Source: Dyella sp. SG609
GTDB taxonomy: Bacteria > Pseudomonadota > Gammaproteobacteria > Xanthomonadales > Rhodanobacteraceae
Assembly: GCF_012275375.1 (NCBI RefSeq)
Contig: NZ_JAAZQJ010000006.1
Coordinates: forward strand, 186,001-250,000
Direction of reading: 5' to 3'
DNA length: 64,000 bases
Shown here: in pieces, positions 1-64,000 of the stretch
How the letters are laid out: each line of letters begins with the position of its first letter
Numbering within the stretch: the first letter of the stretch is position 1
Position numbers and translations under genes: made by a program
Notes under the pieces: generated by a model
What the model saw: only the letters and a program-made list of their open reading frames with translations
Told to the model about the DNA's origin: nothing
Databases searched by the model: none

Positions 1-1
1 C

Positions 2-661
2 GTGGCCGCGCATCCGGTCGAGGTGACCTGCGCCGGCCGCACCGACGCCGGCGTGCACGGCCGCTGCCAGGTGGTGCACTTCGACACCGAGGTGCAGCGC
101 GATCCGCGCGGCTGGGTGCTCGGCGCCTGCGCCAACCTGCCGCGCAGCGTGGCGGTGCTGTGGGCGCAAACGGTGCCGGAAGATTTCCATGCGCGCTTCT
201 CCGCACGCAGCCGCCGCTATCGCTACCGCATCCTCAACCGCCCCGTGCGCGCGGCGCTGGATGGGCGCTACGTGACCTGGGAGCGCCAGCCGCTGGATGC
301 CGCGCGCATGCACGAGGCGGCGCAGGCGCTGATCGGCGAGCACGATTTCACCGCCTTCCGCGCGGTGTCCTGCCAAGCGGCGCATGCGCGGCGCGAAGTG
401 CTGGCGGTGAGCGTGCGGCGCGAGCAGGAACAGGTGCTGGTGGAGATCGAAGCGAACGCGTTCCTGCATCACATGGTGCGCAATATCGTCGGCTCGCTGC
501 TGCCGGTGGGGCGCGGCGAGCAGCCGGCGGCCTGGGTCGGCGAACTGCTGGCCGGGCGCAATCGCGAAGTGGCCGGGCCGACCGCGCCGTCCTCAGGCCT
601 GACCTTCCTCGGGCCTCGCTACGAAGCGCACTGGGGCCTGCCGCCGGAGGTGAGCCAATGA
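2..661 (+). CDS. truA: tRNA pseudouridine(38-40) synthase TruA, 3' part
   Basis: TruA converts uridines 38-40 in the anticodon arm of tRNAs to pseudouridine in the cytoplasm. The visible 219 residues hold the family's catalytic motif GRTDAGVHG, with the catalytic Asp at visible residue 15, and the later conserved stretch [16 protein letters not shown]. In full-length TruA (about 260-270 aa) the catalytic Asp lies near residue 60, so roughly 45 N-terminal residues lie before the window. The GTG at position 2 is an internal codon, not the start. The stop overlaps the trpF start as ATGA, so the two genes are translationally coupled. Identification is secure. Confidence 0.95.
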
Positions 662-1275
662 CCCGCATCAAGTGCTGCGGCATGACGCGCGTGGAAGATG
701 CGCGGCTGGCCGCGCAATACGGCGCCGATGCGATCGGGGTGATCTTCACCGCGCGCAGCAAGCGCCGGGTGGATATCGCGCGCGCCAGGGACATCTGCGC
801 CGCGCTGCCGCCGTTCGTCAGCACCGTCGCGCTGTTCATGGATGATGACGCCGCCCATGTGCGCGAAGTGCTGCGCGAGGTGCAGCCCGATCTGCTGCAG
901 TTCCATGGCGATGAAAGCGACGACTGGTGCGCGCAGTTCGGCCATCGTTATCTGAAGGCCATCGCGATGGGCGAGGGTGCCGCGGCTTTGCCGCGGCTGC
1001 GCGAGTATCCCGGCGCGGCGGGGTTGTTGCTGGATGGGCATGGGCTGGGCGAAGCGGGCGGCGGCGGCAAGGCCTTCGACTGGTCGTTGATGCCGACCGA
1101 TCTCGATCAGCCGCTGATCCTTGCTGGCGGATTGACCGCCGAGAATGTCGCGCACGCCGTTCGCGTGGCGCAGCCGTGGGCGGTGGATGTGTCGAGCGGG
1201 ATCGAGTCCGCGCCCGGCATCAAGGATGCAGCGAAGATGTACGCCTTCATCGAGGCAGTGCGCCAGGCCGGCTAA
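658..1275 (+). CDS. trpF: Phosphoribosylanthranilate isomerase TrpF
   Basis: TrpF isomerises N-(5-phosphoribosyl)anthranilate to CdRP in tryptophan synthesis. The protein is 205 aa, normal for the monofunctional TIM-barrel enzyme. It starts [10 protein letters not shown], with the general-base Cys at residue 7. The second conserved segment LLLDGHG carries the catalytic Asp, and the phosphate-binding [10 protein letters not shown] and VDVSSGIES loops are present near the C terminus. The ATG at 658 overlaps the truA stop; a longer upstream reading frame exists but lies inside truA and lacks family similarity. The truA-trpF arrangement is common in Gammaproteobacteria. A REP-like inverted pair follows directly. 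Confidence 0.97.
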
Positions 1276-1278
1276 AAG

Positions 1279-1410
1279 CTCGTCATTCCGGCGCAGGCCG
1301 GAATCCAGTAACGGTAGCGTTCGGTGAACGCCTCATCGTCAGAGCGCCCATCGCTTCGTCTTGAGCAAACGCTGTCGTCACTGGATTCCGGCCTGCGCCG
1401 GAATGACGAG
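1279..1410. repeat. Inverted pair of REP-like palindromes
   Basis: Two 31-base arms, 1279-1309 and 1380-1410, are near-perfect reverse complements. Each is itself a hairpin built on ATTCCGGC...GCCGGAAT. They sit between the convergent ends of trpF and the lysR gene, where they could act as a two-way terminator or mRNA-stabilising structure. A diverged third copy lies at 6079-6110. This type of GTCATTCC-palindrome is widespread in proteobacterial intergenic DNA. Confidence 0.85.
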
Positions 1411-1424
1411 CAAAAAAGCGCCGC

Positions 1425-2321
1425 TCAATCGTCGCTCAGCGCACCACGCAGCCAACCGGCAAGCGCATCCGCCTGCGGCCCCGAAGCCCTTCGCGGCACG
1501 GCAAGAATCCAATGCGCCGGCGTGGTGACAAACCCCCACGGCGCCAACAACCGCCCGCTCGCCAGATCGTCCGCCACCAGCTGCACCGGTGCGATCGCCA
1601 CGCCCAATCCCGCGACCGCTGCTTCGAGCAGGTAATACAGATGATCGAAGCCCTGCCCATAGCTCAGCTGTGCCGGCTGCAGCCCCGCCAGCGCCGCCCA
1701 CTGCGGCCACGCCTGCGGCCGCGAAGCGGTATGCAGCAGCGCCTCGCTCAACAGCCCCTGCGGTGACCGTTGCTGCAGCTTCGACGCTCCCGGATAGCGC
1801 GGACTAAGCACTGGCCCGATCCGCTCCGGCGCCAGCTCATGCACGCGCCAGTCGCCCGGCCATGGCGGCTCCGCCAGCAGCAGCGCGGCATCGATGCCGG
1901 CCAGCGACGCATCGAGCGGCGCTTCCTGCGCGGAGAGGTGCAGCTTCAAGCTCGGCAGGTCCTGCCGCAGCCGTTCCAGCCGCGGAATCATCCAGCGCGC
2001 CAGCAGGCTGCCGGGACAGCCCAGCACGAACGGCGCGTCCGCCTGGCCGCGCGCCACGCGGGCCCAGGTATCGCGCAACTGTTCGAACGCATCGCGCGCG
2101 CCATCGCGCAACTGCTCGCCCGCCGCGGTCAGCGCCAGGCCGCGGCCCTGGCGCGCGAACAGCGGCTGGCCCAGCGCTTCTTCCAGCGCGCGCAGGTGGC
2201 GGCTGATCGCACCATGGGTGACGTGCAGTTCCTCCGCGGCGCGGCTGGCGCTGCCCAGGCGGGCGGTGGCCTCGAAGGCGCGCAAGGCATTCAGCGGGGG
2301 CAGGTCGCGGACGGCTGACAT
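1425..2321 (-). CDS. LysR-family regulator, TrpI/GcvA-like, divergent from trpBA
   Basis: A 298-aa LysR-type transcription regulator. Residues about 8-66 form the winged helix-turn-helix ([33 protein letters not shown] split over the helices), followed by a linker helix and a periplasmic-binding-like effector domain from about residue 90. The sequence belongs to the GcvA/TrpI-like branch. It is transcribed away from trpB across a 127-base gap. In Pseudomonas, TrpI sits in the same divergent position and activates trpBA in response to indoleglycerol phosphate. I infer the same role here from position and family, not from direct evidence. A palindrome in the shared gap (2345-2357) is a candidate site. 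Confidence 0.85.
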
Positions 2322-2344
2322 GTGAGTTTTGCTGACAGGTTGCG

Positions 2345-2357
2345 GCGATCTTATCGC
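2345..2357. promoter_or_regulatory. Candidate TrpI-type operator upstream of trpB
   Basis: The perfect palindrome GCGATCTTATCGC lies in the 127-base gap between the divergent lysR and trpB genes. LysR regulators bind short interrupted dyads in such gaps. A weak promoter for trpB could be TTTTCG (2358-2363) and TAATTT (2382-2387), 18 bases apart. The assignment is inference only. Confidence 0.35.
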
Positions 2358-2448
2358 TTTTCGCGAAGCCGGGCCGTGCGTTAATTTATCGGCCTGGCGC
2401 CCGCGGAAAGGTTTTTCGCGGCGCCCCTGCCGCTAGAGGAAACCGCAC

Positions 2449-3650
<1,202 letters not shown>

Positions 3651-3654
<4 letters not shown>

Positions 3655-4451
3655 ACCGCATCGACCGCCGTTTCGAAGCGCTCAAGCGCGCCGGCCGCAC
3701 CGGCCTGATCCCCTTCGTCACCGCCGGCGATCCCGCGCCGGAACACACGGTGGCGTTGATGCACGCGCTGGTCGAGGCCGGCGCCGACGTGATCGAGCTG
3801 GGCGTGCCGTTTTCCGACCCGATGGCCGACGGCCCGGTGATCCAGCACGCCAGCGAGCGCGCCATCGCCAAGGGCGTGGGCCTGGCCGACGTGCTCGGCT
3901 GGGTCCGTGCCTTCCGCCAGCGCGACGCCGACACGCCGGTGGTGCTGATGGGGTACCTCAATCCGGTGGAGATCCACGGCTACGAGCGCTTCGCCGCCGA
4001 AGCCGTCGAGGCCGGCGTGGATGGCGTGCTGCTGGTCGATTGCCCGCTGGAGGAATCGGCCGTGCTGGCCCCGCTGAAGGCCGCCGGGCTGAGGCAGATC
4101 CTGCTGGCGGCCCCCACCACCGCACCCGCGCGTATGGCGCGGCTGTGCGGGTCCGCAGAGGGTTTCCTGTACTATGTGTCGTTTGCCGGCATCACCGGCG
4201 CGGGGCGCTTGAGTACCTCGGACATCGCGGCCCGCGTGGCCGGGATCCGGGCCAGCGCCAAGGCGCCGGTGGCAGTGGGCTTCGGCGTGCGCGATGCGCA
4301 GAGCGCCAAGGCCATCGCCGGATTCGCCGATGCCGTGGTCATCGGCAGCGCGCTGGTCGAACGGCTGGCGGGGGCCGAGCGGGCGGACGACATCGCCGAC
4401 CGCGCCAGGGCTTTCCTGCAACCGATCCGCACGGCGCTGGACGCACACTGA
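3651..4451 (+). CDS. trpA: Tryptophan synthase alpha chain TrpA
   Basis: TrpA cleaves indole-3-glycerol phosphate to indole and glyceraldehyde 3-phosphate and channels indole to TrpB. It is 266 aa. The catalytic pair is visible: Glu49 and Asp60 in [15 protein letters not shown], with the flexible loop 6 region at [14 protein letters not shown] and the phosphate site VAVGFGVRD. The ATG overlaps the end of trpB. A long out-of-family reading frame extends upstream inside trpB and was not used. An 8-bp hairpin immediately follows the stop. Confidence 0.98.
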
Positions 4452-4471
4452 AACGATCTTCCTGATCGTTT
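4451..4471. terminator. Hairpin between trpA and accD
   Basis: AAACGATC (4451-4458) and GATCGTTT (4464-4471) form an 8-bp perfect stem with a 5-base loop in the 46-base gap. The last Ts are part of the stem, with no long T tract. It may be a weak terminator or an attenuator setting accD expression relative to trpBA. Confidence 0.45.
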
Positions 4472-4497
4472 CGGTCAGGAACGTTTGAGGTGTAGCG

Positions 4498-5367
<870 letters not shown>

Positions 5368-5390
5368 TCGCCGCTGCCGCGATTCAAGAG

Positions 5391-5419
5391 AAATGCCGCC
5401 GCGAGGCGGCATTTTTTTT
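5391..5419 (+). terminator. Rho-independent terminator after accD
   Basis: AAATGCCGCC and GGCGGCATTT pair around a GCGA loop, followed by a run of eight Ts. This is a textbook intrinsic terminator 24 bases after the accD stop. Confidence 0.9.
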
Positions 5420-5765
5420 GCGCGTGCGCGGATGTTTTCCACAGGCGGTGTGGATGGTTTGCGGGTAAGCCTGTGGAAAAGCACTGCAAGTCACTGACGG
5501 TGTTGCGATGCGCACGCGCTGCGAAAGTTTTGGTCATGCGCGTGACGCCGCGGCATGCAGAAATCGCTTGCGAAATGGCTGAAAACATGCGTTTTCGCGC
5601 GCGGCGGCGTGGGGGTGTCGCGAGGTTGTCCACAGTGGCTGTGGATGTTCTGCGGGTGAGCTTGTGGACAACACACTCAAGTGTCTGATGGTGTTGATAT
5701 GCGCACGCGCTGCGAAGTTTTTGGTCACGCTGCCGCGTGTTTGCTTCGCGTCTCCGCCCACCGGT

Positions 5766-5796
5766 GTAGGTTGGAGTGAGCGCAGCGAACTCCAAC
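5766..5796. repeat. Short palindromic repeat (GTAGGTTGGAGTGAGC type)
   Basis: A hairpin with arms GTTGGAGT and ACTCCAAC lies between DnaA-box repeats 2 and 3. It is a variant of the two arms of the large inverted repeat at 55818-55908, so this is a dispersed family with at least three members in the window. Confidence 0.7.
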
Positions 5797-5990
5797 GCCG
5801 CGGCGGCGATCACGCGTGTTGAGCGCAGGTTTTCCACAGCCGTTGTGGATGCTCTGCGGGCAAGCCTGTGGAAAACACCTTCAAATGCTTGATGGGGTTA
5901 GTGCGTGGACGCGCTGCAAAAGTTTTGGTCAGGCCATCGTCGTGTGATGGGGGTTTTCCACAGGTTTTGTGGATGTGGGTTGGGGGAGCT

Positions 5991-5999
5991 TGTGGATAA
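5991..5999 (-). promoter_or_regulatory. Perfect DnaA box
   Basis: TGTGGATAA is the exact complement of the consensus TTATCCACA. It is the last motif of the four-copy repeat. A single box could be chance; clustered with near matches it is more suggestive of DnaA binding. No dnaA, dnaN or AT-rich unwinding element is nearby, so this is not evidence for oriC. Confidence 0.55.
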
Positions 6000-6078
6000 G
6001 CGCGAGGGGGGCCTTGGGCAACAGTGGGTTGGCACGCTTTGCCGAAGTTCTGCGCAACGATGGGTGCGCATCCCGTTG

Positions 6079-6110
6079 CTCGTCATCCCGGCGTAGGCCG
6101 GGATCCAGTG
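6079..6110 (+). repeat. Third REP-like palindrome
   Basis: A diverged copy of the palindrome after trpF, built on ATCCCGGC...GCCGGGAT. Similarity continues about 30 bases downstream (CCAGTGACTGTATCGCTCGG versus CCAGTAACGGTAGCGTTCGG near 1306), so the repeat unit is longer than the hairpin. Confidence 0.75.
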
Positions 6111-6188
6111 ACTGTATCGCTCGGTTGTTGCGCTGAGGCGTGGGTGTCTCGCCTTTGGCGAGGGTTTCGTGCCGCTGCCGCGGCACGA

Positions 6189-6415
6189 GTTACTTTTTCT
6201 CTGCGTGCCCAGAGAAAAAGTAACCAAAAAGAGAGGGCACCCTGCTTGGCGCCCTCAGCAGCGCAGCTGCTGAGGGTCCGTGAGGGCTGGCCGGGCTTTT
6301 TGACAGGGCATCCATGCCCTGATCAAAAAGGCGGGGACATCGTGTCCCCGCCCCCCTGCGGGGGCCTTTTCGTCCAGCCCTCACCGCCGGCGCCAAGGGG
6401 ACCCGGTGGATCAAG
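6189..6415. repeat. Multi-hairpin intergenic element
   Basis: It opens with a perfect 15-bp hairpin (6189-6203 with 6210-6224, six-base loop). Three more palindromes follow: 6252-6276 (CCCTCAGCAGC), 6297-6330 (TTTTTGA...TCAAAAA enclosing AGGGCAT) and 6331-6351 (GCGGGGACA). A short C/G run hairpin comes after them. Reading frames here are low-complexity shadows. From memory this composite resembles a non-coding repeat found often in Xanthomonadales genomes; I cannot verify that here. Confidence 0.65.
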
Positions 6416-6488
6416 AGCAAAAGCGCACAAGCGGAACGCCGCGGCTGCGCCGCGTGCTCTTCGCTCGATTTTCGCGCTGCCTTGCATC

Positions 6489-6524
6489 CCCCTCTCCCCT
6501 CCGGGGAGAGGGCCGGGGTGAGGG
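6489..6524. repeat. CCTCTCCC/GGGAGAGG palindrome
   Basis: CCCTCTCCCCTCC and GGGGAGAGGG form a hairpin, followed by a GGGGTGAGGGG tail. Related CTCTCCC...GGGAGAG hairpins occur at 12993-13030 and 52725-52750, marking a dispersed family placed between genes. Confidence 0.6.
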
Positions 6525-6554
6525 GCCGGTCGAAGCGATGAGCCGAGGGTCGAG

Positions 6555-6572
6555 AAAGCCCAAGGGCTTTTC
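6555..6572 (+). terminator. Small hairpin with T run
   Basis: AAAGCCC, a two-base loop and GGGCTTT, then TTC. It is terminator-like, but no gene reads into it from the left except the repeat region. Confidence 0.35.
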
Positions 6573-6574
6573 AA

Positions 6575-6966
6575 AAGCAATTAACCCCCAAGTCCCGATT
6601 CCCGTGATAACCACGTGAAAATCTTTTATACCCGGATCAGCTAATGAAATTAACCAAGAGTTTTAATCGGATCACCAAATGCTGCGCCGCAGAAAATACC
6701 CCTTCCCGCCGTTTCCTCGCCTTCGTGAAGCTGACGTCGTAGGAAACGCTTCAAGCGCTGATTTAAAGGCTTTTTACCCGACGCATGCGCCTTTCAAATG
6801 CGCCGGATACCAGTCCTTGCGTTGCAACTTGCTTTTACCCCTACGCGAGTCAATCTTGCGAACGCTCGTATGAAACCAAGCGTTCAAATGGAGACTTGAA
6901 TCCGACGTTCCACTTGCCGGAGGGGCAAGAGGGAACGGCCGGAGGATCAGCGGGGACCGGCAACCG
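6575..6966. other. Gene-free AT-rich leader upstream of the first TetR gene
   Basis: About 390 bases with no credible gene. The part 6575-6700 is conspicuously AT-rich for this window (for example AAAATCTTTTATACCC and AATGAAATTAACCAAGAG), which suggests a promoter or imported DNA. A 7-bp dyad at 6860-6885 is listed separately. Confidence 0.5.
6860..6885. promoter_or_regulatory. Candidate operator of the first TetR regulator
   Basis: GAACGCT (6860-6866) and AGCGTTC (6879-6885) form an inverted repeat with 12 bases between, about 80 bases before the TetR start. TetR proteins usually bind such dyads in their own promoters. No experimental support. Confidence 0.35.
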
Positions 6967-7866
6967 ATGTCGAATCAGCTCAACGATGAGCAGGGCGCCA
7001 GATATCGCCTGTTGCGTGCAGCCGAGACGCTGTACGTCGAGCACGGCTATGAGGCGACGTCGCTGCGCATGATCGCGGGACTCGCGCAGGCGAATCCGGC
7101 CCTGGTCAGTTACTACTTCGGCAGCAAGGAAGCCTTGATGCGCGAATTGATGATTTCCTGTCTGAATCGCTTGAATCAGGAGCGCCTGTATTTGCTCGCG
7201 GCATGCGAACAACCTAATGGCAATAGCGCGATTGCCGCACAGGCCGTGCTTGGCGCCTTGATTATCCCGGTATTGCGCATGCGCCAGGACAGCATCGAGG
7301 AGCGCACGCGGATACAGCTGCTGTTGCGCGCCTATGGCGATTCCTCGCCGGTCATCCGCGGTTATCTGAAAGAAAGCCACCGGTCGATTTCGGCGCGCTT
7401 TTTCAAGGCTTTCAAGCGCGCGCTGCCGGGACTGCCGCCGCGCGAACTGGGCACGCGCCTGCGCTTCGGCCTGAAGGCACTGGCCGGCGTCATGGCGGGG
7501 GCGAACCTGGCCGAGCTGGCCTGCGCCATCTGCATGGGCGAGCCGGTCAGCGAATCGCTGGTGATCACGCGGCTGCTGGTGTTCGTCACGCCGATCCTGG
7601 TCACGCCTTTCCGCGATCCCAAGCGCGACAGCCAGGTCGAGCAGGTAGTGGGCCAAGTGGTGGCCACCGCGGAAGTGGTGGAGCCCGAGATACCGGCGGC
7701 AGCGCATCGGGGCGCACGGGCCGGTGGTCGCGATCCTTTTCGCGCCGCGGACGAAGTGATGGGCCCGGCGATGGGCGGCGAGAGGGCGCCTGTAGCGGCT
7801 GCCGCTTTCGGCGAAGCCGACGCGGCGGCCGATCCGCCGGCGCGCCGCGTCCAGTGGTTTGCGTAG
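6967..7866 (+). CDS. TetR/AcrR-family regulator (first of two paralogues)
   Basis: A 299-aa TetR-type repressor. The DNA-binding domain occupies residues about 10-60, including the helix-turn-helix and the signature VSYYFGSKEALMREL. Residues 60-230 form the helical ligand domain. The last 65 or so residues are Ala/Pro/Arg-rich and probably disordered, making it longer than the usual 190-230 aa. It is a clear paralogue of the regulator at 13142: both share LNQERL, LLAACEQ, the FF-KAF-RALP/FFEAFSRALP block and a similar C-terminal core. It lies 82 bases upstream of the TonB receptor in the same direction and probably controls that block. Ligand unknown; a cluster metabolite is a natural guess. 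Confidence 0.9.
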   Translation: MSNQLNDEQGARYRLLRAAETLYVEHGYEATSLRMIAGLAQANPALVSYYFGSKEALMRELMISCLNRLNQERLYLLAACEQPNGNSAIAAQAVLGALIIPVLRMRQDSIEERTRIQLLLRAYGDSSPVIRGYLKESHRSISARFFKAFKRALPGLPPRELGTRLRFGLKALAGVMAGANLAELACAICMGEPVSESLVITRLLVFVTPILVTPFRDPKRDSQVEQVVGQVVATAEVVEPEIPAAAHRGARAGGRDPFRAADEVMGPAMGGERAPVAAAAFGEADAAADPPARRVQWFA

Positions 7867-7948
7867 TGCTGCAGTCGTTCCAGGGGAAGGGCCTTCGGGC
7901 CGGGGATACAGGTGTCGCGCCTAGCGACTCTTCATTGGGAGGGGAGTA

Positions 7949-10900
7949 ATGCAACACAAGCCATATCGGCCGCATACGTCGGTCAAGCCACGCGTGCTCA
8001 TGCTGGCGATTCTGTCCTGTCTCGCCATCCAGGCGCGCGCGCACGCCACCGATAACGGCCACGATGCCGCGGCACCGGACGACGCCAAGCCGGCGCCCGC
8101 GGCCAGCAATGCCGCGCCACCGGCGGACCCGCAGGCCCAGGCCGCTCCCGACAACAAGAAATCCCGCGCCAGGCAAGGCAGCAAGGCTGATGCCGACAAG
8201 GTCGTCCAGCTCGGCGAAGTGACGGTGACCGCGCAGAAGCGCGAGGAGCGCCCGATCGACGTGCCGATCGCACTGTCGGTGTTCGACGCGCAATCGCTGG
8301 ACGACCACAAGATCGAAGGCGGCGCCGAACTGCTGCGCGCCACGCCGAACGTGACGTTCTCCAAATCCAACTTCGCCAGCTACAACTTCTCGATCCGCGG
8401 CGTCGGCACCAAGGCGCTGTCGGTCACCACCGACCCCGGCGTGGCGGTGAGCTTCAACAGCACGCCGCTGATCCGCAATCGCCTGTTCGAGCAGGAATAC
8501 TTCGACGTCAACCGTATCGAGGTGCTGCGCGGCCCGCAGGGCACCCTGTATGGCCGCAACGCCACCGGCGGCGTGGTCAACATGATTCCGAACCTGCCGT
8601 CGCTGGATGGCTTCGATTCCTGGTTCAAGGCCGAAACCGGCAACTACGACAGCCGCCGCTTCAGCGGCATGGTCAACGTGCCGATCGGCGATACCCTGGC
8701 CTACCGCCTGGCGGGCGCCTGGACCAAGCGCAGCGGCTACGACAACAACACCGTGACCAACAAGGACGTCAACGGCCGCGACCTGTGGAGCGGCCGCATG
8801 GGCCTGCTGTGGAAGCCCAGCGACAAGTTCAGCGCCAGCCTGGTATGGGAGCACTTCAACGAGAACGACGACCGATCGCGCACCGGCAAGCAGCTCTGCC
8901 ACAACGACCCGGGTCCGACCCAGATCGGCGACACCGCCGTGCCCGAATTCAACCAGCCGCAATTCAGCCAGGGCTGCCAGCCCGGCTCGCTCTACGGCAA
9001 GGGCGCGTTCGGCGTGCCCAACGGCGCCAGCCTGTCGCAGCTGCTGTTCGCGCGCACCAGCCTGCCGCTGGGCATCACGCCGGACTTTCTCGAGACGCCG
9101 TCGCTGGTCAAGCCGGGCGATCCCTTCGCCGGCGTGCAACAGTCGACCAACCTGCGCACCATCGCCACCAGCTACGACCCGCGCTTCAAGGCCAAGAACG
9201 ACGTGGTCCAGATCAACCTGGAGTTCAAGCCCAGCGAGGACCTGAAGCTGATCTCGCAGACGGCTTATTCGCGCGATTTCTATTACTCGACGCAGGACTA
9301 CGGGCGCTTCCAGTCCAACCCGATCTTCAACGATTCGAACGGCCTGCTGAATCCGTTCCCCGATCCGGTCACGGGCAATTTCGGCGGCCCCGCCTATCCG
9401 ATCACGCCGGGCGGCGTGTACACCGATCCGCAACTCGGCCCGTCCAAGGGTTATCTGGCGGTCGACCTGGTGCGCTCGCACAGCAAGCAGTGGTCGCAGG
9501 AATTCCGCCTGCAGTCCTCGTTCGACGGGCGCTTCAATTTCAGCGTCGGCGCCAATTACCTGGACTACAAGATCGACGAAGACTATTTCGTCTTCAACAA
9601 CGTGTTCACCGCCACCGCGCAGGAATTCTTCAACCAGGGTTATTTCGGCCGCACGCCGATCGACTGCACGCCGAACTACCTGGACCAGTACAACAACTCC
9701 TGCGTGTATATCGACCCGAACCCGATCGGCAGCATCAACGGCCAGGGCCATAACTATTTCCGCAGCCAGAATATCGGCGAGACCAAGTCCAAGGCGCTGT
9801 TCGGCGAGCTGTATTACCAGCTCTCCGACACGGTGAAGCTGACGGCCGGCCTGCGCTATACCGACGACAAGAAGATCAGCACGCCGGTGCCGAGCCAGCT
9901 GCTGCTGATGCCCGGTTTCGCCGGCGGCGGCTATGTCAACTACGGCTATCCGCACCTGCCGGACATCAATCAGCGCTGGCGCAAGCCGACCGGGCGCCTG
10001 GTGCTGGACTGGAAGCCGAAGCTGTCCTTCACCGACGAAACCCTGGTGTATGCCTCGCTGTCGCGCGGCTACAAGGCCGGCGGCACCAACTCGCCGGGCA
10101 TCGGCGCCGATCCGAAGAACCTCTACTTCAATCCGGGCCCGTCGACGTTCAAGCCCGAATACGTCAATGCGTTCGAGATCGGCACCAAGAACATGATGGA
10201 CGGCGGCAAGCTGATGCTCAACGCCGACGCGTTCTACTACGACTACAAGGACTACCAGGTCTCGCAGATCGTCGATCGCGCCACCTTGAACGAAAACTTC
10301 GACGCGAAGATCTTCGGCTTCGAGCTGGAAGGCGCCTGGCAGGCCACGCGCGCACTGCGTTTCGACGGCAACCTCGGCTATCTGCATACGCGGCTTGCCA
10401 ACGGATCCCGCTCGATCGACGTGCTGAACCGCACGCAGGGCAATCCGGACTACGTGGTGATCAAGCCCTGGCTGCAGCAGGCTTCCAATTGCGTGGCGCC
10501 GAAAGCGGAGGTGGAAAAGCTGCTGCAGTGGGCGCAGACCTCGGGCTACGTGCTCGCCTTCAACGACCTGGCCTCGTTCTGCGGCGGTCCGTTCCCGACC
10601 AGCAACTTCGTCGCGCCGGATGGCTCGATCCAGCTGGCCAGCGGCGATTTCTACAATCCCAATACGCAGGCGCCGAACGGCGGCAAGGGCTTCTACGCCG
10701 ATCTCGGCGGCAAGCAGCTGCCGAACTCGCCGCATTGGACCGGCAACGTGGGTACGCAGTACACCTTCTTCACCGCCAGCGGCGACTTCACCCTGCGCGG
10801 CGATTACTACCGCCAGAGCTCCAGCTATGCGCGCATCTACAACACGGTGTCGGACAAGCTGCGCGGCTGGGGTAACGCGAATCTCTCGCTGACCTGGCAG

Positions 10901-11065
10901 TCGGCGAAGAGCGATCTCACCGTGCAGCTCTACGTCAAGAACCTGTTCAACGACACACCGATTACGGACGCCTTCGTCAACAGCGACGACAGCGGATTGA
11001 CCACGAACGTCTTCACTCTCGATCCCAGGATCTACGGGATCTCCGTTCGCATGGGCTTCAACTGA
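7949..11065 (+). CDS. TonB-dependent outer-membrane receptor
   Basis: A 1038-aa receptor that would import a ligand across the outer membrane using TonB energy. A signal peptide is visible (about residues 1-34, hydrophobic LMLAILSCLAIQARA). An Ala/Pro-rich spacer follows, then a TonB-box-like LGEVTVTAQKREE near residue 90. The plug domain contains IRGVGTKA and RIEVLRGPQGTLYGRNATGGVVN, and a long beta barrel runs to the C terminus YGISVRMGFN. A strong GGAGGGGAG ribosome site precedes the ATG. Its type resembles the large receptors used for hydrophobic organic substrates more than siderophore receptors, but the ligand cannot be read from sequence. It sits between two paralogous TetR genes and ahead of two secreted proteins. 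Confidence 0.93.
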   Translation: MQHKPYRPHTSVKPRVLMLAILSCLAIQARAHATDNGHDAAAPDDAKPAPAASNAAPPADPQAQAAPDNKKSRARQGSKADADKVVQLGEVTVTAQKREERPIDVPIALSVFDAQSLDDHKIEGGAELLRATPNVTFSKSNFASYNFSIRGVGTKALSVTTDPGVAVSFNSTPLIRNRLFEQEYFDVNRIEVLRGPQGTLYGRNATGGVVNMIPNLPSLDGFDSWFKAETGNYDSRRFSGMVNVPIGDTLAYRLAGAWTKRSGYDNNTVTNKDVNGRDLWSGRMGLLWKPSDKFSASLVWEHFNENDDRSRTGKQLCHNDPGPTQIGDTAVPEFNQPQFSQGCQPGSLYGKGAFGVPNGASLSQLLFARTSLPLGITPDFLETPSLVKPGDPFAGVQQSTNLRTIATSYDPRFKAKNDVVQINLEFKPSEDLKLISQTAYSRDFYYSTQDYGRFQSNPIFNDSNGLLNPFPDPVTGNFGGPAYPITPGGVYTDPQLGPSKGYLAVDLVRSHSKQWSQEFRLQSSFDGRFNFSVGANYLDYKIDEDYFVFNNVFTATAQEFFNQGYFGRTPIDCTPNYLDQYNNSCVYIDPNPIGSINGQGHNYFRSQNIGETKSKALFGELYYQLSDTVKLTAGLRYTDDKKISTPVPSQLLLMPGFAGGGYVNYGYPHLPDINQRWRKPTGRLVLDWKPKLSFTDETLVYASLSRGYKAGGTNSPGIGADPKNLYFNPGPSTFKPEYVNAFEIGTKNMMDGGKLMLNADAFYYDYKDYQVSQIVDRATLNENFDAKIFGFELEGAWQATRALRFDGNLGYLHTRLANGSRSIDVLNRTQGNPDYVVIKPWLQQASNCVAPKAEVEKLLQWAQTSGYVLAFNDLASFCGGPFPTSNFVAPDGSIQLASGDFYNPNTQAPNGGKGFYADLGGKQLPNSPHWTGNVGTQYTFFTASGDFTLRGDYYRQSSSYARIYNTVSDKLRGWGNANLSLTWQSAKSDLTVQLYVKNLFNDTPITDAFVNSDDSGLTTNVFTLDPRIYGISVRMGFN

Positions 11066-11233
11066 GAGGTTCCACCGCTCTTATGCAGGGATAGCGCAGG
11101 CGCGTCTGCGATGTCCCTGCACCTCCGCTGGCAATGCCCTGTGCGTTGCCGGCGCAAGCCGCTGCGGCCTGCGTTCCGGCCGCGGTGCAGCCCGGTGCTC
11201 ATCGCACCTCCTAACCTTGAAAGGAGTCATCGC

Positions 11234-11746
11234 ATGACCTTCGTCAAATCCATCGCTGCAAGTGGTGTGCTGGCCGTTGGCATGTTGGCCGCCGCGCCGA
11301 GTTTCGCTTCGCATTTCACGCCGGACGGCACGTTCACGGCCACGGGTTCCACCAGTCTTTCGGCGCTTGGCGGCGCGATCAGGATTCCGTGCAAGTCCGT
11401 CTTCACCATCGTGGTGAGCGGCGGCGTGGGCGTCGTCACCAATGCCGTGTTCAGCCCCGATCCGGCCAACGGCAACAACGCGAACTGCAACAACCTGCAG
11501 GCGACCAACTTCAACTGGCCGTTGAACATCACCAGCGCCACCGGCGGCGTGGCCCAGAACGTCAAGGTGGTGGGCATCAACGGCAACCCGGTGACCTGCG
11601 GCGCCGGCCCGGTGCCGGTCACGCTGAGCAACGGCGTCGCCACCTTCAACGGCCAGCTCAATCCGGGCGCCTGCGCGGTGACCAGCAGCAGCCTGCCGGT
11701 GGTCAACACCGGTGGCGGCGCCACGCTGAGCATCGTGTATCCGTAA
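11234..11746 (+). CDS. Secreted beta-rich protein, possibly PraB-like
   Basis: A 170-aa exported protein. I chose the ATG at 11234 because AAGGAG sits just upstream and the protein then opens with a good signal peptide (MTFVKSIAASGVLAVGMLAA, cleavage near FAS-H). A longer frame from 11111 would bury this. The mature part is rich in Gly, Asn, Val and Thr, with four cysteines (IPCKS, NCNN, VTCG, GACAV) and alternating hydrophobic strands typical of a secreted beta sandwich. FTATGSTSLS and the Cys spacing are reminiscent of PraB, an alkane-oxidation-associated extracellular protein of Pseudomonas, but I am not sure of that. Its neighbours are a TonB receptor and another secreted protein. Confidence 0.75.
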   Translation: MTFVKSIAASGVLAVGMLAAAPSFASHFTPDGTFTATGSTSLSALGGAIRIPCKSVFTIVVSGGVGVVTNAVFSPDPANGNNANCNNLQATNFNWPLNITSATGGVAQNVKVVGINGNPVTCGAGPVPVTLSNGVATFNGQLNPGACAVTSSSLPVVNTGGGATLSIVYP

Positions 11747-12022
11747 TCAAGGAGCGGCATGGCGTTCCGGCTGGCAGGAGCCTGGCCGGGACGCGCCAGG
11801 GACGGCGTAGCTGGGATGCTTTTTCCGTCGTACCGCTGCGCAAGAGGGCGACCTCTTGCGCAGCCTTGATCTATCCGCGCCGCGATCGAGCGTCGTGCCG
11901 TAGCTGATTTTCAAGTGGGGAGCCGCTTGCAGGGCCTTTTGGCGCTCGCGGGCCCGGTGCGGCCGTGCCGGAATCCATGGCTTGCCATGCGCAAGCTTTC
12001 ACTAGAAATACCGGAGATCACC

Positions 12023-12943
12023 ATGTCAAAAACATTGAAGCTCTTCGGCATCGCCGCCGCCGGCGCGCTGGGCATCTGCGCGCAGACGGCGAGTGCCGGA
12101 ACACCTTCGGGCGACTATGCGGTTTTCCAGCATTGCCCGTATCAATCGAACGACCAGGTCACCGCCTGCGTCGTTTCCACCATCACCTCGGGCTCGTTCA
12201 AGATCGGCAAGGCCACGGTGCCGATCACCAAGCCGATCGTGCTGCAGGGCGGCGTCAACAATATCGCCGGCCTCGGTGCGCTCTATGTTCCCGTCGATGG
12301 CGCGCCCGCCATGTCGGCCACGCCGCTGGAAGTGCCGGGCGGCCTGCTCGGCCTGATGGAACCGGACTCCACCTGGCCCGGACCGCTGGCGCAGGCGTTC
12401 TGGCATATCGTCAATACGGTGAATGACGTGTACGCCACCGCGGAGCCGGTGGGGCCGGCGCAGGCCAATCTGATCAACGCTTCCTTCCCGCCGTTGCCGC
12501 CGGAAGACCCCACGGTCATCCAGCTGCCGATCCGCATCCATCTGCAGAATCCCTTCCTCGGCAACACCTGCTATATCGGCTCCGCCAGCCATCCGATCGT
12601 GTTGAAACTGGTCGCCAATACCACCAGTCCGCCGCCGCCGAATACGCCGATCAGCGGCGTGCCGGCAGCGCTGTCCTTCCTCGATACGACGGACCCGGTC
12701 GGGCAGATCCTGATGGCCGATGGCGGCACCCTGGTCGACAACTCCTTCGCCGTGCCGAAGGCCGAAGGCTGCGGCAATACCTTGCTGCCGATCCCGATCG
12801 TCACGCCGATCCTGCAGGGCATCGTGACGGCCGCGGTCAACCTCAAGGAAGGATTGCCAGCCGCGGCAGGAAAGAACACGGCCATCATGAGCGGGGATAC
12901 GGCGATCGGGCCGACCATCTACGTGCAGGCCAGCGAAAAGTAA
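12023..12943 (+). CDS. Secreted protein of unknown function
   Basis: A 306-aa exported protein. The ATG at 12023 follows CCGGAGATCACC and starts a clear signal peptide (MSKTLKLFGIAAAGALGICA, cleavage near ASA-GTP). The mature part carries cysteines at HCPYQ, TACVV, NTCYIG and EGCGN, the segment ITKPIVLQGGV, and PLEVPGGLLGL. It has no membrane helix after the signal. I do not recognise a named domain. The pattern (Cys-rich start, KPIVLQGG, PGGLLG, ...NPFLGNTCYIGS) reminds me of uncharacterised secreted proteins of actinobacteria, which would be worth testing. It follows the smaller secreted protein in the same direction and a hairpin comes after it. Confidence 0.75.
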   Translation: MSKTLKLFGIAAAGALGICAQTASAGTPSGDYAVFQHCPYQSNDQVTACVVSTITSGSFKIGKATVPITKPIVLQGGVNNIAGLGALYVPVDGAPAMSATPLEVPGGLLGLMEPDSTWPGPLAQAFWHIVNTVNDVYATAEPVGPAQANLINASFPPLPPEDPTVIQLPIRIHLQNPFLGNTCYIGSASHPIVLKLVANTTSPPPPNTPISGVPAALSFLDTTDPVGQILMADGGTLVDNSFAVPKAEGCGNTLLPIPIVTPILQGIVTAAVNLKEGLPAAAGKNTAIMSGDTAIGPTIYVQASEK

Positions 12944-12992
12944 GCCGGTTCCACGATTATCTTTGAATAAGCCGCCGGTTTTCACGGAATAA

Positions 12993-13030
12993 AACCCCTC
13001 TCCTTTGCCCGCGGGGATGGGAGAGGGGTT
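12993..13030 (+). terminator. Hairpin after the secreted-protein gene
   Basis: AACCCCTCTCC (12993-13003) pairs with GGAGAGGGGTT (13020-13030), an 11-bp stem with a 16-base loop. No T run follows, so it may be a repeat of the CCTCTCC family or a Rho-dependent end rather than an intrinsic terminator. Confidence 0.5.
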
Positions 13031-13049
13031 GCTCCCGCCGAAACGGCTA

Positions 13050-13068
13050 TTCAATTCTGGATATTGAA
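13050..13068. promoter_or_regulatory. Candidate operator of the second TetR regulator
   Basis: TTCAATTCTGGATATTGAA is an inverted repeat with 6-bp arms, about 75 bases before the probable GTG start. Its position suits autoregulation. Inference only. Confidence 0.35.
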
Positions 13069-13141
13069 CTCGTTTTCATGCCGGTTATGGTCCGTCCGTG
13101 CTGGTAGGATCGGGCAGAACGGCAAAGGTGAGAATTTACGC

Positions 13142-13942
13142 GTGAATAGCCAAGTGACCGCGTCGGGAAATACCCGTATCCGCCTGTTGCAGGCAGCCGA
13201 AGCGCTGTTTATCGAGCGCGGCTTCGAATCCATGTCGCTGCGGCAGATCACCCAGCTCGCCGACGCCAACCTGGCCGCCGTGAATTACCACTTCGGCAGC
13301 AAGGAACTGCTGGTGCAGGAGCTGCTGTCCAAGCGGCTCGACCGCCTCAACCAGGAGCGCCTGCAATTGCTGGCCGCCTGCGAACAGGAGGCGGACGGCA
13401 AGCCGCTGCATGCGTCGGCCGTGTTGAGCATCCTGTTCGTGCCGGCGCTGCGGCTCAGCCGCGATCCCGCCGGCGGTCCTGCCTTCATGCGCCTGCTCGG
13501 CCGCGTCTACAGCGACGCCTCGCCGTTTATCCGCGACCATCTGCAGGAGCATTACCGCCCGATCTTCGGGCGTTTCTTCGAAGCGTTCTCGCGAGCGCTG
13601 CCGGAACTGCCGCGCAACGAACTGGGCATGCGCCTGCACTTCATCCTCAAGAGCTTGTCCGGCCTGCTCGCCGGCGAGGACATGGACGAACTCATCGCCT
13701 CGCTCGGCATGGGCGAAACCCTGAGCGATGCCGTGGTGCTGGCGCGCCTGATTTCCCTGCTGTCGCCGATGCTGACCAGTCCCTTCGGCAGTCCGGAACA
13801 GATCGAGATCGTCGAGCAGGTGATGGGGCAGGCCGACGCCGCGGCGAAAGCGACCGATGCCGTGCAGGCGGCCAGCGGCCAGGTGAGCCACAAATCGTTC
13901 GGCGTGCTGACCATGTTGAACGAATCGAACGACGGCGCCTGA
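13142..13942 (+). CDS. TetR/AcrR-family regulator (second paralogue)
   Basis: A 266-aa TetR-type regulator. The start is set at GTG 13142, with AAGGTG 11 bases before it; an upstream ATG at 13064 would add a non-homologous stretch. The helix-turn-helix domain is at residues about 10-60 (SLRQITQLADANLAAVNYH, then FGSKELLVQEL), followed by a helical ligand domain. It aligns throughout with the regulator at 6967 but lacks its disordered tail, so the pair arose by duplication. It is the last gene before the MbtH/PKS block, separated by 336 bases, and is the most likely local regulator of that block. Confidence 0.9.
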   Translation: MNSQVTASGNTRIRLLQAAEALFIERGFESMSLRQITQLADANLAAVNYHFGSKELLVQELLSKRLDRLNQERLQLLAACEQEADGKPLHASAVLSILFVPALRLSRDPAGGPAFMRLLGRVYSDASPFIRDHLQEHYRPIFGRFFEAFSRALPELPRNELGMRLHFILKSLSGLLAGEDMDELIASLGMGETLSDAVVLARLISLLSPMLTSPFGSPEQIEIVEQVMGQADAAAKATDAVQAASGQVSHKSFGVLTMLNESNDGA

Positions 13943-14278
13943 GCGCCCGCCGCGGACGCTAGCGTTCGCGGCCCTTCCTGTTCACCAAAGAACGCATCGC
14001 CTACCAGTGAGCCGGGTGCGCGCGCACCGGTCGCGTACCTGCGCAATACGCCGACGAATCGGCGAAAACGCCAACTGCACACGGCAACGCAAAAACTTGC
14101 GGCTTGCAAAGCCGCGCGCATTGTTTGAAGAATCTACGAGGGGAGGGTCAAGCATGCCGCTCAGCGCGCCAGCAGGCGCGCGTGCCTGCCGCCATTCCTG
14201 CCGCATCAGCATCGTTTTCCATGGATCTGAAACGTCGTGCGCGCGTCCGCGCCAGGACGTCCCTCGTTAGGAGTACGC
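13943..14278. promoter_or_regulatory. Probable control region of the PKS/NRPS operon
   Basis: The 336 bases before the MbtH gene hold no convincing gene. Two perfect small dyads are visible: GCCGACGAATCGGC (14050-14063) and GCGGCTTGCAAAGCCGC (14099-14115). The second is followed by ATTGTTTGAAG, a relatively AT-rich patch that could hold a -10 element. This is the only sizeable gap before about 39 kb of same-direction genes, so the main promoter is expected here. Confidence 0.45.
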
Positions 14279-14488
14279 ATGTCTACCGGTTCGCGCCCGT
14301 CGGAAACACTTTACGAAGTCGTGGTCAATCAGCACGGCCAGTACTCGACCTGGCCCGTGTACAAGGCGCTGCCGCAAGGGTGGGCGAAAGCGGGCAAGCA
14401 AGGGCCGAAGGCGGCCTGTCTCGAATTCATCGGAGCGACGTGGACTGACATGCGTCCGACGTCGCTCGGCGCCAGCGTGCGCCGCTAG
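14279..14488 (+). CDS. MbtH-like NRPS accessory protein
   Basis: A 69-aa protein of the MbtH family, which bind NRPS adenylation domains and help them fold and activate amino acids. The family fingerprint is intact: NQHGQYSTWP, a GW at residues 34-35, CLEFI at 47-51 and WTDMRPTSL at 55-63. The three invariant Trp residues are W25, W35 and W55. The ATG is chosen because GGAG precedes it by seven bases; an upstream in-frame ATG would add 14 residues with no similarity. Its partner should be the single A domain at the end of the megasynthase. Confidence 0.93.
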   Translation: MSTGSRPSETLYEVVVNQHGQYSTWPVYKALPQGWAKAGKQGPKAACLEFIGATWTDMRPTSLGASVRR

Positions 14489-14517
14489 CGCCGCGGCGCG
14501 GTTCGTTTTGCGTTACT

Positions 14518-14622
14518 GACGATCTGTTGGGGATCGTCATCGTGATGCCCCTTGGGGGAGGGGAGTTGGCTGCACGGTCAGCCATGGTTTCCGTGTGCGC
14601 ACGGCCGTCACCGCGGCCGTGC
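14518..14622 (+). promoter_or_regulatory. Two hairpins in the mbtH to AT-gene leader
   Basis: GACGATC (14518-14524) pairs with GATCGTC (14532-14538). GCACGGCCG (14599-14607) pairs with CGGCCGTGC (14614-14622). The second ends about 20 bases before the next start codon, close to its ribosome site (GGAG 14626-14629). They may lower read-through or translation after the small MbtH gene. Confidence 0.45.
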
Positions 14623-14641
14623 AGCGGAGCCATGAGCCAGT

Positions 14642-17600
14642 ATGGATGCGTCGCTCGTGAAAACCGTACTTTCGTTCGTGGGGCAGGGTACCCATCACGT
14701 GGGGATGGGGCGTGAATTGTTCGAAGGCGATGCATGCTTCCGCGCGAGCATGCAGCACGCCGACGGGGTGGTGCGCGAGCGTTGCGGCGAGTCCGTACTG
14801 GCCTTGCTGTATCCCGCGCAGAGCAGCCATGAACCGCTGACGCGCCTGCTGCACAGCCATGCCGCGATCTTCATGGTCGAGCATGCGCTGGCGACGTCGC
14901 TGCGCGAACGCGGCCTGCAGTTCGACCTGGTGCTCGGCTCCAGCCTCGGCACGTTCGCCGCCGCGGCCGCCGCCGGCTGGATCGATGCGGACGCCGCGCT
15001 GCTGGCGGTGATCGAGCAGGCGCTGGCGGTCGAAGCACATGCCGAACCCGGGCGCATGATCGCCGTGCTCGGCGATCCGCAGCTCTATCTCGACGCGGCG
15101 TTGCTCGCGCTGTGCGAAATCGGCGCGCGCAACTTCGCCAGGCATACGGTGCTGTCGCTGCCGGAAGCCAACGGCGAGGCCGTGGAATATCTGCTGCGCC
15201 AGCGCGGTATGAGTTTCCAGCGGCTGCCCGTGGCGTTTCCGTTCCACTCGCGCTGGGTCGACGCGGCGAAGGCGCCGTACGAAGCCTTCCTGCGCACGCT
15301 CGCGCCGAAAACCGGCCACCTGCCCGTCGCCTGCTGCACCGCGGGCGCCGTGCTGCCGGCGATGACGCCCACCGATTTCTGGTCCGTCGTGCGCGATCCC
15401 ATCCGCCTGCCGGAAACACTGGCGGCGATCGGTGCGCCAGAGGGCCATCGCTATATCGACGCCAGCCCCGCCGGGACGATGGCGACGCTGCTGAAACACG
15501 CGCTGCCGGTCGGAGGCGCGCAGATCCGCCCGATCCTGTCGTCTTCCGGCGGCGATCTCGCGCGGCTCGATGCGCTGCTGCCCAGACCCGCGCGAACGGC
15601 AGCGGCAGGCAAGGGACAGGTAAGTAACGGACAACTACCGGAGTCACGCCCCATGAAGGCAGTCATCTTTCCAGGCCAGGGTTCGCAATTCAAAGGCATG
15701 GGCAAGGAGTTGTTCCCGCTCTTTCCCGAGCAGGTGCGCAAGGCGTCGGAAATCCTGGGTTATTCGTTGGAAGATTTGTGCCTCAACGACCGCGACGGCC
15801 TGCTTTCCAAGACCCAGTACACGCAGCCCGCGTTGTACGTGGTCAACGCGCTGCACTACTACCAGGTGCAAGCCGGCGGGGCCACGGATGCGCCCGTCAT
15901 CTTCGCCGGCCATAGCCTGGGCGAGTACAACGCCCTGCACGCGGCCGGCGTGTTCTCCTTCGAAACCGGCCTGCGGCTGGTGCAGAAGCGCGGCGAGCTG
16001 ATGGGGCGCGCGAGCGGCGGCGGCATGGCCGCGGTGATGGGGCCGTCGGCGCAGGACCTGCGCGGCATGCTGCAGGAGCATCGCCTGCACGGCATCGATA
16101 TCGCCAACCTCAATACGCCCACGCAGACGATCATCGCGGGCGACCACGAGGCGCTTGCGGCGGCGGCGCAATTGTTCGAGAAGATGCAGCTGCGCTACGT
16201 GCCGCTGAACGTCAGCGCGCCGTTCCATTCGCGCCATATGCGGCCGGTGCAGGCGGAATTCGCCGAGTTCCTGCGCGGCTTCAGCTTCGAGGCGCCGAAG
16301 GCCACGGTGATCGCCAATGCCACCGCACGGCCGTACGAAGGCAGCCGCATCGCCGACACCCTGGCCAGCCAGATCGCCACCCCCGTGCACTGGGTGGATT
16401 CGATCCGCTATGTGATGGGCAAGGGCGAGGTGGAGTTCCAGGAGCTAGGCGCCACGATCCTGTCCAAGATGGTGACGGAGATCCGCCGCACGCAGACGCC
16501 GATTTTCGACGACGAGGACGATGCCGCGCCGGTAGCGCCTGCCATCGTTCCCCGTGCCGATGACGCCGGCACGCCGGCGGAGTCCTTCACCGCACCGCGC
16601 GGCGAACCCGGCGCGATCGAAGCCTCCTCGCTGGGCAGCGCGGTGTTCCGCCGCCGACACGGCGTGCGCTACGCCTATATGAGCGGCGCGATGTACCGCG
16701 GCGTCGCCTCGGCCGAACTGGTGGTGCGCATGGGCAAGGCCGGCCTGCTCGGCTTCTTCGGCGCCGGCGGACTGTCGCCGGCAAAGATCGAGCAGGGGCT
16801 GCTGCGCATCAAGGCGGAGCTCGATGCGGGCCAGCCCTATGGCATGAACCTGCTCGCCAACTACGAGTACCCGGCGCAGGAAGAGGCGGTGGTGGATCTC
16901 TACCTGCGCCACGGCGTGCGCAACGTGGAGGCGGCGGCCTTCATGCAGATGACGCCGGCGCTGGTGCGTTTCCGCCTTAATGGACTGCGGCGCAACGCTG
17001 CAGGCGAGCTGGTGTGCACGCATCGCGTCATTGCCAAGGTGTCGCGTCCGGAGGTCGGGCGCGCTTTCATGAGCCCCCCGCCGCCGGCCATCGTCGAGCG
17101 CCTGCTCGAACGCGGCCTGGTCACGGCGGAGCAGGCGGCCTGGGCGCCGTCGGTGCCGATGAGCCACGACGTCTGCGTCGAAGCCGATTCCGGCGGCCAT
17201 ACCGACGGCGGCATCGTGGCGGTGATGCTGCCGCCGTTGATGAAGCTGCGCGACGAGCTGCAGGCCGCGCATGGCTATGCCGAGCCGATCTGCATGGGCC
17301 TGGCCGGCGGCATCGGCGGCCCCGAGGCCGCGGCCGCGGCCTTCCTGCTGGGCGCGGACTTTATCGTCACCGGCTCGATCAACCAGTGCACGGTGGAGTC
17401 GGGCATGAGCGCCGACGGCAAGGCGCTGCTGCAGGCCATGGACATCCAGGACACCGAGTACGCGCCGGCCGGCGACATGTTCGAGATCGGCGCGCAGGTA
17501 CAGGTGCTGAAGAAGTCGGTGTTCTTCCCGGCGCGCGCCAACAAGCTGCTGTCGCTGTACCGCCACCACGAGAGCCTGGAGGACATTCCCGAGCGCACGC

Positions 17601-17971
17601 GCAAGCAGCTGGAGACGACGTTCTTCCGCAAGAGCTTCGGCGAGATCTGGGAAGAGACCCGCGCCTATTTCCGCTCGGTGGGCCTGGAGCACGAGATCGC
17701 CAAGGCCGAGGCCAATGCCAAGCACAAGATGGCCCTGGTGTTCCGCTGGTACTTCGCCTACTGCACGCGCATCGCCATGGAAGGCAAGGGCGAGGACCGC
17801 GTGAACTACCAGATCCAGACGGGCCCCGCGCTGGGCTCGTTCAACCAGTGGGTGAAGGGCACGGCGCTGGAGCCGTGGACCGCGCGCCACGTGGACGACA
17901 TCGCCGTCCGCGTGATGGAAGGCGCGGCCGAGCATCTCAACCGTTCCTTCGCGCGGCTGCGCCGCGGCTGA
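14642..17971 (+). CDS. Discrete trans-acting AT-AT-ER protein of a trans-AT PKS
   Basis: A 1109-aa protein that serves the AT-less megasynthase. Residues about 8-310 are a first acyltransferase-like domain with GSSLG (Ser101) and a later PFHSR. This variant resembles the PedC-type acyl hydrolases that clear stalled chains. Residues about 338-640 are a second AT with FPGQGSQ, GHSLGEY (Ser425) and PFHSRHM (His529), the PedD-type malonyl loader. Residues about 655-1105 are a PfaD/PksE-type FMN enoyl reductase (LAGGIGGPEAAAAAFLLGAD region). The same AT-AT-ER order is known from other trans-AT clusters, such as the OzmM type. An in-frame ATG at 15653 after CCGGAG marks the AT1/AT2 border and looks like an old gene start. 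The megasynthase follows after 30 bases. Confidence 0.93.
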   Translation: MDASLVKTVLSFVGQGTHHVGMGRELFEGDACFRASMQHADGVVRERCGESVLALLYPAQSSHEPLTRLLHSHAAIFMVEHALATSLRERGLQFDLVLGSSLGTFAAAAAAGWIDADAALLAVIEQALAVEAHAEPGRMIAVLGDPQLYLDAALLALCEIGARNFARHTVLSLPEANGEAVEYLLRQRGMSFQRLPVAFPFHSRWVDAAKAPYEAFLRTLAPKTGHLPVACCTAGAVLPAMTPTDFWSVVRDPIRLPETLAAIGAPEGHRYIDASPAGTMATLLKHALPVGGAQIRPILSSSGGDLARLDALLPRPARTAAAGKGQVSNGQLPESRPMKAVIFPGQGSQFKGMGKELFPLFPEQVRKASEILGYSLEDLCLNDRDGLLSKTQYTQPALYVVNALHYYQVQAGGATDAPVIFAGHSLGEYNALHAAGVFSFETGLRLVQKRGELMGRASGGGMAAVMGPSAQDLRGMLQEHRLHGIDIANLNTPTQTIIAGDHEALAAAAQLFEKMQLRYVPLNVSAPFHSRHMRPVQAEFAEFLRGFSFEAPKATVIANATARPYEGSRIADTLASQIATPVHWVDSIRYVMGKGEVEFQELGATILSKMVTEIRRTQTPIFDDEDDAAPVAPAIVPRADDAGTPAESFTAPRGEPGAIEASSLGSAVFRRRHGVRYAYMSGAMYRGVASAELVVRMGKAGLLGFFGAGGLSPAKIEQGLLRIKAELDAGQPYGMNLLANYEYPAQEEAVVDLYLRHGVRNVEAAAFMQMTPALVRFRLNGLRRNAAGELVCTHRVIAKVSRPEVGRAFMSPPPPAIVERLLERGLVTAEQAAWAPSVPMSHDVCVEADSGGHTDGGIVAVMLPPLMKLRDELQAAHGYAEPICMGLAGGIGGPEAAAAAFLLGADFIVTGSINQCTVESGMSADGKALLQAMDIQDTEYAPAGDMFEIGAQVQVLKKSVFFPARANKLLSLYRHHESLEDIPERTRKQLETTFFRKSFGEIWEETRAYFRSVGLEHEIAKAEANAKHKMALVFRWYFAYCTRIAMEGKGEDRVNYQIQTGPALGSFNQWVKGTALEPWTARHVDDIAVRVMEGAAEHLNRSFARLRRG

Positions 17972-18001
17972 CAACGAATCGAAGCACAGGAAGGCACGCG
18001 C

Positions 18002-21000
18002 ATGAACGCCGGTCAGATCGAGCCGATCAATGTATCCCCCGAACGCGAGGACATCGCCATCGTCGGCATGTCCTGCCGCTTCCCGGGCGCCGCCGACTAT
18101 GCGCAGTACTGGCGCAACCTGGGCGCCGGGGTCTCCAGCGTGGGCGAGGTGCCGGCGAACCGCTGGGACAGGGAGGCGTTCTACTCGCCCGACGTGCGCG
18201 AGCCGAACAAGTCGACCAGCAAGTGGGGCGGCTTCATGGACGGCGTGGAGTTCTTCGACGCCGACTTCTTCGGCATCTCCGCGCGGGAAGCGGCGGTGAT
18301 GGATCCGCAGCAGCGCATCATGCTGGAGCAGGCCTGGAACTGCCTGGAGGATGCCGGCTACGACCCGCGCGCCTTCAGCGGCACGCGCACCGGCGTCTAT
18401 GTCGGCGTGTTCACCTTCGACTACCGCGACCACCTGGGCCGCGCGCTCGATGCCGTGGAGGCGCACGTCGCCACCGGCACGCATACCGCGCTCATTCCCA
18501 ACCGCATCTCCTATTTCCTCAACCTGCACGGCCCCAGCATTCCGGTCGACACGGCCTGTTCCAGCTCGCTGGTAGCCTTGCACAAGGCCGCGCACGCCAT
18601 CCGCCGCGGCGAATGCGAACAGGCCCTGGTCGGCGGCGTCAGCGTGCTGTGCAGCCCGACCCATTTCATCTCGTTCTCCAAGACCGGCATGCTGTCGCCG
18701 GACGGCAGCTGCAAGACCTTCGACGAGCACGCCAACGGTTACGTGCGCGGCGAAGGCGCGGCGATGGTGCTGGTCAAGCCGCTGGCCAAGGCGGTGGCCG
18801 ACAAGGACCGCATCCTGGCGGTGCTGCGCGGCAGCGCCGTCAACCATGGCGGGCATGCGCGCACGGTCACTTATCCGGGTTCGCTGGCGCAGTCCAACGT
18901 GGTGGCGCATGCGCTGCGCGAAGCGGACGTGCCGGTAGGCACGGTGAGCTATGTGGAGGCGCACGGCACCGGCACGCCTAAGGGCGATCCGATCGAGATC
19001 GAAGGCCTGAAGATGGCTTTCGCCCGCGTGGCGGAGGAGCGCGGCGAAGTACTGGATGCCGGGTCCTGCGGCATCGGCAGCGTCAAGACCAATATCGGCC
19101 ACCTGGAATCGGTGGCCGGCATGGCCGGTTTGATCAAGACCATCCTGTGCATGCGCCATGGCGTGTTTCCGCCGCTGGTGCATTACACCAGGCTCAATCC
19201 GCGCATTGCGCTGGAAGGCAGTCCGTTCTTTATCGTCGACCGGGCGCAGCCGTGGGTGGTGCGCAAGGACGAGCAAGGGCGGCCGGTTCCGCGCCGCGCG
19301 GGCATCAGCTCGTTCGGCTTCGGCGGCGTCAACTCGCATGTGGTGGTCGAGGAGTATCCCGCCGGCGAGGCGGCAGCCGACGAGGTGGCCCCGTCGCGCG
19401 AACCTGCGCTGATCGTGCTTTCCGCGAAGACCGTGCCGGTGCTGCGCGAGCGCGCGAAGCAGCTGCTGGACGTGCTGGATTCCGGTGAAATCGGCGATGG
19501 ACAGTTGGCCGATCTCGCTTACACCCTGCAGATGGGACGGCAGGGGATGGCGGCGCGCCTGGCGGTGGTGGTGGATTCGGTGGCGGCGCTGCGCGCGCGG
19601 CTGCAGTCGTGGCTTGACGGCGACACGCGCGGCATCTTTGCCGGCGAGCTTTCGGCCGAGGCGACCGCATGGTCCGCGGAAGCGGTTTTGGTCCAGCCCG
19701 ATGCGGACGCGCTCGAAACGGCGCGGCGCTGGGCCGCGGGCGAGTCCTTCGATTGGGCCGCTCTTTACGCCTCCGTTCCGCGCCGCCGCCTTGCCTTGCC
19801 GACCTATCCCTTCGTGCGCGACAAGCACTGGGTCGAGCTGAAAACGGCAGTCGGCGCGCAGGCGGCGATCCATCCGCTCGTGCATCGCAATACCTCGACC
19901 GTGTCCGGCCTGCGCTTCACCAGCCGGTTCAGCGGCCGCGAATCTTTCCTTGCCGACCACGTGGTGCAGTCGCGGCCGACCCTGCCGGCGGCGGCGCAGC
20001 TGGAGATGGTCCGTTGCGCCGCGGAGCTTGCGTTCGCCGCGGGTGGCGCCTGCCGCCTGCAGGATGTGGTGTGGCTGCGCCCCTTCGTCGCCGAAGACGA
20101 GTCCAGGGATTGCCATGTCGCGCTGTTCGCGGAAGGCGAGGGGCGCTTCGGCTTCGAGATCTACGACGACGAAGGCGAGGGCTGCGTCTACAGCCAGGGT
20201 GCGGTGACGAGGCAGCTTGCTGCTGCCGAACCTGCGACGCACGATCTGACCGCATGGCGGGCGCGCTGCCGGCGCTCCGTCCGCGAGGCGGGCGCCAGCT
20301 ACGAGTTGTTCGATCGTATCGGCCTGGCCTACGGACCCGCGCATCGCGCGCTGGGCGAAGTACTGATCGGCGATACGGAGGCGCTTGCGCGCATCGTGCT
20401 GCCCGACGCCGCCAAGCCTTCGCAGGGCGACTACGTGCTGCATCCCAGCGTGCTGGATGCCGCGCTGCAGGCGGCCATCGTGGTCGCCGCCGACGGGCAG
20501 TGGACGGATGCCGGACTCGCCCTGCCTTTTGCGCTGGCGTCGCTGGACGTGATGGCGCCATGCCATGGCGACCTGTGGGCACTGCTCCGCCGCGAAGCAG
20601 GACAGCGCACTGGCGATGGCGTCAGCCGCTTCGATATCGATCTTTGCGACGACAGTGGCGCGGTCTGCGCGCGCCTTGGCGGCTTCTCGCTGCGTGCGGT
20701 GGGGCAGGCGAACGAAGAAGCCGTGCGCACGGCGCTGTTCGTCCCTGCGTGGACGCCAGCGGCGGCCGCGACCGGAGCGGCTCTCGCGCAACATCTGGTG
20801 CTGTCATGCGTGCCGTCAGCGAGCCCGCACGTGCCCGGCGCGGCCTTTGTCGATATCGACATGCATGGCGATCTGGCGGAGCGCTACGAGTCGGCGGCGG
20901 CTTCGCTGCTCGAAGCGATCCAGGCGCTGGTGCCGCAACCCGGGCGGCACCTGGTGCAGGTGGTCGTTCCCCAAGCCGGCGAAGCGCAGCTGCTGGGCGG

Positions 21001-22300
21001 CCTCGGCGGCCTGCTGCGCACCGCGCAGCGCGAGAATCCGCGCATTGTCGGCCAGCTGATCGAAGTCGAGCCGGGGCAGGACATCGCCCGGGCCATCGCC
21101 GATAGCCGCGAAAGCCTCGCATCGCGCATCCGCTATGTGGATGGCGTGCGCCAGGAAGGTGCGTGGCAGGAGACGGCGGCGCCATCCGTCGCGCGCTCGC
21201 CCTGGAAAGCGGGTGGAACCTACCTGATCACCGGCGGAGCAGGCGGCCTGGGCCGGATCCTCGCCCGCCACATCGCTGCGTCCGCAAAGGACGCCACGCT
21301 GATCCTCACCGGCCGCTCGCCGTTGCCCGATGCGGGCTTCGCCGAGCTGGCGGCCATGGGCGCCACGGTGCGCTATCGCCAGCTCGACGTGGGCGACCGG
21401 GAAGCGGTCCTGTCCTGCGTCAGCGAACTTGCCAGCCTCAACGGCATCGTCCACGCCGCCGGCGTCCTGCGCGACAGCCTGCTGGTGCGCAAGACCCGCG
21501 ACGAACTGCAGGAGGTGCTGCGCGCGAAAGTCGCCGGCACGCTGCATCTGGACGAAGCCAGCCGCGATCTGGATCTGGATCTTTTCCTCTGCTTCGCCTC
21601 CACCTCCGGCGCGCTCGGCAATGTCGGCCAGGCCGACTATGCGGCGGCGAACGCTTTCATGGACGCCTTCGCCCGCCATCGCGCCGAACTCGTCGCCCAA
21701 GGCCGGCGCCGCGGCCGCAGCCTGTCCGTGGACTGGCCGCTGTGGGAAGCGGGCGGCATGCGCGTCGATGACGCAACGCGCGCGGAGCTGCTCGCGCACA
21801 GCGGGCTGGTGCCGTTGCGCACGGCCAGCGGCCTCGCCGCGCTGGAGCAGGCGCTGGCGCTGGACGTTGCGCAAGTGCTGGTGGCGGAAGGCGCGATCGC
21901 CCGGTTCAAGGCTGCGCTCGTGGACAGCCCGGCTGCGGTGTCCACAGCTCCGATCGAGGCGGGTTCCGTCTCCGCCGAATTGCGCGACAAGGCGGTGCGC
22001 TACTTCGTCCGCCTGCTGGCCGGCACGCTCAAGCGCGCGCCGGAGAGCATCGACGCACGGGCGCGGATGGAAGCCTATGGCATCGATTCGATCCTGGTGA
22101 TGGAACTGACCCGCTCGCTGGAGCAGGTGTTCGGCACGCTGTCCAAGACCTTGCTGTTCGAATACCAGACCATTGCCGAGCTGGCGGGGCATTTCCTCGA
22201 AGAGCATCGCGAGCGGCTGGTCGAGGCGCTGGGTGAGACCGCGCAGGAAGCACCGGTGGCGGGGCCGCGCGACACAGTCGCGCCGCCGCCGCTGTCGCGC
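18002..22300 (+). other. PKS module 1: KS-DH-KR-ACP
   Basis: KS1 spans residues about 18-453 with an intact Cys186, His321 and His367 triad (DTACSSS, HGTGT, GHLE). No loading ACP, GNAT, ligase or C domain precedes it, so the starter unit is not encoded in cis. DH1 (about 623-900) has His653 and Asp819, but the HxxxGxxxxP motif reads HVVQSRPTLP with Ser for Gly, and the usual PG is PA. Its activity is doubtful. KR1 (about 912-1300) has GGAGGLG at 1078 and catalytic Tyr1213. ACP1 carries Ser1363 in GIDSI. Confidence 0.85.
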
Positions 22301-25300
22301 CGTCCGCGTTTCGGTGTCAGCCAGCCCGAGCGCTTGGCGGCGGCGCTCGATGCCAAGAGCGCGGCCGGCGAGATCGCCATCGTCGGCGTGGCTGGCCGCT
22401 ATCCGCAGGCGGCCGATCTCGCCGCGTTCTGGGCCAACCTCAGCCAGGGCGTCGACAGCATCACCGAGATTCCCGCCGAACGCTGGGACTACCGCGACTA
22501 CTACGACGCCGACCGCGATGCGCCGGGCAAGACCTACGGGAAATGGGGCGGCTTTATCGATGGCGTCGACCGCTTCGATCCGCTGTTCTTCAATATCTCG
22601 CCGCGCGAAGCGGAACTGATGGACCCGCAGGAGCGCCTGTTCCTCGAATGCGTGCATGCCACGCTGGAAGATGCCGGCTACACGCGCGAGAACGTGGCCG
22701 AGGACGGCAACGTCGGCGTGTTCGCCGGCGTGATGTACGAGGAATACCAGCTCTACGGCGCGCAGGAGCAGGCGCGCGGCAACAACCTTGCGCTGCTCAA
22801 CAGCCCCGCCTCGGTTGCCAACCGCGTTTCCTACTTCTGCAACTTCAACGGCCCCAGCCTGGCGCTGGACACCATGTGCTCGTCGTCGCTGACGGCGATC
22901 CATCTCGCCTGCCAGGCCATCCAGCGCGGCGATTGCGCCGTGGCCATCGCCGGCGGCGTGAACGTGTCGATCCACCCGAACAAGTACCTGATGCTGGCCC
23001 AGGGCCGGTTTATTTCGGGCAAGGGCCGCTGCGAGAGCTTCGGCGAGGGCGGCGAAGGCTATGTGCCGGGCGAGGGCGTGGGCGCGGTGCTGCTGAAGCC
23101 CTTGGCGCAGGCGCAGGCCGATGGCGACCACATCTATGGCGTGATCCGCGCCACCGCGGTCAATCACGGCGGCAAGACCAACGGCTACACGGTGCCGAAT
23201 CCGAACGCGCAGGCGAAGGTGATCGAGCGCGCGCTGCGCCGGGGCGGTGTCGATGCGCGCGAGATCAGCTATATCGAGGCGCACGGCACGGGCACCAGCC
23301 TGGGCGACCCGATCGAGATCGCAGGCCTGGCCAAGGCGTTCCGCCACTGGACGCGCGACACGCGCTACTGCGCCATCGGTTCGGCGAAATCGAATATCGG
23401 CCACTGCGAAAGCGCGGCCGGCATTGCCGGCGTCACCAAGGTGCTGCTGCAGCTGAAGCATCGGCAGCTGGCGCCGAGCCTGCATTCGGCGGTGCTGAAT
23501 CCGAACATCGATTTCGACGCCACGCCGTTCGTGGTGCAGCAGGAGCTGGCGCCGTGGGCGCGGCCGGTGATCGATGGGCGCGAGCGGCCGCGGCTGGCAG
23601 GTATCTCTTCGTTCGGCGCGGGTGGGGCGAATGCCCACGTGGTGATCGAGGAGTACATCGCGCCGCAACCGGCGGCACAGCCGTCCGGTCCGGCACTCGT
23701 CGTGCTTTCGGCGCGCCATGAGGACAGGCTGCGTGAGCAGGCTGCGCGCCTGCTTGCCGCGATCGAGGCGGACCGGCAACTGCCGCTGCACGATCTGGCC
23801 TACACCCTGCAGGTGGGCCGCGAAGCGATGGACGAGCGGCTGGGCGTGCTCGCTCATTCGCTGGAGGATCTGCGCACGAAACTCGCGGCCTACGTGGCCG
23901 GAGAAAGCGCGATCGAGGATCTTTATCGCGGACAGGCGCGGCGCAACAAGGACGCCTTGGCTGTCTTCGCCGGCGACGACGATGCGGAAGCCATCGTCGA
24001 GGCGTGGATCGCGCGCGGCAAGTTCGGCAAGCTGCTCGATCTGTGGGTCAGGGGCCTGGCGATCGATTGGGCGCGCCTGCGCACGGATGCACCGCTGAGG
24101 CGCATCAGCCTGCCCAGCTACCCGTTTGCGCGCGAACGCTATTGGGTGCAGACGGGCGAGGCCCGCCCGCTTGCCCCCATGACCGGTGCGAACCTGCACC
24201 CGCTACTGCAGCGCAATACCTCGGATCTCGACGGGCCGCGTTTCAGTGCCGGCTTCAGCGGCGGCGAATTCTTCTTCGTGGACCATGTAGTGCGTGGCAC
24301 GCGCATGCTGCCCGGCGTCGCCCAGCTGGAAATGGCGCGCCGCGCGGTCGCCGAAGTGGCCGGTGCCGGTTTCGAGCCGCGCCTGAAGAACGTGTCGTGG
24401 CTGCGGCCGATCGTTGCCGGTCCGGATGGCATCGCGCTGCAGTTGTCGCTTTATCCGGAAGCCGATGGCGCTGTCGGTTTCGAGATCCATGGCGGGGGCG
24501 ACCTGGTTTACGCACAAGGCATGGCCGTCGATGGGCGCGGTGCCGAGGCGGTGGCGAATCACGATCTCGTGCTGCTGCGCTCATCGTGCACGACGACTTA
24601 CACCGCAGCGGACTGCTACGCCGCCTTGGCGCGGATGGGTCTGCAGTACGGGCCGTCGTTCCAGGGCATCCGCGAACTCTTCACCGGCGCCGGCCAGGTG
24701 CTCGCGCGCATTGCCGTTCCTGCAGCGGCGCCGGCGGATGGCTACGAACTGCATCCCAGCCTGCTCGATGCGGCATTCCAGGCCACGCTGGGCCTGCAGT
24801 TCCCGGTGCCCGCGGCTGCCGTGCCGCAGGTGCCGTTCGCGCTCGGCGGCCTGCAGGTGCTGCGCTCGTGCGCGGATGTCGCCTGGGCCGTGGTGCGCTA
24901 CAGCGCCGGCAGCGCCGGCAGCGGCGCCGGGCAGGCGGTGCCGCGCCTGGATATCGATCTGTGCGACGAGCAGGGGACGGTCTGCGTCCGCTTCACCGAC
25001 GTGGGGCTGCGCGCGATGGCGGCCGCGGCGAACGAGCCCGCCGCGGCTCGCACCCTGATGCTGGAACCGGCATGGGCCGCGAAACCGGCCGGCGCTGCCG
25101 GCGCCGAGCCGTTCGCCAGCCATCTGGTCATGGCCTGCGGTGTCGACGCGGGCGTTGCACCGCCGGGCGTGACCGTGGTTGCGACTTCGATGGATGGCGA
25201 TCTCGCGGCGTGCTACGAAGCCGCCGCCGCTACCTTGCTGGAGCGGTTGCAGGCCTTGTCCACGCAGGGCGGCATCCATCGCGTGCAGATCGTGGTGCCC

Positions 25301-28300
25301 GCCCATGGCGGCGGCAGCCCGATGGCCGGCCTGCTCGGCATGCTGCGCACGGCGCGCCTGGAAAATCCGCGCCTCCACGGCCAGCTGATCGCGGTCGAAC
25401 CCGGACAGGATGTCGCCAGGGCGCTGCTGGACAACCGGGACGACGACGCGCGCCATGTGCGCTACGCCGGCGGCGAGCGGCAGGTGGCGGGCTGGGCCGA
25501 ACGCCAGGTTCCCGCTGCTTCCTCGCCGTGGAAGGACCACGGCGTCTACCTGATCACCGGCGGCGCCGGCGGACTCGGCTCGATTTTCGCCGAAGCGATC
25601 GCCCGCGGCGCGCGCAATCCGGTGCTGGTATTGACTGGCCGCTCCGCGCCGGACGAACGCATCCACACGGTCATCCGTCGCCTGGAAGCACTCGGCGCCG
25701 TGGTGCGGTATCACGCCGTCGACGTCGCCGATGCTGCGTCGCTGACCGCGCTGGTGCGCGGCATCCCCGAAGAGTTCGAAAGCCTCGATGGCGTGATCCA
25801 CGCAGCCGGCGTATTGCGCGACGGCTATCTGGCCGGCAAGACCCGCCAGGAGCTGCGCGACGTCTTCGCGGCCAAGGTGGCCGGCACGCTGAATCTCGAC
25901 GAAGCCACCCGCGACATGCCGCTGGATTGCTTCGTCTGCTTCTCCTCGATCGCCGGCGCCGCGGGCAATGTGGGTCAGGCCGACTATGCCGCGGCGAACG
26001 CCTTCATGGACGCTTTCGCGCACGAACGCGCCGCCCGCGTGGCGCGTGGCGAGCGCTACGGCCGCTCGCTGTCGGTGAACTGGCCGCTGTGGGAAGAGGG
26101 CGGCATGCACGCCGACGAGGCGACGCGCGCCATGCTGCTGCGGCAGTGGGGCATGCGCGCGATGGGCAGCGCGCATGGCGTGGATGCGCTGCACCGGGCG
26201 CTGGCCGCCGGCATCGGCCAGGTGCTGGTGATCGAAGGCGATGCCGCCCGCATTCGCGAAGTCTTTCTCGATGCGCCCCGTGTCGCGCCTGCGGCGGAAG
26301 CGCGCGCCGTGCCCGCTGCATCCAGCGATGCCGTTCCGGCGCAAGGCCTGCGCGATCCGCTCAAGCGCGCGCTGATGGCCCAGGTATCCGCGCTGATCAA
26401 GGTGAAGCCGGAAGATCTCGATGGCGATACCTCGCTCAACGAGTACGGCTTCGATTCGATCTCGCTGACCGGCTTCGCCAACGCGCTGAACCGGCAGTAC
26501 GGCCTCGACCTGATGCCGACGATCTTCTTCGAGTACGCCACGCTGGATGGCCTGGCCGGTTATCTGGAGCGCGAATACCGCGACGTGCTGGCGGCGCGCT
26601 TTGCTGCACCGGTGCCGGCGGCAGCGACGCCCGCACCGGTCGTCGCGGCCGAAGCGCCGGCGCAGGAGGCCCGCCGCGCGCGCCGCGGCTACGCCGCCAC
26701 CGCCGCGGCTCCCGCACCCGCAGCGAAACAACCGGTAGCGATCATCGGCATCAGCGGGCGCTTCCCCATGGCCGAGGATATCGATGCGTTCTGGCGCAAC
26801 CTCGACGAAGGCCGCGACTGCATCGGCGAGATGCCCGCCGGCCGCGCCGACTGGCTGGCCTGGCACGGCGAACGCGCGCCGGAAGGCAGCGCGGGCCAGA
26901 TTGTGCGCGGCGGCTTTATCGAGGGCGTGGACGCATTCGACCCGGCCTTCTTCGGCATCTCGCCGCGCGAAGCGGAGCTGATGGATCCGCAGCAGCGGCT
27001 GATGATGATCCACATATGGAAGGCGCTGGAGGATGCCGGCTACGCCGCCTCGGCGCTGGCCGGCAGCGACCTGGGCCTGTATGTGGGCACCATGCCCAGC
27101 GGCTATGCCACCCTGGCCAGCCGTGCCGGCGCGGCGATCGAGGGTTACTCCTCCACCGGCACGGTGGCGTCGGTCGGTCCCAACCGCATGAGCTATTTCC
27201 TCGGCGTGCACGGGCCGAGCGAGCCGGTGGAAACCGCCTGTTCCAGCTCCCTGGTGGCGCTGCGCCGCGCGGTGCTGGCGATCGGGCGCGGCGATTGCGC
27301 CATGGCGGTGGCCGGTGGCGTCAACACCATCGTCAACCCGGAGTTGCATATCAGTTTCGAGCGCGCCGGCATGCTCAGCGCCGATGCCCGCTGCAAGACC
27401 TTTTCCGCCGATGCCGATGGCTATGTGCGCGGCGAAGGCGTGGCCATGCTGGTGCTGAAGAAGCTGGCCGATGCCGAGCGCGATGGCGACCATATCTACG
27501 GCCTGGTGCGCGGCACCGCGGAAAACCACGGCGGCCGCGCCAATTCGCTTACCGCGCCGAATCCGGCGGCCCAGGCCGCGGTGATCCGCCGCGCGCACCA
27601 GGACGCCGGCATCGATCCGCGCACGGTGACCTATATCGAAGCGCACGGCACCGGCACGCCGCTGGGCGATCCGGTGGAAGTGAATGGACTGAAGGCGGCG
27701 TTCCGCGATCTCTATGCCGCCACCGGCGGCGAAGTGGCCGAAGCGCACTGCGCGCTCGGTTCGGTCAAGACCAATATCGGCCATCTGGAACTGGCCGCCG
27801 GCGTGGCCGGCGTGGTCAAGGTGCTGCTGCAGATGAAGCACCGCAGGCTGGTGAAGAGCCTGCATGCGCAGACGCTCAATCCGTATATCGACCTGGCGGG
27901 CAGTCCGTTCCGCGTAGTCGGCGAGGCGCGCGAATGGACGGCATTGCGCGACGCGCAGGGCCGCGCCGTGCCACGGCGCGCAGGTGTGAGTTCGTTCGGC
28001 TTCGGCGGCGTCAATGCGCACGTCGTGCTGGAGGAGTACATCGCGCCGGTGGCCGATGCGCCGGCTGTCGAAGGTCCGGTCGCCGTGCTGCTGTCCGCGC
28101 GCGATGGCGAGCGCTTGCACGAGCAGGTGCGGGAGCTTGCGGCTTTCGTCGCCTCGCCGGAGACGCGCGCCAGCGTTTCGTTGGCGGATCTCGGCTACAC
28201 CTTGCAGATCGGCCGCGAGCCGATGGAGGAACGCCTCGGCGTGATCGCCGGTTCGCTGGACGATCTGCACGGCAAGCTGGCACGCTTCCTGGACGGCACC

Positions 28301-31300
28301 GGCGCGGTGCATCGCGGCCGTGCCGACAAGGCGCGCGAGGGCATGGACGGCAAGATCGAGGCATGGATCGCGCAGGGGCGGCTGGATACGCTGGTCGAGC
28401 TGTGGGTACAGGGCCACGCCATCGACTGGCGCAGGCTGCATGCCCACCGCGTGCCGCGGCGCGTCAGCCTGCCGACTTATCCGTTCGCGGCGGAGCGCTA
28501 CTGGATCGCGGCGGGCGCGGCGCCGCGCGCTGGCGCGGCTGCGCTGCATCCGCTGGTACAGCGCAATACCTCGACCTTGGAAGGGCCGCGTTTCAGCAGC
28601 CGCTTCGGTGGGAACGAGACAGTGTTCGCCGATCATCGCGTCGGCGGGCGTGCGGTGTTGCCGGGTGTTGCGCAGTTGGAGATGGCGCGTGCTGCGGCGG
28701 GTCTGGCGCTGGAATCCAGCGGTCCCCTGCACCTGAAGGACGTCGCGTGGATGCGGCCGGTGCTGGCCGGCGACGAGGGCGTGGAGCTGCATCTGTCGCT
28801 TTATCCGCGGGATGGCGGCGATGTCGCCTATGAACTCCATGCGGATGGCGATCTGCTTTATGGCCGGGGTACGGTCACGACGATGGCCAGCGCGGCTGCG
28901 CCGACGCCGCATGACATCGATGCCTTGCGCTCGCGCTGCGCGGCGCGGCATCTCGATGCTGCCGCGTGCTATGCGATGTTCGAGGCCATGGGCCTGGGTT
29001 ATGGCGAAGGCTTCCGCGGCCTCGTCGAAGTGTTCGCGGGCGAGGGCACGGTGCTCGCGAGGGTTGCGCTGCCCGAGGCCTGGCGCGCGGCGGGGCAGGC
29101 TTATGAGCTGCCGCCGGGCCTGCTCGATGCGGCCCTGCAAGCCTCCATTGGCCTGTTCGCCGGTGATGGCGGCAACACGCCGCCACTGATGCTTCCCGTG
29201 TCGCTTGCTGCGCTGGATGTCTTAGGGCCATGCGCGGATGCCACCTGGGTCGTGGTCCGGCGGAGCGATGCGGCGGACGTGGTGGATATCGATCTGTGCG
29301 GCGACGACGGCATGCCGCGCCTGCGTTTCCACAGGCTGGCGTTCCGTGCCATTGAGGCCGCGTCGGCCGAAAACGGCGTCGTCATGGAGCCGATGGCGAT
29401 CGCCCCTGTGCAGGCGGCGCCCATCGCCGTAGAGCACGCCGAAGACGATGCTGCCTTCCTGGAACGCGCCACGCGCCATTTCGAGCGCTTCCTGTCGGCC
29501 GCGCTGAAGCTGCCCGCGCACCGGATCGAGCGCAAGGCGCGGATGGAGACCTATGGCATCGACTCGCTGATGGTGCTCGACCTCACACGCGCCTTGGAAA
29601 AGACCTTCGGTCCGCTGCCGAAGACGCTGTTCTTCGAGTACCAGACGCTGGCCGACCTGTCCGGCTATTTCGCGCGGCAGCATCGCGAGGCGCTGGCCGG
29701 GCTGCTCGGCGAGCGGCGCAGCGCGGCCGCGGCGGTATCCATGCCCGTGGCAACGAAGACGGCGGCCGCGCCTCCGACACGCCAGGCACGCTATGCCTTG
29801 CGCAACCGCGCCATCGGCGACGAGAGCGGCGCCATTGCCATCATCGGCGTCGCCGGCCGCTATCCCCAGGCCATCGATCTGGATGCGTTCTGGGCCAACC
29901 TGAGCCAGGGCGTCGACAGCATCACCGAGATCCCGGCCGAGCGCTGGGACCACTCGCGCTACTTCGACGAAGACCGCAACGCCCCGGGCAAGACCTACGG
30001 CAAGTGGGGCGGTTTTATCGAAGGCGTCGACCGCTTCGATCCGCTGTTCTTCAATATCTCCCCGCGCGAAGCGGAACTGATGGATCCGCAGGAACGGCTG
30101 TTCCTCGAATGCGTGCATGCGACGCTGGAAGATGCCGGCTACACGCGGGAGAACGTGGCCGAGGACGGCAACGTCGGCGTGTTCGCCGGCGTGATGTACG
30201 AGGAATACCAGCTCTACGGCGCGCAGGAGCAGGCGCGCGGCAAGGCGCTGGCGGTGCCGGGCCATCCGGCGTCGATCGCCAACCGCGTCTCGTACTTCTG
30301 CAACTTCAACGGCCCGAGCATGGCGCTGGACACCATGTGCTCGTCGTCGCTGACCGCGATCCACCTGGCCTGCCAGGCGATCCAGCGCGGCGATTGCGCG
30401 GTGGCGCTGGCCGGTGGCGTCAATGTGTCGGTGCATCCGAATAAATACCTCACCCTGGCCCAGGGGCGCTTTATCTCGGGCAAGGGCCGCTGCGAGAGCT
30501 TCGGCGAGGGCGGCGAAGGCTATGTGCCGGGCGAGGGCGTGGGCGCGGTGCTGCTCAAGCCCCTGGAACAGGCCCATGCCGACGGCGACCATATCTACGG
30601 CGTGATCCGCGCCACCGCGGTCAATCACGGCGGCAAGACCAACGGCTATACGGTGCCGAACCCGAATGCGCAGGCGGAGGTGATCGAACGCGCCTTGCGC
30701 AAGGGCAGGATCGACGCGCGCCATATCAGCTATATCGAAGCGCATGGCACGGGCACCAGCCTGGGCGATCCGATCGAGATCGCCGGACTGTCGAAGGCGT
30801 TCGCGCACTGGACGGCGGACACCGGCTACTGCGCGATCGGTTCGGCGAAGTCGAATATCGGCCACTGCGAAAGCGCGGCGGGGATTGCCGGTGTCACCAA
30901 GGTGCTGCTGCAGCTGAAGCATCGCCAGCTGGCGCCGAGCCTGCATTCGGCGGTGTTGAATCCGAATATCGATTTCGATGCGACGCCGTTCGTGGTGCAG
31001 CAGGAGCTGGCGCCGTGGGCGCGGCCGGTGATCGATGGGCGCGAGCGGCCGCGGCTGGCCGGCATTTCCTCGTTCGGCGCCGGTGGCGCGAATGCCCATG
31101 TGGTGATCGAAGAGTACGTCGAAGCCCTATCGATCGAGCATCGGGACGACGGCCCGGCCATCGTGCCGCTGTCGGCGCGCGACGACGCGCGCCTGCGCGA
31201 ACAGGCCCAGCGCCTGCTGGCCGCCATCGAGGCCGATCCGCAACTGTCGCTGCACGATCTCGCCTACACGCTGCAGGTCGGCCGCGAAGCGATGGACGAG

Positions 31301-34300
31301 CGCCTCGCGCTGCTGGTGCATACGCTGGACGAGCTGCGCGGCAAGCTCGCCGCCTGGCTGGCCGGCGACACGGCGATCGACGAGCTTTACCAGGGACAGG
31401 CGAAGCGCAACCGCGAGGCGCTGGCCGAGCTCACCGATGACGACGATATGGACGGCACGGTGCGTGCGTGGCTGGCCAAGGGCAAGCACGGCAAGCTGCT
31501 GGCGCTGTGGGCGAAGGGTTTGGCGTTCGACTGGCGCAGCCTGCACGCGGGCCGGCCGTTGCGCCGCGTGAGCCTGCCGACATATCCGTTCGCCCGCGAG
31601 CGTTACTGGCTGCCGCTGGAGGCTGCGCCTTCGAACGAATCGCAAGCCGCCGCATTGCATCCGCTGCTGCACCGGAATACCTCGACGTTCGCGCTGCAGC
31701 GTTTCAGCTCGCGCTTCACCGGCCGGGAGTTTTTCCTTGCCGACCACGTGGTGCGCGGCAACCGCGTGCTGCCCGGCGTGGCGCAGCTGGAAATGGTGCA
31801 CCGGGCCGTGCGCGAGGCGCTGGATGGCGACGAGCGGCTGCGCTTGGTGGACGTGGCATGGCAGCGGCCGGTGGTGGCGGATGCGGATAGGCTGGAGGTG
31901 CATGTCGCCTTGCTGCCGCAGGACGATGCGGCGATCCGCTTCGAGATATCCAGGGGCGATACGGTCTGCACGGTCGGATCGGTGGCTGTCGTCGAGGAAG
32001 GCGAGCCGCCGGCCGCGCATGACATCGAGAGCCTGCGCCGGATCTGCGTGGCGTCGCGGCTGGATGCGGCGCAGTGCCAGTTGGCCTTCGAGCGCATGGG
32101 GTTGGCATACGGCCCTTCGCTGCGCGGTTTGACGGAAGTTCTGGTCGGGACCGGGCAGGCCCTGGCGCGCATCGTTCTGCCGGCGGGTACGAAGCTGGAC
32201 GGATTCGGCCTGCATCCGAGCCTGCTCGATGCGGCCTTGCAGGCCACGCTCGGCCTGGCTTCGCCCGAGGGCGGCACGCTGTGGTTGCCCGCATCGCTCG
32301 CGTCGCTGGACATCCATGCCGCGTGCGCCGAGCGCATGTGGGCCGTGGTGACGCGGCACGACGACAGCGACTCAACCGGCAAGAGCTTCGATATCGACCT
32401 GTGCGATGACGCGGGCCGGATCTGCATCCGTTTCGGCGGCGTGCTCCTCCGCAAGGCGCCCGCCATCCAGGATGCCGCGCCGGTTCTGCTGGCGGCGCCC
32501 GCATGGCTTGCGCAGCAGGCGGCTTCGGGAGACGTGGCGGGCTCCGTGGCAAAACATGCCGTGCTGCTTGCCGGCCTCGCGGCGGCGGAAGCCGATCGTG
32601 TGCGCCTTACGTTCGGCGACGCCACGACTGTGGAGCTCGGCAGCGATCTTGCGCAGTCCTACGAAGCGGCCGCCGCCGCCTTGCTGGATACGCTGCGCGC
32701 ATGGGCCACCGAGCCTGGCCCCTGCCTGGTGCAGGTGGTAGTGCCGGCGCAGGGCGCGGCGCAGGCGATGGCCGGACTGGAAGGCATGCTGCGCACCGCG
32801 CGGCTGGAGAATCCGGGGATCCGCGGCCAGCTGATCCGTATCGAGGCGGGCCAGGATGCGGTGCGGGTGTTGGCAGAGAACCGCTCTGACGACGCCGTTT
32901 CGATTCGCTATGTGGATGGCGTGCGCCAGACCGCCGGGTGGACGGAAGCGCAACCGGCGGCGGATACCGTTTCGCCGTGGAAAGCCGGCGGCACCTACCT
33001 CATCACCGGTGGTGCAGGCGGCCTCGGGCTGGTGTTCGCCCGCGATATCGCCAGGCAGGCCCAAGGCGCCACCCTGGTGCTGACCGGCCGTTCACCGCTG
33101 AGCGGCGAAACACAGGCCGCGCTCGACGAACTCGCGGCGCTGGGTGCCACGGCCCGTTATCGCCAGCTCGACGTAGGCGACCGCGCCGCGGTGCTGGCCT
33201 GCGTGCGCGAGATCGCCGAGGCCGAAGGGCTGGACGGTATCCTGCACAGCGCCGGCGTGCTGCGCGATGGCTTTATCCTGCGCAAGTCGCACCAGGATCT
33301 GCGCGACGTGCTGCGCGCGAAGGTTGCCGGCACCGTGTATCTGGATGAGGCGAGCCGCGATCTCCCGCTCGACGCGTTTATCGTGTTCTCGTCGCTGGCA
33401 GGCGCCATCGGCAATGTCGGCCAGGCCGACTACGCGGCGGCGAACGCCTTCATGGATGCGTTTGCGCACCACCGCGATGGCCTGGTTGCGCAAGGCCAGC
33501 GCAGTGGCCGCAGCTTGTCGGTCAACTGGCCGCTGTGGGACCACGGCGGCATGCGCGTCGATGCGGCCACGCGGCAGCGTCTTCTGCGCGAGCGGGGCAT
33601 GGCGCCGCTGGGGACCGTGGAAGGTTGCGCCGCCCTGGCGCAGGCATGGTCGCTGGGTTCGCCCCAGGTGCTGGTTGCCGCGGGAGACCTGGCGCGCCTG
33701 CGCGCGGATGTGCTGGGCCAGAGGGCGCAGCAGCGCGTCGCGGCACCGGAGCCGGCGCAAACGGCGGCGCCTGTCGAAACCTCGGCGGACGACTTGCGCG
33801 AGCGCACCGTGCGCCATCTGGTGCGCATGCTCTCGGCCACGCTGAAGCTCCCGCCGCAGCGCATCGACGCCGACGCCCGCCTGGAAGCCTACGGCATCGA
33901 TTCGGTGATGACGCTGGACCTGACCGCGCGGCTGGAGCAGGCCTTCGGCGCGCTGCCGAAGACGCTGTTCTTCGAATACCAGTCGATCGCCGCGCTGGCG
34001 GATTACTTCCTGCAGCACCACCGTATGGCGCTGGCCGGGCTGGTGGGCGAAAGCACCGTCGCGGCGCCCGCGCCGGTGGCCGCGCCGGCGGCCGTGCTTT
34101 CTGCGCCCGTCGCGGCCAGCCGCCTGCGCTCGCGCTTCGTCAGCCGCACCGAAGTGAAGGAAGAGGGCATCGCCATCATCGGCGTCGCCGGCCGCTATCC
34201 GCAGGCGCGCAACCTCGAGGAGTTCTGGGCCAACCTCAGCCAGGGCCGCGACAGCATCACCGGGATCCCGTCCGACCGCTGGGATCACAGCCTGTACTTC

Positions 34301-37300
34301 GACGCGGACCGCAACGCCCCCGGCAAGACCTATGGCAAGTGGGGCGGCTTTATCGACGGCGTGGACCGTTTCGACGCGCGCTTCTTCCATATCTCGCCGC
34401 GCGAAGCGGAGCTGATGGACCCGCAGGAGCGGCTCTTCCTCGAATGCGTGCATGCCACGCTGGAAGACGCCGGCTACACGCGGGAGAACGTGGCCGAGGA
34501 CGGCAACGTCGGCGTGTTCGCCGGCGTGATGTACGAGGAGTACCAGCTCTACGGTGCGCAGGAACAGGCGCATGGCCGCTTCGTGGCGGCGCCGGGCAGC
34601 CCGGCCTCGATCGCCAATCGCATCTCCTATTTCTGCGATTTCCACGGTCCCAGCCTGGCGCTGGACACCATGTGCTCGTCGTCGCTGACGGCGATCCACC
34701 TGGCCTGCGAGAGCCTGGCGCGCGGCGGTTGCGCGGTGGCCATTGCCGGCGGCGTCAATGTGTCGGTGCACCCCAACAAATACCTGGTGCTGGCGCAGGG
34801 CAAGTTCATTTCGGGCAAGGGGCGCTGCGAGAGTTTCGGCGAAGGCGGCGAAGGTTATGTGCCGGGCGAGGGTGTGGGCGCGGTGCTGCTTAAATCCCTG
34901 GCGCAGGCCAAGGCCGACGGCGACCATATCTACGGCGTGATCCGCGCCACCGCGGTCAACCATGGCGGCAAGACCAACGGCTATACCGTGCCGAACCCGA
35001 ATGCGCAGGCCAAGGTGATCGAGCGCGCCCTGCGTGCCGGCGGCGTGGATGCGCGGCAGATCAGCTATATCGAAGCGCACGGCACGGGCACCAGCCTGGG
35101 CGATCCGATCGAGATCGCCGGATTGTCGAAGGCCTTTGCGCACTGGACGGCCGACACGGGCTACTGCGCGATCGGTTCGGCGAAGTCGAATATCGGGCAT
35201 TGCGAAAGCGCGGCCGGTATCGCCGGGCTGACCAAGGTGCTGCTGCAGCTGAAGCACCGGCAGCTGGCGCCCAGCCTGCATTCGGCGGTGCTCAATCCGA
35301 ATATCGATTTCGCGGCGACGCCGTTCGTGGTGCAGCAGGAGCTGGCCGCATGGCGGCGGCCGGTGATCGATGGGCGTGAACATCCGCGTATCGCCGGCAT
35401 CTCGTCTTTCGGTGCGGGCGGGGCGAATGCCCATATGGTGGTCGAGGAGTACGTGCCCGCCGTCGCCGAAGAGCCGCCTGGCGGTCCCGCGTTGGTGCTG
35501 TTGTCCGCTCGCGACGAAGAACGGCTGCGCGAAAGAGCAGGCGAGTTGATGGCCCACCTGGCCAAGCCGGAACTCAAGTTGGCGGACCTGGCTTACACAT
35601 TGCAGGTCGGCCGCGAAGCGATGGACGAACGCCTTGCGCTGCTGGTGCATTCGCTGGACGAACTGCGCGGCAAGCTCGCGGCATGGCTGGCCGGCGATAC
35701 GGCGATCGAAGGCCTTTACCTGGGACAGGCGCGGCGCGGCGCGGACGCGCTTGCTGCGCTGGCCGGCGATGATGATATGGCCGCCACCGTGGCCAGCTGG
35801 TTTGCGCGCGGCAAGTACGAGCGGCTGCTCGATCTATGGACGAAGGGGTTCAATCTCGATTGGCGGCACCTGCATGTGAATGGTGTGCGCCCGCGCCGCA
35901 TCAGCCTGCCGACGTATCCGTTCGCACGTGAACGCCATTGGTTCCCCACAGGAACGGCGCAGGCGCCTGCACGTGCCGAGCCGGTAATCGCTGCAGCGGC
36001 CGCACCCATCGAGACGCTGATGTTCCGGCCTGCATGGCCGGTGCGTCCCGTGTTTGAAGGTGCTGCCGCTCCCGCTTCGCGAGTCGTGCTGCTGTGCGGC
36101 CTGGAAGACGGGCTGGCGGTGCGTATCCGCGAGCAGTTCCCGCATGCGGCCTGCCTGGTCGCGCCAAGCGGTGCCGACCTCGGCAGTGCGTTCGAAGCGG
36201 CGGCGAGCTTGCTGCTGGAAACGCTGCAGGGTCTGGCCGCGCAGCCGGGGCAGCACCTGATCCAGGTCGTCGTGCCGCGCGAAGGCGAGTGGCAGGCGCT
36301 GTCCGGACTGGACGGCATGCTGCGCACCGCGCGGCTGGAGAGCCCGCGCCTGCTCGGCCAGCTGATCGCGGTCGAGGCTGGACAGGATGTCGCCGCCGCG
36401 CTGACGGAAGACGGCGCCGCGCAGCGCGTGCGCCATGTGCGCGGCGAGCGCCAGACCGCCGGATGGACCGAACTACGCCCGTCGGCGCAGGGCGCATCGC
36501 CCTGGAAGGATCACGGCGTCTACCTGATCACCGGCGGCGCCGGCGGCCTGGGCCTGATCTTTGCCCGCGCCATCGCCAGCGAAGTGCGCAACCCGGTGCT
36601 GGTACTCACCGGCCGTTCCGCGCTGGACGAAACGATCAAGAGCCGCATCCGCGAGCTGGAAGCGCTCGGCGCGGTGGTGCGCTATCACGCGGTGGACGTC
36701 GCCGACGCCGAGGCCATCGACACGCTGGTGCGCGGCATTCCGGAGGAGTTCGAAAGCCTCGACGGCATCGTGCACAGCGCCGGCGTGGTGCGCGACAGCT
36801 TCCTGCTGGCCAAGACCCGCGACGAACTGCGCCAGGTGCTGCGCGCCAAGGTGGCGGGCACGCTGAATCTCGACCGGGCCAGCCGCGACATGGCGCTGGA
36901 TGCCTTTATCTGCTTCGCCTCCATCGCGGGTGCGCTGGGCAGCGTGGGGCAGGCCGATTACGCGGCGGCGAATGCCTTTATGGATGCCTTCGCGCATGAG
37001 CGCGCGGAGCGGGTGGCGCGCGGCGAACGGCAGGGACGCACGCTGTCGATCGACTGGCCGCTGTGGGCCGAAGGCGGCATGCAGGTGGATGCCGCGACGC
37101 AGGCGATGATGCGCCAGCAGCTGGGCATGCATCCGCTGGGCAGCGCCGAGGGCCTGCGCATCCTGCGCGAGGCCTGGGCCAGCGACGCCAGCCAGCTGCT
37201 GGTGGTGGCGGGCGAGCCGGAGCGTATCCGCGAGGCTGTGCTGGGCACGGCAACGCAGGGCATCGCCGCGCCGCCGGCTGCCATGGTGGAAGAGATGACG

Positions 37301-40300
37301 ATCGAAGAGACGGCCGAATCGTCGCGCGAGGCGGTATGGACCGCGCTGACCGAGCTGGTCTCGGCCCTGATCAAGGTGAAGCCGGACGATCTGGACGGCG
37401 AAACCACTTTCAGCGAATACGGCTTCGATTCCGTCTCGCTGACCGAGTTCGGCAACGCCTTGAACCAGCGCTTCCAGCTGCGGCTGACGCCGACGGTGTT
37501 CTTCGAGCATCCCACGCTGGACCGCCTGATCGATCACCTGGTGCGCGAGCAGGGCGTCGTGGCTGCGCCGCCGGTACGCAAGCGTGCCGCTGCGGTGGTT
37601 TCCGCCGCCGCTGTGAGCGCACCCGTGCCGGTGGTTACTGTGCCCGCCGCGGACGAACCGATCGCCATCATCGGCATGAGCGGGCGCTTCCCCCACGCGG
37701 CGGATATCGAAGCGTTCTGGCGGAACCTGCGCGACGGCCGCGACTGCATCGACGAGATCCCGCCGTCGCGCTGGGACTGGCGCAGCCTGCATGGCGACCA
37801 GGGCCGCGAGGCGCATCGCACCCGGATCATCTGGGGCGGCTTTATCGATGGCGTCGACGAGTTCGATCCGCTGTTCTTCGGCGTCTCGCCCAAGGAAGCG
37901 GAGCTGATGGATCCGCAGCAGCGGCTGGCCATGATCCACGTATGGAAGGCACTGGAAGACGCCGGCTACGCGGGCGACGCGCTGGCGGGCAGCGATACGG
38001 CGGTCTATATCGGCACCGGCGCCACCGGCTATGGCCGGCTGGTCGACCGCGCGGGCCTGGGTGGCGAAGCGTACGCCTCGACCGGCGGCGTGCCTTCGGT
38101 CGGGCCCAACCGCATCAGCTTCATGTTCGACTGGCATGGGCCGAGCGAGCCGGTGGAAACGGCGTGTTCCAGTTCGCTGGTGGCGCTGGCGCGCGGCGTC
38201 GCCGCGATCCGCGGCGGGCAGGCCGCGGTCGCGGTGGTCGGCGGCGTCAACACCATCGTGACGCCGGAAGCGCATATCAGCTTCAGCAAGGCCGGCATGC
38301 TCAGCGCCGACGGCCGCTGCAAGACCTTCGCCGCCGAAGCCGACGGCTATGTGCGCGGCGAAGGCGTGGCGATGCTGGTGCTGAAGAAACTGTCGGAGGC
38401 CGAGCGCGATGGCGACTGCATCCATGGCCTGATCCGCGGCGTGGCGGAGAACCATGGCGGCCACGCCAACTCGCTGACCGCGCCCAATCCCGTGGCGCAG
38501 GCCGAGGTGATCCGCACGGCGCAGCGGCAGGCGGGCATCGATCCGCGCACGGTGAGCTATATCGAAGCGCACGGCACCGGTACGCGGCTGGGCGATCCGG
38601 TGGAGGTGCAGGGCCTGAAGGCGGCGTTCGGCGCAGAGGCGTTGGCCGCGCCGTACTGCGGGCTGGGTTCGGTCAAGACGAATATCGGCCATCTGGAACT
38701 GGCCGCGGGTGTGGCCGGCGTGGTGAAGGTGCTGCTGCAGATGAAGCACCGCACCCTGGTGCGCAGCCTGCACAGCGAACGGCTCAATCCGTATCTGGAA
38801 CTGGACGGCAGTCCGTTCTACGTGGTGCGCGAGGCGCGGGAGTGGGCGGCATTGCGCGACGCGCAGGGCAGGCCGTTGCCGCGCCGTGCGGGCGTGAGTT
38901 CGTTCGGCTTCGGCGGCGTGAATGCGCACGTGGTGCTGGAGGAATATGTGGCGCCGGTGGCGGCGCGGCCGCCGGTGACCGCGCCGGTGCCGGTGCTGTT
39001 GTCGGCGCGCAACGAGCGGCAGCTGCAGGAGCAGGTTCGCCTGCTGCTGGACTTCGTTACGCGGTCCGAGGTGGATCTGGGCGATCTCGCCTATACGCTG
39101 CAGGTGGGGCGTGAAGCGATGGAGTCGCGGCTGGCGTTGCCGGTGGCGTCGATGGAGGAACTGCGTGAGCGGTTGCATTCCGTCGTGGCAGCCGGGGAGT
39201 CGTCGGCACTCATCCATCGTGGCACCGCATCGCGCGGACGCCGTGACGCCGCAGCCGATACGCAGGCGATCGGCGCGTGGACCGCGGCCCGCGACCTGGA
39301 CAAGCTGCTCGATGCCTGGGTGAAGGGCGCCGCTGTCGATTGGCGGCAGTGGCACGGTGCGCGCAGGCCGCGTCGCATCGGCCTGCCGACCTATCCGTTC
39401 GCACGTGGCCGCTACTGGGTGCCGGAGACGACAGCGCCGCTTCGCAGCGAGCCCGTAGAACCTCTGCCCAGCGGCCACGAATGGCTGCTGCTGCCGACCT
39501 GGGAAGTCGTCGAGCCGAAGCTTGCCGCAAGCTCGGAAGGCGGACGCACCCTGATCGCCGGCGGCTCGCCGGCACGGCGGGCGATGCTGCTGGATGCGCT
39601 GCCGGATGCGGCGGTGCTCGATTCGATGCCGGTGGACGTCGCCGTGCTCGAACGACACTTGCGTGCGCTCGGCTCGTTCGACCGCATCGTCTGGCTGGCC
39701 GTCGACGAAGCCCGCGCGGCCGATGACGACGACGCGCTGATCGCTGCTCAGGAACACGGCGTGATCGCTGCGTTCCGCCTGGTCAAGGCCCTGCTCGCAC
39801 TCGGCTTCGACCGCCGCGCGCTCGACTGGACCGTGGTGACCGTGCAGACGCAGTGCGTGCACGGCTCCGACACCGTCGCACCTGGCCATGCCGCGATCCA
39901 CGGCTTCATGGGCGCGGTGGCGAAGGAATGCGCCAGCTGGCGCCTGCACCTGCTCGACATGCCGCGCGCCGATGCCTGGCCGCTCGACCGCATGTACCGG
40001 CTGGCCGGCGAGGGCCGCGGCGCCACCCTGGCCTGGCGTGGCGGCCAGTGGTTCCGCCAGGTGCTGTCGCGCGTGGATGCGGCGAGCGTGGCGCAACAGG
40101 CTTCGCCTTATCGCGACGACGGCGTCTATGTAGTGATCGGCGGCGCCGGCGGCATCGGCCAGGCCTGGAGCGAGCATATGATCCGCACGCATCGTGCGCG
40201 CATCGTGTGGATCGGCCGCCGCGCGGAAGACGAGGCGATCGCACAGGCGCTGACGCGGCTGGGCGCGCTCGGCGCGGCGCCGCTCTATATCGCCGCCGAT

Positions 40301-43300
40301 GCGGCCGACCGCGCGGCGCTGCAACGGGCCTGCGCGGAAGTGCTCGCGCGCCATGGCGCGATCCACGGTGTGGTGCATGCGGCGATCGACCTGCTCGACA
40401 AGAGCGTGGCGCAGATGGACGAGTCGCGGCTGCGCGCGGGGCTGGCGGCCAAGGTCGCGGCCAGCGTGCGGATCGCCCAGGTGTTCGGCGCCCAACCGCT
40501 GGACTTCATGCTGTTCCTGTCCTCGCTGGCCGGCTTCGTGCGCGCCGCGGGGCAGGGCAACTATGCGGCGGGCTGCACCTTCAAGGATGCCTACGCACTG
40601 CATCTGGCCGCGCGCCTGCCGTATCCGGTGAAGGTGATGAACTGGGGCTACTGGGGCAGCGTCGGCGTGGTCGCCTCCGGCGATTACCGCGAGCGCATGG
40701 CGCGGCAGGGCATCGGTTCGATCGAGCCGGCCGAAGGCATGCGGGCGCTGGAACGGCTGCTGCGTTCGCCGCTGCCGCAGCTGGGCTTTATGAAGGCAGT
40801 GCGCGAGGACGTGCGCGGCGGCGTGTTCGATCTGGTCGGGCAGGCGAAGGTGCGCATGCACCCGGCCCGCTTCGACTCGGTGGCGGACACCCTGAGCGTG
40901 CCGCCGGCATTCCAGGGCGATGCGGCGCATCTCGCGGCCGAGGGCCGGGAGATCGACCGGCTGGCGCTGGCGATCCTGCGCGGCGAGCTGCAGGGCTTGG
41001 GGCTGGCGGATGCGGCGGCTGCTTCCCCGCGCTACGCACGCTGGCTGAAGCACAGCCTGCGCATGATCGCGCAGGCCGGCCTCACGGTGTCCCCTTCGCT
41101 GGAAGGCGCCTGGTCCGAATGGAACGCGCGCAAAGTGGCGTGGCAGGCCGCAGGCCATGTGCGGCAGGCCCAGGTAACCCTGGTCGACGCCATGCTGCGC
41201 TCGCTGCCGGCGATCCTGCGCGGCGAGGTCGAAGCCACCGCGGTGATGTTCCCGGACTCGTCGATGCGGCTGGTCGAGGGCGTCTACCAGGGCAATGCCG
41301 TCGCCGATCATTTCAACGACGTGCTGTGCGAGGCGGTGCTCGCCTTCGTCGCGGCCCGCGTGGCGCGCGATCCGGCGGCGCGCATCCGCATCGTCGAGAT
41401 CGGCGCCGGCACCGGCGGCACCAGCGCGCGGGTCATGGCGCGGCTGGCGCCGTATGCGCAACACATCGGCGAGTACTGCTACACCGACCTGTCGCGCGCC
41501 TTCCTGCTGCACGCGCAGGGCAAGTACGGGCCGTCGTATCCCTATCTCTCGTACCGGCTGCTGGATATCGGCAGCCCGCTCGAAGGGCAGGAGATCGAGG
41601 CCGGCGGCTACGACCTGGCCATCGCCACCAACGTGCTGCACGCCACGCGCGACATCCGCGAGAGCCTGCGCAACACCAAGGCCTTGCTGGGTGCGAACGG
41701 GCAGCTGGTGCTCAACGAGCTGGCCAGCTGCGAGCTGTGGTCGCATCTGACCTTCGGCCTGCTCGATGGCTGGTGGCTGTACGAGGACGAGGCGCTGCGT
41801 ATTCCCGGCTGCCCGAGCCTGTCGCCGGCGCGCTGGCATGCCGTGCTGCGCGAGGAGGGCTATCGCCAGGTGCGTTTCCCGGCGGAGCCGGCGCATGGGC
41901 TGGGGCAGCAGGTGATCGTCGCGGAGAGCGACGGTGTCGTGCTGCAGAAGCCCGCGGCCAAGGCGAGCGCGCCGGTACGGGTGGAAGCGGCCACGGTCTC
42001 GCGTCCAGCCGAAGCGGCTGCGCCGGCGGATGCCGCTTCGCTGCGCGAGCGCTGCCGCGCGAAGTTGGCGAAGCTGATCGGCAAGGCGCTGAAGCTGCCG
42101 GCCGGCGAGATCGATACGGCGACGGGGCTGGACCGCTACGGCATGGACTCGATCCTGGTGCTGGAGCTGACCAACGCGCTGCGTGCGGCGTTCGAGGAGC
42201 TGGGGATCGAAGAGCGGGTTTCCTCCACGCTGTTCTTCGAGCATGCGAGCATCGATGCGCTGGCCGATCATTTCATCGCGGTCGAGCCGGAAGCGATGGG
42301 GCGCTGGACCGGAGTCGACGTGCGCGTCGCACCGCCACCCCGCAAACATCCGCTGCTGCAGACCGCCGATGCGGCGGCAGGCCGCTTCGGCAGCCGCTTC
42401 GACGGCAGCGAGTTCTTCCTCGCCGACCATCGCGTGCAAGGGCGCCGCGTGCTGCCCGGCGTGGCCCAGCTGGAAATGGCCCGCGCCGCCGCGCAGCAGG
42501 CGATGCCGGGATCCGGCGTCCGGCTTGGCAAGGTCGCATGGGTCCGCCCGGCGGTAGCGGACGACAGCGGACTGTCATTGCAGCTTGCGCTGACCGCCGA
42601 GCCGGACGGCGCGTTCCGCTTCGAACTGCGCGGCGAGGACGGCGCCGTCCACAGCCAAGGCATCGCGTTGGCGGGGCAGGCTGCCGCCGAACGGCACGAT
42701 CTCGCCGCGCTGCGCGCCCGCTGCACGGTGGCGCAGGTCGGCCACGAGCACTGCTACGCCATCTTCGAAAGCAAAGGCCTGCAGTACGGCCCGGCCTTCC
42801 GCGGCATCGACGAGCTGTTCGTCGGCGAAGGCGAAGTGCTGGCGAAGATTTCCCTGCCAGCCCCGGTCGCCGCCACGCTGCCCGATTACGCGCTGCATCC
42901 CAGCCTGCTCGATGCCGCCCTGCAGTCGTCGCTCGGCATGCATCTGGCGGCGCATGGCGAAGAGGGCATCGCGCTGGCCCTGCCGTTTGCCGTCGACGGC
43001 GTGCAGGCACATGCGGCCTGCGCCGCCGGCATGTGGGCTTACGTGCGCCACGCCGCGGGCACCGCAGCCGCCGGCGACATCCGCCAATTCGATATCGATC
43101 TCTGCGATGCGCACGGCCAGGTCTGCGTGCGCATCGAAAAACTCAGCCTGCGCACGGTCCATCTCAAGCCGGCACCTCCGCTGTCACGCGACACGAACCA
43201 CGAACGGAACTCACCTGCCATGAACGATTCCAAGGACTTCACCTCGCACCACGGCCACGCCACCGACACGCAGCCGGCCAGCGCCGTGCTGCGCGAAAAG

Positions 43301-46300
43301 AGCATCCTGCAGTTCCGCAAGCTGATCAGCCGGCGCCTGGCGCTGCCGCTGGAGGCGATCGGGGCGACGGTGGGCTTCGACGAGTACGGACTCGATTCGA
43401 TCCTGGTGATGGAACTGACCGATGCGCTGCGCGTGGTGTTCGGCGCGGAGCAGATCGGCGCGACGCTGTTCTTCGAGCACCACGATGTCGAAGCGCTGGT
43501 CGATCACTTCCTGCGCACCGATCCGGCGGCACTGTCGCGCTGGGCGGGCATGGCCGCCGCCGCGCCGGCTGCAGCGCCGGCCGCCGTGGTACAGACAGCC
43601 AGCACTGCCGCACGCGAGGTGCAGCCGGTGGAGGCCACCATCCCCACCGTGCCCGCCCCAGTGGCGCCGTTCGACGTGGCCATCGTGGGCCTCTCCGGCC
43701 GCTACCCCGGCGCCAACGACGTCCACCAGTTCTGGGACAACCTCGCCGCCGGCCGCCACAGCGTGAGCGAAGTGCCGCCGGAACGCTGGGCGCATGGCCG
43801 CTTCTTCGACGAGCGCAAGGGCCAGGCCGGCAAGACCTACACGCGCTGGGCCGGGTTGCTGGACGACGTGCAGGGCTTCGATCGCCTGTTCTTCCATATC
43901 GCGCCCAGCGAGGCGCGCCTGATGAGCCCGCAGGAGCGGCTGTTCATGCAGGAGGTGCATGCGAGCATCGAGGACGCGGGCTATACGGCCGCCGGCCTCA
44001 GCGCCACGCGCAAGGTCGGCGTGTTCGTCGGCGTCACCAACGAGCACTACGCCACCGGCGCGCGCTTCTGGTCGATCGCCAACCGCATTTCGCACCTGTG
44101 CAATTTCCAGGGGCCGAGCCTGGCGGTCGATACCGCGTGCTCGTCCTCGTTGACGGCCATCCATCTGGCGCTGGAAAGCCTGCGCAGCGGCGACAGCGAG
44201 GTGGCGATCGCCGGCGGCGTGAACCTGATCGTGGCGCCGACCCAGCTGATCGACCTGGCCTCGATGGCGATGCTGTCGGCCGACGACAAGTGCAGGTCCT
44301 TCGCGGCCGGCGCGGACGGCTTCGTCGACGCTGAGGCGGTAGGCGCGCTGGTGCTTAAACCCCTGCATCGCGCGGTGGCCGACGGCGACCATATCTATGG
44401 CGTGATCAAGGGCAGCGCGATCAACTCGGGCGGCAAGACCAACGCCTACCTGGTGCCGAACCCCAATATGCAGGCGCAGCTGGTAGGCGACGCATTGCGC
44501 CGCGCCGGCATCGATGCACGCACGGTGAGCTATGTGGAAGCGCAGGGCACCGGCAGCCACCTGGGCGACCCCATCGAGGTGGCGGGCCTGGCCAAGGCGT
44601 TCCGCCAGTGGACCCAGGACCGGCAGTTCTGCGCGCTGGGTTCGGCCAAGTCCAACCTGGGCCACAGCGAAAGCGCGAGCGGCTTCGTCGCGGTGAGCAA
44701 GGTGCTGATGCAGATGAAGCACGGCATGCTGGCGCCGAGCCTGCATGCGGCCACGCCGAATCCGGAGATCCGTTTCGCCGACACGCCGTTCTTCGTGCAG
44801 CAGGCGCTGGCGCCGTGGACGCGGCCGCAGCTGGACGTCGACGGGCGCCGCCGCGAATTCCCGCGGCGCGCGGGCATTTCCTCGTTCGGCGCGGGCGGCG
44901 CGAACGCGCACCTGGTGATCGAGGAATACGTCGAGCCGTCGTCGTCGATGCGTGGCGGCCTGCCTGGTCCGGCCATGATCGTGCTGTCCGCACGCGATCC
45001 CGAACGCTTGAAGGCACGAGTGGAGCGGCTGCTCGCGGCGCTGGCGCCGGAGCGGCACGCCTCCGACCTGGCGCTGGCCGATATCGCCTACACCTTGCAG
45101 GTGGGGCGCGAGGCGATGGAGGAGCGCCTGGCCCTGCTAGTGGAATCGCTGGACGAGCTGCGCGGCAAGCTGGCGGCGATCCTCGCCGGCGGCAAGGACG
45201 TGGACGACGTCTATGCGGGACAGGCGAAGCGCAATGCGTTCTCCGCGCTGGCCGACGACGAGGACATGCAGGCCGCGGTGCAGGCCTGGGTGGCCAAGGG
45301 CAAGTACGGCAAGCTGCTCGACCTGTGGGTGAAGGGGTTCGCATTCGACTGGAACGGCTTGTACGCCGGCGCCGCCAAGCCGCGCCGCGTGAGCCTGCCG
45401 AGCTATCCGTTCGCACGCGAGGTGTGCTGGACGGACGTGCGTTATCCGGACGCCGTCGATGCGTTGCCGACGCTGGGGGCGGTGCGTAAGGAAGGGCTGG
45501 CGCTCGCCGCGGCCGACGTTCCGGCCACCGATGCCACCGGCACCATGATGCGCATCTGGTGCGAGCTGCTGGGCCGCCCGTCGGTGGCGCTCGACGACGA
45601 CTTCTTCGAGCTCGGCGGCCAGTCGCTGCTGGCGACGCGGCTGGCGGTGCGCATCCGCGACGAGTTCGGCGTGGAGGTGCCGGTGGCGGCGATTCTCGAA
45701 GCGCCGACGGTCGCCGCCCTGGTTGCATGGGTGGCCGCCGCCGCCCTTGCCACGGCTCCGGCCAGCACGGTGGCGGCGCCGGCCGCGGTGCGGGAAGAAA
45801 GCTATCCGCTGTCGTTCGCGCAGCAGCGCCTGTGGTTCCTGGATCAGCTGGAAGGCTACAGCCCCACCTACAACATTCCCGCCGCGGTGCGCCTGAAGGG
45901 CCGGCTGGATACCGCCGCACTGGAAGGCGCGCTCAACGACGTCGTGCTGCGCCACGATGCGCTGCGCGCGCGCTTCGGCAGCGTGGACGGCACGCCGGTG
46001 CAGTACATCGCCGAGCGCGTGGAGCTGGCGCTGGCGCTGCACGACCTGCGCGCCAGCGCGCCGGGCGAGCGCGAGGCGCAGACGCGCCAGCTGATGCTGG
46101 ACGAGGCGAGCACGCCGTTCGACCTGCACGGCGGGCCGCTGGTGCGCGGCAGCCTGCTGCGCCTGGCCGACGACGAGCATCTGCTGCTGCTGACCATGCA
46201 CCACATCGTTTCCGACGGCTGGTCGATGGGCATCCTGGTGCGCGAGCTGGGCACGCTGTATGCCAGCCGCGCCTTCGGTGCGCCGGCGGCGCTGCCGGAG

Positions 46301-49300
46301 CTGCCGATGCGCTATGTCGATTTCGCGCGCTGGCAGCGCGAATGGCTGAGCGGCGAGGTGCTGGAGCGGCAGCTCGGCTACTGGAAGAAGCAGCTGGCCG
46401 GCGCGCCGACCTTGCTGACCCTGCCCACCGACCGCCCGCGTCCGCCCACCCAGGGCCAGGACGGCGCCGCGCTGCCCTATGCGCTGCCGGCGGAGCTCAG
46501 CGCGAAGCTGCAGGCGCTGAGCCGCAAGTCGCAGGGCACCTTGTTCATGACCTTGTGCGCGGCCTTCAACGTGCTGCTGGCGCGCTATTCCGGGCAGAAC
46601 GACATCTGCATCGGCACGCCGATCGCCAACCGCAACCGCAGCGAGATCGAGGACCTGATCGGCTTCTTCGTCAACACCCTGGTGCTGCGCAACCAGGTGG
46701 ACCTGAGCGCGGGCTTCACCGACCTGCTCAAGCAGGTGCGCGCCACCACGCTGGACGCCTACGCCCACCAGGACGTGCAGTTCGAGCAGCTGGTGGGCGC
46801 GGTGCAGCCGGAACGCCACACCAGCTATTCGCCGCTGTTCCAGGTGATGCTGGTGCTGCAGAACGCGCCGCTGAATCTTGCCTTGCCGGGGCTGGAGCTG
46901 GAACTGGTGCCGCACGAGACGGTGACCGCCAAGTTCGATCTCACGCTGACCTTCAGCGAAGGCCCGCAAGGCCTGTACGGCAGCTTCGAGTACAACACCG
47001 ACCTGTTCGACCGCGCCACCATCGAGCGCATGGGCGAGCACTTCGCCAACCTGCTGCAGGCCATCGTGGCGGAGCCGGAGCGGCCGCTGGGCGAGCTGCC
47101 GATGATCGGCGAGGCGGAATACCGGCAGCTGGTCTACGGCTTCAACGACACCGCCAAGGCCTATCCGCGCGTGACGCCGGAGACGAACACGCTGCACCAG
47201 CTGTTCGAGGCGCAGGTGGCGCGCACGCCCGAGCACGTGGCCGTGGTGTACGAGAACCGGTCGCTGACCTATGCCGAGCTCAATGCGCAGGCCAATCGCC
47301 TGGCCCGCCACCTGCGCCATCTCGGCGTGGGGCCGGACGTGCTGGTCGGCCTGTGCACCGAGCGCTCGATCGAGATGATCGTGGGCCTGTATGCGATCGA
47401 GAAGGCCGGCGGCGCCTACGTGCCGCTGGACCCGACCTATCCGTCCGACCGCCTGGCCACCATCGTGGAGGATGCGGCGCCCGCGGCGATCCTCACCCTG
47501 ACGCACCTGCGCCACGCCGCGCCGACGATTCCCGGCCTGCCGGTGCTGTGCATCGACGGCGACGCCGCGAGCTGGGCGATGGAGGATGCCGGCAATCCGG
47601 TCAACGCCACCCAGCCGGGCGATCTGGCCTACGTGATCTACACCTCCGGCTCCACCGGCAAGCCCAAGGGCGTGGGCATCGACCATCGCGGCATCGTCAA
47701 CCGCCTGGAGTGGATGCAGGAGGCTTATCCGCTGACCGCCGCCGACCGCGTGCTGCAGAAGACGCCTTTCAGCTTCGACGTCTCGGTGTGGGAGTTCTTC
47801 TGGCCGCTGCTGGAAGGCGCCACCCTGGTGGTGGCCAAGCCCGGCGGCCACCAGGACGTGGCCTACCTGGCCGGCCTGATCGACGCCGAGCGCATCACCA
47901 CCACGCACTTCGTGCCGCCGATGCTCGAAGTGTTCCTCAACGAAGTGGAACCCGGCAGCGGGCGCTCGCTGCGCCAGGTGATGTGCAGCGGCCAGGCTTT
48001 GCCGATGGATCTGCAGCAGCGCTTCTTCGCCACCTGGGACCACGTGGCGCTGCATAACCTGTACGGCCCGACCGAGGCTTCGGTCGACGTCACCTACTGG
48101 CAGTGCCGCAAGGACAGCGCGCTCAACTGCGTGCCGATCGGCAAGCCCATCGCGAACATCCAGATCCATATCCTGGACGACTACTTCAACCCGGTGCCGG
48201 TGGGCGTGGTCGGCCATCTGTATATCGCGGGCGTCGGCCTGGCGCGCGGCTACGTGAACCGGCCGGATCTCACCGGGCAGACCTTCATCCCCAATCCCTT
48301 CAGCGCCGAGGACGGTGCGCGCATGTACCTGTCCGGCGACCTGGCGCGCTATCTGCCGGACGGCAATATCGAGTATCTGGGCCGCAGCGACCACCAAGTG
48401 AAGATTCGCGGCCTGCGCATCGAGCTGGGCGAGATCGAATCCACGCTGGCCGCGCTGGAGGCGGTGCGCGACGTGGTGGTGCTGGCGCGGCCGGACGAGC
48501 GCGGCGTGCAGCGCCTGGTGGCCTACCTGGTGGCGCACGACGGGCAGGCGCTGCCGGATCCGGCGGTGCTGCGCCGCACCCTGGCGCAGACGCTGCCCGA
48601 CTACATGGTGCCGGAGTACTTCGTGGGGTTGGCGACGATGCCGCTGACCTCCAACGGCAAGGTCGACCGCAAGGTGCTGCCGGCGCCGGAGATGGCGCAG
48701 GACGAAGGCGAGCACGTCGCGCCGCGCACGGCGATGGAAAAGGCCATTGCCGCGGTGTGGTCGGAGCTGCTGAAGGTGGAGAAGGTCGGGCTGACCGACG
48801 ACTTCTTCGAACTCGGCGGCCACTCGCTGCTGGCGACCCAGCTGGTCTCGCAGCTGCGCAAGCGGCACGTGGCGGAGATCGAGCTGCGCGACCTGTTCTC
48901 GCACGCCACGCTGGGCGCGCTGGCCTCGTTCGTGGATACGCGCAAGCAGGGCGGGCTGCATCCGAACCTGGTGCCGATCCGCGCCAAGGGTACGGCCGCG
49001 CCGCTGTTCCTGATCCATCCGATCGGCGGCGGCGTGCAGTACGCGTTCGACCTGGCCCAGCACCTGGATGCCAACCAGCCGGTGTACGGCCTGGCGGTGG
49101 GCGAGACGCTGCACCGGAGCATCGACGCCATGGCCACGGCGTATCTGGATGCGATCCGCGAAGTGCGGCCGTCCGGTCCGTACCTGCTGGCCGGCTGGTC
49201 GCTGGGCGGCATGGTGGCGTACGAGATTGCGCACCGCCTGCTGGCGGCGGGCGAGGACGTGCAGTTCGTCGGCATGATCGACACCAGCGCGCCGGCGCTG

Positions 49301-49798
49301 CGCGCCAGGGAGCGCGAGCGGCATCCGGTGCAGCACGACGCCTGCCGCGCGCTGCTGAACTGGCTGCTCGACCTGAACCTGGCCGGCGACTGGCGCACCC
49401 ATCCCGACTATCCCGAGCTGATGGCGCGCGCTATCCGCGGCGATCTCGACGGCGTGATCGCGCTGTGCATGGGCGCGGGGCTGGTGCCGGCGGGGCTGGA
49501 TGCGGACGAGGTGAAGCGCACGGTGGCGCTGTACGAAGCCTGCGGCCGCGCGGCCGACGACTATCGTCCGCCGGCGGCGCAGCTGCCGGTGACGTACTTC
49601 GCCGCCGATCGCCACGAAGGCGACGAGGTCTCGCTCGGCTGGCGCGACCTGGTGGGGCGGCATCTGGAGGTGTCGCGGATCGGCGGTTCGCATCTGTCGA
49701 TCGTGTCGGCGCCGCTGAATGAAAAGCTGGCGCGCGATATCTCGGCGCGGATCGGCCGCTATACGCCGAATCTTTCCTTCACCGCGGCCAGTCCGTGA
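18002..49798 (+). CDS. Giant trans-AT polyketide synthase/NRPS megasynthase
   Basis: A single uninterrupted 10,598-aa protein (roughly 1.1 MDa). In order it has seven KS, five DH, five KR, one C-methyltransferase, nine carrier domains, one C, one A and one TE domain. No AT domain follows any KS; only the KS-AT linker ending in LPTYPFARERYW-type motifs remains, so extender units must be loaded by the separate AT protein. Modules: KS-DH-KR-ACP; KS-DH-KR-ACP; KS-DH-ACP; KS-DH-KR-ACP; KS-KR-ACP; KS-KR-MT-ACP-DH-ACP; KS0-PCP; C-A-PCP-TE. It would build an unsaturated, alpha-methylated chain, add one amino acid (serine predicted) and release it. AGGAAG precedes the ATG. The P450 gene overlaps its stop. 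An internal ATG at 43220 may be a relic of a separate gene. Confidence 0.97.
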   Translation: MNAGQIEPINVSPEREDIAIVGMSCRFPGAADYAQYWRNLGAGVSSVGEVPANRWDREAFYSPDVREPNKSTSKWGGFMDGVEFFDADFFGISAREAAVMDPQQRIMLEQAWNCLEDAGYDPRAFSGTRTGVYVGVFTFDYRDHLGRALDAVEAHVATGTHTALIPNRISYFLNLHGPSIPVDTACSSSLVALHKAAHAIRRGECEQALVGGVSVLCSPTHFISFSKTGMLSPDGSCKTFDEHANGYVRGEGAAMVLVKPLAKAVADKDRILAVLRGSAVNHGGHARTVTYPGSLAQSNVVAHALREADVPVGTVSYVEAHGTGTPKGDPIEIEGLKMAFARVAEERGEVLDAGSCGIGSVKTNIGHLESVAGMAGLIKTILCMRHGVFPPLVHYTRLNPRIALEGSPFFIVDRAQPWVVRKDEQGRPVPRRAGISSFGFGGVNSHVVVEEYPAGEAAADEVAPSREPALIVLSAKTVPVLRERAKQLLDVLDSGEIGDGQLADLAYTLQMGRQGMAARLAVVVDSVAALRARLQSWLDGDTRGIFAGELSAEATAWSAEAVLVQPDADALETARRWAAGESFDWAALYASVPRRRLALPTYPFVRDKHWVELKTAVGAQAAIHPLVHRNTSTVSGLRFTSRFSGRESFLADHVVQSRPTLPAAAQLEMVRCAAELAFAAGGACRLQDVVWLRPFVAEDESRDCHVALFAEGEGRFGFEIYDDEGEGCVYSQGAVTRQLAAAEPATHDLTAWRARCRRSVREAGASYELFDRIGLAYGPAHRALGEVLIGDTEALARIVLPDAAKPSQGDYVLHPSVLDAALQAAIVVAADGQWTDAGLALPFALASLDVMAPCHGDLWALLRREAGQRTGDGVSRFDIDLCDDSGAVCARLGGFSLRAVGQANEEAVRTALFVPAWTPAAAATGAALAQHLVLSCVPSASPHVPGAAFVDIDMHGDLAERYESAAASLLEAIQALVPQPGRHLVQVVVPQAGEAQLLGGLGGLLRTAQRENPRIVGQLIEVEPGQDIARAIADSRESLASRIRYVDGVRQEGAWQETAAPSVARSPWKAGGTYLITGGAGGLGRILARHIAASAKDATLILTGRSPLPDAGFAELAAMGATVRYRQLDVGDREAVLSCVSELASLNGIVHAAGVLRDSLLVRKTRDELQEVLRAKVAGTLHLDEASRDLDLDLFLCFASTSGALGNVGQADYAAANAFMDAFARHRAELVAQGRRRGRSLSVDWPLWEAGGMRVDDATRAELLAHSGLVPLRTASGLAALEQALALDVAQVLVAEGAIARFKAALVDSPAAVSTAPIEAGSVSAELRDKAVRYFVRLLAGTLKRAPESIDARARMEAYGIDSILVMELTRSLEQVFGTLSKTLLFEYQTIAELAGHFLEEHRERLVEALGETAQEAPVAGPRDTVAPPPLSRRPRFGVSQPERLAAALDAKSAAGEIAIVGVAGRYPQAADLAAFWANLSQGVDSITEIPAERWDYRDYYDADRDAPGKTYGKWGGFIDGVDRFDPLFFNISPREAELMDPQERLFLECVHATLEDAGYTRENVAEDGNVGVFAGVMYEEYQLYGAQEQARGNNLALLNSPASVANRVSYFCNFNGPSLALDTMCSSSLTAIHLACQAIQRGDCAVAIAGGVNVSIHPNKYLMLAQGRFISGKGRCESFGEGGEGYVPGEGVGAVLLKPLAQAQADGDHIYGVIRATAVNHGGKTNGYTVPNPNAQAKVIERALRRGGVDAREISYIEAHGTGTSLGDPIEIAGLAKAFRHWTRDTRYCAIGSAKSNIGHCESAAGIAGVTKVLLQLKHRQLAPSLHSAVLNPNIDFDATPFVVQQELAPWARPVIDGRERPRLAGISSFGAGGANAHVVIEEYIAPQPAAQPSGPALVVLSARHEDRLREQAARLLAAIEADRQLPLHDLAYTLQVGREAMDERLGVLAHSLEDLRTKLAAYVAGESAIEDLYRGQARRNKDALAVFAGDDDAEAIVEAWIARGKFGKLLDLWVRGLAIDWARLRTDAPLRRISLPSYPFARERYWVQTGEARPLAPMTGANLHPLLQRNTSDLDGPRFSAGFSGGEFFFVDHVVRGTRMLPGVAQLEMARRAVAEVAGAGFEPRLKNVSWLRPIVAGPDGIALQLSLYPEADGAVGFEIHGGGDLVYAQGMAVDGRGAEAVANHDLVLLRSSCTTTYTAADCYAALARMGLQYGPSFQGIRELFTGAGQVLARIAVPAAAPADGYELHPSLLDAAFQATLGLQFPVPAAAVPQVPFALGGLQVLRSCADVAWAVVRYSAGSAGSGAGQAVPRLDIDLCDEQGTVCVRFTDVGLRAMAAAANEPAAARTLMLEPAWAAKPAGAAGAEPFASHLVMACGVDAGVAPPGVTVVATSMDGDLAACYEAAAATLLERLQALSTQGGIHRVQIVVPAHGGGSPMAGLLGMLRTARLENPRLHGQLIAVEPGQDVARALLDNRDDDARHVRYAGGERQVAGWAERQVPAASSPWKDHGVYLITGGAGGLGSIFAEAIARGARNPVLVLTGRSAPDERIHTVIRRLEALGAVVRYHAVDVADAASLTALVRGIPEEFESLDGVIHAAGVLRDGYLAGKTRQELRDVFAAKVAGTLNLDEATRDMPLDCFVCFSSIAGAAGNVGQADYAAANAFMDAFAHERAARVARGERYGRSLSVNWPLWEEGGMHADEATRAMLLRQWGMRAMGSAHGVDALHRALAAGIGQVLVIEGDAARIREVFLDAPRVAPAAEARAVPAASSDAVPAQGLRDPLKRALMAQVSALIKVKPEDLDGDTSLNEYGFDSISLTGFANALNRQYGLDLMPTIFFEYATLDGLAGYLEREYRDVLAARFAAPVPAAATPAPVVAAEAPAQEARRARRGYAATAAAPAPAAKQPVAIIGISGRFPMAEDIDAFWRNLDEGRDCIGEMPAGRADWLAWHGERAPEGSAGQIVRGGFIEGVDAFDPAFFGISPREAELMDPQQRLMMIHIWKALEDAGYAASALAGSDLGLYVGTMPSGYATLASRAGAAIEGYSSTGTVASVGPNRMSYFLGVHGPSEPVETACSSSLVALRRAVLAIGRGDCAMAVAGGVNTIVNPELHISFERAGMLSADARCKTFSADADGYVRGEGVAMLVLKKLADAERDGDHIYGLVRGTAENHGGRANSLTAPNPAAQAAVIRRAHQDAGIDPRTVTYIEAHGTGTPLGDPVEVNGLKAAFRDLYAATGGEVAEAHCALGSVKTNIGHLELAAGVAGVVKVLLQMKHRRLVKSLHAQTLNPYIDLAGSPFRVVGEAREWTALRDAQGRAVPRRAGVSSFGFGGVNAHVVLEEYIAPVADAPAVEGPVAVLLSARDGERLHEQVRELAAFVASPETRASVSLADLGYTLQIGREPMEERLGVIAGSLDDLHGKLARFLDGTGAVHRGRADKAREGMDGKIEAWIAQGRLDTLVELWVQGHAIDWRRLHAHRVPRRVSLPTYPFAAERYWIAAGAAPRAGAAALHPLVQRNTSTLEGPRFSSRFGGNETVFADHRVGGRAVLPGVAQLEMARAAAGLALESSGPLHLKDVAWMRPVLAGDEGVELHLSLYPRDGGDVAYELHADGDLLYGRGTVTTMASAAAPTPHDIDALRSRCAARHLDAAACYAMFEAMGLGYGEGFRGLVEVFAGEGTVLARVALPEAWRAAGQAYELPPGLLDAALQASIGLFAGDGGNTPPLMLPVSLAALDVLGPCADATWVVVRRSDAADVVDIDLCGDDGMPRLRFHRLAFRAIEAASAENGVVMEPMAIAPVQAAPIAVEHAEDDAAFLERATRHFERFLSAALKLPAHRIERKARMETYGIDSLMVLDLTRALEKTFGPLPKTLFFEYQTLADLSGYFARQHREALAGLLGERRSAAAAVSMPVATKTAAAPPTRQARYALRNRAIGDESGAIAIIGVAGRYPQAIDLDAFWANLSQGVDSITEIPAERWDHSRYFDEDRNAPGKTYGKWGGFIEGVDRFDPLFFNISPREAELMDPQERLFLECVHATLEDAGYTRENVAEDGNVGVFAGVMYEEYQLYGAQEQARGKALAVPGHPASIANRVSYFCNFNGPSMALDTMCSSSLTAIHLACQAIQRGDCAVALAGGVNVSVHPNKYLTLAQGRFISGKGRCESFGEGGEGYVPGEGVGAVLLKPLEQAHADGDHIYGVIRATAVNHGGKTNGYTVPNPNAQAEVIERALRKGRIDARHISYIEAHGTGTSLGDPIEIAGLSKAFAHWTADTGYCAIGSAKSNIGHCESAAGIAGVTKVLLQLKHRQLAPSLHSAVLNPNIDFDATPFVVQQELAPWARPVIDGRERPRLAGISSFGAGGANAHVVIEEYVEALSIEHRDDGPAIVPLSARDDARLREQAQRLLAAIEADPQLSLHDLAYTLQVGREAMDERLALLVHTLDELRGKLAAWLAGDTAIDELYQGQAKRNREALAELTDDDDMDGTVRAWLAKGKHGKLLALWAKGLAFDWRSLHAGRPLRRVSLPTYPFARERYWLPLEAAPSNESQAAALHPLLHRNTSTFALQRFSSRFTGREFFLADHVVRGNRVLPGVAQLEMVHRAVREALDGDERLRLVDVAWQRPVVADADRLEVHVALLPQDDAAIRFEISRGDTVCTVGSVAVVEEGEPPAAHDIESLRRICVASRLDAAQCQLAFERMGLAYGPSLRGLTEVLVGTGQALARIVLPAGTKLDGFGLHPSLLDAALQATLGLASPEGGTLWLPASLASLDIHAACAERMWAVVTRHDDSDSTGKSFDIDLCDDAGRICIRFGGVLLRKAPAIQDAAPVLLAAPAWLAQQAASGDVAGSVAKHAVLLAGLAAAEADRVRLTFGDATTVELGSDLAQSYEAAAAALLDTLRAWATEPGPCLVQVVVPAQGAAQAMAGLEGMLRTARLENPGIRGQLIRIEAGQDAVRVLAENRSDDAVSIRYVDGVRQTAGWTEAQPAADTVSPWKAGGTYLITGGAGGLGLVFARDIARQAQGATLVLTGRSPLSGETQAALDELAALGATARYRQLDVGDRAAVLACVREIAEAEGLDGILHSAGVLRDGFILRKSHQDLRDVLRAKVAGTVYLDEASRDLPLDAFIVFSSLAGAIGNVGQADYAAANAFMDAFAHHRDGLVAQGQRSGRSLSVNWPLWDHGGMRVDAATRQRLLRERGMAPLGTVEGCAALAQAWSLGSPQVLVAAGDLARLRADVLGQRAQQRVAAPEPAQTAAPVETSADDLRERTVRHLVRMLSATLKLPPQRIDADARLEAYGIDSVMTLDLTARLEQAFGALPKTLFFEYQSIAALADYFLQHHRMALAGLVGESTVAAPAPVAAPAAVLSAPVAASRLRSRFVSRTEVKEEGIAIIGVAGRYPQARNLEEFWANLSQGRDSITGIPSDRWDHSLYFDADRNAPGKTYGKWGGFIDGVDRFDARFFHISPREAELMDPQERLFLECVHATLEDAGYTRENVAEDGNVGVFAGVMYEEYQLYGAQEQAHGRFVAAPGSPASIANRISYFCDFHGPSLALDTMCSSSLTAIHLACESLARGGCAVAIAGGVNVSVHPNKYLVLAQGKFISGKGRCESFGEGGEGYVPGEGVGAVLLKSLAQAKADGDHIYGVIRATAVNHGGKTNGYTVPNPNAQAKVIERALRAGGVDARQISYIEAHGTGTSLGDPIEIAGLSKAFAHWTADTGYCAIGSAKSNIGHCESAAGIAGLTKVLLQLKHRQLAPSLHSAVLNPNIDFAATPFVVQQELAAWRRPVIDGREHPRIAGISSFGAGGANAHMVVEEYVPAVAEEPPGGPALVLLSARDEERLRERAGELMAHLAKPELKLADLAYTLQVGREAMDERLALLVHSLDELRGKLAAWLAGDTAIEGLYLGQARRGADALAALAGDDDMAATVASWFARGKYERLLDLWTKGFNLDWRHLHVNGVRPRRISLPTYPFARERHWFPTGTAQAPARAEPVIAAAAAPIETLMFRPAWPVRPVFEGAAAPASRVVLLCGLEDGLAVRIREQFPHAACLVAPSGADLGSAFEAAASLLLETLQGLAAQPGQHLIQVVVPREGEWQALSGLDGMLRTARLESPRLLGQLIAVEAGQDVAAALTEDGAAQRVRHVRGERQTAGWTELRPSAQGASPWKDHGVYLITGGAGGLGLIFARAIASEVRNPVLVLTGRSALDETIKSRIRELEALGAVVRYHAVDVADAEAIDTLVRGIPEEFESLDGIVHSAGVVRDSFLLAKTRDELRQVLRAKVAGTLNLDRASRDMALDAFICFASIAGALGSVGQADYAAANAFMDAFAHERAERVARGERQGRTLSIDWPLWAEGGMQVDAATQAMMRQQLGMHPLGSAEGLRILREAWASDASQLLVVAGEPERIREAVLGTATQGIAAPPAAMVEEMTIEETAESSREAVWTALTELVSALIKVKPDDLDGETTFSEYGFDSVSLTEFGNALNQRFQLRLTPTVFFEHPTLDRLIDHLVREQGVVAAPPVRKRAAAVVSAAAVSAPVPVVTVPAADEPIAIIGMSGRFPHAADIEAFWRNLRDGRDCIDEIPPSRWDWRSLHGDQGREAHRTRIIWGGFIDGVDEFDPLFFGVSPKEAELMDPQQRLAMIHVWKALEDAGYAGDALAGSDTAVYIGTGATGYGRLVDRAGLGGEAYASTGGVPSVGPNRISFMFDWHGPSEPVETACSSSLVALARGVAAIRGGQAAVAVVGGVNTIVTPEAHISFSKAGMLSADGRCKTFAAEADGYVRGEGVAMLVLKKLSEAERDGDCIHGLIRGVAENHGGHANSLTAPNPVAQAEVIRTAQRQAGIDPRTVSYIEAHGTGTRLGDPVEVQGLKAAFGAEALAAPYCGLGSVKTNIGHLELAAGVAGVVKVLLQMKHRTLVRSLHSERLNPYLELDGSPFYVVREAREWAALRDAQGRPLPRRAGVSSFGFGGVNAHVVLEEYVAPVAARPPVTAPVPVLLSARNERQLQEQVRLLLDFVTRSEVDLGDLAYTLQVGREAMESRLALPVASMEELRERLHSVVAAGESSALIHRGTASRGRRDAAADTQAIGAWTAARDLDKLLDAWVKGAAVDWRQWHGARRPRRIGLPTYPFARGRYWVPETTAPLRSEPVEPLPSGHEWLLLPTWEVVEPKLAASSEGGRTLIAGGSPARRAMLLDALPDAAVLDSMPVDVAVLERHLRALGSFDRIVWLAVDEARAADDDDALIAAQEHGVIAAFRLVKALLALGFDRRALDWTVVTVQTQCVHGSDTVAPGHAAIHGFMGAVAKECASWRLHLLDMPRADAWPLDRMYRLAGEGRGATLAWRGGQWFRQVLSRVDAASVAQQASPYRDDGVYVVIGGAGGIGQAWSEHMIRTHRARIVWIGRRAEDEAIAQALTRLGALGAAPLYIAADAADRAALQRACAEVLARHGAIHGVVHAAIDLLDKSVAQMDESRLRAGLAAKVAASVRIAQVFGAQPLDFMLFLSSLAGFVRAAGQGNYAAGCTFKDAYALHLAARLPYPVKVMNWGYWGSVGVVASGDYRERMARQGIGSIEPAEGMRALERLLRSPLPQLGFMKAVREDVRGGVFDLVGQAKVRMHPARFDSVADTLSVPPAFQGDAAHLAAEGREIDRLALAILRGELQGLGLADAAAASPRYARWLKHSLRMIAQAGLTVSPSLEGAWSEWNARKVAWQAAGHVRQAQVTLVDAMLRSLPAILRGEVEATAVMFPDSSMRLVEGVYQGNAVADHFNDVLCEAVLAFVAARVARDPAARIRIVEIGAGTGGTSARVMARLAPYAQHIGEYCYTDLSRAFLLHAQGKYGPSYPYLSYRLLDIGSPLEGQEIEAGGYDLAIATNVLHATRDIRESLRNTKALLGANGQLVLNELASCELWSHLTFGLLDGWWLYEDEALRIPGCPSLSPARWHAVLREEGYRQVRFPAEPAHGLGQQVIVAESDGVVLQKPAAKASAPVRVEAATVSRPAEAAAPADAASLRERCRAKLAKLIGKALKLPAGEIDTATGLDRYGMDSILVLELTNALRAAFEELGIEERVSSTLFFEHASIDALADHFIAVEPEAMGRWTGVDVRVAPPPRKHPLLQTADAAAGRFGSRFDGSEFFLADHRVQGRRVLPGVAQLEMARAAAQQAMPGSGVRLGKVAWVRPAVADDSGLSLQLALTAEPDGAFRFELRGEDGAVHSQGIALAGQAAAERHDLAALRARCTVAQVGHEHCYAIFESKGLQYGPAFRGIDELFVGEGEVLAKISLPAPVAATLPDYALHPSLLDAALQSSLGMHLAAHGEEGIALALPFAVDGVQAHAACAAGMWAYVRHAAGTAAAGDIRQFDIDLCDAHGQVCVRIEKLSLRTVHLKPAPPLSRDTNHERNSPAMNDSKDFTSHHGHATDTQPASAVLREKSILQFRKLISRRLALPLEAIGATVGFDEYGLDSILVMELTDALRVVFGAEQIGATLFFEHHDVEALVDHFLRTDPAALSRWAGMAAAAPAAAPAAVVQTASTAAREVQPVEATIPTVPAPVAPFDVAIVGLSGRYPGANDVHQFWDNLAAGRHSVSEVPPERWAHGRFFDERKGQAGKTYTRWAGLLDDVQGFDRLFFHIAPSEARLMSPQERLFMQEVHASIEDAGYTAAGLSATRKVGVFVGVTNEHYATGARFWSIANRISHLCNFQGPSLAVDTACSSSLTAIHLALESLRSGDSEVAIAGGVNLIVAPTQLIDLASMAMLSADDKCRSFAAGADGFVDAEAVGALVLKPLHRAVADGDHIYGVIKGSAINSGGKTNAYLVPNPNMQAQLVGDALRRAGIDARTVSYVEAQGTGSHLGDPIEVAGLAKAFRQWTQDRQFCALGSAKSNLGHSESASGFVAVSKVLMQMKHGMLAPSLHAATPNPEIRFADTPFFVQQALAPWTRPQLDVDGRRREFPRRAGISSFGAGGANAHLVIEEYVEPSSSMRGGLPGPAMIVLSARDPERLKARVERLLAALAPERHASDLALADIAYTLQVGREAMEERLALLVESLDELRGKLAAILAGGKDVDDVYAGQAKRNAFSALADDEDMQAAVQAWVAKGKYGKLLDLWVKGFAFDWNGLYAGAAKPRRVSLPSYPFAREVCWTDVRYPDAVDALPTLGAVRKEGLALAAADVPATDATGTMMRIWCELLGRPSVALDDDFFELGGQSLLATRLAVRIRDEFGVEVPVAAILEAPTVAALVAWVAAAALATAPASTVAAPAAVREESYPLSFAQQRLWFLDQLEGYSPTYNIPAAVRLKGRLDTAALEGALNDVVLRHDALRARFGSVDGTPVQYIAERVELALALHDLRASAPGEREAQTRQLMLDEASTPFDLHGGPLVRGSLLRLADDEHLLLLTMHHIVSDGWSMGILVRELGTLYASRAFGAPAALPELPMRYVDFARWQREWLSGEVLERQLGYWKKQLAGAPTLLTLPTDRPRPPTQGQDGAALPYALPAELSAKLQALSRKSQGTLFMTLCAAFNVLLARYSGQNDICIGTPIANRNRSEIEDLIGFFVNTLVLRNQVDLSAGFTDLLKQVRATTLDAYAHQDVQFEQLVGAVQPERHTSYSPLFQVMLVLQNAPLNLALPGLELELVPHETVTAKFDLTLTFSEGPQGLYGSFEYNTDLFDRATIERMGEHFANLLQAIVAEPERPLGELPMIGEAEYRQLVYGFNDTAKAYPRVTPETNTLHQLFEAQVARTPEHVAVVYENRSLTYAELNAQANRLARHLRHLGVGPDVLVGLCTERSIEMIVGLYAIEKAGGAYVPLDPTYPSDRLATIVEDAAPAAILTLTHLRHAAPTIPGLPVLCIDGDAASWAMEDAGNPVNATQPGDLAYVIYTSGSTGKPKGVGIDHRGIVNRLEWMQEAYPLTAADRVLQKTPFSFDVSVWEFFWPLLEGATLVVAKPGGHQDVAYLAGLIDAERITTTHFVPPMLEVFLNEVEPGSGRSLRQVMCSGQALPMDLQQRFFATWDHVALHNLYGPTEASVDVTYWQCRKDSALNCVPIGKPIANIQIHILDDYFNPVPVGVVGHLYIAGVGLARGYVNRPDLTGQTFIPNPFSAEDGARMYLSGDLARYLPDGNIEYLGRSDHQVKIRGLRIELGEIESTLAALEAVRDVVVLARPDERGVQRLVAYLVAHDGQALPDPAVLRRTLAQTLPDYMVPEYFVGLATMPLTSNGKVDRKVLPAPEMAQDEGEHVAPRTAMEKAIAAVWSELLKVEKVGLTDDFFELGGHSLLATQLVSQLRKRHVAEIELRDLFSHATLGALASFVDTRKQGGLHPNLVPIRAKGTAAPLFLIHPIGGGVQYAFDLAQHLDANQPVYGLAVGETLHRSIDAMATAYLDAIREVRPSGPYLLAGWSLGGMVAYEIAHRLLAAGEDVQFVGMIDTSAPALRARERERHPVQHDACRALLNWLLDLNLAGDWRTHPDYPELMARAIRGDLDGVIALCMGAGLVPAGLDADEVKRTVALYEACGRAADDYRPPAAQLPVTYFAADRHEGDEVSLGWRDLVGRHLEVSRIGGSHLSIVSAPLNEKLARDISARIGRYTPNLSFTAASP
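22365..26720 (+). other. PKS module 2: KS-DH-KR-ACP
   Basis: KS2 (about 1456-1885) has Cys1626 in DTMCSSS and His1761 in HGTGT, with GHCE intact. DH2 (about 2066-2343) shows the full HVVRGTRMLP motif with His2095, and LLDAAFQ. KR2 (about 2352-2780) has GGAGGLG at 2520 and Tyr2662. ACP2 carries Ser2819 in a GFDSI context, a different ACP type from ACP1. All parts look active, predicting an enoyl intermediate. Confidence 0.88.
26730..29830 (+). other. PKS module 3: KS-DH-ACP without KR
   Basis: KS3 (about 2912-3348) is intact: Cys3080 in ETACSSS, His3215 and His3261. DH3 (about 3516-3787) has His3545 in HRVGGRAVLP and Asp3709 in LLDAALQ, but YGEGF replaces the usual YGPSF-type motif. ACP3 has Ser3855 in GIDSL. 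No ketoreductase lies between DH and ACP. The DH therefore needs a KR acting from another module, or performs a different task such as isomerisation, or works on the upstream beta-hydroxy intermediate. Confidence 0.85.
29830..34165 (+). other. PKS module 4: KS-DH-KR-ACP
   Basis: KS4 (about 3945-4373) has Cys4113 and His4248 and is nearly identical to KS2 over long stretches. DH4 (about 4553-4816) has His4582 in HVVRGNRVLP and Asp4743. KR4 (about 4829-5240) has GGAGGLG at 5003 and Tyr5144. ACP4 has Ser5301 in GIDSV. KR4 and ACP4 resemble KR1 and ACP1 rather than KR2 and ACP2. Predicted outcome: an enoyl intermediate. Confidence 0.88.
34165..37655 (+). other. PKS module 5: KS-KR-ACP
   Basis: KS5 (about 5390-5818) has Cys5558 and His5693 and belongs to the same near-identical group as KS2 and KS4. 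No DH follows; the linker passes straight to KR5 (about 6000-6420), with GGAGGLG at 6178 and Tyr6320. KR5 and ACP5 (Ser6477, GFDSV) closely resemble KR2 and ACP2. Predicted outcome: a beta-hydroxy intermediate. Confidence 0.88.
37655..43665 (+). other. PKS module 6: KS-KR-MT-ACP-DH-ACP
   Basis: KS6 (about 6554-6985) is intact (Cys6722 in ETACSSS, His6857) and resembles KS3. KR6 (about 7157-7637) has GGAGGIG at 7380 and Tyr7521 in GNYAAG. It is clearly diverged from the other four KRs. A C-methyltransferase (about 7638-7987) has the SAM motif VEIGAGTGGTS near 7801. ACP6 has Ser8050 in GMDSI. DH6 (about 8116-8390) has His8143 in HRVQGRRVLP and Asp8304. A second carrier, ACP7, has Ser8466 in GLDSI. 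The DH placed between two ACPs is unusual. Predicted outcome: an alpha-methyl enoyl chain. Confidence 0.85.
43670..45795 (+). other. Module 7: non-elongating KS0 followed by a PCP-type carrier
   Basis: KS7 (about 8558-8978) keeps Cys8713 (DTACSSS) and His8888 (NLGHSE), but the HGTGT His is replaced by Gln8848 (EAQGTGS). Loss of this His is the classic mark of KS0 domains, which pass on chains without condensing. The carrier that follows has Ser9208 in FELGGQSLLAT, an NRPS-type PCP motif, unlike the GIDS-type PKS carriers upstream. This pair is the handover from polyketide to peptide chemistry. Confidence 0.88.
45800..49798 (+). other. NRPS termination module: C-A(Ser)-PCP-TE
   Basis: The C domain (about 9268-9710) has HHIVSDG with His9401. 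The A domain (about 9738-10230) has YTSGSTGKPKG at 9880. By hand alignment, its ten pocket residues read D9926, V9927, W9930, H9969, M9994, S9996, L10020, V10028, D10029, K10220. This differs by one residue from the EntF serine code DVWHFSLVDK. The PCP has Ser10275 in GGHSL. The TE (about 10320-10598) has Ser10400 in GWSLGG and His10564 in GGSHLS. Predicted: amide formation with L-serine, then hydrolysis or cyclisation. Confidence 0.85.
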
Positions 49799-49818
49799 GC
49801 GCTCAACAGGGGAATGCC

Positions 49819-51303
49819 ATGAACGAAACCGTCTCCGAAGCACTGGCCTTGCCCGAAGAAGCCCCGGCCGAGCTCAGCTACACGCGCCGCATCGAGGATC
49901 TGCCCGCGCCGAAGGGCCAGCCGGTGGTCGGCAATGCGCTGCAGCTGAGCGGCCGCCAGATGCACCAGAAGTTCAGCGCCTGGGTGCGCGAGTACGGACC
50001 GATGTTCCGCCTGCAGGTGTTCGGCCACACCATCGTGATCGTCTCCGACGCGGCCACCGCGCATGGCGTGATGCGCGAGCGTCCCGACGGCTTCCGCCGC
50101 AACGGCGGGCTGAAGACGATCATGAACGAGCTCAACATCGGCGGCGTGTTCACCGCCGAGGGCGCGGCCTGGCGCAAGCAGCGCAAGCTGGTGATGAGCG
50201 GGCTCAATGCCGAGGTGATCCGCAACTTCTTCCCGAAGATGGTGACCTTGACCGAGCGCATGCTCGAACGCTGGAAGAAGGCGGTGCTCGAAGGCCGCGC
50301 CATCGACCTGCGCCGCGACCTCAAGGCGATGGCGCTGGATACCATCGTCGGCATCGCCATGGGCCACGATATCGACGCGGTGAACCAGGACGGCGATCCG
50401 CTGCAGCGCGATATCGACAGCATGTTCCAGCGCCTGGGCCAGCGCACCACCGCGGCGTTTCCGTACTGGCGCTACTTCAGATTGCCGGTGGACCGCGCGG
50501 CGGAGCGCTCCTTCGCCGAGATCGAGACGCGGGTGCAGGAGTTCATCCGCAACACGCGCCAGCGCATGGAGCAGCAGCGCGAACTGCAGCGCAAGCCGGC
50601 CAACATGCTGGAGGCGATGATCGCCGCCAGCGAGGATCCCGAATCCGAATTCACCGACGAGGAACTGGTGGCCAATGCCATCCTCAGCGTGATCGGCGGC
50701 GAGGACACCACCGCCAACTCGATCGGCTGGATGCTGTGCCTGCTGGCGCAGAATCCGGCTGCCGCGGCCGCGCTGGCGGCGGAAGCGGACCAGGTGCTGG
50801 GCGAGGCGCCGCTGCCGCGCGAGTGGGAGCAGATGAAGGCCTTCCATTATCTGGAGGCGGCGCACAGCGAGACGCAGCGGCTGAAGGCGGTGGCGCCGTA
50901 TCTGGGGCTGACCGCGAACGCCGATTGCGTGGTGGCCGACACGTTCATTCCGAAGAACACCGCGATCATCGTGGCGACGGCGGGCGAGGGGCACGACGCG
51001 GCGCAGTTCCCCGAGCCGGATCGTTTCCGGCCCGAGCGCTGGGTGGCGGAACTCCGCGAGCCCGGCGAGGAAGACCCCAGCCGCAAGCTGTTTCCGTTCG
51101 GCGGCGGTGCGCGACTGTGCCCTGGGCGGTTCCTGGCGCTGACCGAGATCAAGGTGGTGGTGTCGATGATCATGCGCAACTTCGAGCTGGAGCCCGACCC
51201 CAAGGCGCCGCCCGCGAAGGAGCTGCTGAATTTCTTCATGGCGCCGAGTTCCGTGCCGGTGCGGCTGAAGCTGCGCGTGCCGCCGGCGGGAGGCGCGGCT
51301 TGA
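49819..51303 (+). CDS. Cytochrome P450, tailoring oxidase of the cluster
   Basis: A 494-aa heme monooxygenase, probably hydroxylating or epoxidising the polyketide. All P450 marks are present: the I-helix GGEDTTANS near residue 293, the ExxR pair E351/R354 in ETQR, and the heme loop FGGGARLCPG with ligand Cys434. No membrane anchor is seen, so it should be soluble and need separate redox partners, which are not encoded here. ATG 49819 is favoured, with GGGGA just upstream. A GTG at 49795 in the same frame overlaps the megasynthase stop and would add eight residues. The next gene overlaps its end. Confidence 0.93.
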   Translation: MNETVSEALALPEEAPAELSYTRRIEDLPAPKGQPVVGNALQLSGRQMHQKFSAWVREYGPMFRLQVFGHTIVIVSDAATAHGVMRERPDGFRRNGGLKTIMNELNIGGVFTAEGAAWRKQRKLVMSGLNAEVIRNFFPKMVTLTERMLERWKKAVLEGRAIDLRRDLKAMALDTIVGIAMGHDIDAVNQDGDPLQRDIDSMFQRLGQRTTAAFPYWRYFRLPVDRAAERSFAEIETRVQEFIRNTRQRMEQQRELQRKPANMLEAMIAASEDPESEFTDEELVANAILSVIGGEDTTANSIGWMLCLLAQNPAAAAALAAEADQVLGEAPLPREWEQMKAFHYLEAAHSETQRLKAVAPYLGLTANADCVVADTFIPKNTAIIVATAGEGHDAAQFPEPDRFRPERWVAELREPGEEDPSRKLFPFGGGARLCPGRFLALTEIKVVVSMIMRNFELEPDPKAPPAKELLNFFMAPSSVPVRLKLRVPPAGGAA

Positions 51304-52694
51304 ACGCCATCGCGCCCGCGTCCAGCGCCGCCATCGCGCGGCGCATCCTGAAGGTGTCGCTGCCCCTGATGGGCTCGATGATCGGCAACCTGATCATGAT
51401 GCTGGTCGACCGCATCTGCCTGGCGCGGTACTCGGCCGATACGCTGGCGGCGTCCGGCCCCGCGGTGTACACGGCGATGGCGATCGTCGGCTTCTTCGTC
51501 GCCGTGGTGGGCTTCTCGCGTTCCTGCGTGGCGCAGGCCTATGGCCGCTCGGGGCACGCGGATGCGGCGTGGCAGGCGGCGATCGGCGTGGTGGTGGGCG
51601 TGGTGTTCGCGCTGCTGCTGTGGCTGATGGCGCCGCTGATGGCGTGGATCCCGGCGCTCAGCGACCGGCCGGCTAACCTCACGCGGCTGGAAGCGCAGTT
51701 TCTCTACTGGTCGGCGTATTTCGGCGCGGCAATGACCTTCAACATGGCGCTGTCGTCGTACTTCAACGGCATCGGCAAGACGCGCATCACCCTGGTGGCG
51801 GGACTGATCGGCCAGGCGGCAGGCATCGTGGCGACCATCGGCCTGGTGTTCGGCCGCTTCGGCCTGCCGGAGCTGGGCATGCGCGGTTCGGCGCTGGGCA
51901 CCCTGGCCGGCACCCTGGCGATCACGCTGATCTATGTGGCGTACATGCCCAGGGACGTGTGGAGCGACGTGCGGCGGCTGGTGGCGGCGCGCGGGCTGCA
52001 TCGCGGCGATCTGATGCCGCGGATCAGGAAGGGTGTGGCGCTGGGCGTGACGGCGGGCATCGGCAACTTCGGCAATGCGGCGTTTATCTGGATCATCGCC
52101 GGGCTGGGCGCGATCGCGCTGGCGGCCAACAACGTCAACCTCACGGTGAGCTATATCGGCGTGATTCCGCTGCTGGGCTTAGGGATAGGCTGCAGCGTGC
52201 TGTGCGGCAATGCGCTGGGGCAGGGGGAGTTCGAGCAGGTGCCGCGCATCATGCTGGTGACGCTGGCGCTGGAGCTGGCGTACGTGGCATTTACCGCATA
52301 TCTGCAGATCGTCACGCCGAACGTGCTGCTCGATCCGTTCGGGCTGGCGGACAAGCCCGACGAGATCCGCCACGCGGCGGTGGCCACCTCGAAAGTACTG
52401 TGGACGTACTCGCTGGCGTTCGCGTTCTCGATGACGGGGCAGGCGGTGCTGGAGGCGTTCGGCCTGACGCGGTTCCTGTTCGCGGTACGCTTCGTGATGA
52501 TGTGGGTGTTGAGCATTCCCACGGTTTATCTGATTACCTTGGGGCATGTGGGGGATGCGGAGTATCTGCCGACGGCATGGGTGGTGGGGTCGTCGTTCGA
52601 GGCGGGTATCGGGGTGCTGTATTTCTGGAGAATATGGGTGGCGGTGAGGCGGCGGCAGAACGAGATCGTGTTGAGGCCGCAAGTAGAAGCTTGA
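51300..52694 (+). CDS. MATE-family multidrug/metabolite exporter
   Basis: A 464-aa inner-membrane protein with about twelve hydrophobic segments in the two-bundle MATE pattern (for example SLPLMGSMIGNLIMMLVDRI and GVTAGIGNFGNAAFIWIIAG). MATE pumps export cationic or amphipathic compounds using Na+ or H+. In this operon it most likely exports the PKS product or gives self-resistance. The best start is the TTG at 51300, which overlaps the P450 stop (TTGA) and has GGGAGG about eight bases upstream. The first downstream ATG would cut into helix 1. The rare start and overlap imply translational coupling to the P450. Confidence 0.9.
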   Translation: MNAIAPASSAAIARRILKVSLPLMGSMIGNLIMMLVDRICLARYSADTLAASGPAVYTAMAIVGFFVAVVGFSRSCVAQAYGRSGHADAAWQAAIGVVVGVVFALLLWLMAPLMAWIPALSDRPANLTRLEAQFLYWSAYFGAAMTFNMALSSYFNGIGKTRITLVAGLIGQAAGIVATIGLVFGRFGLPELGMRGSALGTLAGTLAITLIYVAYMPRDVWSDVRRLVAARGLHRGDLMPRIRKGVALGVTAGIGNFGNAAFIWIIAGLGAIALAANNVNLTVSYIGVIPLLGLGIGCSVLCGNALGQGEFEQVPRIMLVTLALELAYVAFTAYLQIVTPNVLLDPFGLADKPDEIRHAAVATSKVLWTYSLAFAFSMTGQAVLEAFGLTRFLFAVRFVMMWVLSIPTVYLITLGHVGDAEYLPTAWVVGSSFEAGIGVLYFWRIWVAVRRRQNEIVLRPQVEA

Positions 52695-52724
52695 GCTCGC
52701 GTCGGTTCTGCAGTCTCGAATCCT

Positions 52725-52750
52725 TCTCCCTCCGGCGACCCGAAGGGAGA
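52725..52750. repeat. TCTCCCT/AGGGAGA palindrome
   Basis: A 7-bp stem with a 12-base loop in the gap between the MATE and PPTase genes. It is related to the CCTCTCC hairpins at 6489 and 12993. It may reduce read-through into the PPTase gene. Confidence 0.45.
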
Positions 52751-52786
52751 GGGGCTTGCGTAGAGGCGATGTGCAAAGGATAGGAC

Positions 52787-53485
52787 ATGCAGGAGTTGCG
52801 GCGCCTGTCGCTGGAGCGACATCCAGGGAATCTGCCCGACGCATTCGCGTTGCCGTTTGATGTGGAGGAAAGCGACGACACGCATTTCGCCCATCACGGC
52901 ATCGCCTGCCCGCCATCCATCGCGCGAAGCGTGGCAAAGCGCAAGGCGGAATATCTGGCCGGACGGCGTGCTGCGATGGCGGCGCTCTCGGAAGCTGGCG
53001 CTGAGGCGGGCGACCTGGCGATCGGGCCGTCGCGCGCGCCTGCATGGCCGCAGGGTTTTATCGGGAGCATTACGCATGCGGTGGGAATCGCGGCGGCCGT
53101 GGCCACGCGCGAAAACGCGGTACGCGGCGTCGGGATCGATATCGAGCACGTGGTGGCGCCAGGCGCGTTCGATGCCATCGTGCAATCGGTGGTCGATGCG
53201 GCGGAGCGCAAGGTGCTGGCCGCACTTGCGCGGCGGTTCGGCGAACCGATGGCGCTGACCATCGCGTTTTCCGCCAAGGAAAGTTTCTACAAGGCGACCG
53301 CGGCGGAAGTCGGCCGGGTCTTCGAGTTCAGTGCGCTGAAGATCGTCGATTCGAATGAAGTCGCGATCGAGGCGGAAATCGCCGAGAGCTTGGCGCCGGC
53401 GTTGCTGGCCGGCATGCGCTTCCGCCTGGGCTACTCGCTGCTCGACGACAGCACCGCCATCACCAGCTGCGCATGGAACCGCTGA
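52787..53485 (+). CDS. 4'-phosphopantetheinyl transferase, EntD/Sfp type
   Basis: A 232-aa enzyme that moves phosphopantetheine from CoA to the conserved serines of carrier domains. The Mg-binding GIDIE lies near residues 115-119 and the second motif FSAKESFYKA near 161-170. The EntD-like N-terminal half includes KRKAEYLAGRRAA. The ATG is preceded by AAGGATAGG. As the last same-direction gene after the PKS, P450 and exporter, it most likely activates the nine carrier domains of the megasynthase. It ends only four bases before the convergent PAP2 gene, marking the right edge of the cluster. Confidence 0.93.
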   Translation: MQELRRLSLERHPGNLPDAFALPFDVEESDDTHFAHHGIACPPSIARSVAKRKAEYLAGRRAAMAALSEAGAEAGDLAIGPSRAPAWPQGFIGSITHAVGIAAAVATRENAVRGVGIDIEHVVAPGAFDAIVQSVVDAAERKVLAALARRFGEPMALTIAFSAKESFYKATAAEVGRVFEFSALKIVDSNEVAIEAEIAESLAPALLAGMRFRLGYSLLDDSTAITSCAWNR

Positions 53486-53489
53486 CCGC

Positions 53490-54062
53490 TCAATGCATCC
53501 AATGCATCAGCGGCAGCACCCACAGCGAGAGCGAACCCAGCGCACCGCCGATCGCGGTGGCGGCGATCACATCGCTCGGATAATGCAGCCCCAGGATCAC
53601 CCGCGAGGCGCCGACCAGCGCCGTGAAGGTGAGCAGCAGCGGGGCCAGCAGGGGGTACCAGGCCAGCGCCACGATGGTGAAGCTCACCGCCTGCAAGGTA
53701 TGGCCGGAGGGAAAGCTGAATTCGTCCAGCGGCGGCACGTGGGCGATCACGCCGGGGCAGGCGCGGAACGGGCGCGGGCGGCGGGTCCAGCGCTTGAGCA
53801 GGCGGTACAGCAGCAGGGCGGTCAGGCCGGTGATGGCCATCTGCGCGGCGGCGGCCAGGCCGCGGCGGCCGTCGAACAGGGCCAGGGCCAGCATCAGCGA
53901 ATACCAGAACACCCCGTCGCCCAGGCGGCTGACGAGGCCGAAGAACACGCCGACGGCGCGGCGCGCGCCCCAGTGGTTGGCGGCGACGCAGATGCGCCGG
54001 TCGATGGCAAAACGTGGTCCGGCGGAAAGCTCAGGCGTGTGCAGCGGCGGCAGAGTGTTCAT
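53490..54062 (-). CDS. PAP2-family membrane phosphatase
   Basis: A 190-aa inner-membrane protein of the PAP2 (type 2 phosphatidic acid phosphatase) superfamily. The three family motifs are present: KRWTRRPRP, FPSGH and SRVILGLHYPSD. Hydrophobic helices surround them. ATG 54062 is chosen because GGAG lies about eight bases upstream; the ATG at 54086 has no such site. The gene overlaps the end of the glycosyltransferase by 32 bases and is probably co-transcribed with it. The substrate could be undecaprenyl pyrophosphate or a phospholipid; the sequence does not decide. It belongs to the chromosome rather than the PKS cluster, being on the other strand. Confidence 0.88.
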   Translation of the reverse strand: MNTLPPLHTPELSAGPRFAIDRRICVAANHWGARRAVGVFFGLVSRLGDGVFWYSLMLALALFDGRRGLAAAAQMAITGLTALLLYRLLKRWTRRPRPFRACPGVIAHVPPLDEFSFPSGHTLQAVSFTIVALAWYPLLAPLLLTFTALVGASRVILGLHYPSDVIAATAIGGALGSLSLWVLPLMHWMH

Positions 54063-55191
54063 CGCGATGCTCCTTGGCCAGTTCACGCAACAGGGATTCG
54101 AATTCGCGGATCACCGCGTCCGGCGAGAGGTTGGCGATGCTGGCCTGCGCCGCGCGGCCCATGTGGCGGATCAGGCTGGCGTTGGCGGTGAGCGTGCAGG
54201 CAGCGTCGATAAAGGCGCGCTCGTTGCCGGCCTCGATGCGGAAGCCGTTGATGCCGGAGGACAGATGCTCGCGCGCGGCGCCTTCCTCGTAGGCCACCAC
54301 CGGCAGGCCGGCGGCGAGCGCTTCGAGGATCACATTGCCGAAGGTTTCGCTGAGGCTGGGGAAGGGGAATACGTCGGCGCTGGCGTAGTGGCGCGACAAT
54401 GCCTCGCCGCGTTGCACGCCGGCGAAGATGAAGTCGGGATTGGCCGCCTGCAGCGCCGCGCGCGAGGGGCCGTCGCCCACCCACACGTAGCGGGCCTTGG
54501 GTACGTCGCGCTGGATCGCGCGGAAGGTGCGCACGGCCAGGTCCAGGTTCTTTTCCGCGGCGATGCGTCCGACGTAGAGCACCACCGGCGTATTGCCGTC
54601 GACGCCCCAGGAGGCGCGCAGTTCGAGATCGCGGTGGCTGGGATGGAACAGCTGGGTGTCCACGGCGCGGCGCAGCAGGCGCACCGTTTCGACGCCCAGG
54701 TCCGCCAGTTCGCGCGCCAGTGCGTCGGTCGGCACCAGGGTGGCGGCGGCGCGGCAGTGGAAGCGGCGCAGGTAGCCGCGCACGACCGGGGTAAGGAAGC
54801 CCACGCCGTAGTGGTTGGCGTAGGTATCGAAACGGGTGTGGAAGCCGGTGGCCGCGGGAATGCCCAGCGCCTTGGCCGCGCGCACCGCCGACCAGCCCAG
54901 CGGGCCCTCGGTGGCGACGTAGATGGCGTCGGGGCGCAGCCGCGTCCAGCGTTCGCGCAGGTTGCGGCCGGCCGGCAGGCCGAAGCGCAGGCCCGGATAG
55001 CGCGGCAGTGCGGCGCCGCGCATTTCGACAGGGAAGATGCCCGGCTCGTCGTGGAACGGTTCGGCCTGGCGCGGCCGGGTCAGCTCGACGGTGTGGCCGC
55101 GAGCGGCGAGGCCGGCGGCGAGGCTGTGCACGGTAAGTGCGACCCCGTTGATTTCCGGCGGATACGTCTCAGTGACAATGCCGATGCGCAT
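54031..55191 (-). CDS. GT4-family glycosyltransferase
   Basis: A 386-aa glycosyltransferase with the two-Rossmann GT-B fold. Its N terminus, RIGIVTETYPPEINGVA, is typical of the MgtA-like mannosyl/glycosyl transferases. The C-terminal donor site contains LYVGRIAAEKNLD, WVGDGPSR and the EX7E region PSLSETFGNVILEALAAG. No signal peptide is present; it is probably cytosolic or membrane-associated. It is paired with the PAP2 gene, which hints at a role in glycolipid or envelope polysaccharide synthesis. The acceptor is unknown. Confidence 0.88.
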   Translation of the reverse strand: MRIGIVTETYPPEINGVALTVHSLAAGLAARGHTVELTRPRQAEPFHDEPGIFPVEMRGAALPRYPGLRFGLPAGRNLRERWTRLRPDAIYVATEGPLGWSAVRAAKALGIPAATGFHTRFDTYANHYGVGFLTPVVRGYLRRFHCRAAATLVPTDALARELADLGVETVRLLRRAVDTQLFHPSHRDLELRASWGVDGNTPVVLYVGRIAAEKNLDLAVRTFRAIQRDVPKARYVWVGDGPSRAALQAANPDFIFAGVQRGEALSRHYASADVFPFPSLSETFGNVILEALAAGLPVVAYEEGAAREHLSSGINGFRIEAGNERAFIDAACTLTANASLIRHMGRAAQASIANLSPDAVIREFESLLRELAKEHRDEHSAAAAHA

Positions 55192-55360
55192 GGCGATACC
55201 TGTGCTGGCCCGGCATAGATTCGTCCTGGGGCGTTGCGGGGGCGTGGCGCGTTCATGACGCCCGCGTTACGACTGCTCCCAGTTGAGAGTTCGTAGGGCG
55301 CTTTCCGCATGACGATGCGCTTACACTGGCCGTCCCCCTTCATGCCAAGGAGATCCCACG

Positions 55361-55795
55361 ATGAAGCGCATCCTGTTCGCTCTGGCCCTGGCCTCGACGG
55401 CCGCCGCCGCGATCGCCGCCGACGCTCCCGGCCTGCCGGTGACCAAGTCCCCCGCCGGCGCCGAGGTCTACATCATCAGCCCGAAGGACGGCGCCACCGT
55501 GGGCCAGGAATTCACCGTCACGTTCGGCCTCAAGGGCATGGGCGTGGCCCCGGCCGGGGTGAAGAAGGACGGCACCGGCCATCACCACCTGCTGGTCGAC
55601 GTGAAGGACCTGCCGGCCGCCGGCCAGGTGATTCCGAAGGACGAGAACCACCTGCACTTCGGCAACGGCCAGACCGAGACCACGGTGAAGCTCAAGCCCG
55701 GCACGCACACGCTGCAGCTGGAGCTGGCGGACGAGAACCACATTCCGTTCGATCCGGCGGTGGTCTCGAAGAAGATCACCGTGCATGTGAAGTAA
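55361..55795 (+). CDS. DUF4399 periplasmic protein
   Basis: A 144-aa exported protein with a clean signal peptide (MKRILFALALASTAAAAIAA). The mature part has the DUF4399 pattern: VYIISPKDGATVG, a His-rich centre GTGHHHLLVD, HLHFGNGQTE and a final LELADENHIPFDP. The histidine clusters suggest metal binding, but the function of the family is not established. AAGGAG lies seven bases before the ATG. The gene is divergent from the glycosyltransferase and convergent with the outer-membrane protein gene, with a large inverted repeat after its stop. Confidence 0.9.
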   Translation: MKRILFALALASTAAAAIAADAPGLPVTKSPAGAEVYIISPKDGATVGQEFTVTFGLKGMGVAPAGVKKDGTGHHHLLVDVKDLPAAGQVIPKDENHLHFGNGQTETTVKLKPGTHTLQLELADENHIPFDPAVVSKKITVHVK

Positions 55796-55817
55796 GGCAA
55801 CGGCTGACACCTCCGGC

Positions 55818-55908
55818 GTAGGTTGGGGTGAGCCGAAGGCGAACCCCAACATTCGTGCGATGCGTGTGCTGCAACGTTGGGGTTCGCCTTCGGCTCACCC
55901 CAACCTAC
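55818..55908. repeat. Large inverted repeat between convergent genes
   Basis: Arms of 33 bases at 55818-55850 and 55876-55908 are perfect reverse complements with a 25-base spacer. Each arm also folds on itself (GTTGGGG with CCCCAAC). It lies in the 128-base gap between two convergent genes and could terminate both. A variant single arm is at 5766-5796. Confidence 0.9.
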
Positions 55909-55923
55909 GCCACAGGTTCGGGG

Positions 55924-56694
55924 TCAGCGCCCGAAAAACATCGCCACGCCGAGCCCGGCCTCCCAGCTCGGCGCATGCCCGCCCAGGCGGTGGCGCACCC
56001 AGCTGTCGAACTGCAGATTGGCCAGCGGCTGCCAGGCCAGGTCGGTGCCGGCTTCGCTGCCGAAGCCCTGGCTGCCGTCGTGCTGGGCCATGGCTTCGAG
56101 ATACGCGCCGAACTGCGGATTGAACTGGTAGCCGATGCTGGGCGCGAACTGGACGCTGTCCTTGCCGCCGCTGCGCTGCCATTGCGCGTAATAGCCGAAG
56201 GCCACTTTGCCGCCGGTCTGCTGGGTGGCGTCGAAGCCCAAGGTGTAGGCGGGATGGTCGTTGCGGAAGGCGCGCGCGCCGTCGGTGAATTCCGCAGTGC
56301 CGAGCAGGCCCCACGACCATACGTCGCCGGTGACGGGGACCCATTTCAGGCCCAGCGTGGTGTCGCCGCGGCCGTGCACGGACGCTTGCCCGGTCTGGCG
56401 CAGGCGGTTGTACGGCGTGCCGCCGAGCTGCAGTTCGGTACCGCCGCCCAGGCCCAGGCGCAGCAGGCTGTCGTACATGGACAGGTCGCTGCGGGCGCCG
56501 GCGTCGCGCTGGCGGCTCCAGTCGGGCAGGCCTTGTTCGTAGGCGAACTGGCCGGCGTGCAGCGGGTTGGTGGCGAAGCCCCAGCCGGGGCGGTCGAAGC
56601 CGGGGGCGTCGTCAGCCAGCGCCGCGGCGGCGCCGCTGGCCAGAAGGGCCGCCAGCAGGGCGCGGTGCCACCGGCCGAATCGGCTAAAATCCAT
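55924..56694 (-). CDS. Outer-membrane beta-barrel protein, phenol-degradation MetA-like
   Basis: A 256-aa exported protein with a signal peptide ([17 protein letters not shown]) and a mature part made of alternating strands with aromatic girdles, ending in the outer-membrane style VAMFFGR. Its composition and length fit the transporter family often labelled 'MetA-pathway of phenol degradation', a name not tied to proven function. ATG 56694 is used because GGAGC sits just upstream; the ATG at 56724 would overlap the divergent gltX start exactly. Only 29 bases separate the two divergent starts, so their promoters must lie inside each other's 5' ends. Confidence 0.75.
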
Positions 56695-56723
56695 CGTTTC
56701 GCTCCATACCCCAAGAAGATCCA

Positions 56724-58124
56724 ATGACCGTCCGCACCCGCTTCGCCCCCAGTCCTACCGGCTTCCTGCATATCGGCGGCGCCCGCACCGCGCTGTATTG
56801 CTGGCTGGAAGCGCGCCGCCGCGGCGGCCAGTTCGTGCTGCGCATCGAGGATACCGACCGCGAGCGCTCCACGCAGGAGGCGGTGCAGGCCATCCTGGAC
56901 GGCATGCGCTGGCTGGGCCTGGTCCACGACGAAGGCCCGGTCTACCAGACCCATCGCCTGGAGCGCTACAAGCAGGTGGCCGACGAGCTGCTCAAGGCCG
57001 GCAAGGCGTACTACGCCTACGAGAGCAAGGAAGAGATCGAGGCGATGCGCGAGGCCGCCATGGCCCGCGGCGAGAAGCCGCGCTACAACGGCTATTACCG
57101 CGACCGCAACGAGCCGCTGCGCGACGATCCCAACCGGGTGATCCGCTTCAAGAACCCGCTGGAAGGCTCGGTGGTGTTCGACGACAAGGTGAAGGGCCGC
57201 GTGGAGTGGGCCAATGCCGAGCTGGACGACCTGGTGATCTTCCGCTCCGACGGCTGGCCGACCTACAACTTCGCCGTGGTGGTGGACGACATCGACATGG
57301 GCATCACCGAGGTGATCCGCGGCGACGACCACGTCAACAACACGCCGCGCCAGATCAACATCTACAAGGCGCTGGACAAGCCGGTGCCGGAGTTCGCGCA
57401 CCTGCCGATGATCCTCGGCCCCGACGGCCAGAAGCTGAGCAAGCGCCACGGCGCGGTGAGCGTCATGCAGTACCGCGACGACGGCTTCCTGCCGCACGCG
57501 CTGCTCAACTACCTGGTGCGCCTGGGCTGGTCGCATGGCGACCAGGAGATCTTCTCCGCGCAGGAGATGATCGCGCTGTTCGATATCGGCGACGTCAACA
57601 AGGCCGCTTCGCGCTTCGACGTCACCAAGCTTTCCTGGCTCAACCAGCATTACCTGAAGACCGACGAGCCGCAGGCGATCGCGCCGGAATTCGAGCACCA
57701 GCTGCAGCTGGCCGGCATCGACTACAGCAAGGGCCCGGCGCCGGCCGACGTGATCGTGGCGCTGCGCGACCGCGTGCAGACGCTGAAGGAAATGGCCGAG
57801 CGCGCGAAGATCTGGTACGGCCCGATCGTCGAATGGGACGACAAGGCGGTGGCCAAGCACCTGCGCAACGACAGCGCCATCGCGGTGCTGGAGCAGGCCA
57901 GGGCGCTGTTCGCCGCCTGCGAATGGACGCCGGAAGCGATCCACCAGGCGGTGGAGCAGATCGCCGCGAAACTGGAGCTGGGCATGGGCAAGATCGCCCA
58001 GCCGCTGCGCGTGGCGATGACCGGCACCCAGGTGTCGCCGTCGATCGATCACACGGTGTTCCTGGCCGGCCGCGAGGAAGCGCTCAAGCGCATCGACGAC
58101 GCCATCGCGCGGGCGCGCGGCTAA
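56724..58124 (+). CDS. gltX: Glutamyl-tRNA synthetase
   Basis: GltX charges tRNA-Glu with glutamate in the cytoplasm. The protein is 466 aa, normal for the bacterial discriminating enzyme. The class I signatures are present: [16 protein letters not shown] (HIGH box) near residues 6-21 and KLSKRHG (KMSKS box) near 237-243. The catalytic domain also shows RIEDTDRER and [11 protein letters not shown]. The C-terminal helical anticodon domain ends in DDAIARARG. Unmistakable. Confidence 0.98.
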
Positions 58125-58139
58125 GGCGCGCGCGCCGCC

Positions 58140-58418
58140 GTGGACGAGCTGCTCGCCAGCGCCACCCAGGGCGTGGACATGGATGCGCCGGACGCGAGCT
58201 GGCACATCTTCTGGAACATCATGGCGATGGTGCCGTGGGCGGCGCTGTTCTGGTGGTCGCTGGTGTTCGTGGCGGTCGGCGCGCTGCTGGGCTGGTGGCG
58301 CGGGCGCACCTGGGAAGGCGTGGTGTGGGCGGCGGTGCTGGGGCCGCTGGGCTGGGTGGCGATCCTGCTGCGGCCCAGGCGGCTGTTGCCGCCGCCGCTG
58401 CCGCGCCGGCGGCCCTGA
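58140..58418 (+). CDS. Small two-helix membrane protein
   Basis: A 92-aa predicted protein starting at GTG 58140, 15 bases after gltX. Two strong hydrophobic segments (about 22-48, IFWNIMAMVPWAALFWWSLVF, and 58-78, WEGVVWAAVLGPLGWVAILL) are joined by GWWRGRTWEG. A Pro/Arg-rich tail follows. The family is not recognised. Real coding is supported by the coherent membrane pattern and tight spacing to gltX, but there is no good ribosome site, so it may be translated by coupling. Confidence 0.6.
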   Translation: MDELLASATQGVDMDAPDASWHIFWNIMAMVPWAALFWWSLVFVAVGALLGWWRGRTWEGVVWAAVLGPLGWVAILLRPRRLLPPPLPRRRP

Positions 58419-58477
58419 ACGGGCTCTTGCCGGGCTCTTACCCGGGCCGGTGTATCATCGCGCCCCGAGGTGAACCC

Positions 58478-58960
58478 ATGAGCCATTCCGCTACCGACAA
58501 GCCGCACGATCACCACCATCACGACGATGCCAAGGGCTTCGTGCGCGCGGTGGAAAACGCGAGCGAGGAACGCGGGTTGCGCCTGACCCCGCTGCGCAAG
58601 GAAGTGCTGGAACTGGTGGCTGCCGCCGGCAAGCCGGTGAAGGCCTACGACCTGCTCGACCACCTGCGCGAGCGCCATGGCAATGCGGCGCCGCCCACGG
58701 TGTACCGCGCGCTCGATTTCCTGCTCGAGCACGGCTTCATCCACAAGCTGGAATCGATCAACGCGTTCGTGTCCTGCCACCATCCGGCGGAGGCGCACCA
58801 GGTGCCGTTCCTGATCTGCGACGTGTGTTCCAGCGCGCAGGAAGTGTGCGACGAGCGCGTGGCCGAACTGATCGAGGCGCAGGCCAAGGCGTTCGGCTTC
58901 CGTCCGCAGGCGCAGACGCTGGAAGTGCACGGCATCTGCAAGAACTGCCGCAAGGGCTGA
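58478..58960 (+). CDS. zur: Fur-family zinc uptake regulator Zur
   Basis: A 160-aa Fur-family repressor. The N terminus is His-rich (DKPHDHHHHDD). The winged helix includes LRLTPLRKEVLELV and PPTVYRALDFLLEHG, followed by the dimer domain with the HHPAEAHQV metal site. Two CxxC pairs (ICDVCSS and CKNCRKG) form the structural zinc site. Zur rather than Fur is favoured by the neighbours: a ZnuD-like receptor, a MerC protein and a zinc CDF exporter follow within 4 kb, with a Zur-box-like palindrome between two of them. ATG 58478 is preceded by GAGGTGAA. Confidence 0.88.
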   Translation: MSHSATDKPHDHHHHDDAKGFVRAVENASEERGLRLTPLRKEVLELVAAAGKPVKAYDLLDHLRERHGNAAPPTVYRALDFLLEHGFIHKLESINAFVSCHHPAEAHQVPFLICDVCSSAQEVCDERVAELIEAQAKAFGFRPQAQTLEVHGICKNCRKG

Positions 58961-58988
58961 GGCCCGTTTTCTGTCTCGGATAAAAGGC

Positions 58989-59017
58989 GGGGCGCGATGT
59001 ATTGCACATCGCGCCCC
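58989..59017. terminator. Bidirectional hairpin between zur and the receptor gene
   Basis: GGGGCGCGATGT and ACATCGCGCCCC form a 12-bp perfect stem with a 5-base loop in the gap between two convergent genes. TTGG and TTTC follow on the right and AAAA precedes on the left, so it can serve both strands. Confidence 0.8.
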
Positions 59018-59079
59018 TTGGTTTCGGCCGCGCCATCGAGGGGGGAGAGGGGCTGGCGCGGCCGAGAACGCGGTGGTGC

Positions 59080-61080
59080 TCAGAAGAACGCGCGCAGACC
59101 CATCGACACGCTGCGTCCCGGCAGCAGGACCTGGTCCTTGAACAGCGACGTGGCCAGGCGGCCCTTGCGGTTGGTGAGATTGCTGCCGTCGAGGAAGGCT
59201 TCCCACTGGCTGCGCTCGCCGTTGTGGAAGGTCCACGCGGCATGCGCATTCACCAGGGTGTAGCCGGCGGTGCGCGTTTCGAAGGCGGCGGTGCGGTTCT
59301 GCGCGAAGTAGCGCACGGCGCCGACGCTGGCGCGCAGGTCGTCGCGGCTCCAGCTCAGCTGGCCGCCGAGACGCCCGGCGGGGATGCGCGGCAGATTGCC
59401 GCCGCCGTGTTCCAGCTCCGCGCGCACGGTGTCGCCGTAGGCGCGGAAATCCCAGGCGCCGCTGGCGTTGCGGGCCAGATGGAAGGTGGCTTCGGCTTCG
59501 GCGCCGCGGAACTTCGCGTCGCGCTGCGACCAGGTGCGCACCGGCATGCCGTCTTCGACTTCGCCGGTGTCGGCCAGGTAAATGAAGTCGTGGTAGCGGT
59601 TGCTGTAGACGGCGACTTTGCCTTCGACGAAATCGCCGTGATAGTGCAGCGCGAGCTCGGCCTGGTTGGCGGTTTCCTTCTTCAGGTTGGCGTCGCCGAT
59701 TTCGTAGCTGTTGGAGGCGGCATGCGGGCCGTGCGCGAACAGTTCCTCCTCGGCCGGCGCGCGCTGGGCGCGATCGAGGTTGAGGCTGAGGTGCCAGCGT
59801 TCGGTGAACCGCCACGACGCGCCGGCGGAGAAGCTGGACGGAGAGAACTTGCGGCGCGGCTGGTCGTCCGGCGTGACGGTGTGGCGGTCGGTGCGCGCGC
59901 CCAGTTCCAGCTTCAGCGGACCGAACTGGCGCTGCTCGGTGAGGAACAAACCCCAGGCTTTGGTCGAGGTGGGCGGCACGAAGGTCTCCTCGCCGACGGC
60001 GGAGAAGTCGCGATGGATGTACTGCAGGCCGAAGGCGCCTTCCCAGCCGGCCAGCGGGTCGTGGGTGAACAGCAGGCGGCCTTCGTTGGCCTTGGTCTTG
60101 AACGTGGTACCGGCGGCCTCGCCTTCGTATTCCACGTGCTGGTAGTCGTTGTGGCCGAAGCTGACTTCCGCCTTGGCGATGCCGGGCAGCGGCTGGTTGA
60201 AGCCGCCCTTCATGTCGTAGCGGGTCTGTTCCAGCTTGATGTGCACGGGCGGCTCGCCTTCTTCCGCGTTGCCCGGCTCGGCGGGGCTGCCGTACTTGTC
60301 CAGGTAGCGCGATACGGAGAGGCCGAAGTAGCCCCAGTCGCCCAGCAGCGAGGCGCCGGCCGCGCCGGAGGTGGTCTTCACCTGGCTGTTGGCCTGGGTG
60401 CCGCCGGGAATGTCGTAGTTGCCGTCGTCGCGGCGCATGCCGTCCACGTGCAGGGCGAACTGCTGGTTGCCGGCGTCGGCGCGGAACACGCCGGTCTTGC
60501 CTTGGGTGCCGGTGTCGTAGCGGCCTTCGGCGCGGCCGCTGAAGCCGTTCTGCGGCGCGGCCATCGGAATGCGGCCGTCGACCACGTTGACCACGCCGCC
60601 GATGGCGCCGGAGCCGTAGAGCAGGGTGGACGGGCCTTTCAGCACTTCGATCTGGTCGGCCAGGAAGGGCTCGACCGAGGTGGCGTGGTCCTGGCTGATA
60701 TTGGACACGTCCTGCGAGCCCAGGCCGTTTTCCAGCACCGCCACGCGCGGGCCGTCCATGCCGCGGATCACCGGCCGGCCCACCGCCTTGCCCAGGCCGG
60801 TGGTCTGCACGCCGGGGATGGCGGAGACTGTCTCGCCCAGCGTGCCGGCCTTCACTTCGTCCAGCGCCGAGCCGGCCAGCACGGCCACGGGGGCCACGAT
60901 CTGATCGGCCTGCTGGCCCAGGGGCACGGCGTTGACGGTGATCGCGTCGAGATCCTTGGCCTTGGGCTTGTGGTTGTCCTTGTCCGCCGCGATATCCGTG
61001 GTTTCGTCGGCCGCCTGCAGCGGCGGGGCGATGGCGGCCAGGCTGGCGGCGAGGGCGATGGCGATCATGGTCTTGCGCAT
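59080..61080 (-). CDS. znuD: TonB-dependent zinc receptor, ZnuD-like
   Basis: A 666-aa outer-membrane receptor. ATG 61080 gives the signal peptide MRKTMIAIALAASLAAIAPP and has AGGA upstream; the ATG at 61110 lies inside the operator region. A His/Lys-rich segment (DKDNHKPKAK) and a TonB-box-like DAITVNA precede the plug, with PVIRGMDGPRVAVLENG and QIEVLKGPSTLLYGSGAIGG. The barrel ends in VSMGLRAFF. The HXXD-type loops and acidic/His stretches fit the ZnuD/HMA-type zinc receptors. The adjacent Zur-box-like dyad and zinc genes support zinc as the substrate. Heme uptake is a known secondary activity of ZnuD in Neisseria. Confidence 0.85.
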   Translation of the reverse strand: MRKTMIAIALAASLAAIAPPLQAADETTDIAADKDNHKPKAKDLDAITVNAVPLGQQADQIVAPVAVLAGSALDEVKAGTLGETVSAIPGVQTTGLGKAVGRPVIRGMDGPRVAVLENGLGSQDVSNISQDHATSVEPFLADQIEVLKGPSTLLYGSGAIGGVVNVVDGRIPMAAPQNGFSGRAEGRYDTGTQGKTGVFRADAGNQQFALHVDGMRRDDGNYDIPGGTQANSQVKTTSGAAGASLLGDWGYFGLSVSRYLDKYGSPAEPGNAEEGEPPVHIKLEQTRYDMKGGFNQPLPGIAKAEVSFGHNDYQHVEYEGEAAGTTFKTKANEGRLLFTHDPLAGWEGAFGLQYIHRDFSAVGEETFVPPTSTKAWGLFLTEQRQFGPLKLELGARTDRHTVTPDDQPRRKFSPSSFSAGASWRFTERWHLSLNLDRAQRAPAEEELFAHGPHAASNSYEIGDANLKKETANQAELALHYHGDFVEGKVAVYSNRYHDFIYLADTGEVEDGMPVRTWSQRDAKFRGAEAEATFHLARNASGAWDFRAYGDTVRAELEHGGGNLPRIPAGRLGGQLSWSRDDLRASVGAVRYFAQNRTAAFETRTAGYTLVNAHAAWTFHNGERSQWEAFLDGSNLTNRKGRLATSLFKDQVLLPGRSVSMGLRAFF

Positions 61081-61113
61081 GCTGGGTTGTTCCTGGGGAG
61101 TGGATTCCATGAG

Positions 61114-61128
61114 TGTTATAAAGTAACA
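61114..61128. promoter_or_regulatory. Zur-box-like operator
   Basis: TGTTATAAAGTAACA is an inverted repeat (TGTTA-N5-TAACA) closely matching the core of the gammaproteobacterial Zur box (TGTTATAnTATAACA). It lies 34 bases upstream of the znuD-like start and 60 bases upstream of the divergent merC start, well placed to repress both when zinc is plentiful. Confidence 0.75.
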
Positions 61129-61187
61129 TCACTTCCCGTCGCCCAGGCAAGAAGTCACGTTTGGCGCATTTTTTTACGAGTCGACCG

Positions 61188-61610
61188 ATGGACCAGGAGA
61201 GCAAAACCCACTGGTGGCGCATCGCCGATCGCATCGGTGCGACGGCGTCGTTCCTGTGCGCGATCCACTGCGCCGCGCTACCGTTCGTGCTGGCGCTGCT
61301 GCCGCTGCTCGGCCTGGGCTTCCTCGCCGATCACCGTTTCGAGCGCGCCTTCGTGCTGTTCGCCTGCGTGCTGGCGCTGGTCAGCCTGCTCAGCGGCTAT
61401 CGCCGCCACCATCGCGTGCTGCCCTTGCGCCTGGCATTGCCGGGACTCGCCTTGCTGGTGCTCGGCGTCACCGTGGCGGAGGGTTATTCGATCGGCGTGC
61501 ACAGCGTGCTGGTCACCTGCGGCGGCCTGCTGGTGGCGGCCGCGCATTTCATCAACCTGCGCGCGGACCGCGAGCAGGGGCACGTGCACAGCGTGGATTG
61601 CGCGCACTGA
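61188..61610 (+). CDS. MerC-family membrane protein
   Basis: A 140-aa inner-membrane protein with about four hydrophobic segments and the MerC signature ATASFLCAIHCAALPFVLALLPLLGLGFL (metal-binding Cys/His pair CAIHC near residues 24-28). The C terminus is HVHSVDCAH. MerC was named as a mercury importer, but chromosomal copies beside ZnuD and Zur genes are thought to serve zinc. ATG 61188 is used; a TTG at 61161 would add nine residues. It is divergent from the receptor and shares the Zur-box-like site. Confidence 0.82.
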   Translation: MDQESKTHWWRIADRIGATASFLCAIHCAALPFVLALLPLLGLGFLADHRFERAFVLFACVLALVSLLSGYRRHHRVLPLRLALPGLALLVLGVTVAEGYSIGVHSVLVTCGGLLVAAAHFINLRADREQGHVHSVDCAH

Positions 61611-61659
61611 TGCGGCCTCGTGATTGTGTAACGGCGAGCGCGCTTCCTAGCATTCGCGC

Positions 61660-62637
61660 ATGAGTCATACGCACGGCCATTCCCACGATCATGCCGATCA
61701 CGCGCACGAGCACGGCGCGCACGGCCACGATCATGCGCACGCAGGCGCCGGCTTGAACGGCCGCGAGCGCAAGCTCGCCTTCGCCTTCGTGCTCACCGCC
61801 TTGATGATGATCGCCGAGGCGGTCGGCGGACTGTGGTCAGGCTCGCTGGCCCTGCTGGCCGACGCCGGCCATATGCTGGTGGATGCGCTCGCGCTGCTGC
61901 TGGCGGTGCTCGGCGCGTGGATGGCGCGCCGCCCCGCGGATGCGCGGCGCAGCTACGGCTACGGCCGCGTGGAAGTGCTGGCGGGTTTCCTCAATGCGCT
62001 GACGCAGTTCGCGCTGGTGGCCTTTATCGCTTACGAGGCGATCGAGCGCCTGTTCACGCCGACGCCGATTCTTTCCGGCGTGATGTTCATCGTGGCGCTG
62101 GTGGGCCTGGTGGTGAACCTGGTGGTGCTGCGCACCCTGCATGGCCATGACCATGACGACGTGAACGTGGCCGGCGCGGCGCTGCACGTGCTGGGCGACT
62201 TGCTCGGTTCGGTGGCCGCGGTGCTTGCTGCCCTGGCGGTGCGCTGGATGGACTGGCTGTGGGCCGACCCGGTGCTGTCGCTGCTGGTGTCGCTGCTGAT
62301 CCTCAACAGCGCCTGGCGCCTGCTGCGCCGCTCCGCGCACATCCTGCTGGAAGGCGTGCCGGAAGGGCTGGATACGGGCGAGATCGAAATCGCCTTGCGC
62401 GAATCGGATGTCTCCATCAGCAATGTGCACCATCTGCACGTGTGGCAGCTCGCTTCGGGTTCGCGCATGGCCACCGTGCATGCGCAACTGCACGACGAGG
62501 GCAGCGGCGCCACCGCGATCGCGGCGATCAACCGCGTGCTCGGCGAGCGCTTCGGCATACGGCATGTGACGGTGCAGATCGACCCCGGCCCGTGCCCGGA
62601 TCACACCCGCGGCTGCGCCGGCCAGCGCCGCGATTGA
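61660..62637 (+). CDS. Cation diffusion facilitator, zinc exporter (ZitB/CzcD type)
   Basis: A 325-aa CDF transporter that exports Zn2+ in exchange for protons. The N terminus is a His/Asp-rich metal-binding tail (HTHGHSHDHADHAHEHG). Six transmembrane helices follow, with the transport-site pairs AGHMLVDAL in TM2 and LHVLGDLLGS in TM5. The cytoplasmic C-terminal domain contains VHHLHVWQL and HVTVQIDPG. Placed 49 bases after merC, it completes a local zinc set: regulator, importer, and exporter. Cd2+ or Co2+ could also be substrates. Confidence 0.92.
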   Translation: MSHTHGHSHDHADHAHEHGAHGHDHAHAGAGLNGRERKLAFAFVLTALMMIAEAVGGLWSGSLALLADAGHMLVDALALLLAVLGAWMARRPADARRSYGYGRVEVLAGFLNALTQFALVAFIAYEAIERLFTPTPILSGVMFIVALVGLVVNLVVLRTLHGHDHDDVNVAGAALHVLGDLLGSVAAVLAALAVRWMDWLWADPVLSLLVSLLILNSAWRLLRRSAHILLEGVPEGLDTGEIEIALRESDVSISNVHHLHVWQLASGSRMATVHAQLHDEGSGATAIAAINRVLGERFGIRHVTVQIDPGPCPDHTRGCAGQRRD

Positions 62638-62732
62638 ACCTGCCTGGCCGCGCTCCGGGCGCCTATTGCGCTTTGGGCGGCCACTGCTAGGATGATCGGC
62701 CGTTCAACTTACGTCTAACCAAGGAGTTCCCC

Positions 62733-62894
62733 ATGGGCAAGGGCGATCGCAAGACCCGTCGCGGCAAGACCTACCGTGGCAGCTACGGCAACACCCGCGT
62801 GCACGGCGCGCAGCCTGCCGTGGTGGGCGCCAAGGAGACCGTGACCAAGCCGGCCGCCGCCAAGAAGGCCGCGCCGAAGAAGAAGTCGGCCTGA
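62733..62894 (+). CDS. 30S ribosomal protein THX
   Basis: A 53-aa very basic protein starting MGKGDRKTRRGKTYRGSYGN, the hallmark of the small ribosomal protein THX (bTHX), which sits in the head of the 30S subunit. A Lys/Ala tail (AAAKKAAPKKKSA) follows. AAGGAG lies seven bases before the ATG. A clear terminator follows the gene. Confidence 0.93.
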   Translation: MGKGDRKTRRGKTYRGSYGNTRVHGAQPAVVGAKETVTKPAAAKKAAPKKKSA

Positions 62895-62933
62895 AGCGCC
62901 GGCCTGTCTCGGGCAGAGACGGGTTCCGCTCGA

Positions 62934-62959
62934 AAAGCCCCGCTACGGCGGGGCTTTTT
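62934..62959 (+). terminator. Rho-independent terminator after the THX gene
   Basis: AAAGCCCCGC and GCGGGGCTTT pair around a TACG loop, with a T run following (and As before it, so it could work for the convergent gene too). Confidence 0.92.
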
Positions 62960-62987
62960 CTTTGGGGCGACGGCGCCACACGCGTGC

Positions 62988-64000
62988 TCATTGCCATTGG
63001 GCCGCGATGCGGCGGTGGCGTTCGTTTTCCTGCCAGTCGGCGTGCTCGCGGGCGGAGGCGAGCTGGTTCCGCCAGGCCGTGGCGGCCTGCCGCCACGCTG
63101 GAGACAAGGCGCGCAAGCGCATGCCCGCCAGCCACGCCTTTGCGCACAGGCGGCAGGCGCGCGCGAATTCGCCATGGCGGATAAAGGTCTGGGCCATGCC
63201 TTCGATCGCTTCGGCCGGCGGCAGCGGCTGGCGCTCCAGCTTGCGCGCCAGGTCGAGCGCGACATGGCCTTGCGGCGACATTTCCGGCAAGGCTTCGTAA
63301 GCGAGCTGGATGGCGAGGCGGCAGCGCAGGCTGGCCTGTTGCCAGCGCGGCTCGCAGCCGGCGATGAAGGCGTGGGCGAGCGCGTGGGAAAAGATCTGCT
63401 TCGCCGATTCCACGGGGGCGGCGCGGCCGTGTTCCAGCGAGGCTTCGGCTACCGCCATGGCGACGCGCGCGCTGGAGGTGCGCGTAAACAGCGCATCCAG
63501 CAGGTGCTGTGCCTCGGCCAGCATCTGCAGGCGCACTTCGCCGCGCTCGCGGCCGGCGAGGCGCAGCAGCACCCGCGCCAGCAGGTACTCTCCGGCGTCG
63601 GCCATGCCCGGCACGGCGCACAGGCGCCGGGCTGCCAGCATGGCTTCGGTCAGCTTGCTCCGCGCGACGTCGCCCAGCTGCTGCTCGGCCGTGTAGAGCA
63701 GCGTTTCGATCCAGGCCTTGAGCACCGCGCCGGAACCTTGCTCGACCGCCGCTGCGTGGCGCAGGTCCATGTCGTGCAGCGCGAAGCGTCTCGATGCGCC
63801 GCTCAGCCGCCTGGCCAGCGCCAGATCCAGCTCGATGCGCCGCGCCTGCCACTCGGGTCTCGCGTCCTCCTGCGCCTGCTCTTCGCCATGCAGGGCATGC
63901 GCCTGCGCAACGCGATGCAGTGCATGCACCTGCGGCATGCCGGCCCGGTCCATCTGCATGGAGAGCACCTGGACGAGCAGCCAGCGTGCTTGATCGTCGC
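62988..64000 (-). CDS. Alpha-helical repeat protein, 5' end outside the window
   Basis: The frame is open to the edge of the window, so only the C-terminal 330 or so residues are seen. The GTG at 63968 is just an in-frame codon; the codons before it read on without a stop. The sequence is Ala/Leu/Arg-rich and almost entirely helical with TPR-like spacing (AEAQHLLDALF, ARACRLCAKAWLAG). It has no signal peptide or membrane segment in view. It may be the sensor or repeat half of a larger regulator, but no diagnostic motif is present and I do not name a family. It is convergent with the THX gene. Confidence 0.7.
   Translation of the reverse strand, partial: DDQARWLLVQVLSMQMDRAGMPQVHALHRVAQAHALHGEEQAQEDARPEWQARRIELDLALARRLSGASRRFALHDMDLRHAAAVEQGSGAVLKAWIETLLYTAEQQLGDVARSKLTEAMLAARRLCAVPGMADAGEYLLARVLLRLAGRERGEVRLQMLAEAQHLLDALFTRTSSARVAMAVAEASLEHGRAAPVESAKQIFSHALAHAFIAGCEPRWQQASLRCRLAIQLAYEALPEMSPQGHVALDLARKLERQPLPPAEAIEGMAQTFIRHGEFARACRLCAKAWLAGMRLRALSPAWRQAATAWRNQLASAREHADWQENERHRRIAAQWQ

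Follow-up and report, generated by a model that had tools for sequence, protein, structure and literature searches.

Trans-AT PKS/NRPS hybrids, among them the lines for bacillaene, hangtaimycin and other compounds, are built from AT-less modules that are served by a separate AT and acyl hydrolase (AH). A KS0 stands before the NRPS part, and the lines contain dehydrating bimodules. The type B dehydrating bimodule, in the portion of PMC8456789 that defines it, runs KS-KR-ACP-KS; by motif both of its KS elongate, and a single DH serves two hydroxyls. It is split between two proteins, with DH-ACP-KR after the second KS, and its product is a 2E,4Z diene. In type A, the second KS is a KS0. Acyl hydrolases can be told from AT by motif: those of the PksD type carry G(A/S/V)SL, according to the part of PMC11775670 that sets out the rules.

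A spliceostatin-type trans-AT PKS of Xanthomonas cannabis (PMC7930024) comes from the same bacterial order as the DNA studied here; its product is of another type. The main text of that paper mentions none of Dyella, Luteibacter, Massilia and Janthinobacterium.

Here we analyse a cluster at positions 14279-53485 of a 64,000-nucleotide stretch of DNA from Dyella sp. SG609 (the window). A preliminary description had read it as a trans-AT PKS/NRPS cluster with no recognisable known product. We find the AT-less modules, the separate malonyl AT and the KS0 that such an identity calls for. The cluster shares with the bacillaene, hangtaimycin and other hybrids the separate AT and AH, the KS0 before the NRPS and what look like dehydrating bimodules; it differs from them in carrying the whole line on one polypeptide. 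Compared by literature alone, its module order is matched to no product, and among the matches listed in the literature searched no paper describes the product. We give slightly better than an even chance to the following reading, shared-domain steps included: the cluster is a complete pathway that most likely yields a polyenoyl-serine, 2-methylated and largely conjugated, which the P450 oxidises.

Results

Genes of the cluster

All the genes listed in the preliminary description (MbtH, AT-AT-ER, PKS-NRPS, P450, MATE and PPTase, in one direction) were recovered by Pfam and ORF reading, on the + strand and with unchanged coordinates. The first encodes an MbtH-like protein, a helper of the NRPS adenylation domain (14279..14488; PF03621, 64.4 bits). 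Its ATG lies exactly at 14279, and its homologs in Dyella OK004 and Rhodanobacter OK091 are 83 and 85% identical.

Next comes a predicted trans-acting fusion of acyl hydrolase, malonyl AT and enoylreductase (14642..17971), recognised by Pfam and motifs. Acyl_transf_1 matches it in two stretches, together with the FabD helical insert, above the Pfam cut-off. The ER part gives an NMO match below the cut-off (24 versus 28 bits); in naming it an FMN-type ER we lean also on the precedent of PksE-type proteins. The second AT-like domain has GHSLGE and PFHS, as expected of the separate malonyl AT of a trans-AT PKS. The first has GSSLG, the version seen in acyl hydrolases, which matches G(A/S/V)SL of the PksD-type enzymes in PMC11775670. 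The earlier label AT-AT-ER was right in counting two AT-like domains; the first is probably not an AT, and 'AT-AT' probably stands for acyl hydrolase plus malonyl AT. Unlike the PksD-type enzymes, the window's domain is fused to AT and ER, and its hydrolase role is predicted. The D. choica AT-ER protein lacks an acyl-hydrolase-like domain. That species has a second AT-ER locus, which was dropped because it had no readable megasynthase.

The AT-less PKS-NRPS megasynthase follows (18002..49798; 10,598 aa, about 1.13 MDa; ORF, HMMs and Pfam), and after it a cytochrome P450 with a predicted tailoring role (49795..51303; Pfam p450, 292 bits). A predicted MATE exporter (about 51300..52694; Pfam MatE), whose TTG start overlaps the P450 stop, and an Sfp-type phosphopantetheinyl transferase (PPTase; 52787..53485; Pfam 4PPT_N and ACPS) complete the cluster. 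Plant carotenoid hydroxylases are the best PDB matches of the P450 (121-123 bits); because human CYP3A5 scores nearly the same (120 bits), no reaction was named from the match. All 15 complete lines that could be read are followed by a P450. The MATE gene comes next in 12 of them, the exceptions being the three of Massilia/Pseudoduganella.

The PPTase gene also terminates the clusters of Dyella OK004, Rhodanobacter OK091 and the genome G180. In a congener (G003), the cluster is missing at the same site and the PPTase gene is retained; since this cluster-end gene is still present there, insertion was ranked behind loss in G003 as the reading of the empty site. The GC content of the cluster is 67-71%, like that of the remaining window except for a lower stretch of 63-65% at about 4-14 kb. 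As the cluster resembles most of the window, base composition was dropped as a clue to its origin.

Domain order of the megasynthase

The megasynthase is encoded by one uninterrupted ORF. A pseudogene reading was set aside: there is no internal stop, and the KS Cys and the DH His and Asp are, as far as checked, present. Domain order was read with HMMs built from hand-cut window segments and cross-checked against Pfam in ten pieces (DH1, KR1, ACP1, DH3, KR6+MT, the module 6 ACP-DH-ACP, KS7, PCP-C, A and PCP-TE). The polypeptide holds seven KS, seven ACPs, a serine-type A domain and a TE. AT models matched only the separate protein and nothing within the megasynthase, which is therefore AT-less.

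Modules 1 (18047..22210), 2 (22370..26581) and 4 (29831..34024) have the order KS-DH-KR-ACP; all domains lie on the + strand. Module 3 (26732..29686; HMMs and Pfam) is KS-DH-ACP, without a KR. Module 5 (34166..37552) is KS-KR-ACP, with which a type-B-like dehydrating bimodule is predicted to begin; its second half would be module 6 (37655..43522; HMMs and Pfam), KS-KR-MT-ACP-DH-ACP, whose MT is the expected source of an alpha-methyl group. Module 7 reads KS0-PCP-C-A-PCP-TE. Its KS0-PCP (43673..45736; His-to-Gln motif, Pfam KS) is predicted to transfer the chain to the NRPS module C-A-PCP (45794..48946; A code, Pfam Condensation and AMP-binding), and a type I thioesterase with GWSLGG closes the line (48959..49771; PF00975, 117.5 bits). 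KS1 has no upstream carrier or loading domain. The first KS is without a preceding carrier on the same polypeptide in 17 of 17 cases, and no loading domain was found in the line by HMMs or among the neighbouring ORFs scanned.

The specificity code of the A domain is DVWHMSLVDK, of the serine type, which bears out the serine NRPS module proposed before. The nearest A domains in the PDB are those of LgrA (777 bits over two stretches) and Txo2. As both outscore EntF (414 bits), the prediction of serine rests on the code and not on overall likeness.

KS domains

Six KS keep Cys-His-His and are elongating by motif; the seventh is transferring. KS7 retains the Cys and has Gln in place of the active-site His (EAQGTGS), which makes it non-elongating by motif, and the Cys is likewise kept and the His lost in 18/18 KS of its clade, as in a trans-AT KS0. 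In a within-family tree of 107 of the 108 KS (a truncated D. tabacisoli KS was omitted), the ETACSS KS, which open the second half of a bimodule and include KS3 and KS6, form one clade with 99% SH-aLRT. All 26 keep Cys-His-His, and all 26 are preceded by a GFDS-type ACP.

PDB searches covered KS1, KS3 and KS7, three of the seven. The best match of each was the trans-AT bimodule core 7zma/7zm9/7zmc, which belongs to another line and another organism (Brevibacillus). After 7zma, KS3 matches the bacillaene PksJ KS (644 bits); this resemblance is not specific, because the PksJ KS is also the second match of KS1 (503 bits).

Dehydration and ketoreduction

The catalytic His and Asp of the DH are intact in all 80 DH domains counted, a set drawn from the polypeptides of the lines read, the L. 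rhizovicinus tail omitted. This includes 19 of 19 DHs in modules that lack any KR, at several positions across the family, and the module 3 DH of ten lines out of ten. The intact residues argue that the DHs of KR-less modules go on being supplied with a beta-hydroxy substrate. They are not the whole of the DH motif HxxxGxxxxP, however: Asp stands in for its glycine in the module 3 DH of four lines out of ten, and likewise in four DHs of KR-containing module 1, including that of the window.

Three combinations of domains are seen in the module 5/6 pair: KR5+KR6+DH6 in eight lines, KR5+DH5+DH6 in G025 and KR5+DH6 in D. nitratireducens. Domain sharing is the easiest account of this variety. The earlier reading, in taking modules 3 and 5 singly, was probably wrong, as the comparison favours shared KR and DH and a more fully conjugated polyene. 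The absent DH of module 5 and the absent KR of module 3 would then probably leave the number of double bonds unchanged.

Modules 5-6 resemble a bimodule of the double-dehydrating, type-B-like kind that has not been split. In common with type B as defined in PMC8456789, they have KS-KR-ACP followed by an elongating KS (elongation being judged by motif alone) and one DH for two hydroxyls. They differ in lying on a single polypeptide, with KR-MT-ACP-DH-ACP and an added methyltransferase in place of the two-protein split with DH-ACP-KR. They do not fit type A either, Cys-His-His being intact in KS3 and KS6 where type A has a KS0. We do not class modules 5-6 as a type B bimodule; they may work like one.

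Relatives of the cluster

The cluster is not the lone oddity it had seemed. An AT-ER protein with at least 68% identity in the best stretch is found in 16 of the 233 Rhodanobacteraceae genomes searched, its own included; two of these are incomplete or fragmented. The identical domain order recurs in six other genomes at 68-82% identity (Dyella, Rhodanobacter, Pinirhizobacter and Luteibacter among them), which excludes a chance origin of the order and makes seven serine lines in all. Wider relatives in Dyella, Luteibacter, Massilia and Pseudoduganella have the head and the P450 in common and three to five amino acids at the end. The window cluster is a single branch within a family of orphan lines. 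In all, 38 loci were found, of which 17 (L042-L058) were left out of the comparison and two (L029 and L035) were read at the head only. L038-L041 resemble other trans-AT clusters.

Discussion

In the pathway that we propose, the trans-acting AT would charge the ACPs with malonate, KS1 would accept a starter from outside the line, and six condensations would follow. Modules 1, 2 and 4 would form double bonds by the ordinary route. Module 3 would use a neighbouring KR, its own DH then forming the double bond, and in modules 5 and 6 the single DH would remove water twice to give an alpha-methyl 2,4-diene. The KS0 would pass the chain to the PCP, the C domain would couple it to serine and the TE would release it. 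The P450 would oxidise the product, most likely in its polyketide moiety, and export would fall to the MATE pump. If the starter were acetyl and neither the ER nor the P450 acted, the compound would be C18H23NO4, with a calculated mass of 317.163 Da; another starter would shift the mass. The alpha-methyl enoyl adjoining the amide and the further double bonds that were predicted earlier are supported. For the lactone or dehydro form suggested with them, we found nothing pointing to either.

Several points count against this pathway. Every chemical step in it, KR sharing included, is deduced from protein sequence; the trans-acting ER could saturate some of the bonds; and modules 5-6 are unsplit, with KR-MT-ACP-DH-ACP where type B has DH-ACP-KR. 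The loss of the motif glycine and the non-specific PksJ match lower its odds. Were each module to work alone, module 3 would stop at the beta-ketone and module 5 at the hydroxyl, and the product would be a hydroxy-keto-polyenoyl serine, possibly lactonised. We think this unlikely. It takes the missing KR of module 3 and the missing DH of module 5 at face value, the KR model matches no window ORF beyond the megasynthase, and Asp at the motif glycine in 4/10 module 3 DHs is in keeping with it. However, a permanent ketone would not lead one to expect His and Asp intact in 10/10 of those same DHs, nor KR-less DH modules at several family positions with both residues intact in 19/19, and the varied make-up of the module 5/6 pair, with its three combinations, also speaks for sharing.

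The chain would be two units shorter if the ETACSS-clade KS served for transfer only, so that modules 2-3 and 5-6 each made one elongation, as in type A. Modules 5-6 of D. nitratireducens do read KS-KR-ACP-KS-DH-ACP, which is the type A order (PMC8456789). But type A has a KS0 at that position, whereas the ETACSS KS keep Cys-His-His in 26/26, and module 6 of the window carries a KR and an MT of its own; we regard this as very improbable. A better prospect, still a poor one, is that the cluster makes a compound already described. None was found in the literature, among the matches listed, and two Dyella genome papers (PMC9169046 and PMC6082245), in the portions available, give PKS/NRPS clusters without a known product, which may or may not be that of the window.

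More tentatively, and at somewhat less than an even chance, the polyenoyl-serine lines may belong to an entire class not yet described, in which trans-AT lines of Rhodanobacteraceae and Oxalobacteraceae, for the most part single polypeptides, join polyenoyl chains to amino acids or peptides. Such lines would routinely share reductive domains between neighbouring modules, and their peptide end would have lengthened and shortened (1 to 5 residues), the AT-ER protein, KS0 entry, TE and P450 remaining constant. If so, soil and plant-associated genera would hold an unmined natural-product family. Its lines, set side by side, vary in the loss of a single KR or DH, the gain of a methyltransferase or the number of peptide modules (one to five), and would amount to a natural experiment on domain sharing and end exchange in trans-AT lines, an open engineering question.

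Content and borders of the cluster

The trans-AT cluster of Dyella sp. SG609 extends from the ATG of an MbtH gene (14279) to the stop codon of a PPTase gene (53485). Between them, and likewise on the + strand, lie genes for an AT-AT-ER protein (14642-17971; hereafter the AT-ER protein), a 10,598-aa PKS-NRPS whose reading frame is free of internal stops, a P450 and a MATE pump. Open reading frames, strand and domain matches bear out the gene content given in the preliminary description. None of the window genes tested outside MbtH-PPTase had a match around the clusters of 15 relatives (E ≤ 1e-15 with coverage above one half, within the regions read), so these two genes approximate the borders of the unit. 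The window's genome (G000; 5.13 Mb, with the window at contig C6, 186001-250000) falls in a genus group that also includes Dyella sp. OK004 and D. subtropica; Dyella belongs to the family Rhodanobacteraceae, order Lysobacterales.

By HMM search, the domain order of the megasynthase is KS-DH-KR-ACP / KS-DH-KR-ACP / KS-DH-ACP / KS-DH-KR-ACP / KS-KR-ACP / KS-KR-MT-ACP-DH-ACP / KS-PCP-C-A-PCP-TE. Because the HMMs were made from hand-cut segments of the window itself, and are circular as evidence of domain identity, ten pieces were scanned with Pfam; every one matched the family predicted for it, and this held also for the DH of module 3, which has no KR. AT models found no match anywhere in the 10,598 residues. 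KS1-KS6 retain Cys-His-His, and KS7 keeps the Cys while its first active-site His is replaced by Gln (EAQGTGS), as in all 18 KS domains of its clade. By motif, therefore, six of the KS domains elongate and one transfers.

The first AT-like domain of the AT-ER protein contains GSSLG. According to the accessible part of PMC11775670, G(A/S/V)SL is a form often found in acyl hydrolases, and GHSxGE with xFHS is typical of malonyl ATs; as read from its sequence, the second AT-like domain fits the latter motifs. The ER part gave a Pfam match (NMO) only below the cut-off.

The A domain has the specificity code DVWHMSLVDK, which is of serine type by reference codes. Its nearest PDB match overall is LgrA (777 bits over two stretches), ahead of the serine enzyme EntF (414 bits). 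The assignment thus rests on the code, by which the domain is predicted to select serine.

At the DNA level KS2, KS4 and KS5 (22688-34500) share 86-89% identity and contain exact repeats 71-95 bases long. In Luteibacter dw_328, D. nitratireducens and the genomes G189 and G180, two or three of these KS domains cluster by species (support 87-94), a hint of concerted evolution.

A family of related lines

A scan of genome contigs with the AT-ER protein yielded 38 relatives, of which 21 were inspected and extended where possible; further genomes found by search were added. At E ≤ 1e-130 the protein occurs in 18 of the 233 Rhodanobacteraceae genomes searched (16 of them with at least 68% identity in the best stretch) and, within the genus, in three of the six searched (G000, G001 and G002). 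It was fair to call the cluster uncommon in Xanthomonadales, but reading it as a one-off is not supported.

The same domain order and a single serine are found in seven lines: those of the window, Dyella OK004, Pinirhizobacter soli, D. subtropica, Rhodanobacter OK091, Luteibacter dw_328 and G189. For the other six, identity to the window across the megasynthase is 68-82%. G180 shares this PKS part and has a second amino-acid module, whose code (DVGHLSLVEK) indicates no clear residue. Other relatives diverge at the end of the line, where residue names are assigned by reference codes. Their A codes read Val-Ser-Asn in D. nitratireducens, Val-Ser-X in Massilia BJB1822 and two Pseudoduganella, Thr-X-X in D. 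choica, and Ser-Ser-X-Asn in the genome G025, with Thr-X-Asn in an adjoining second line; X, the code DLFNNALTYK, is probably a small residue. L. rhizovicinus ends in four amino-acid modules, and D. silvatica has five or more adenylation domains, of which four are full length.

Fifteen complete lines were read, three of them divided between two polypeptides. A P450 gene follows the line in all 15 and a MATE gene in 12. In 14 of the 16 loci an MbtH gene lies immediately upstream of the AT-ER gene. In G180 and D. choica none was found in this position, although D. choica has one downstream. The D. choica AT-ER protein lacks the acyl-hydrolase part.

Several loci are built differently. The tandem megasynthases of G025 (open frames of 13,392 and 8,277 aa) have identical KS1 domains, and each has a P450 and a MATE gene of its own downstream. 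About 13 kb upstream of its serine line, Pinirhizobacter soli carries the terminal part of another NRPS line, which is accompanied by a separate P450 and MATE and reads Thr-X-Gln by reference codes. The Massilia and Pseudoduganella lines consist of two overlapping frames and contain an internal KS0-ACP module, KS0 being a non-elongating KS. In Enterobacillus, an Anammoxibacter MAG, Janthinobacterium fluminis and Achromobacter MYb9, AT-ER relatives adjoin differently built trans-AT genes.

Proposed chemistry of modules 3, 5 and 6

How does a DH act in a module that has no KR? A tree of 107 KS domains has four clades: KS1; ETACSS (KS3, KS6); DTMCSS (KS2, KS4, KS5); and KS0. The ACP before the KS is of GFDS type for 26/26 ETACSS domains and of GIDS type for 47/47 DTMCSS domains, although these are related sequences and not independent events. 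In the PDB, KS3 matches the trans-AT protein 7zma best and the bacillaene PksJ KS second best (644 bits). KS1 has the same top two (PksJ KS, 503 bits), so the likeness of KS3 to PksJ is graded rather than specific.

In the available text of PMC8456789, a type B dehydrating bimodule is KS-KR-ACP-KS//DH-ACP-KR, in which both KS domains elongate and the DH removes two waters to give a 2E,4Z diene. The window's modules 5-6 resemble it in the first part and in the logic of a single DH serving two hydroxyls; they are, however, unsplit and arranged KR-MT-ACP-DH-ACP. Across relatives the pair occurs with three domain sets: KR5, KR6 and DH6 (eight lines), KR5, DH5 and DH6 (G025), and KR5 and DH6 (D. 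nitratireducens). Sharing of KR and DH within the pair is the easiest explanation of this variety.

For module 3 the choice is between a permanent ketone and a KR supplied by a neighbour. The catalytic His and Asp are present in all 80 DH domains counted, 19 of which sit in modules without any KR (10 in module 3, two in module 6, six in Massilia/Pseudoduganella and one in the second G025 line). Since a DH to which no beta-hydroxy substrate is ever offered would be expected to degenerate, their integrity argues for supply by a neighbour. Loss of the glycine of HxxxGxxxxP slightly lowers the odds: it is Asp in four of the ten module 3 DHs, and Ser or Ala in four DHs of module 1, where a KR is present, among them that of the window. 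On these sequence data we favour, short of proof, a KR acting from a neighbouring module.

Predicted product

Extension of a starter by six units would probably give a 2-methyl polyenoyl chain, which would be joined to serine. The N-acyl-serine chemistry of the preliminary description was right in part; modules 3, 5 and 6 are now read as probably sharing KR and DH, given the intact DH residues and the three domain sets. The first KS has no carrier in front of it in 17/17 polypeptides, so the starter comes from outside. A longer starter is mildly favoured, at least in D. choica, since the two elongating modules of that line would make a very short chain on acetate. Reduction by the trans-acting ER may remove some double bonds. 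The P450 (56-91% identity across relatives) is retained while the amino acids change, so its more likely target is the polyketide part.

The top PDB matches of the P450 (49795-51303) are the plant carotenoid hydroxylases LUT5 and LUT1 (121-123 bits), enzymes with polyene substrates, but human CYP3A5 matches equally well (120 bits).

Presence and absence in congeners

Alignment of the window with the nearest congener, G003, stops at 13952, just past a TetR gene, and resumes at 52801, which is 14 bases into the PPTase; 8 bases lie between. G003 lacks everything from MbtH to MATE and retains the PPTase beside the TetR gene. Because the PPTase also closes the cluster in Dyella OK004, Rhodanobacter OK091 and G180, the simpler reading is that G003 lost the cluster and left the PPTase behind. 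At the same site the genome G005 lacks everything from about 5.5-6.0 kb to 53487, a block of about 47 kb. The intergenic region where this block is missing (window ~5480-6060; ~2050-2720 in locus L096) contains several copies, picked out by eye, of a DnaA-box-like inverted-repeat motif, TTTTCCACAG...TGTGGAT.

To the left of the cluster, in a stretch of lower GC, two TetR_C_30 regulators (6967-7866 and 13064-13942; 46% identical) lie on either side of a TonB receptor. This region is present in G003, which has no cluster, and was not found in the flanks read of other clusters.

Place among described systems

In the literature searched (for two of the queries, the best 25 of 111 and the best 20 of 80 records), we found no publication describing the cluster, and no paper that joins trans-AT with Dyella, Luteibacter or Rhodanobacter. 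Two Dyella genome papers report, in the portions available, PKS/NRPS clusters without known product (PMC9169046, PMC6082245). Dyella, Luteibacter and Massilia are absent from the main text, as far as accessible, of the trans-AT survey PMC7930024. The cluster is a real, complete and conserved orphan. It belongs to a known kind, the trans-AT PKS-NRPS, and its relatives are unusually informative.
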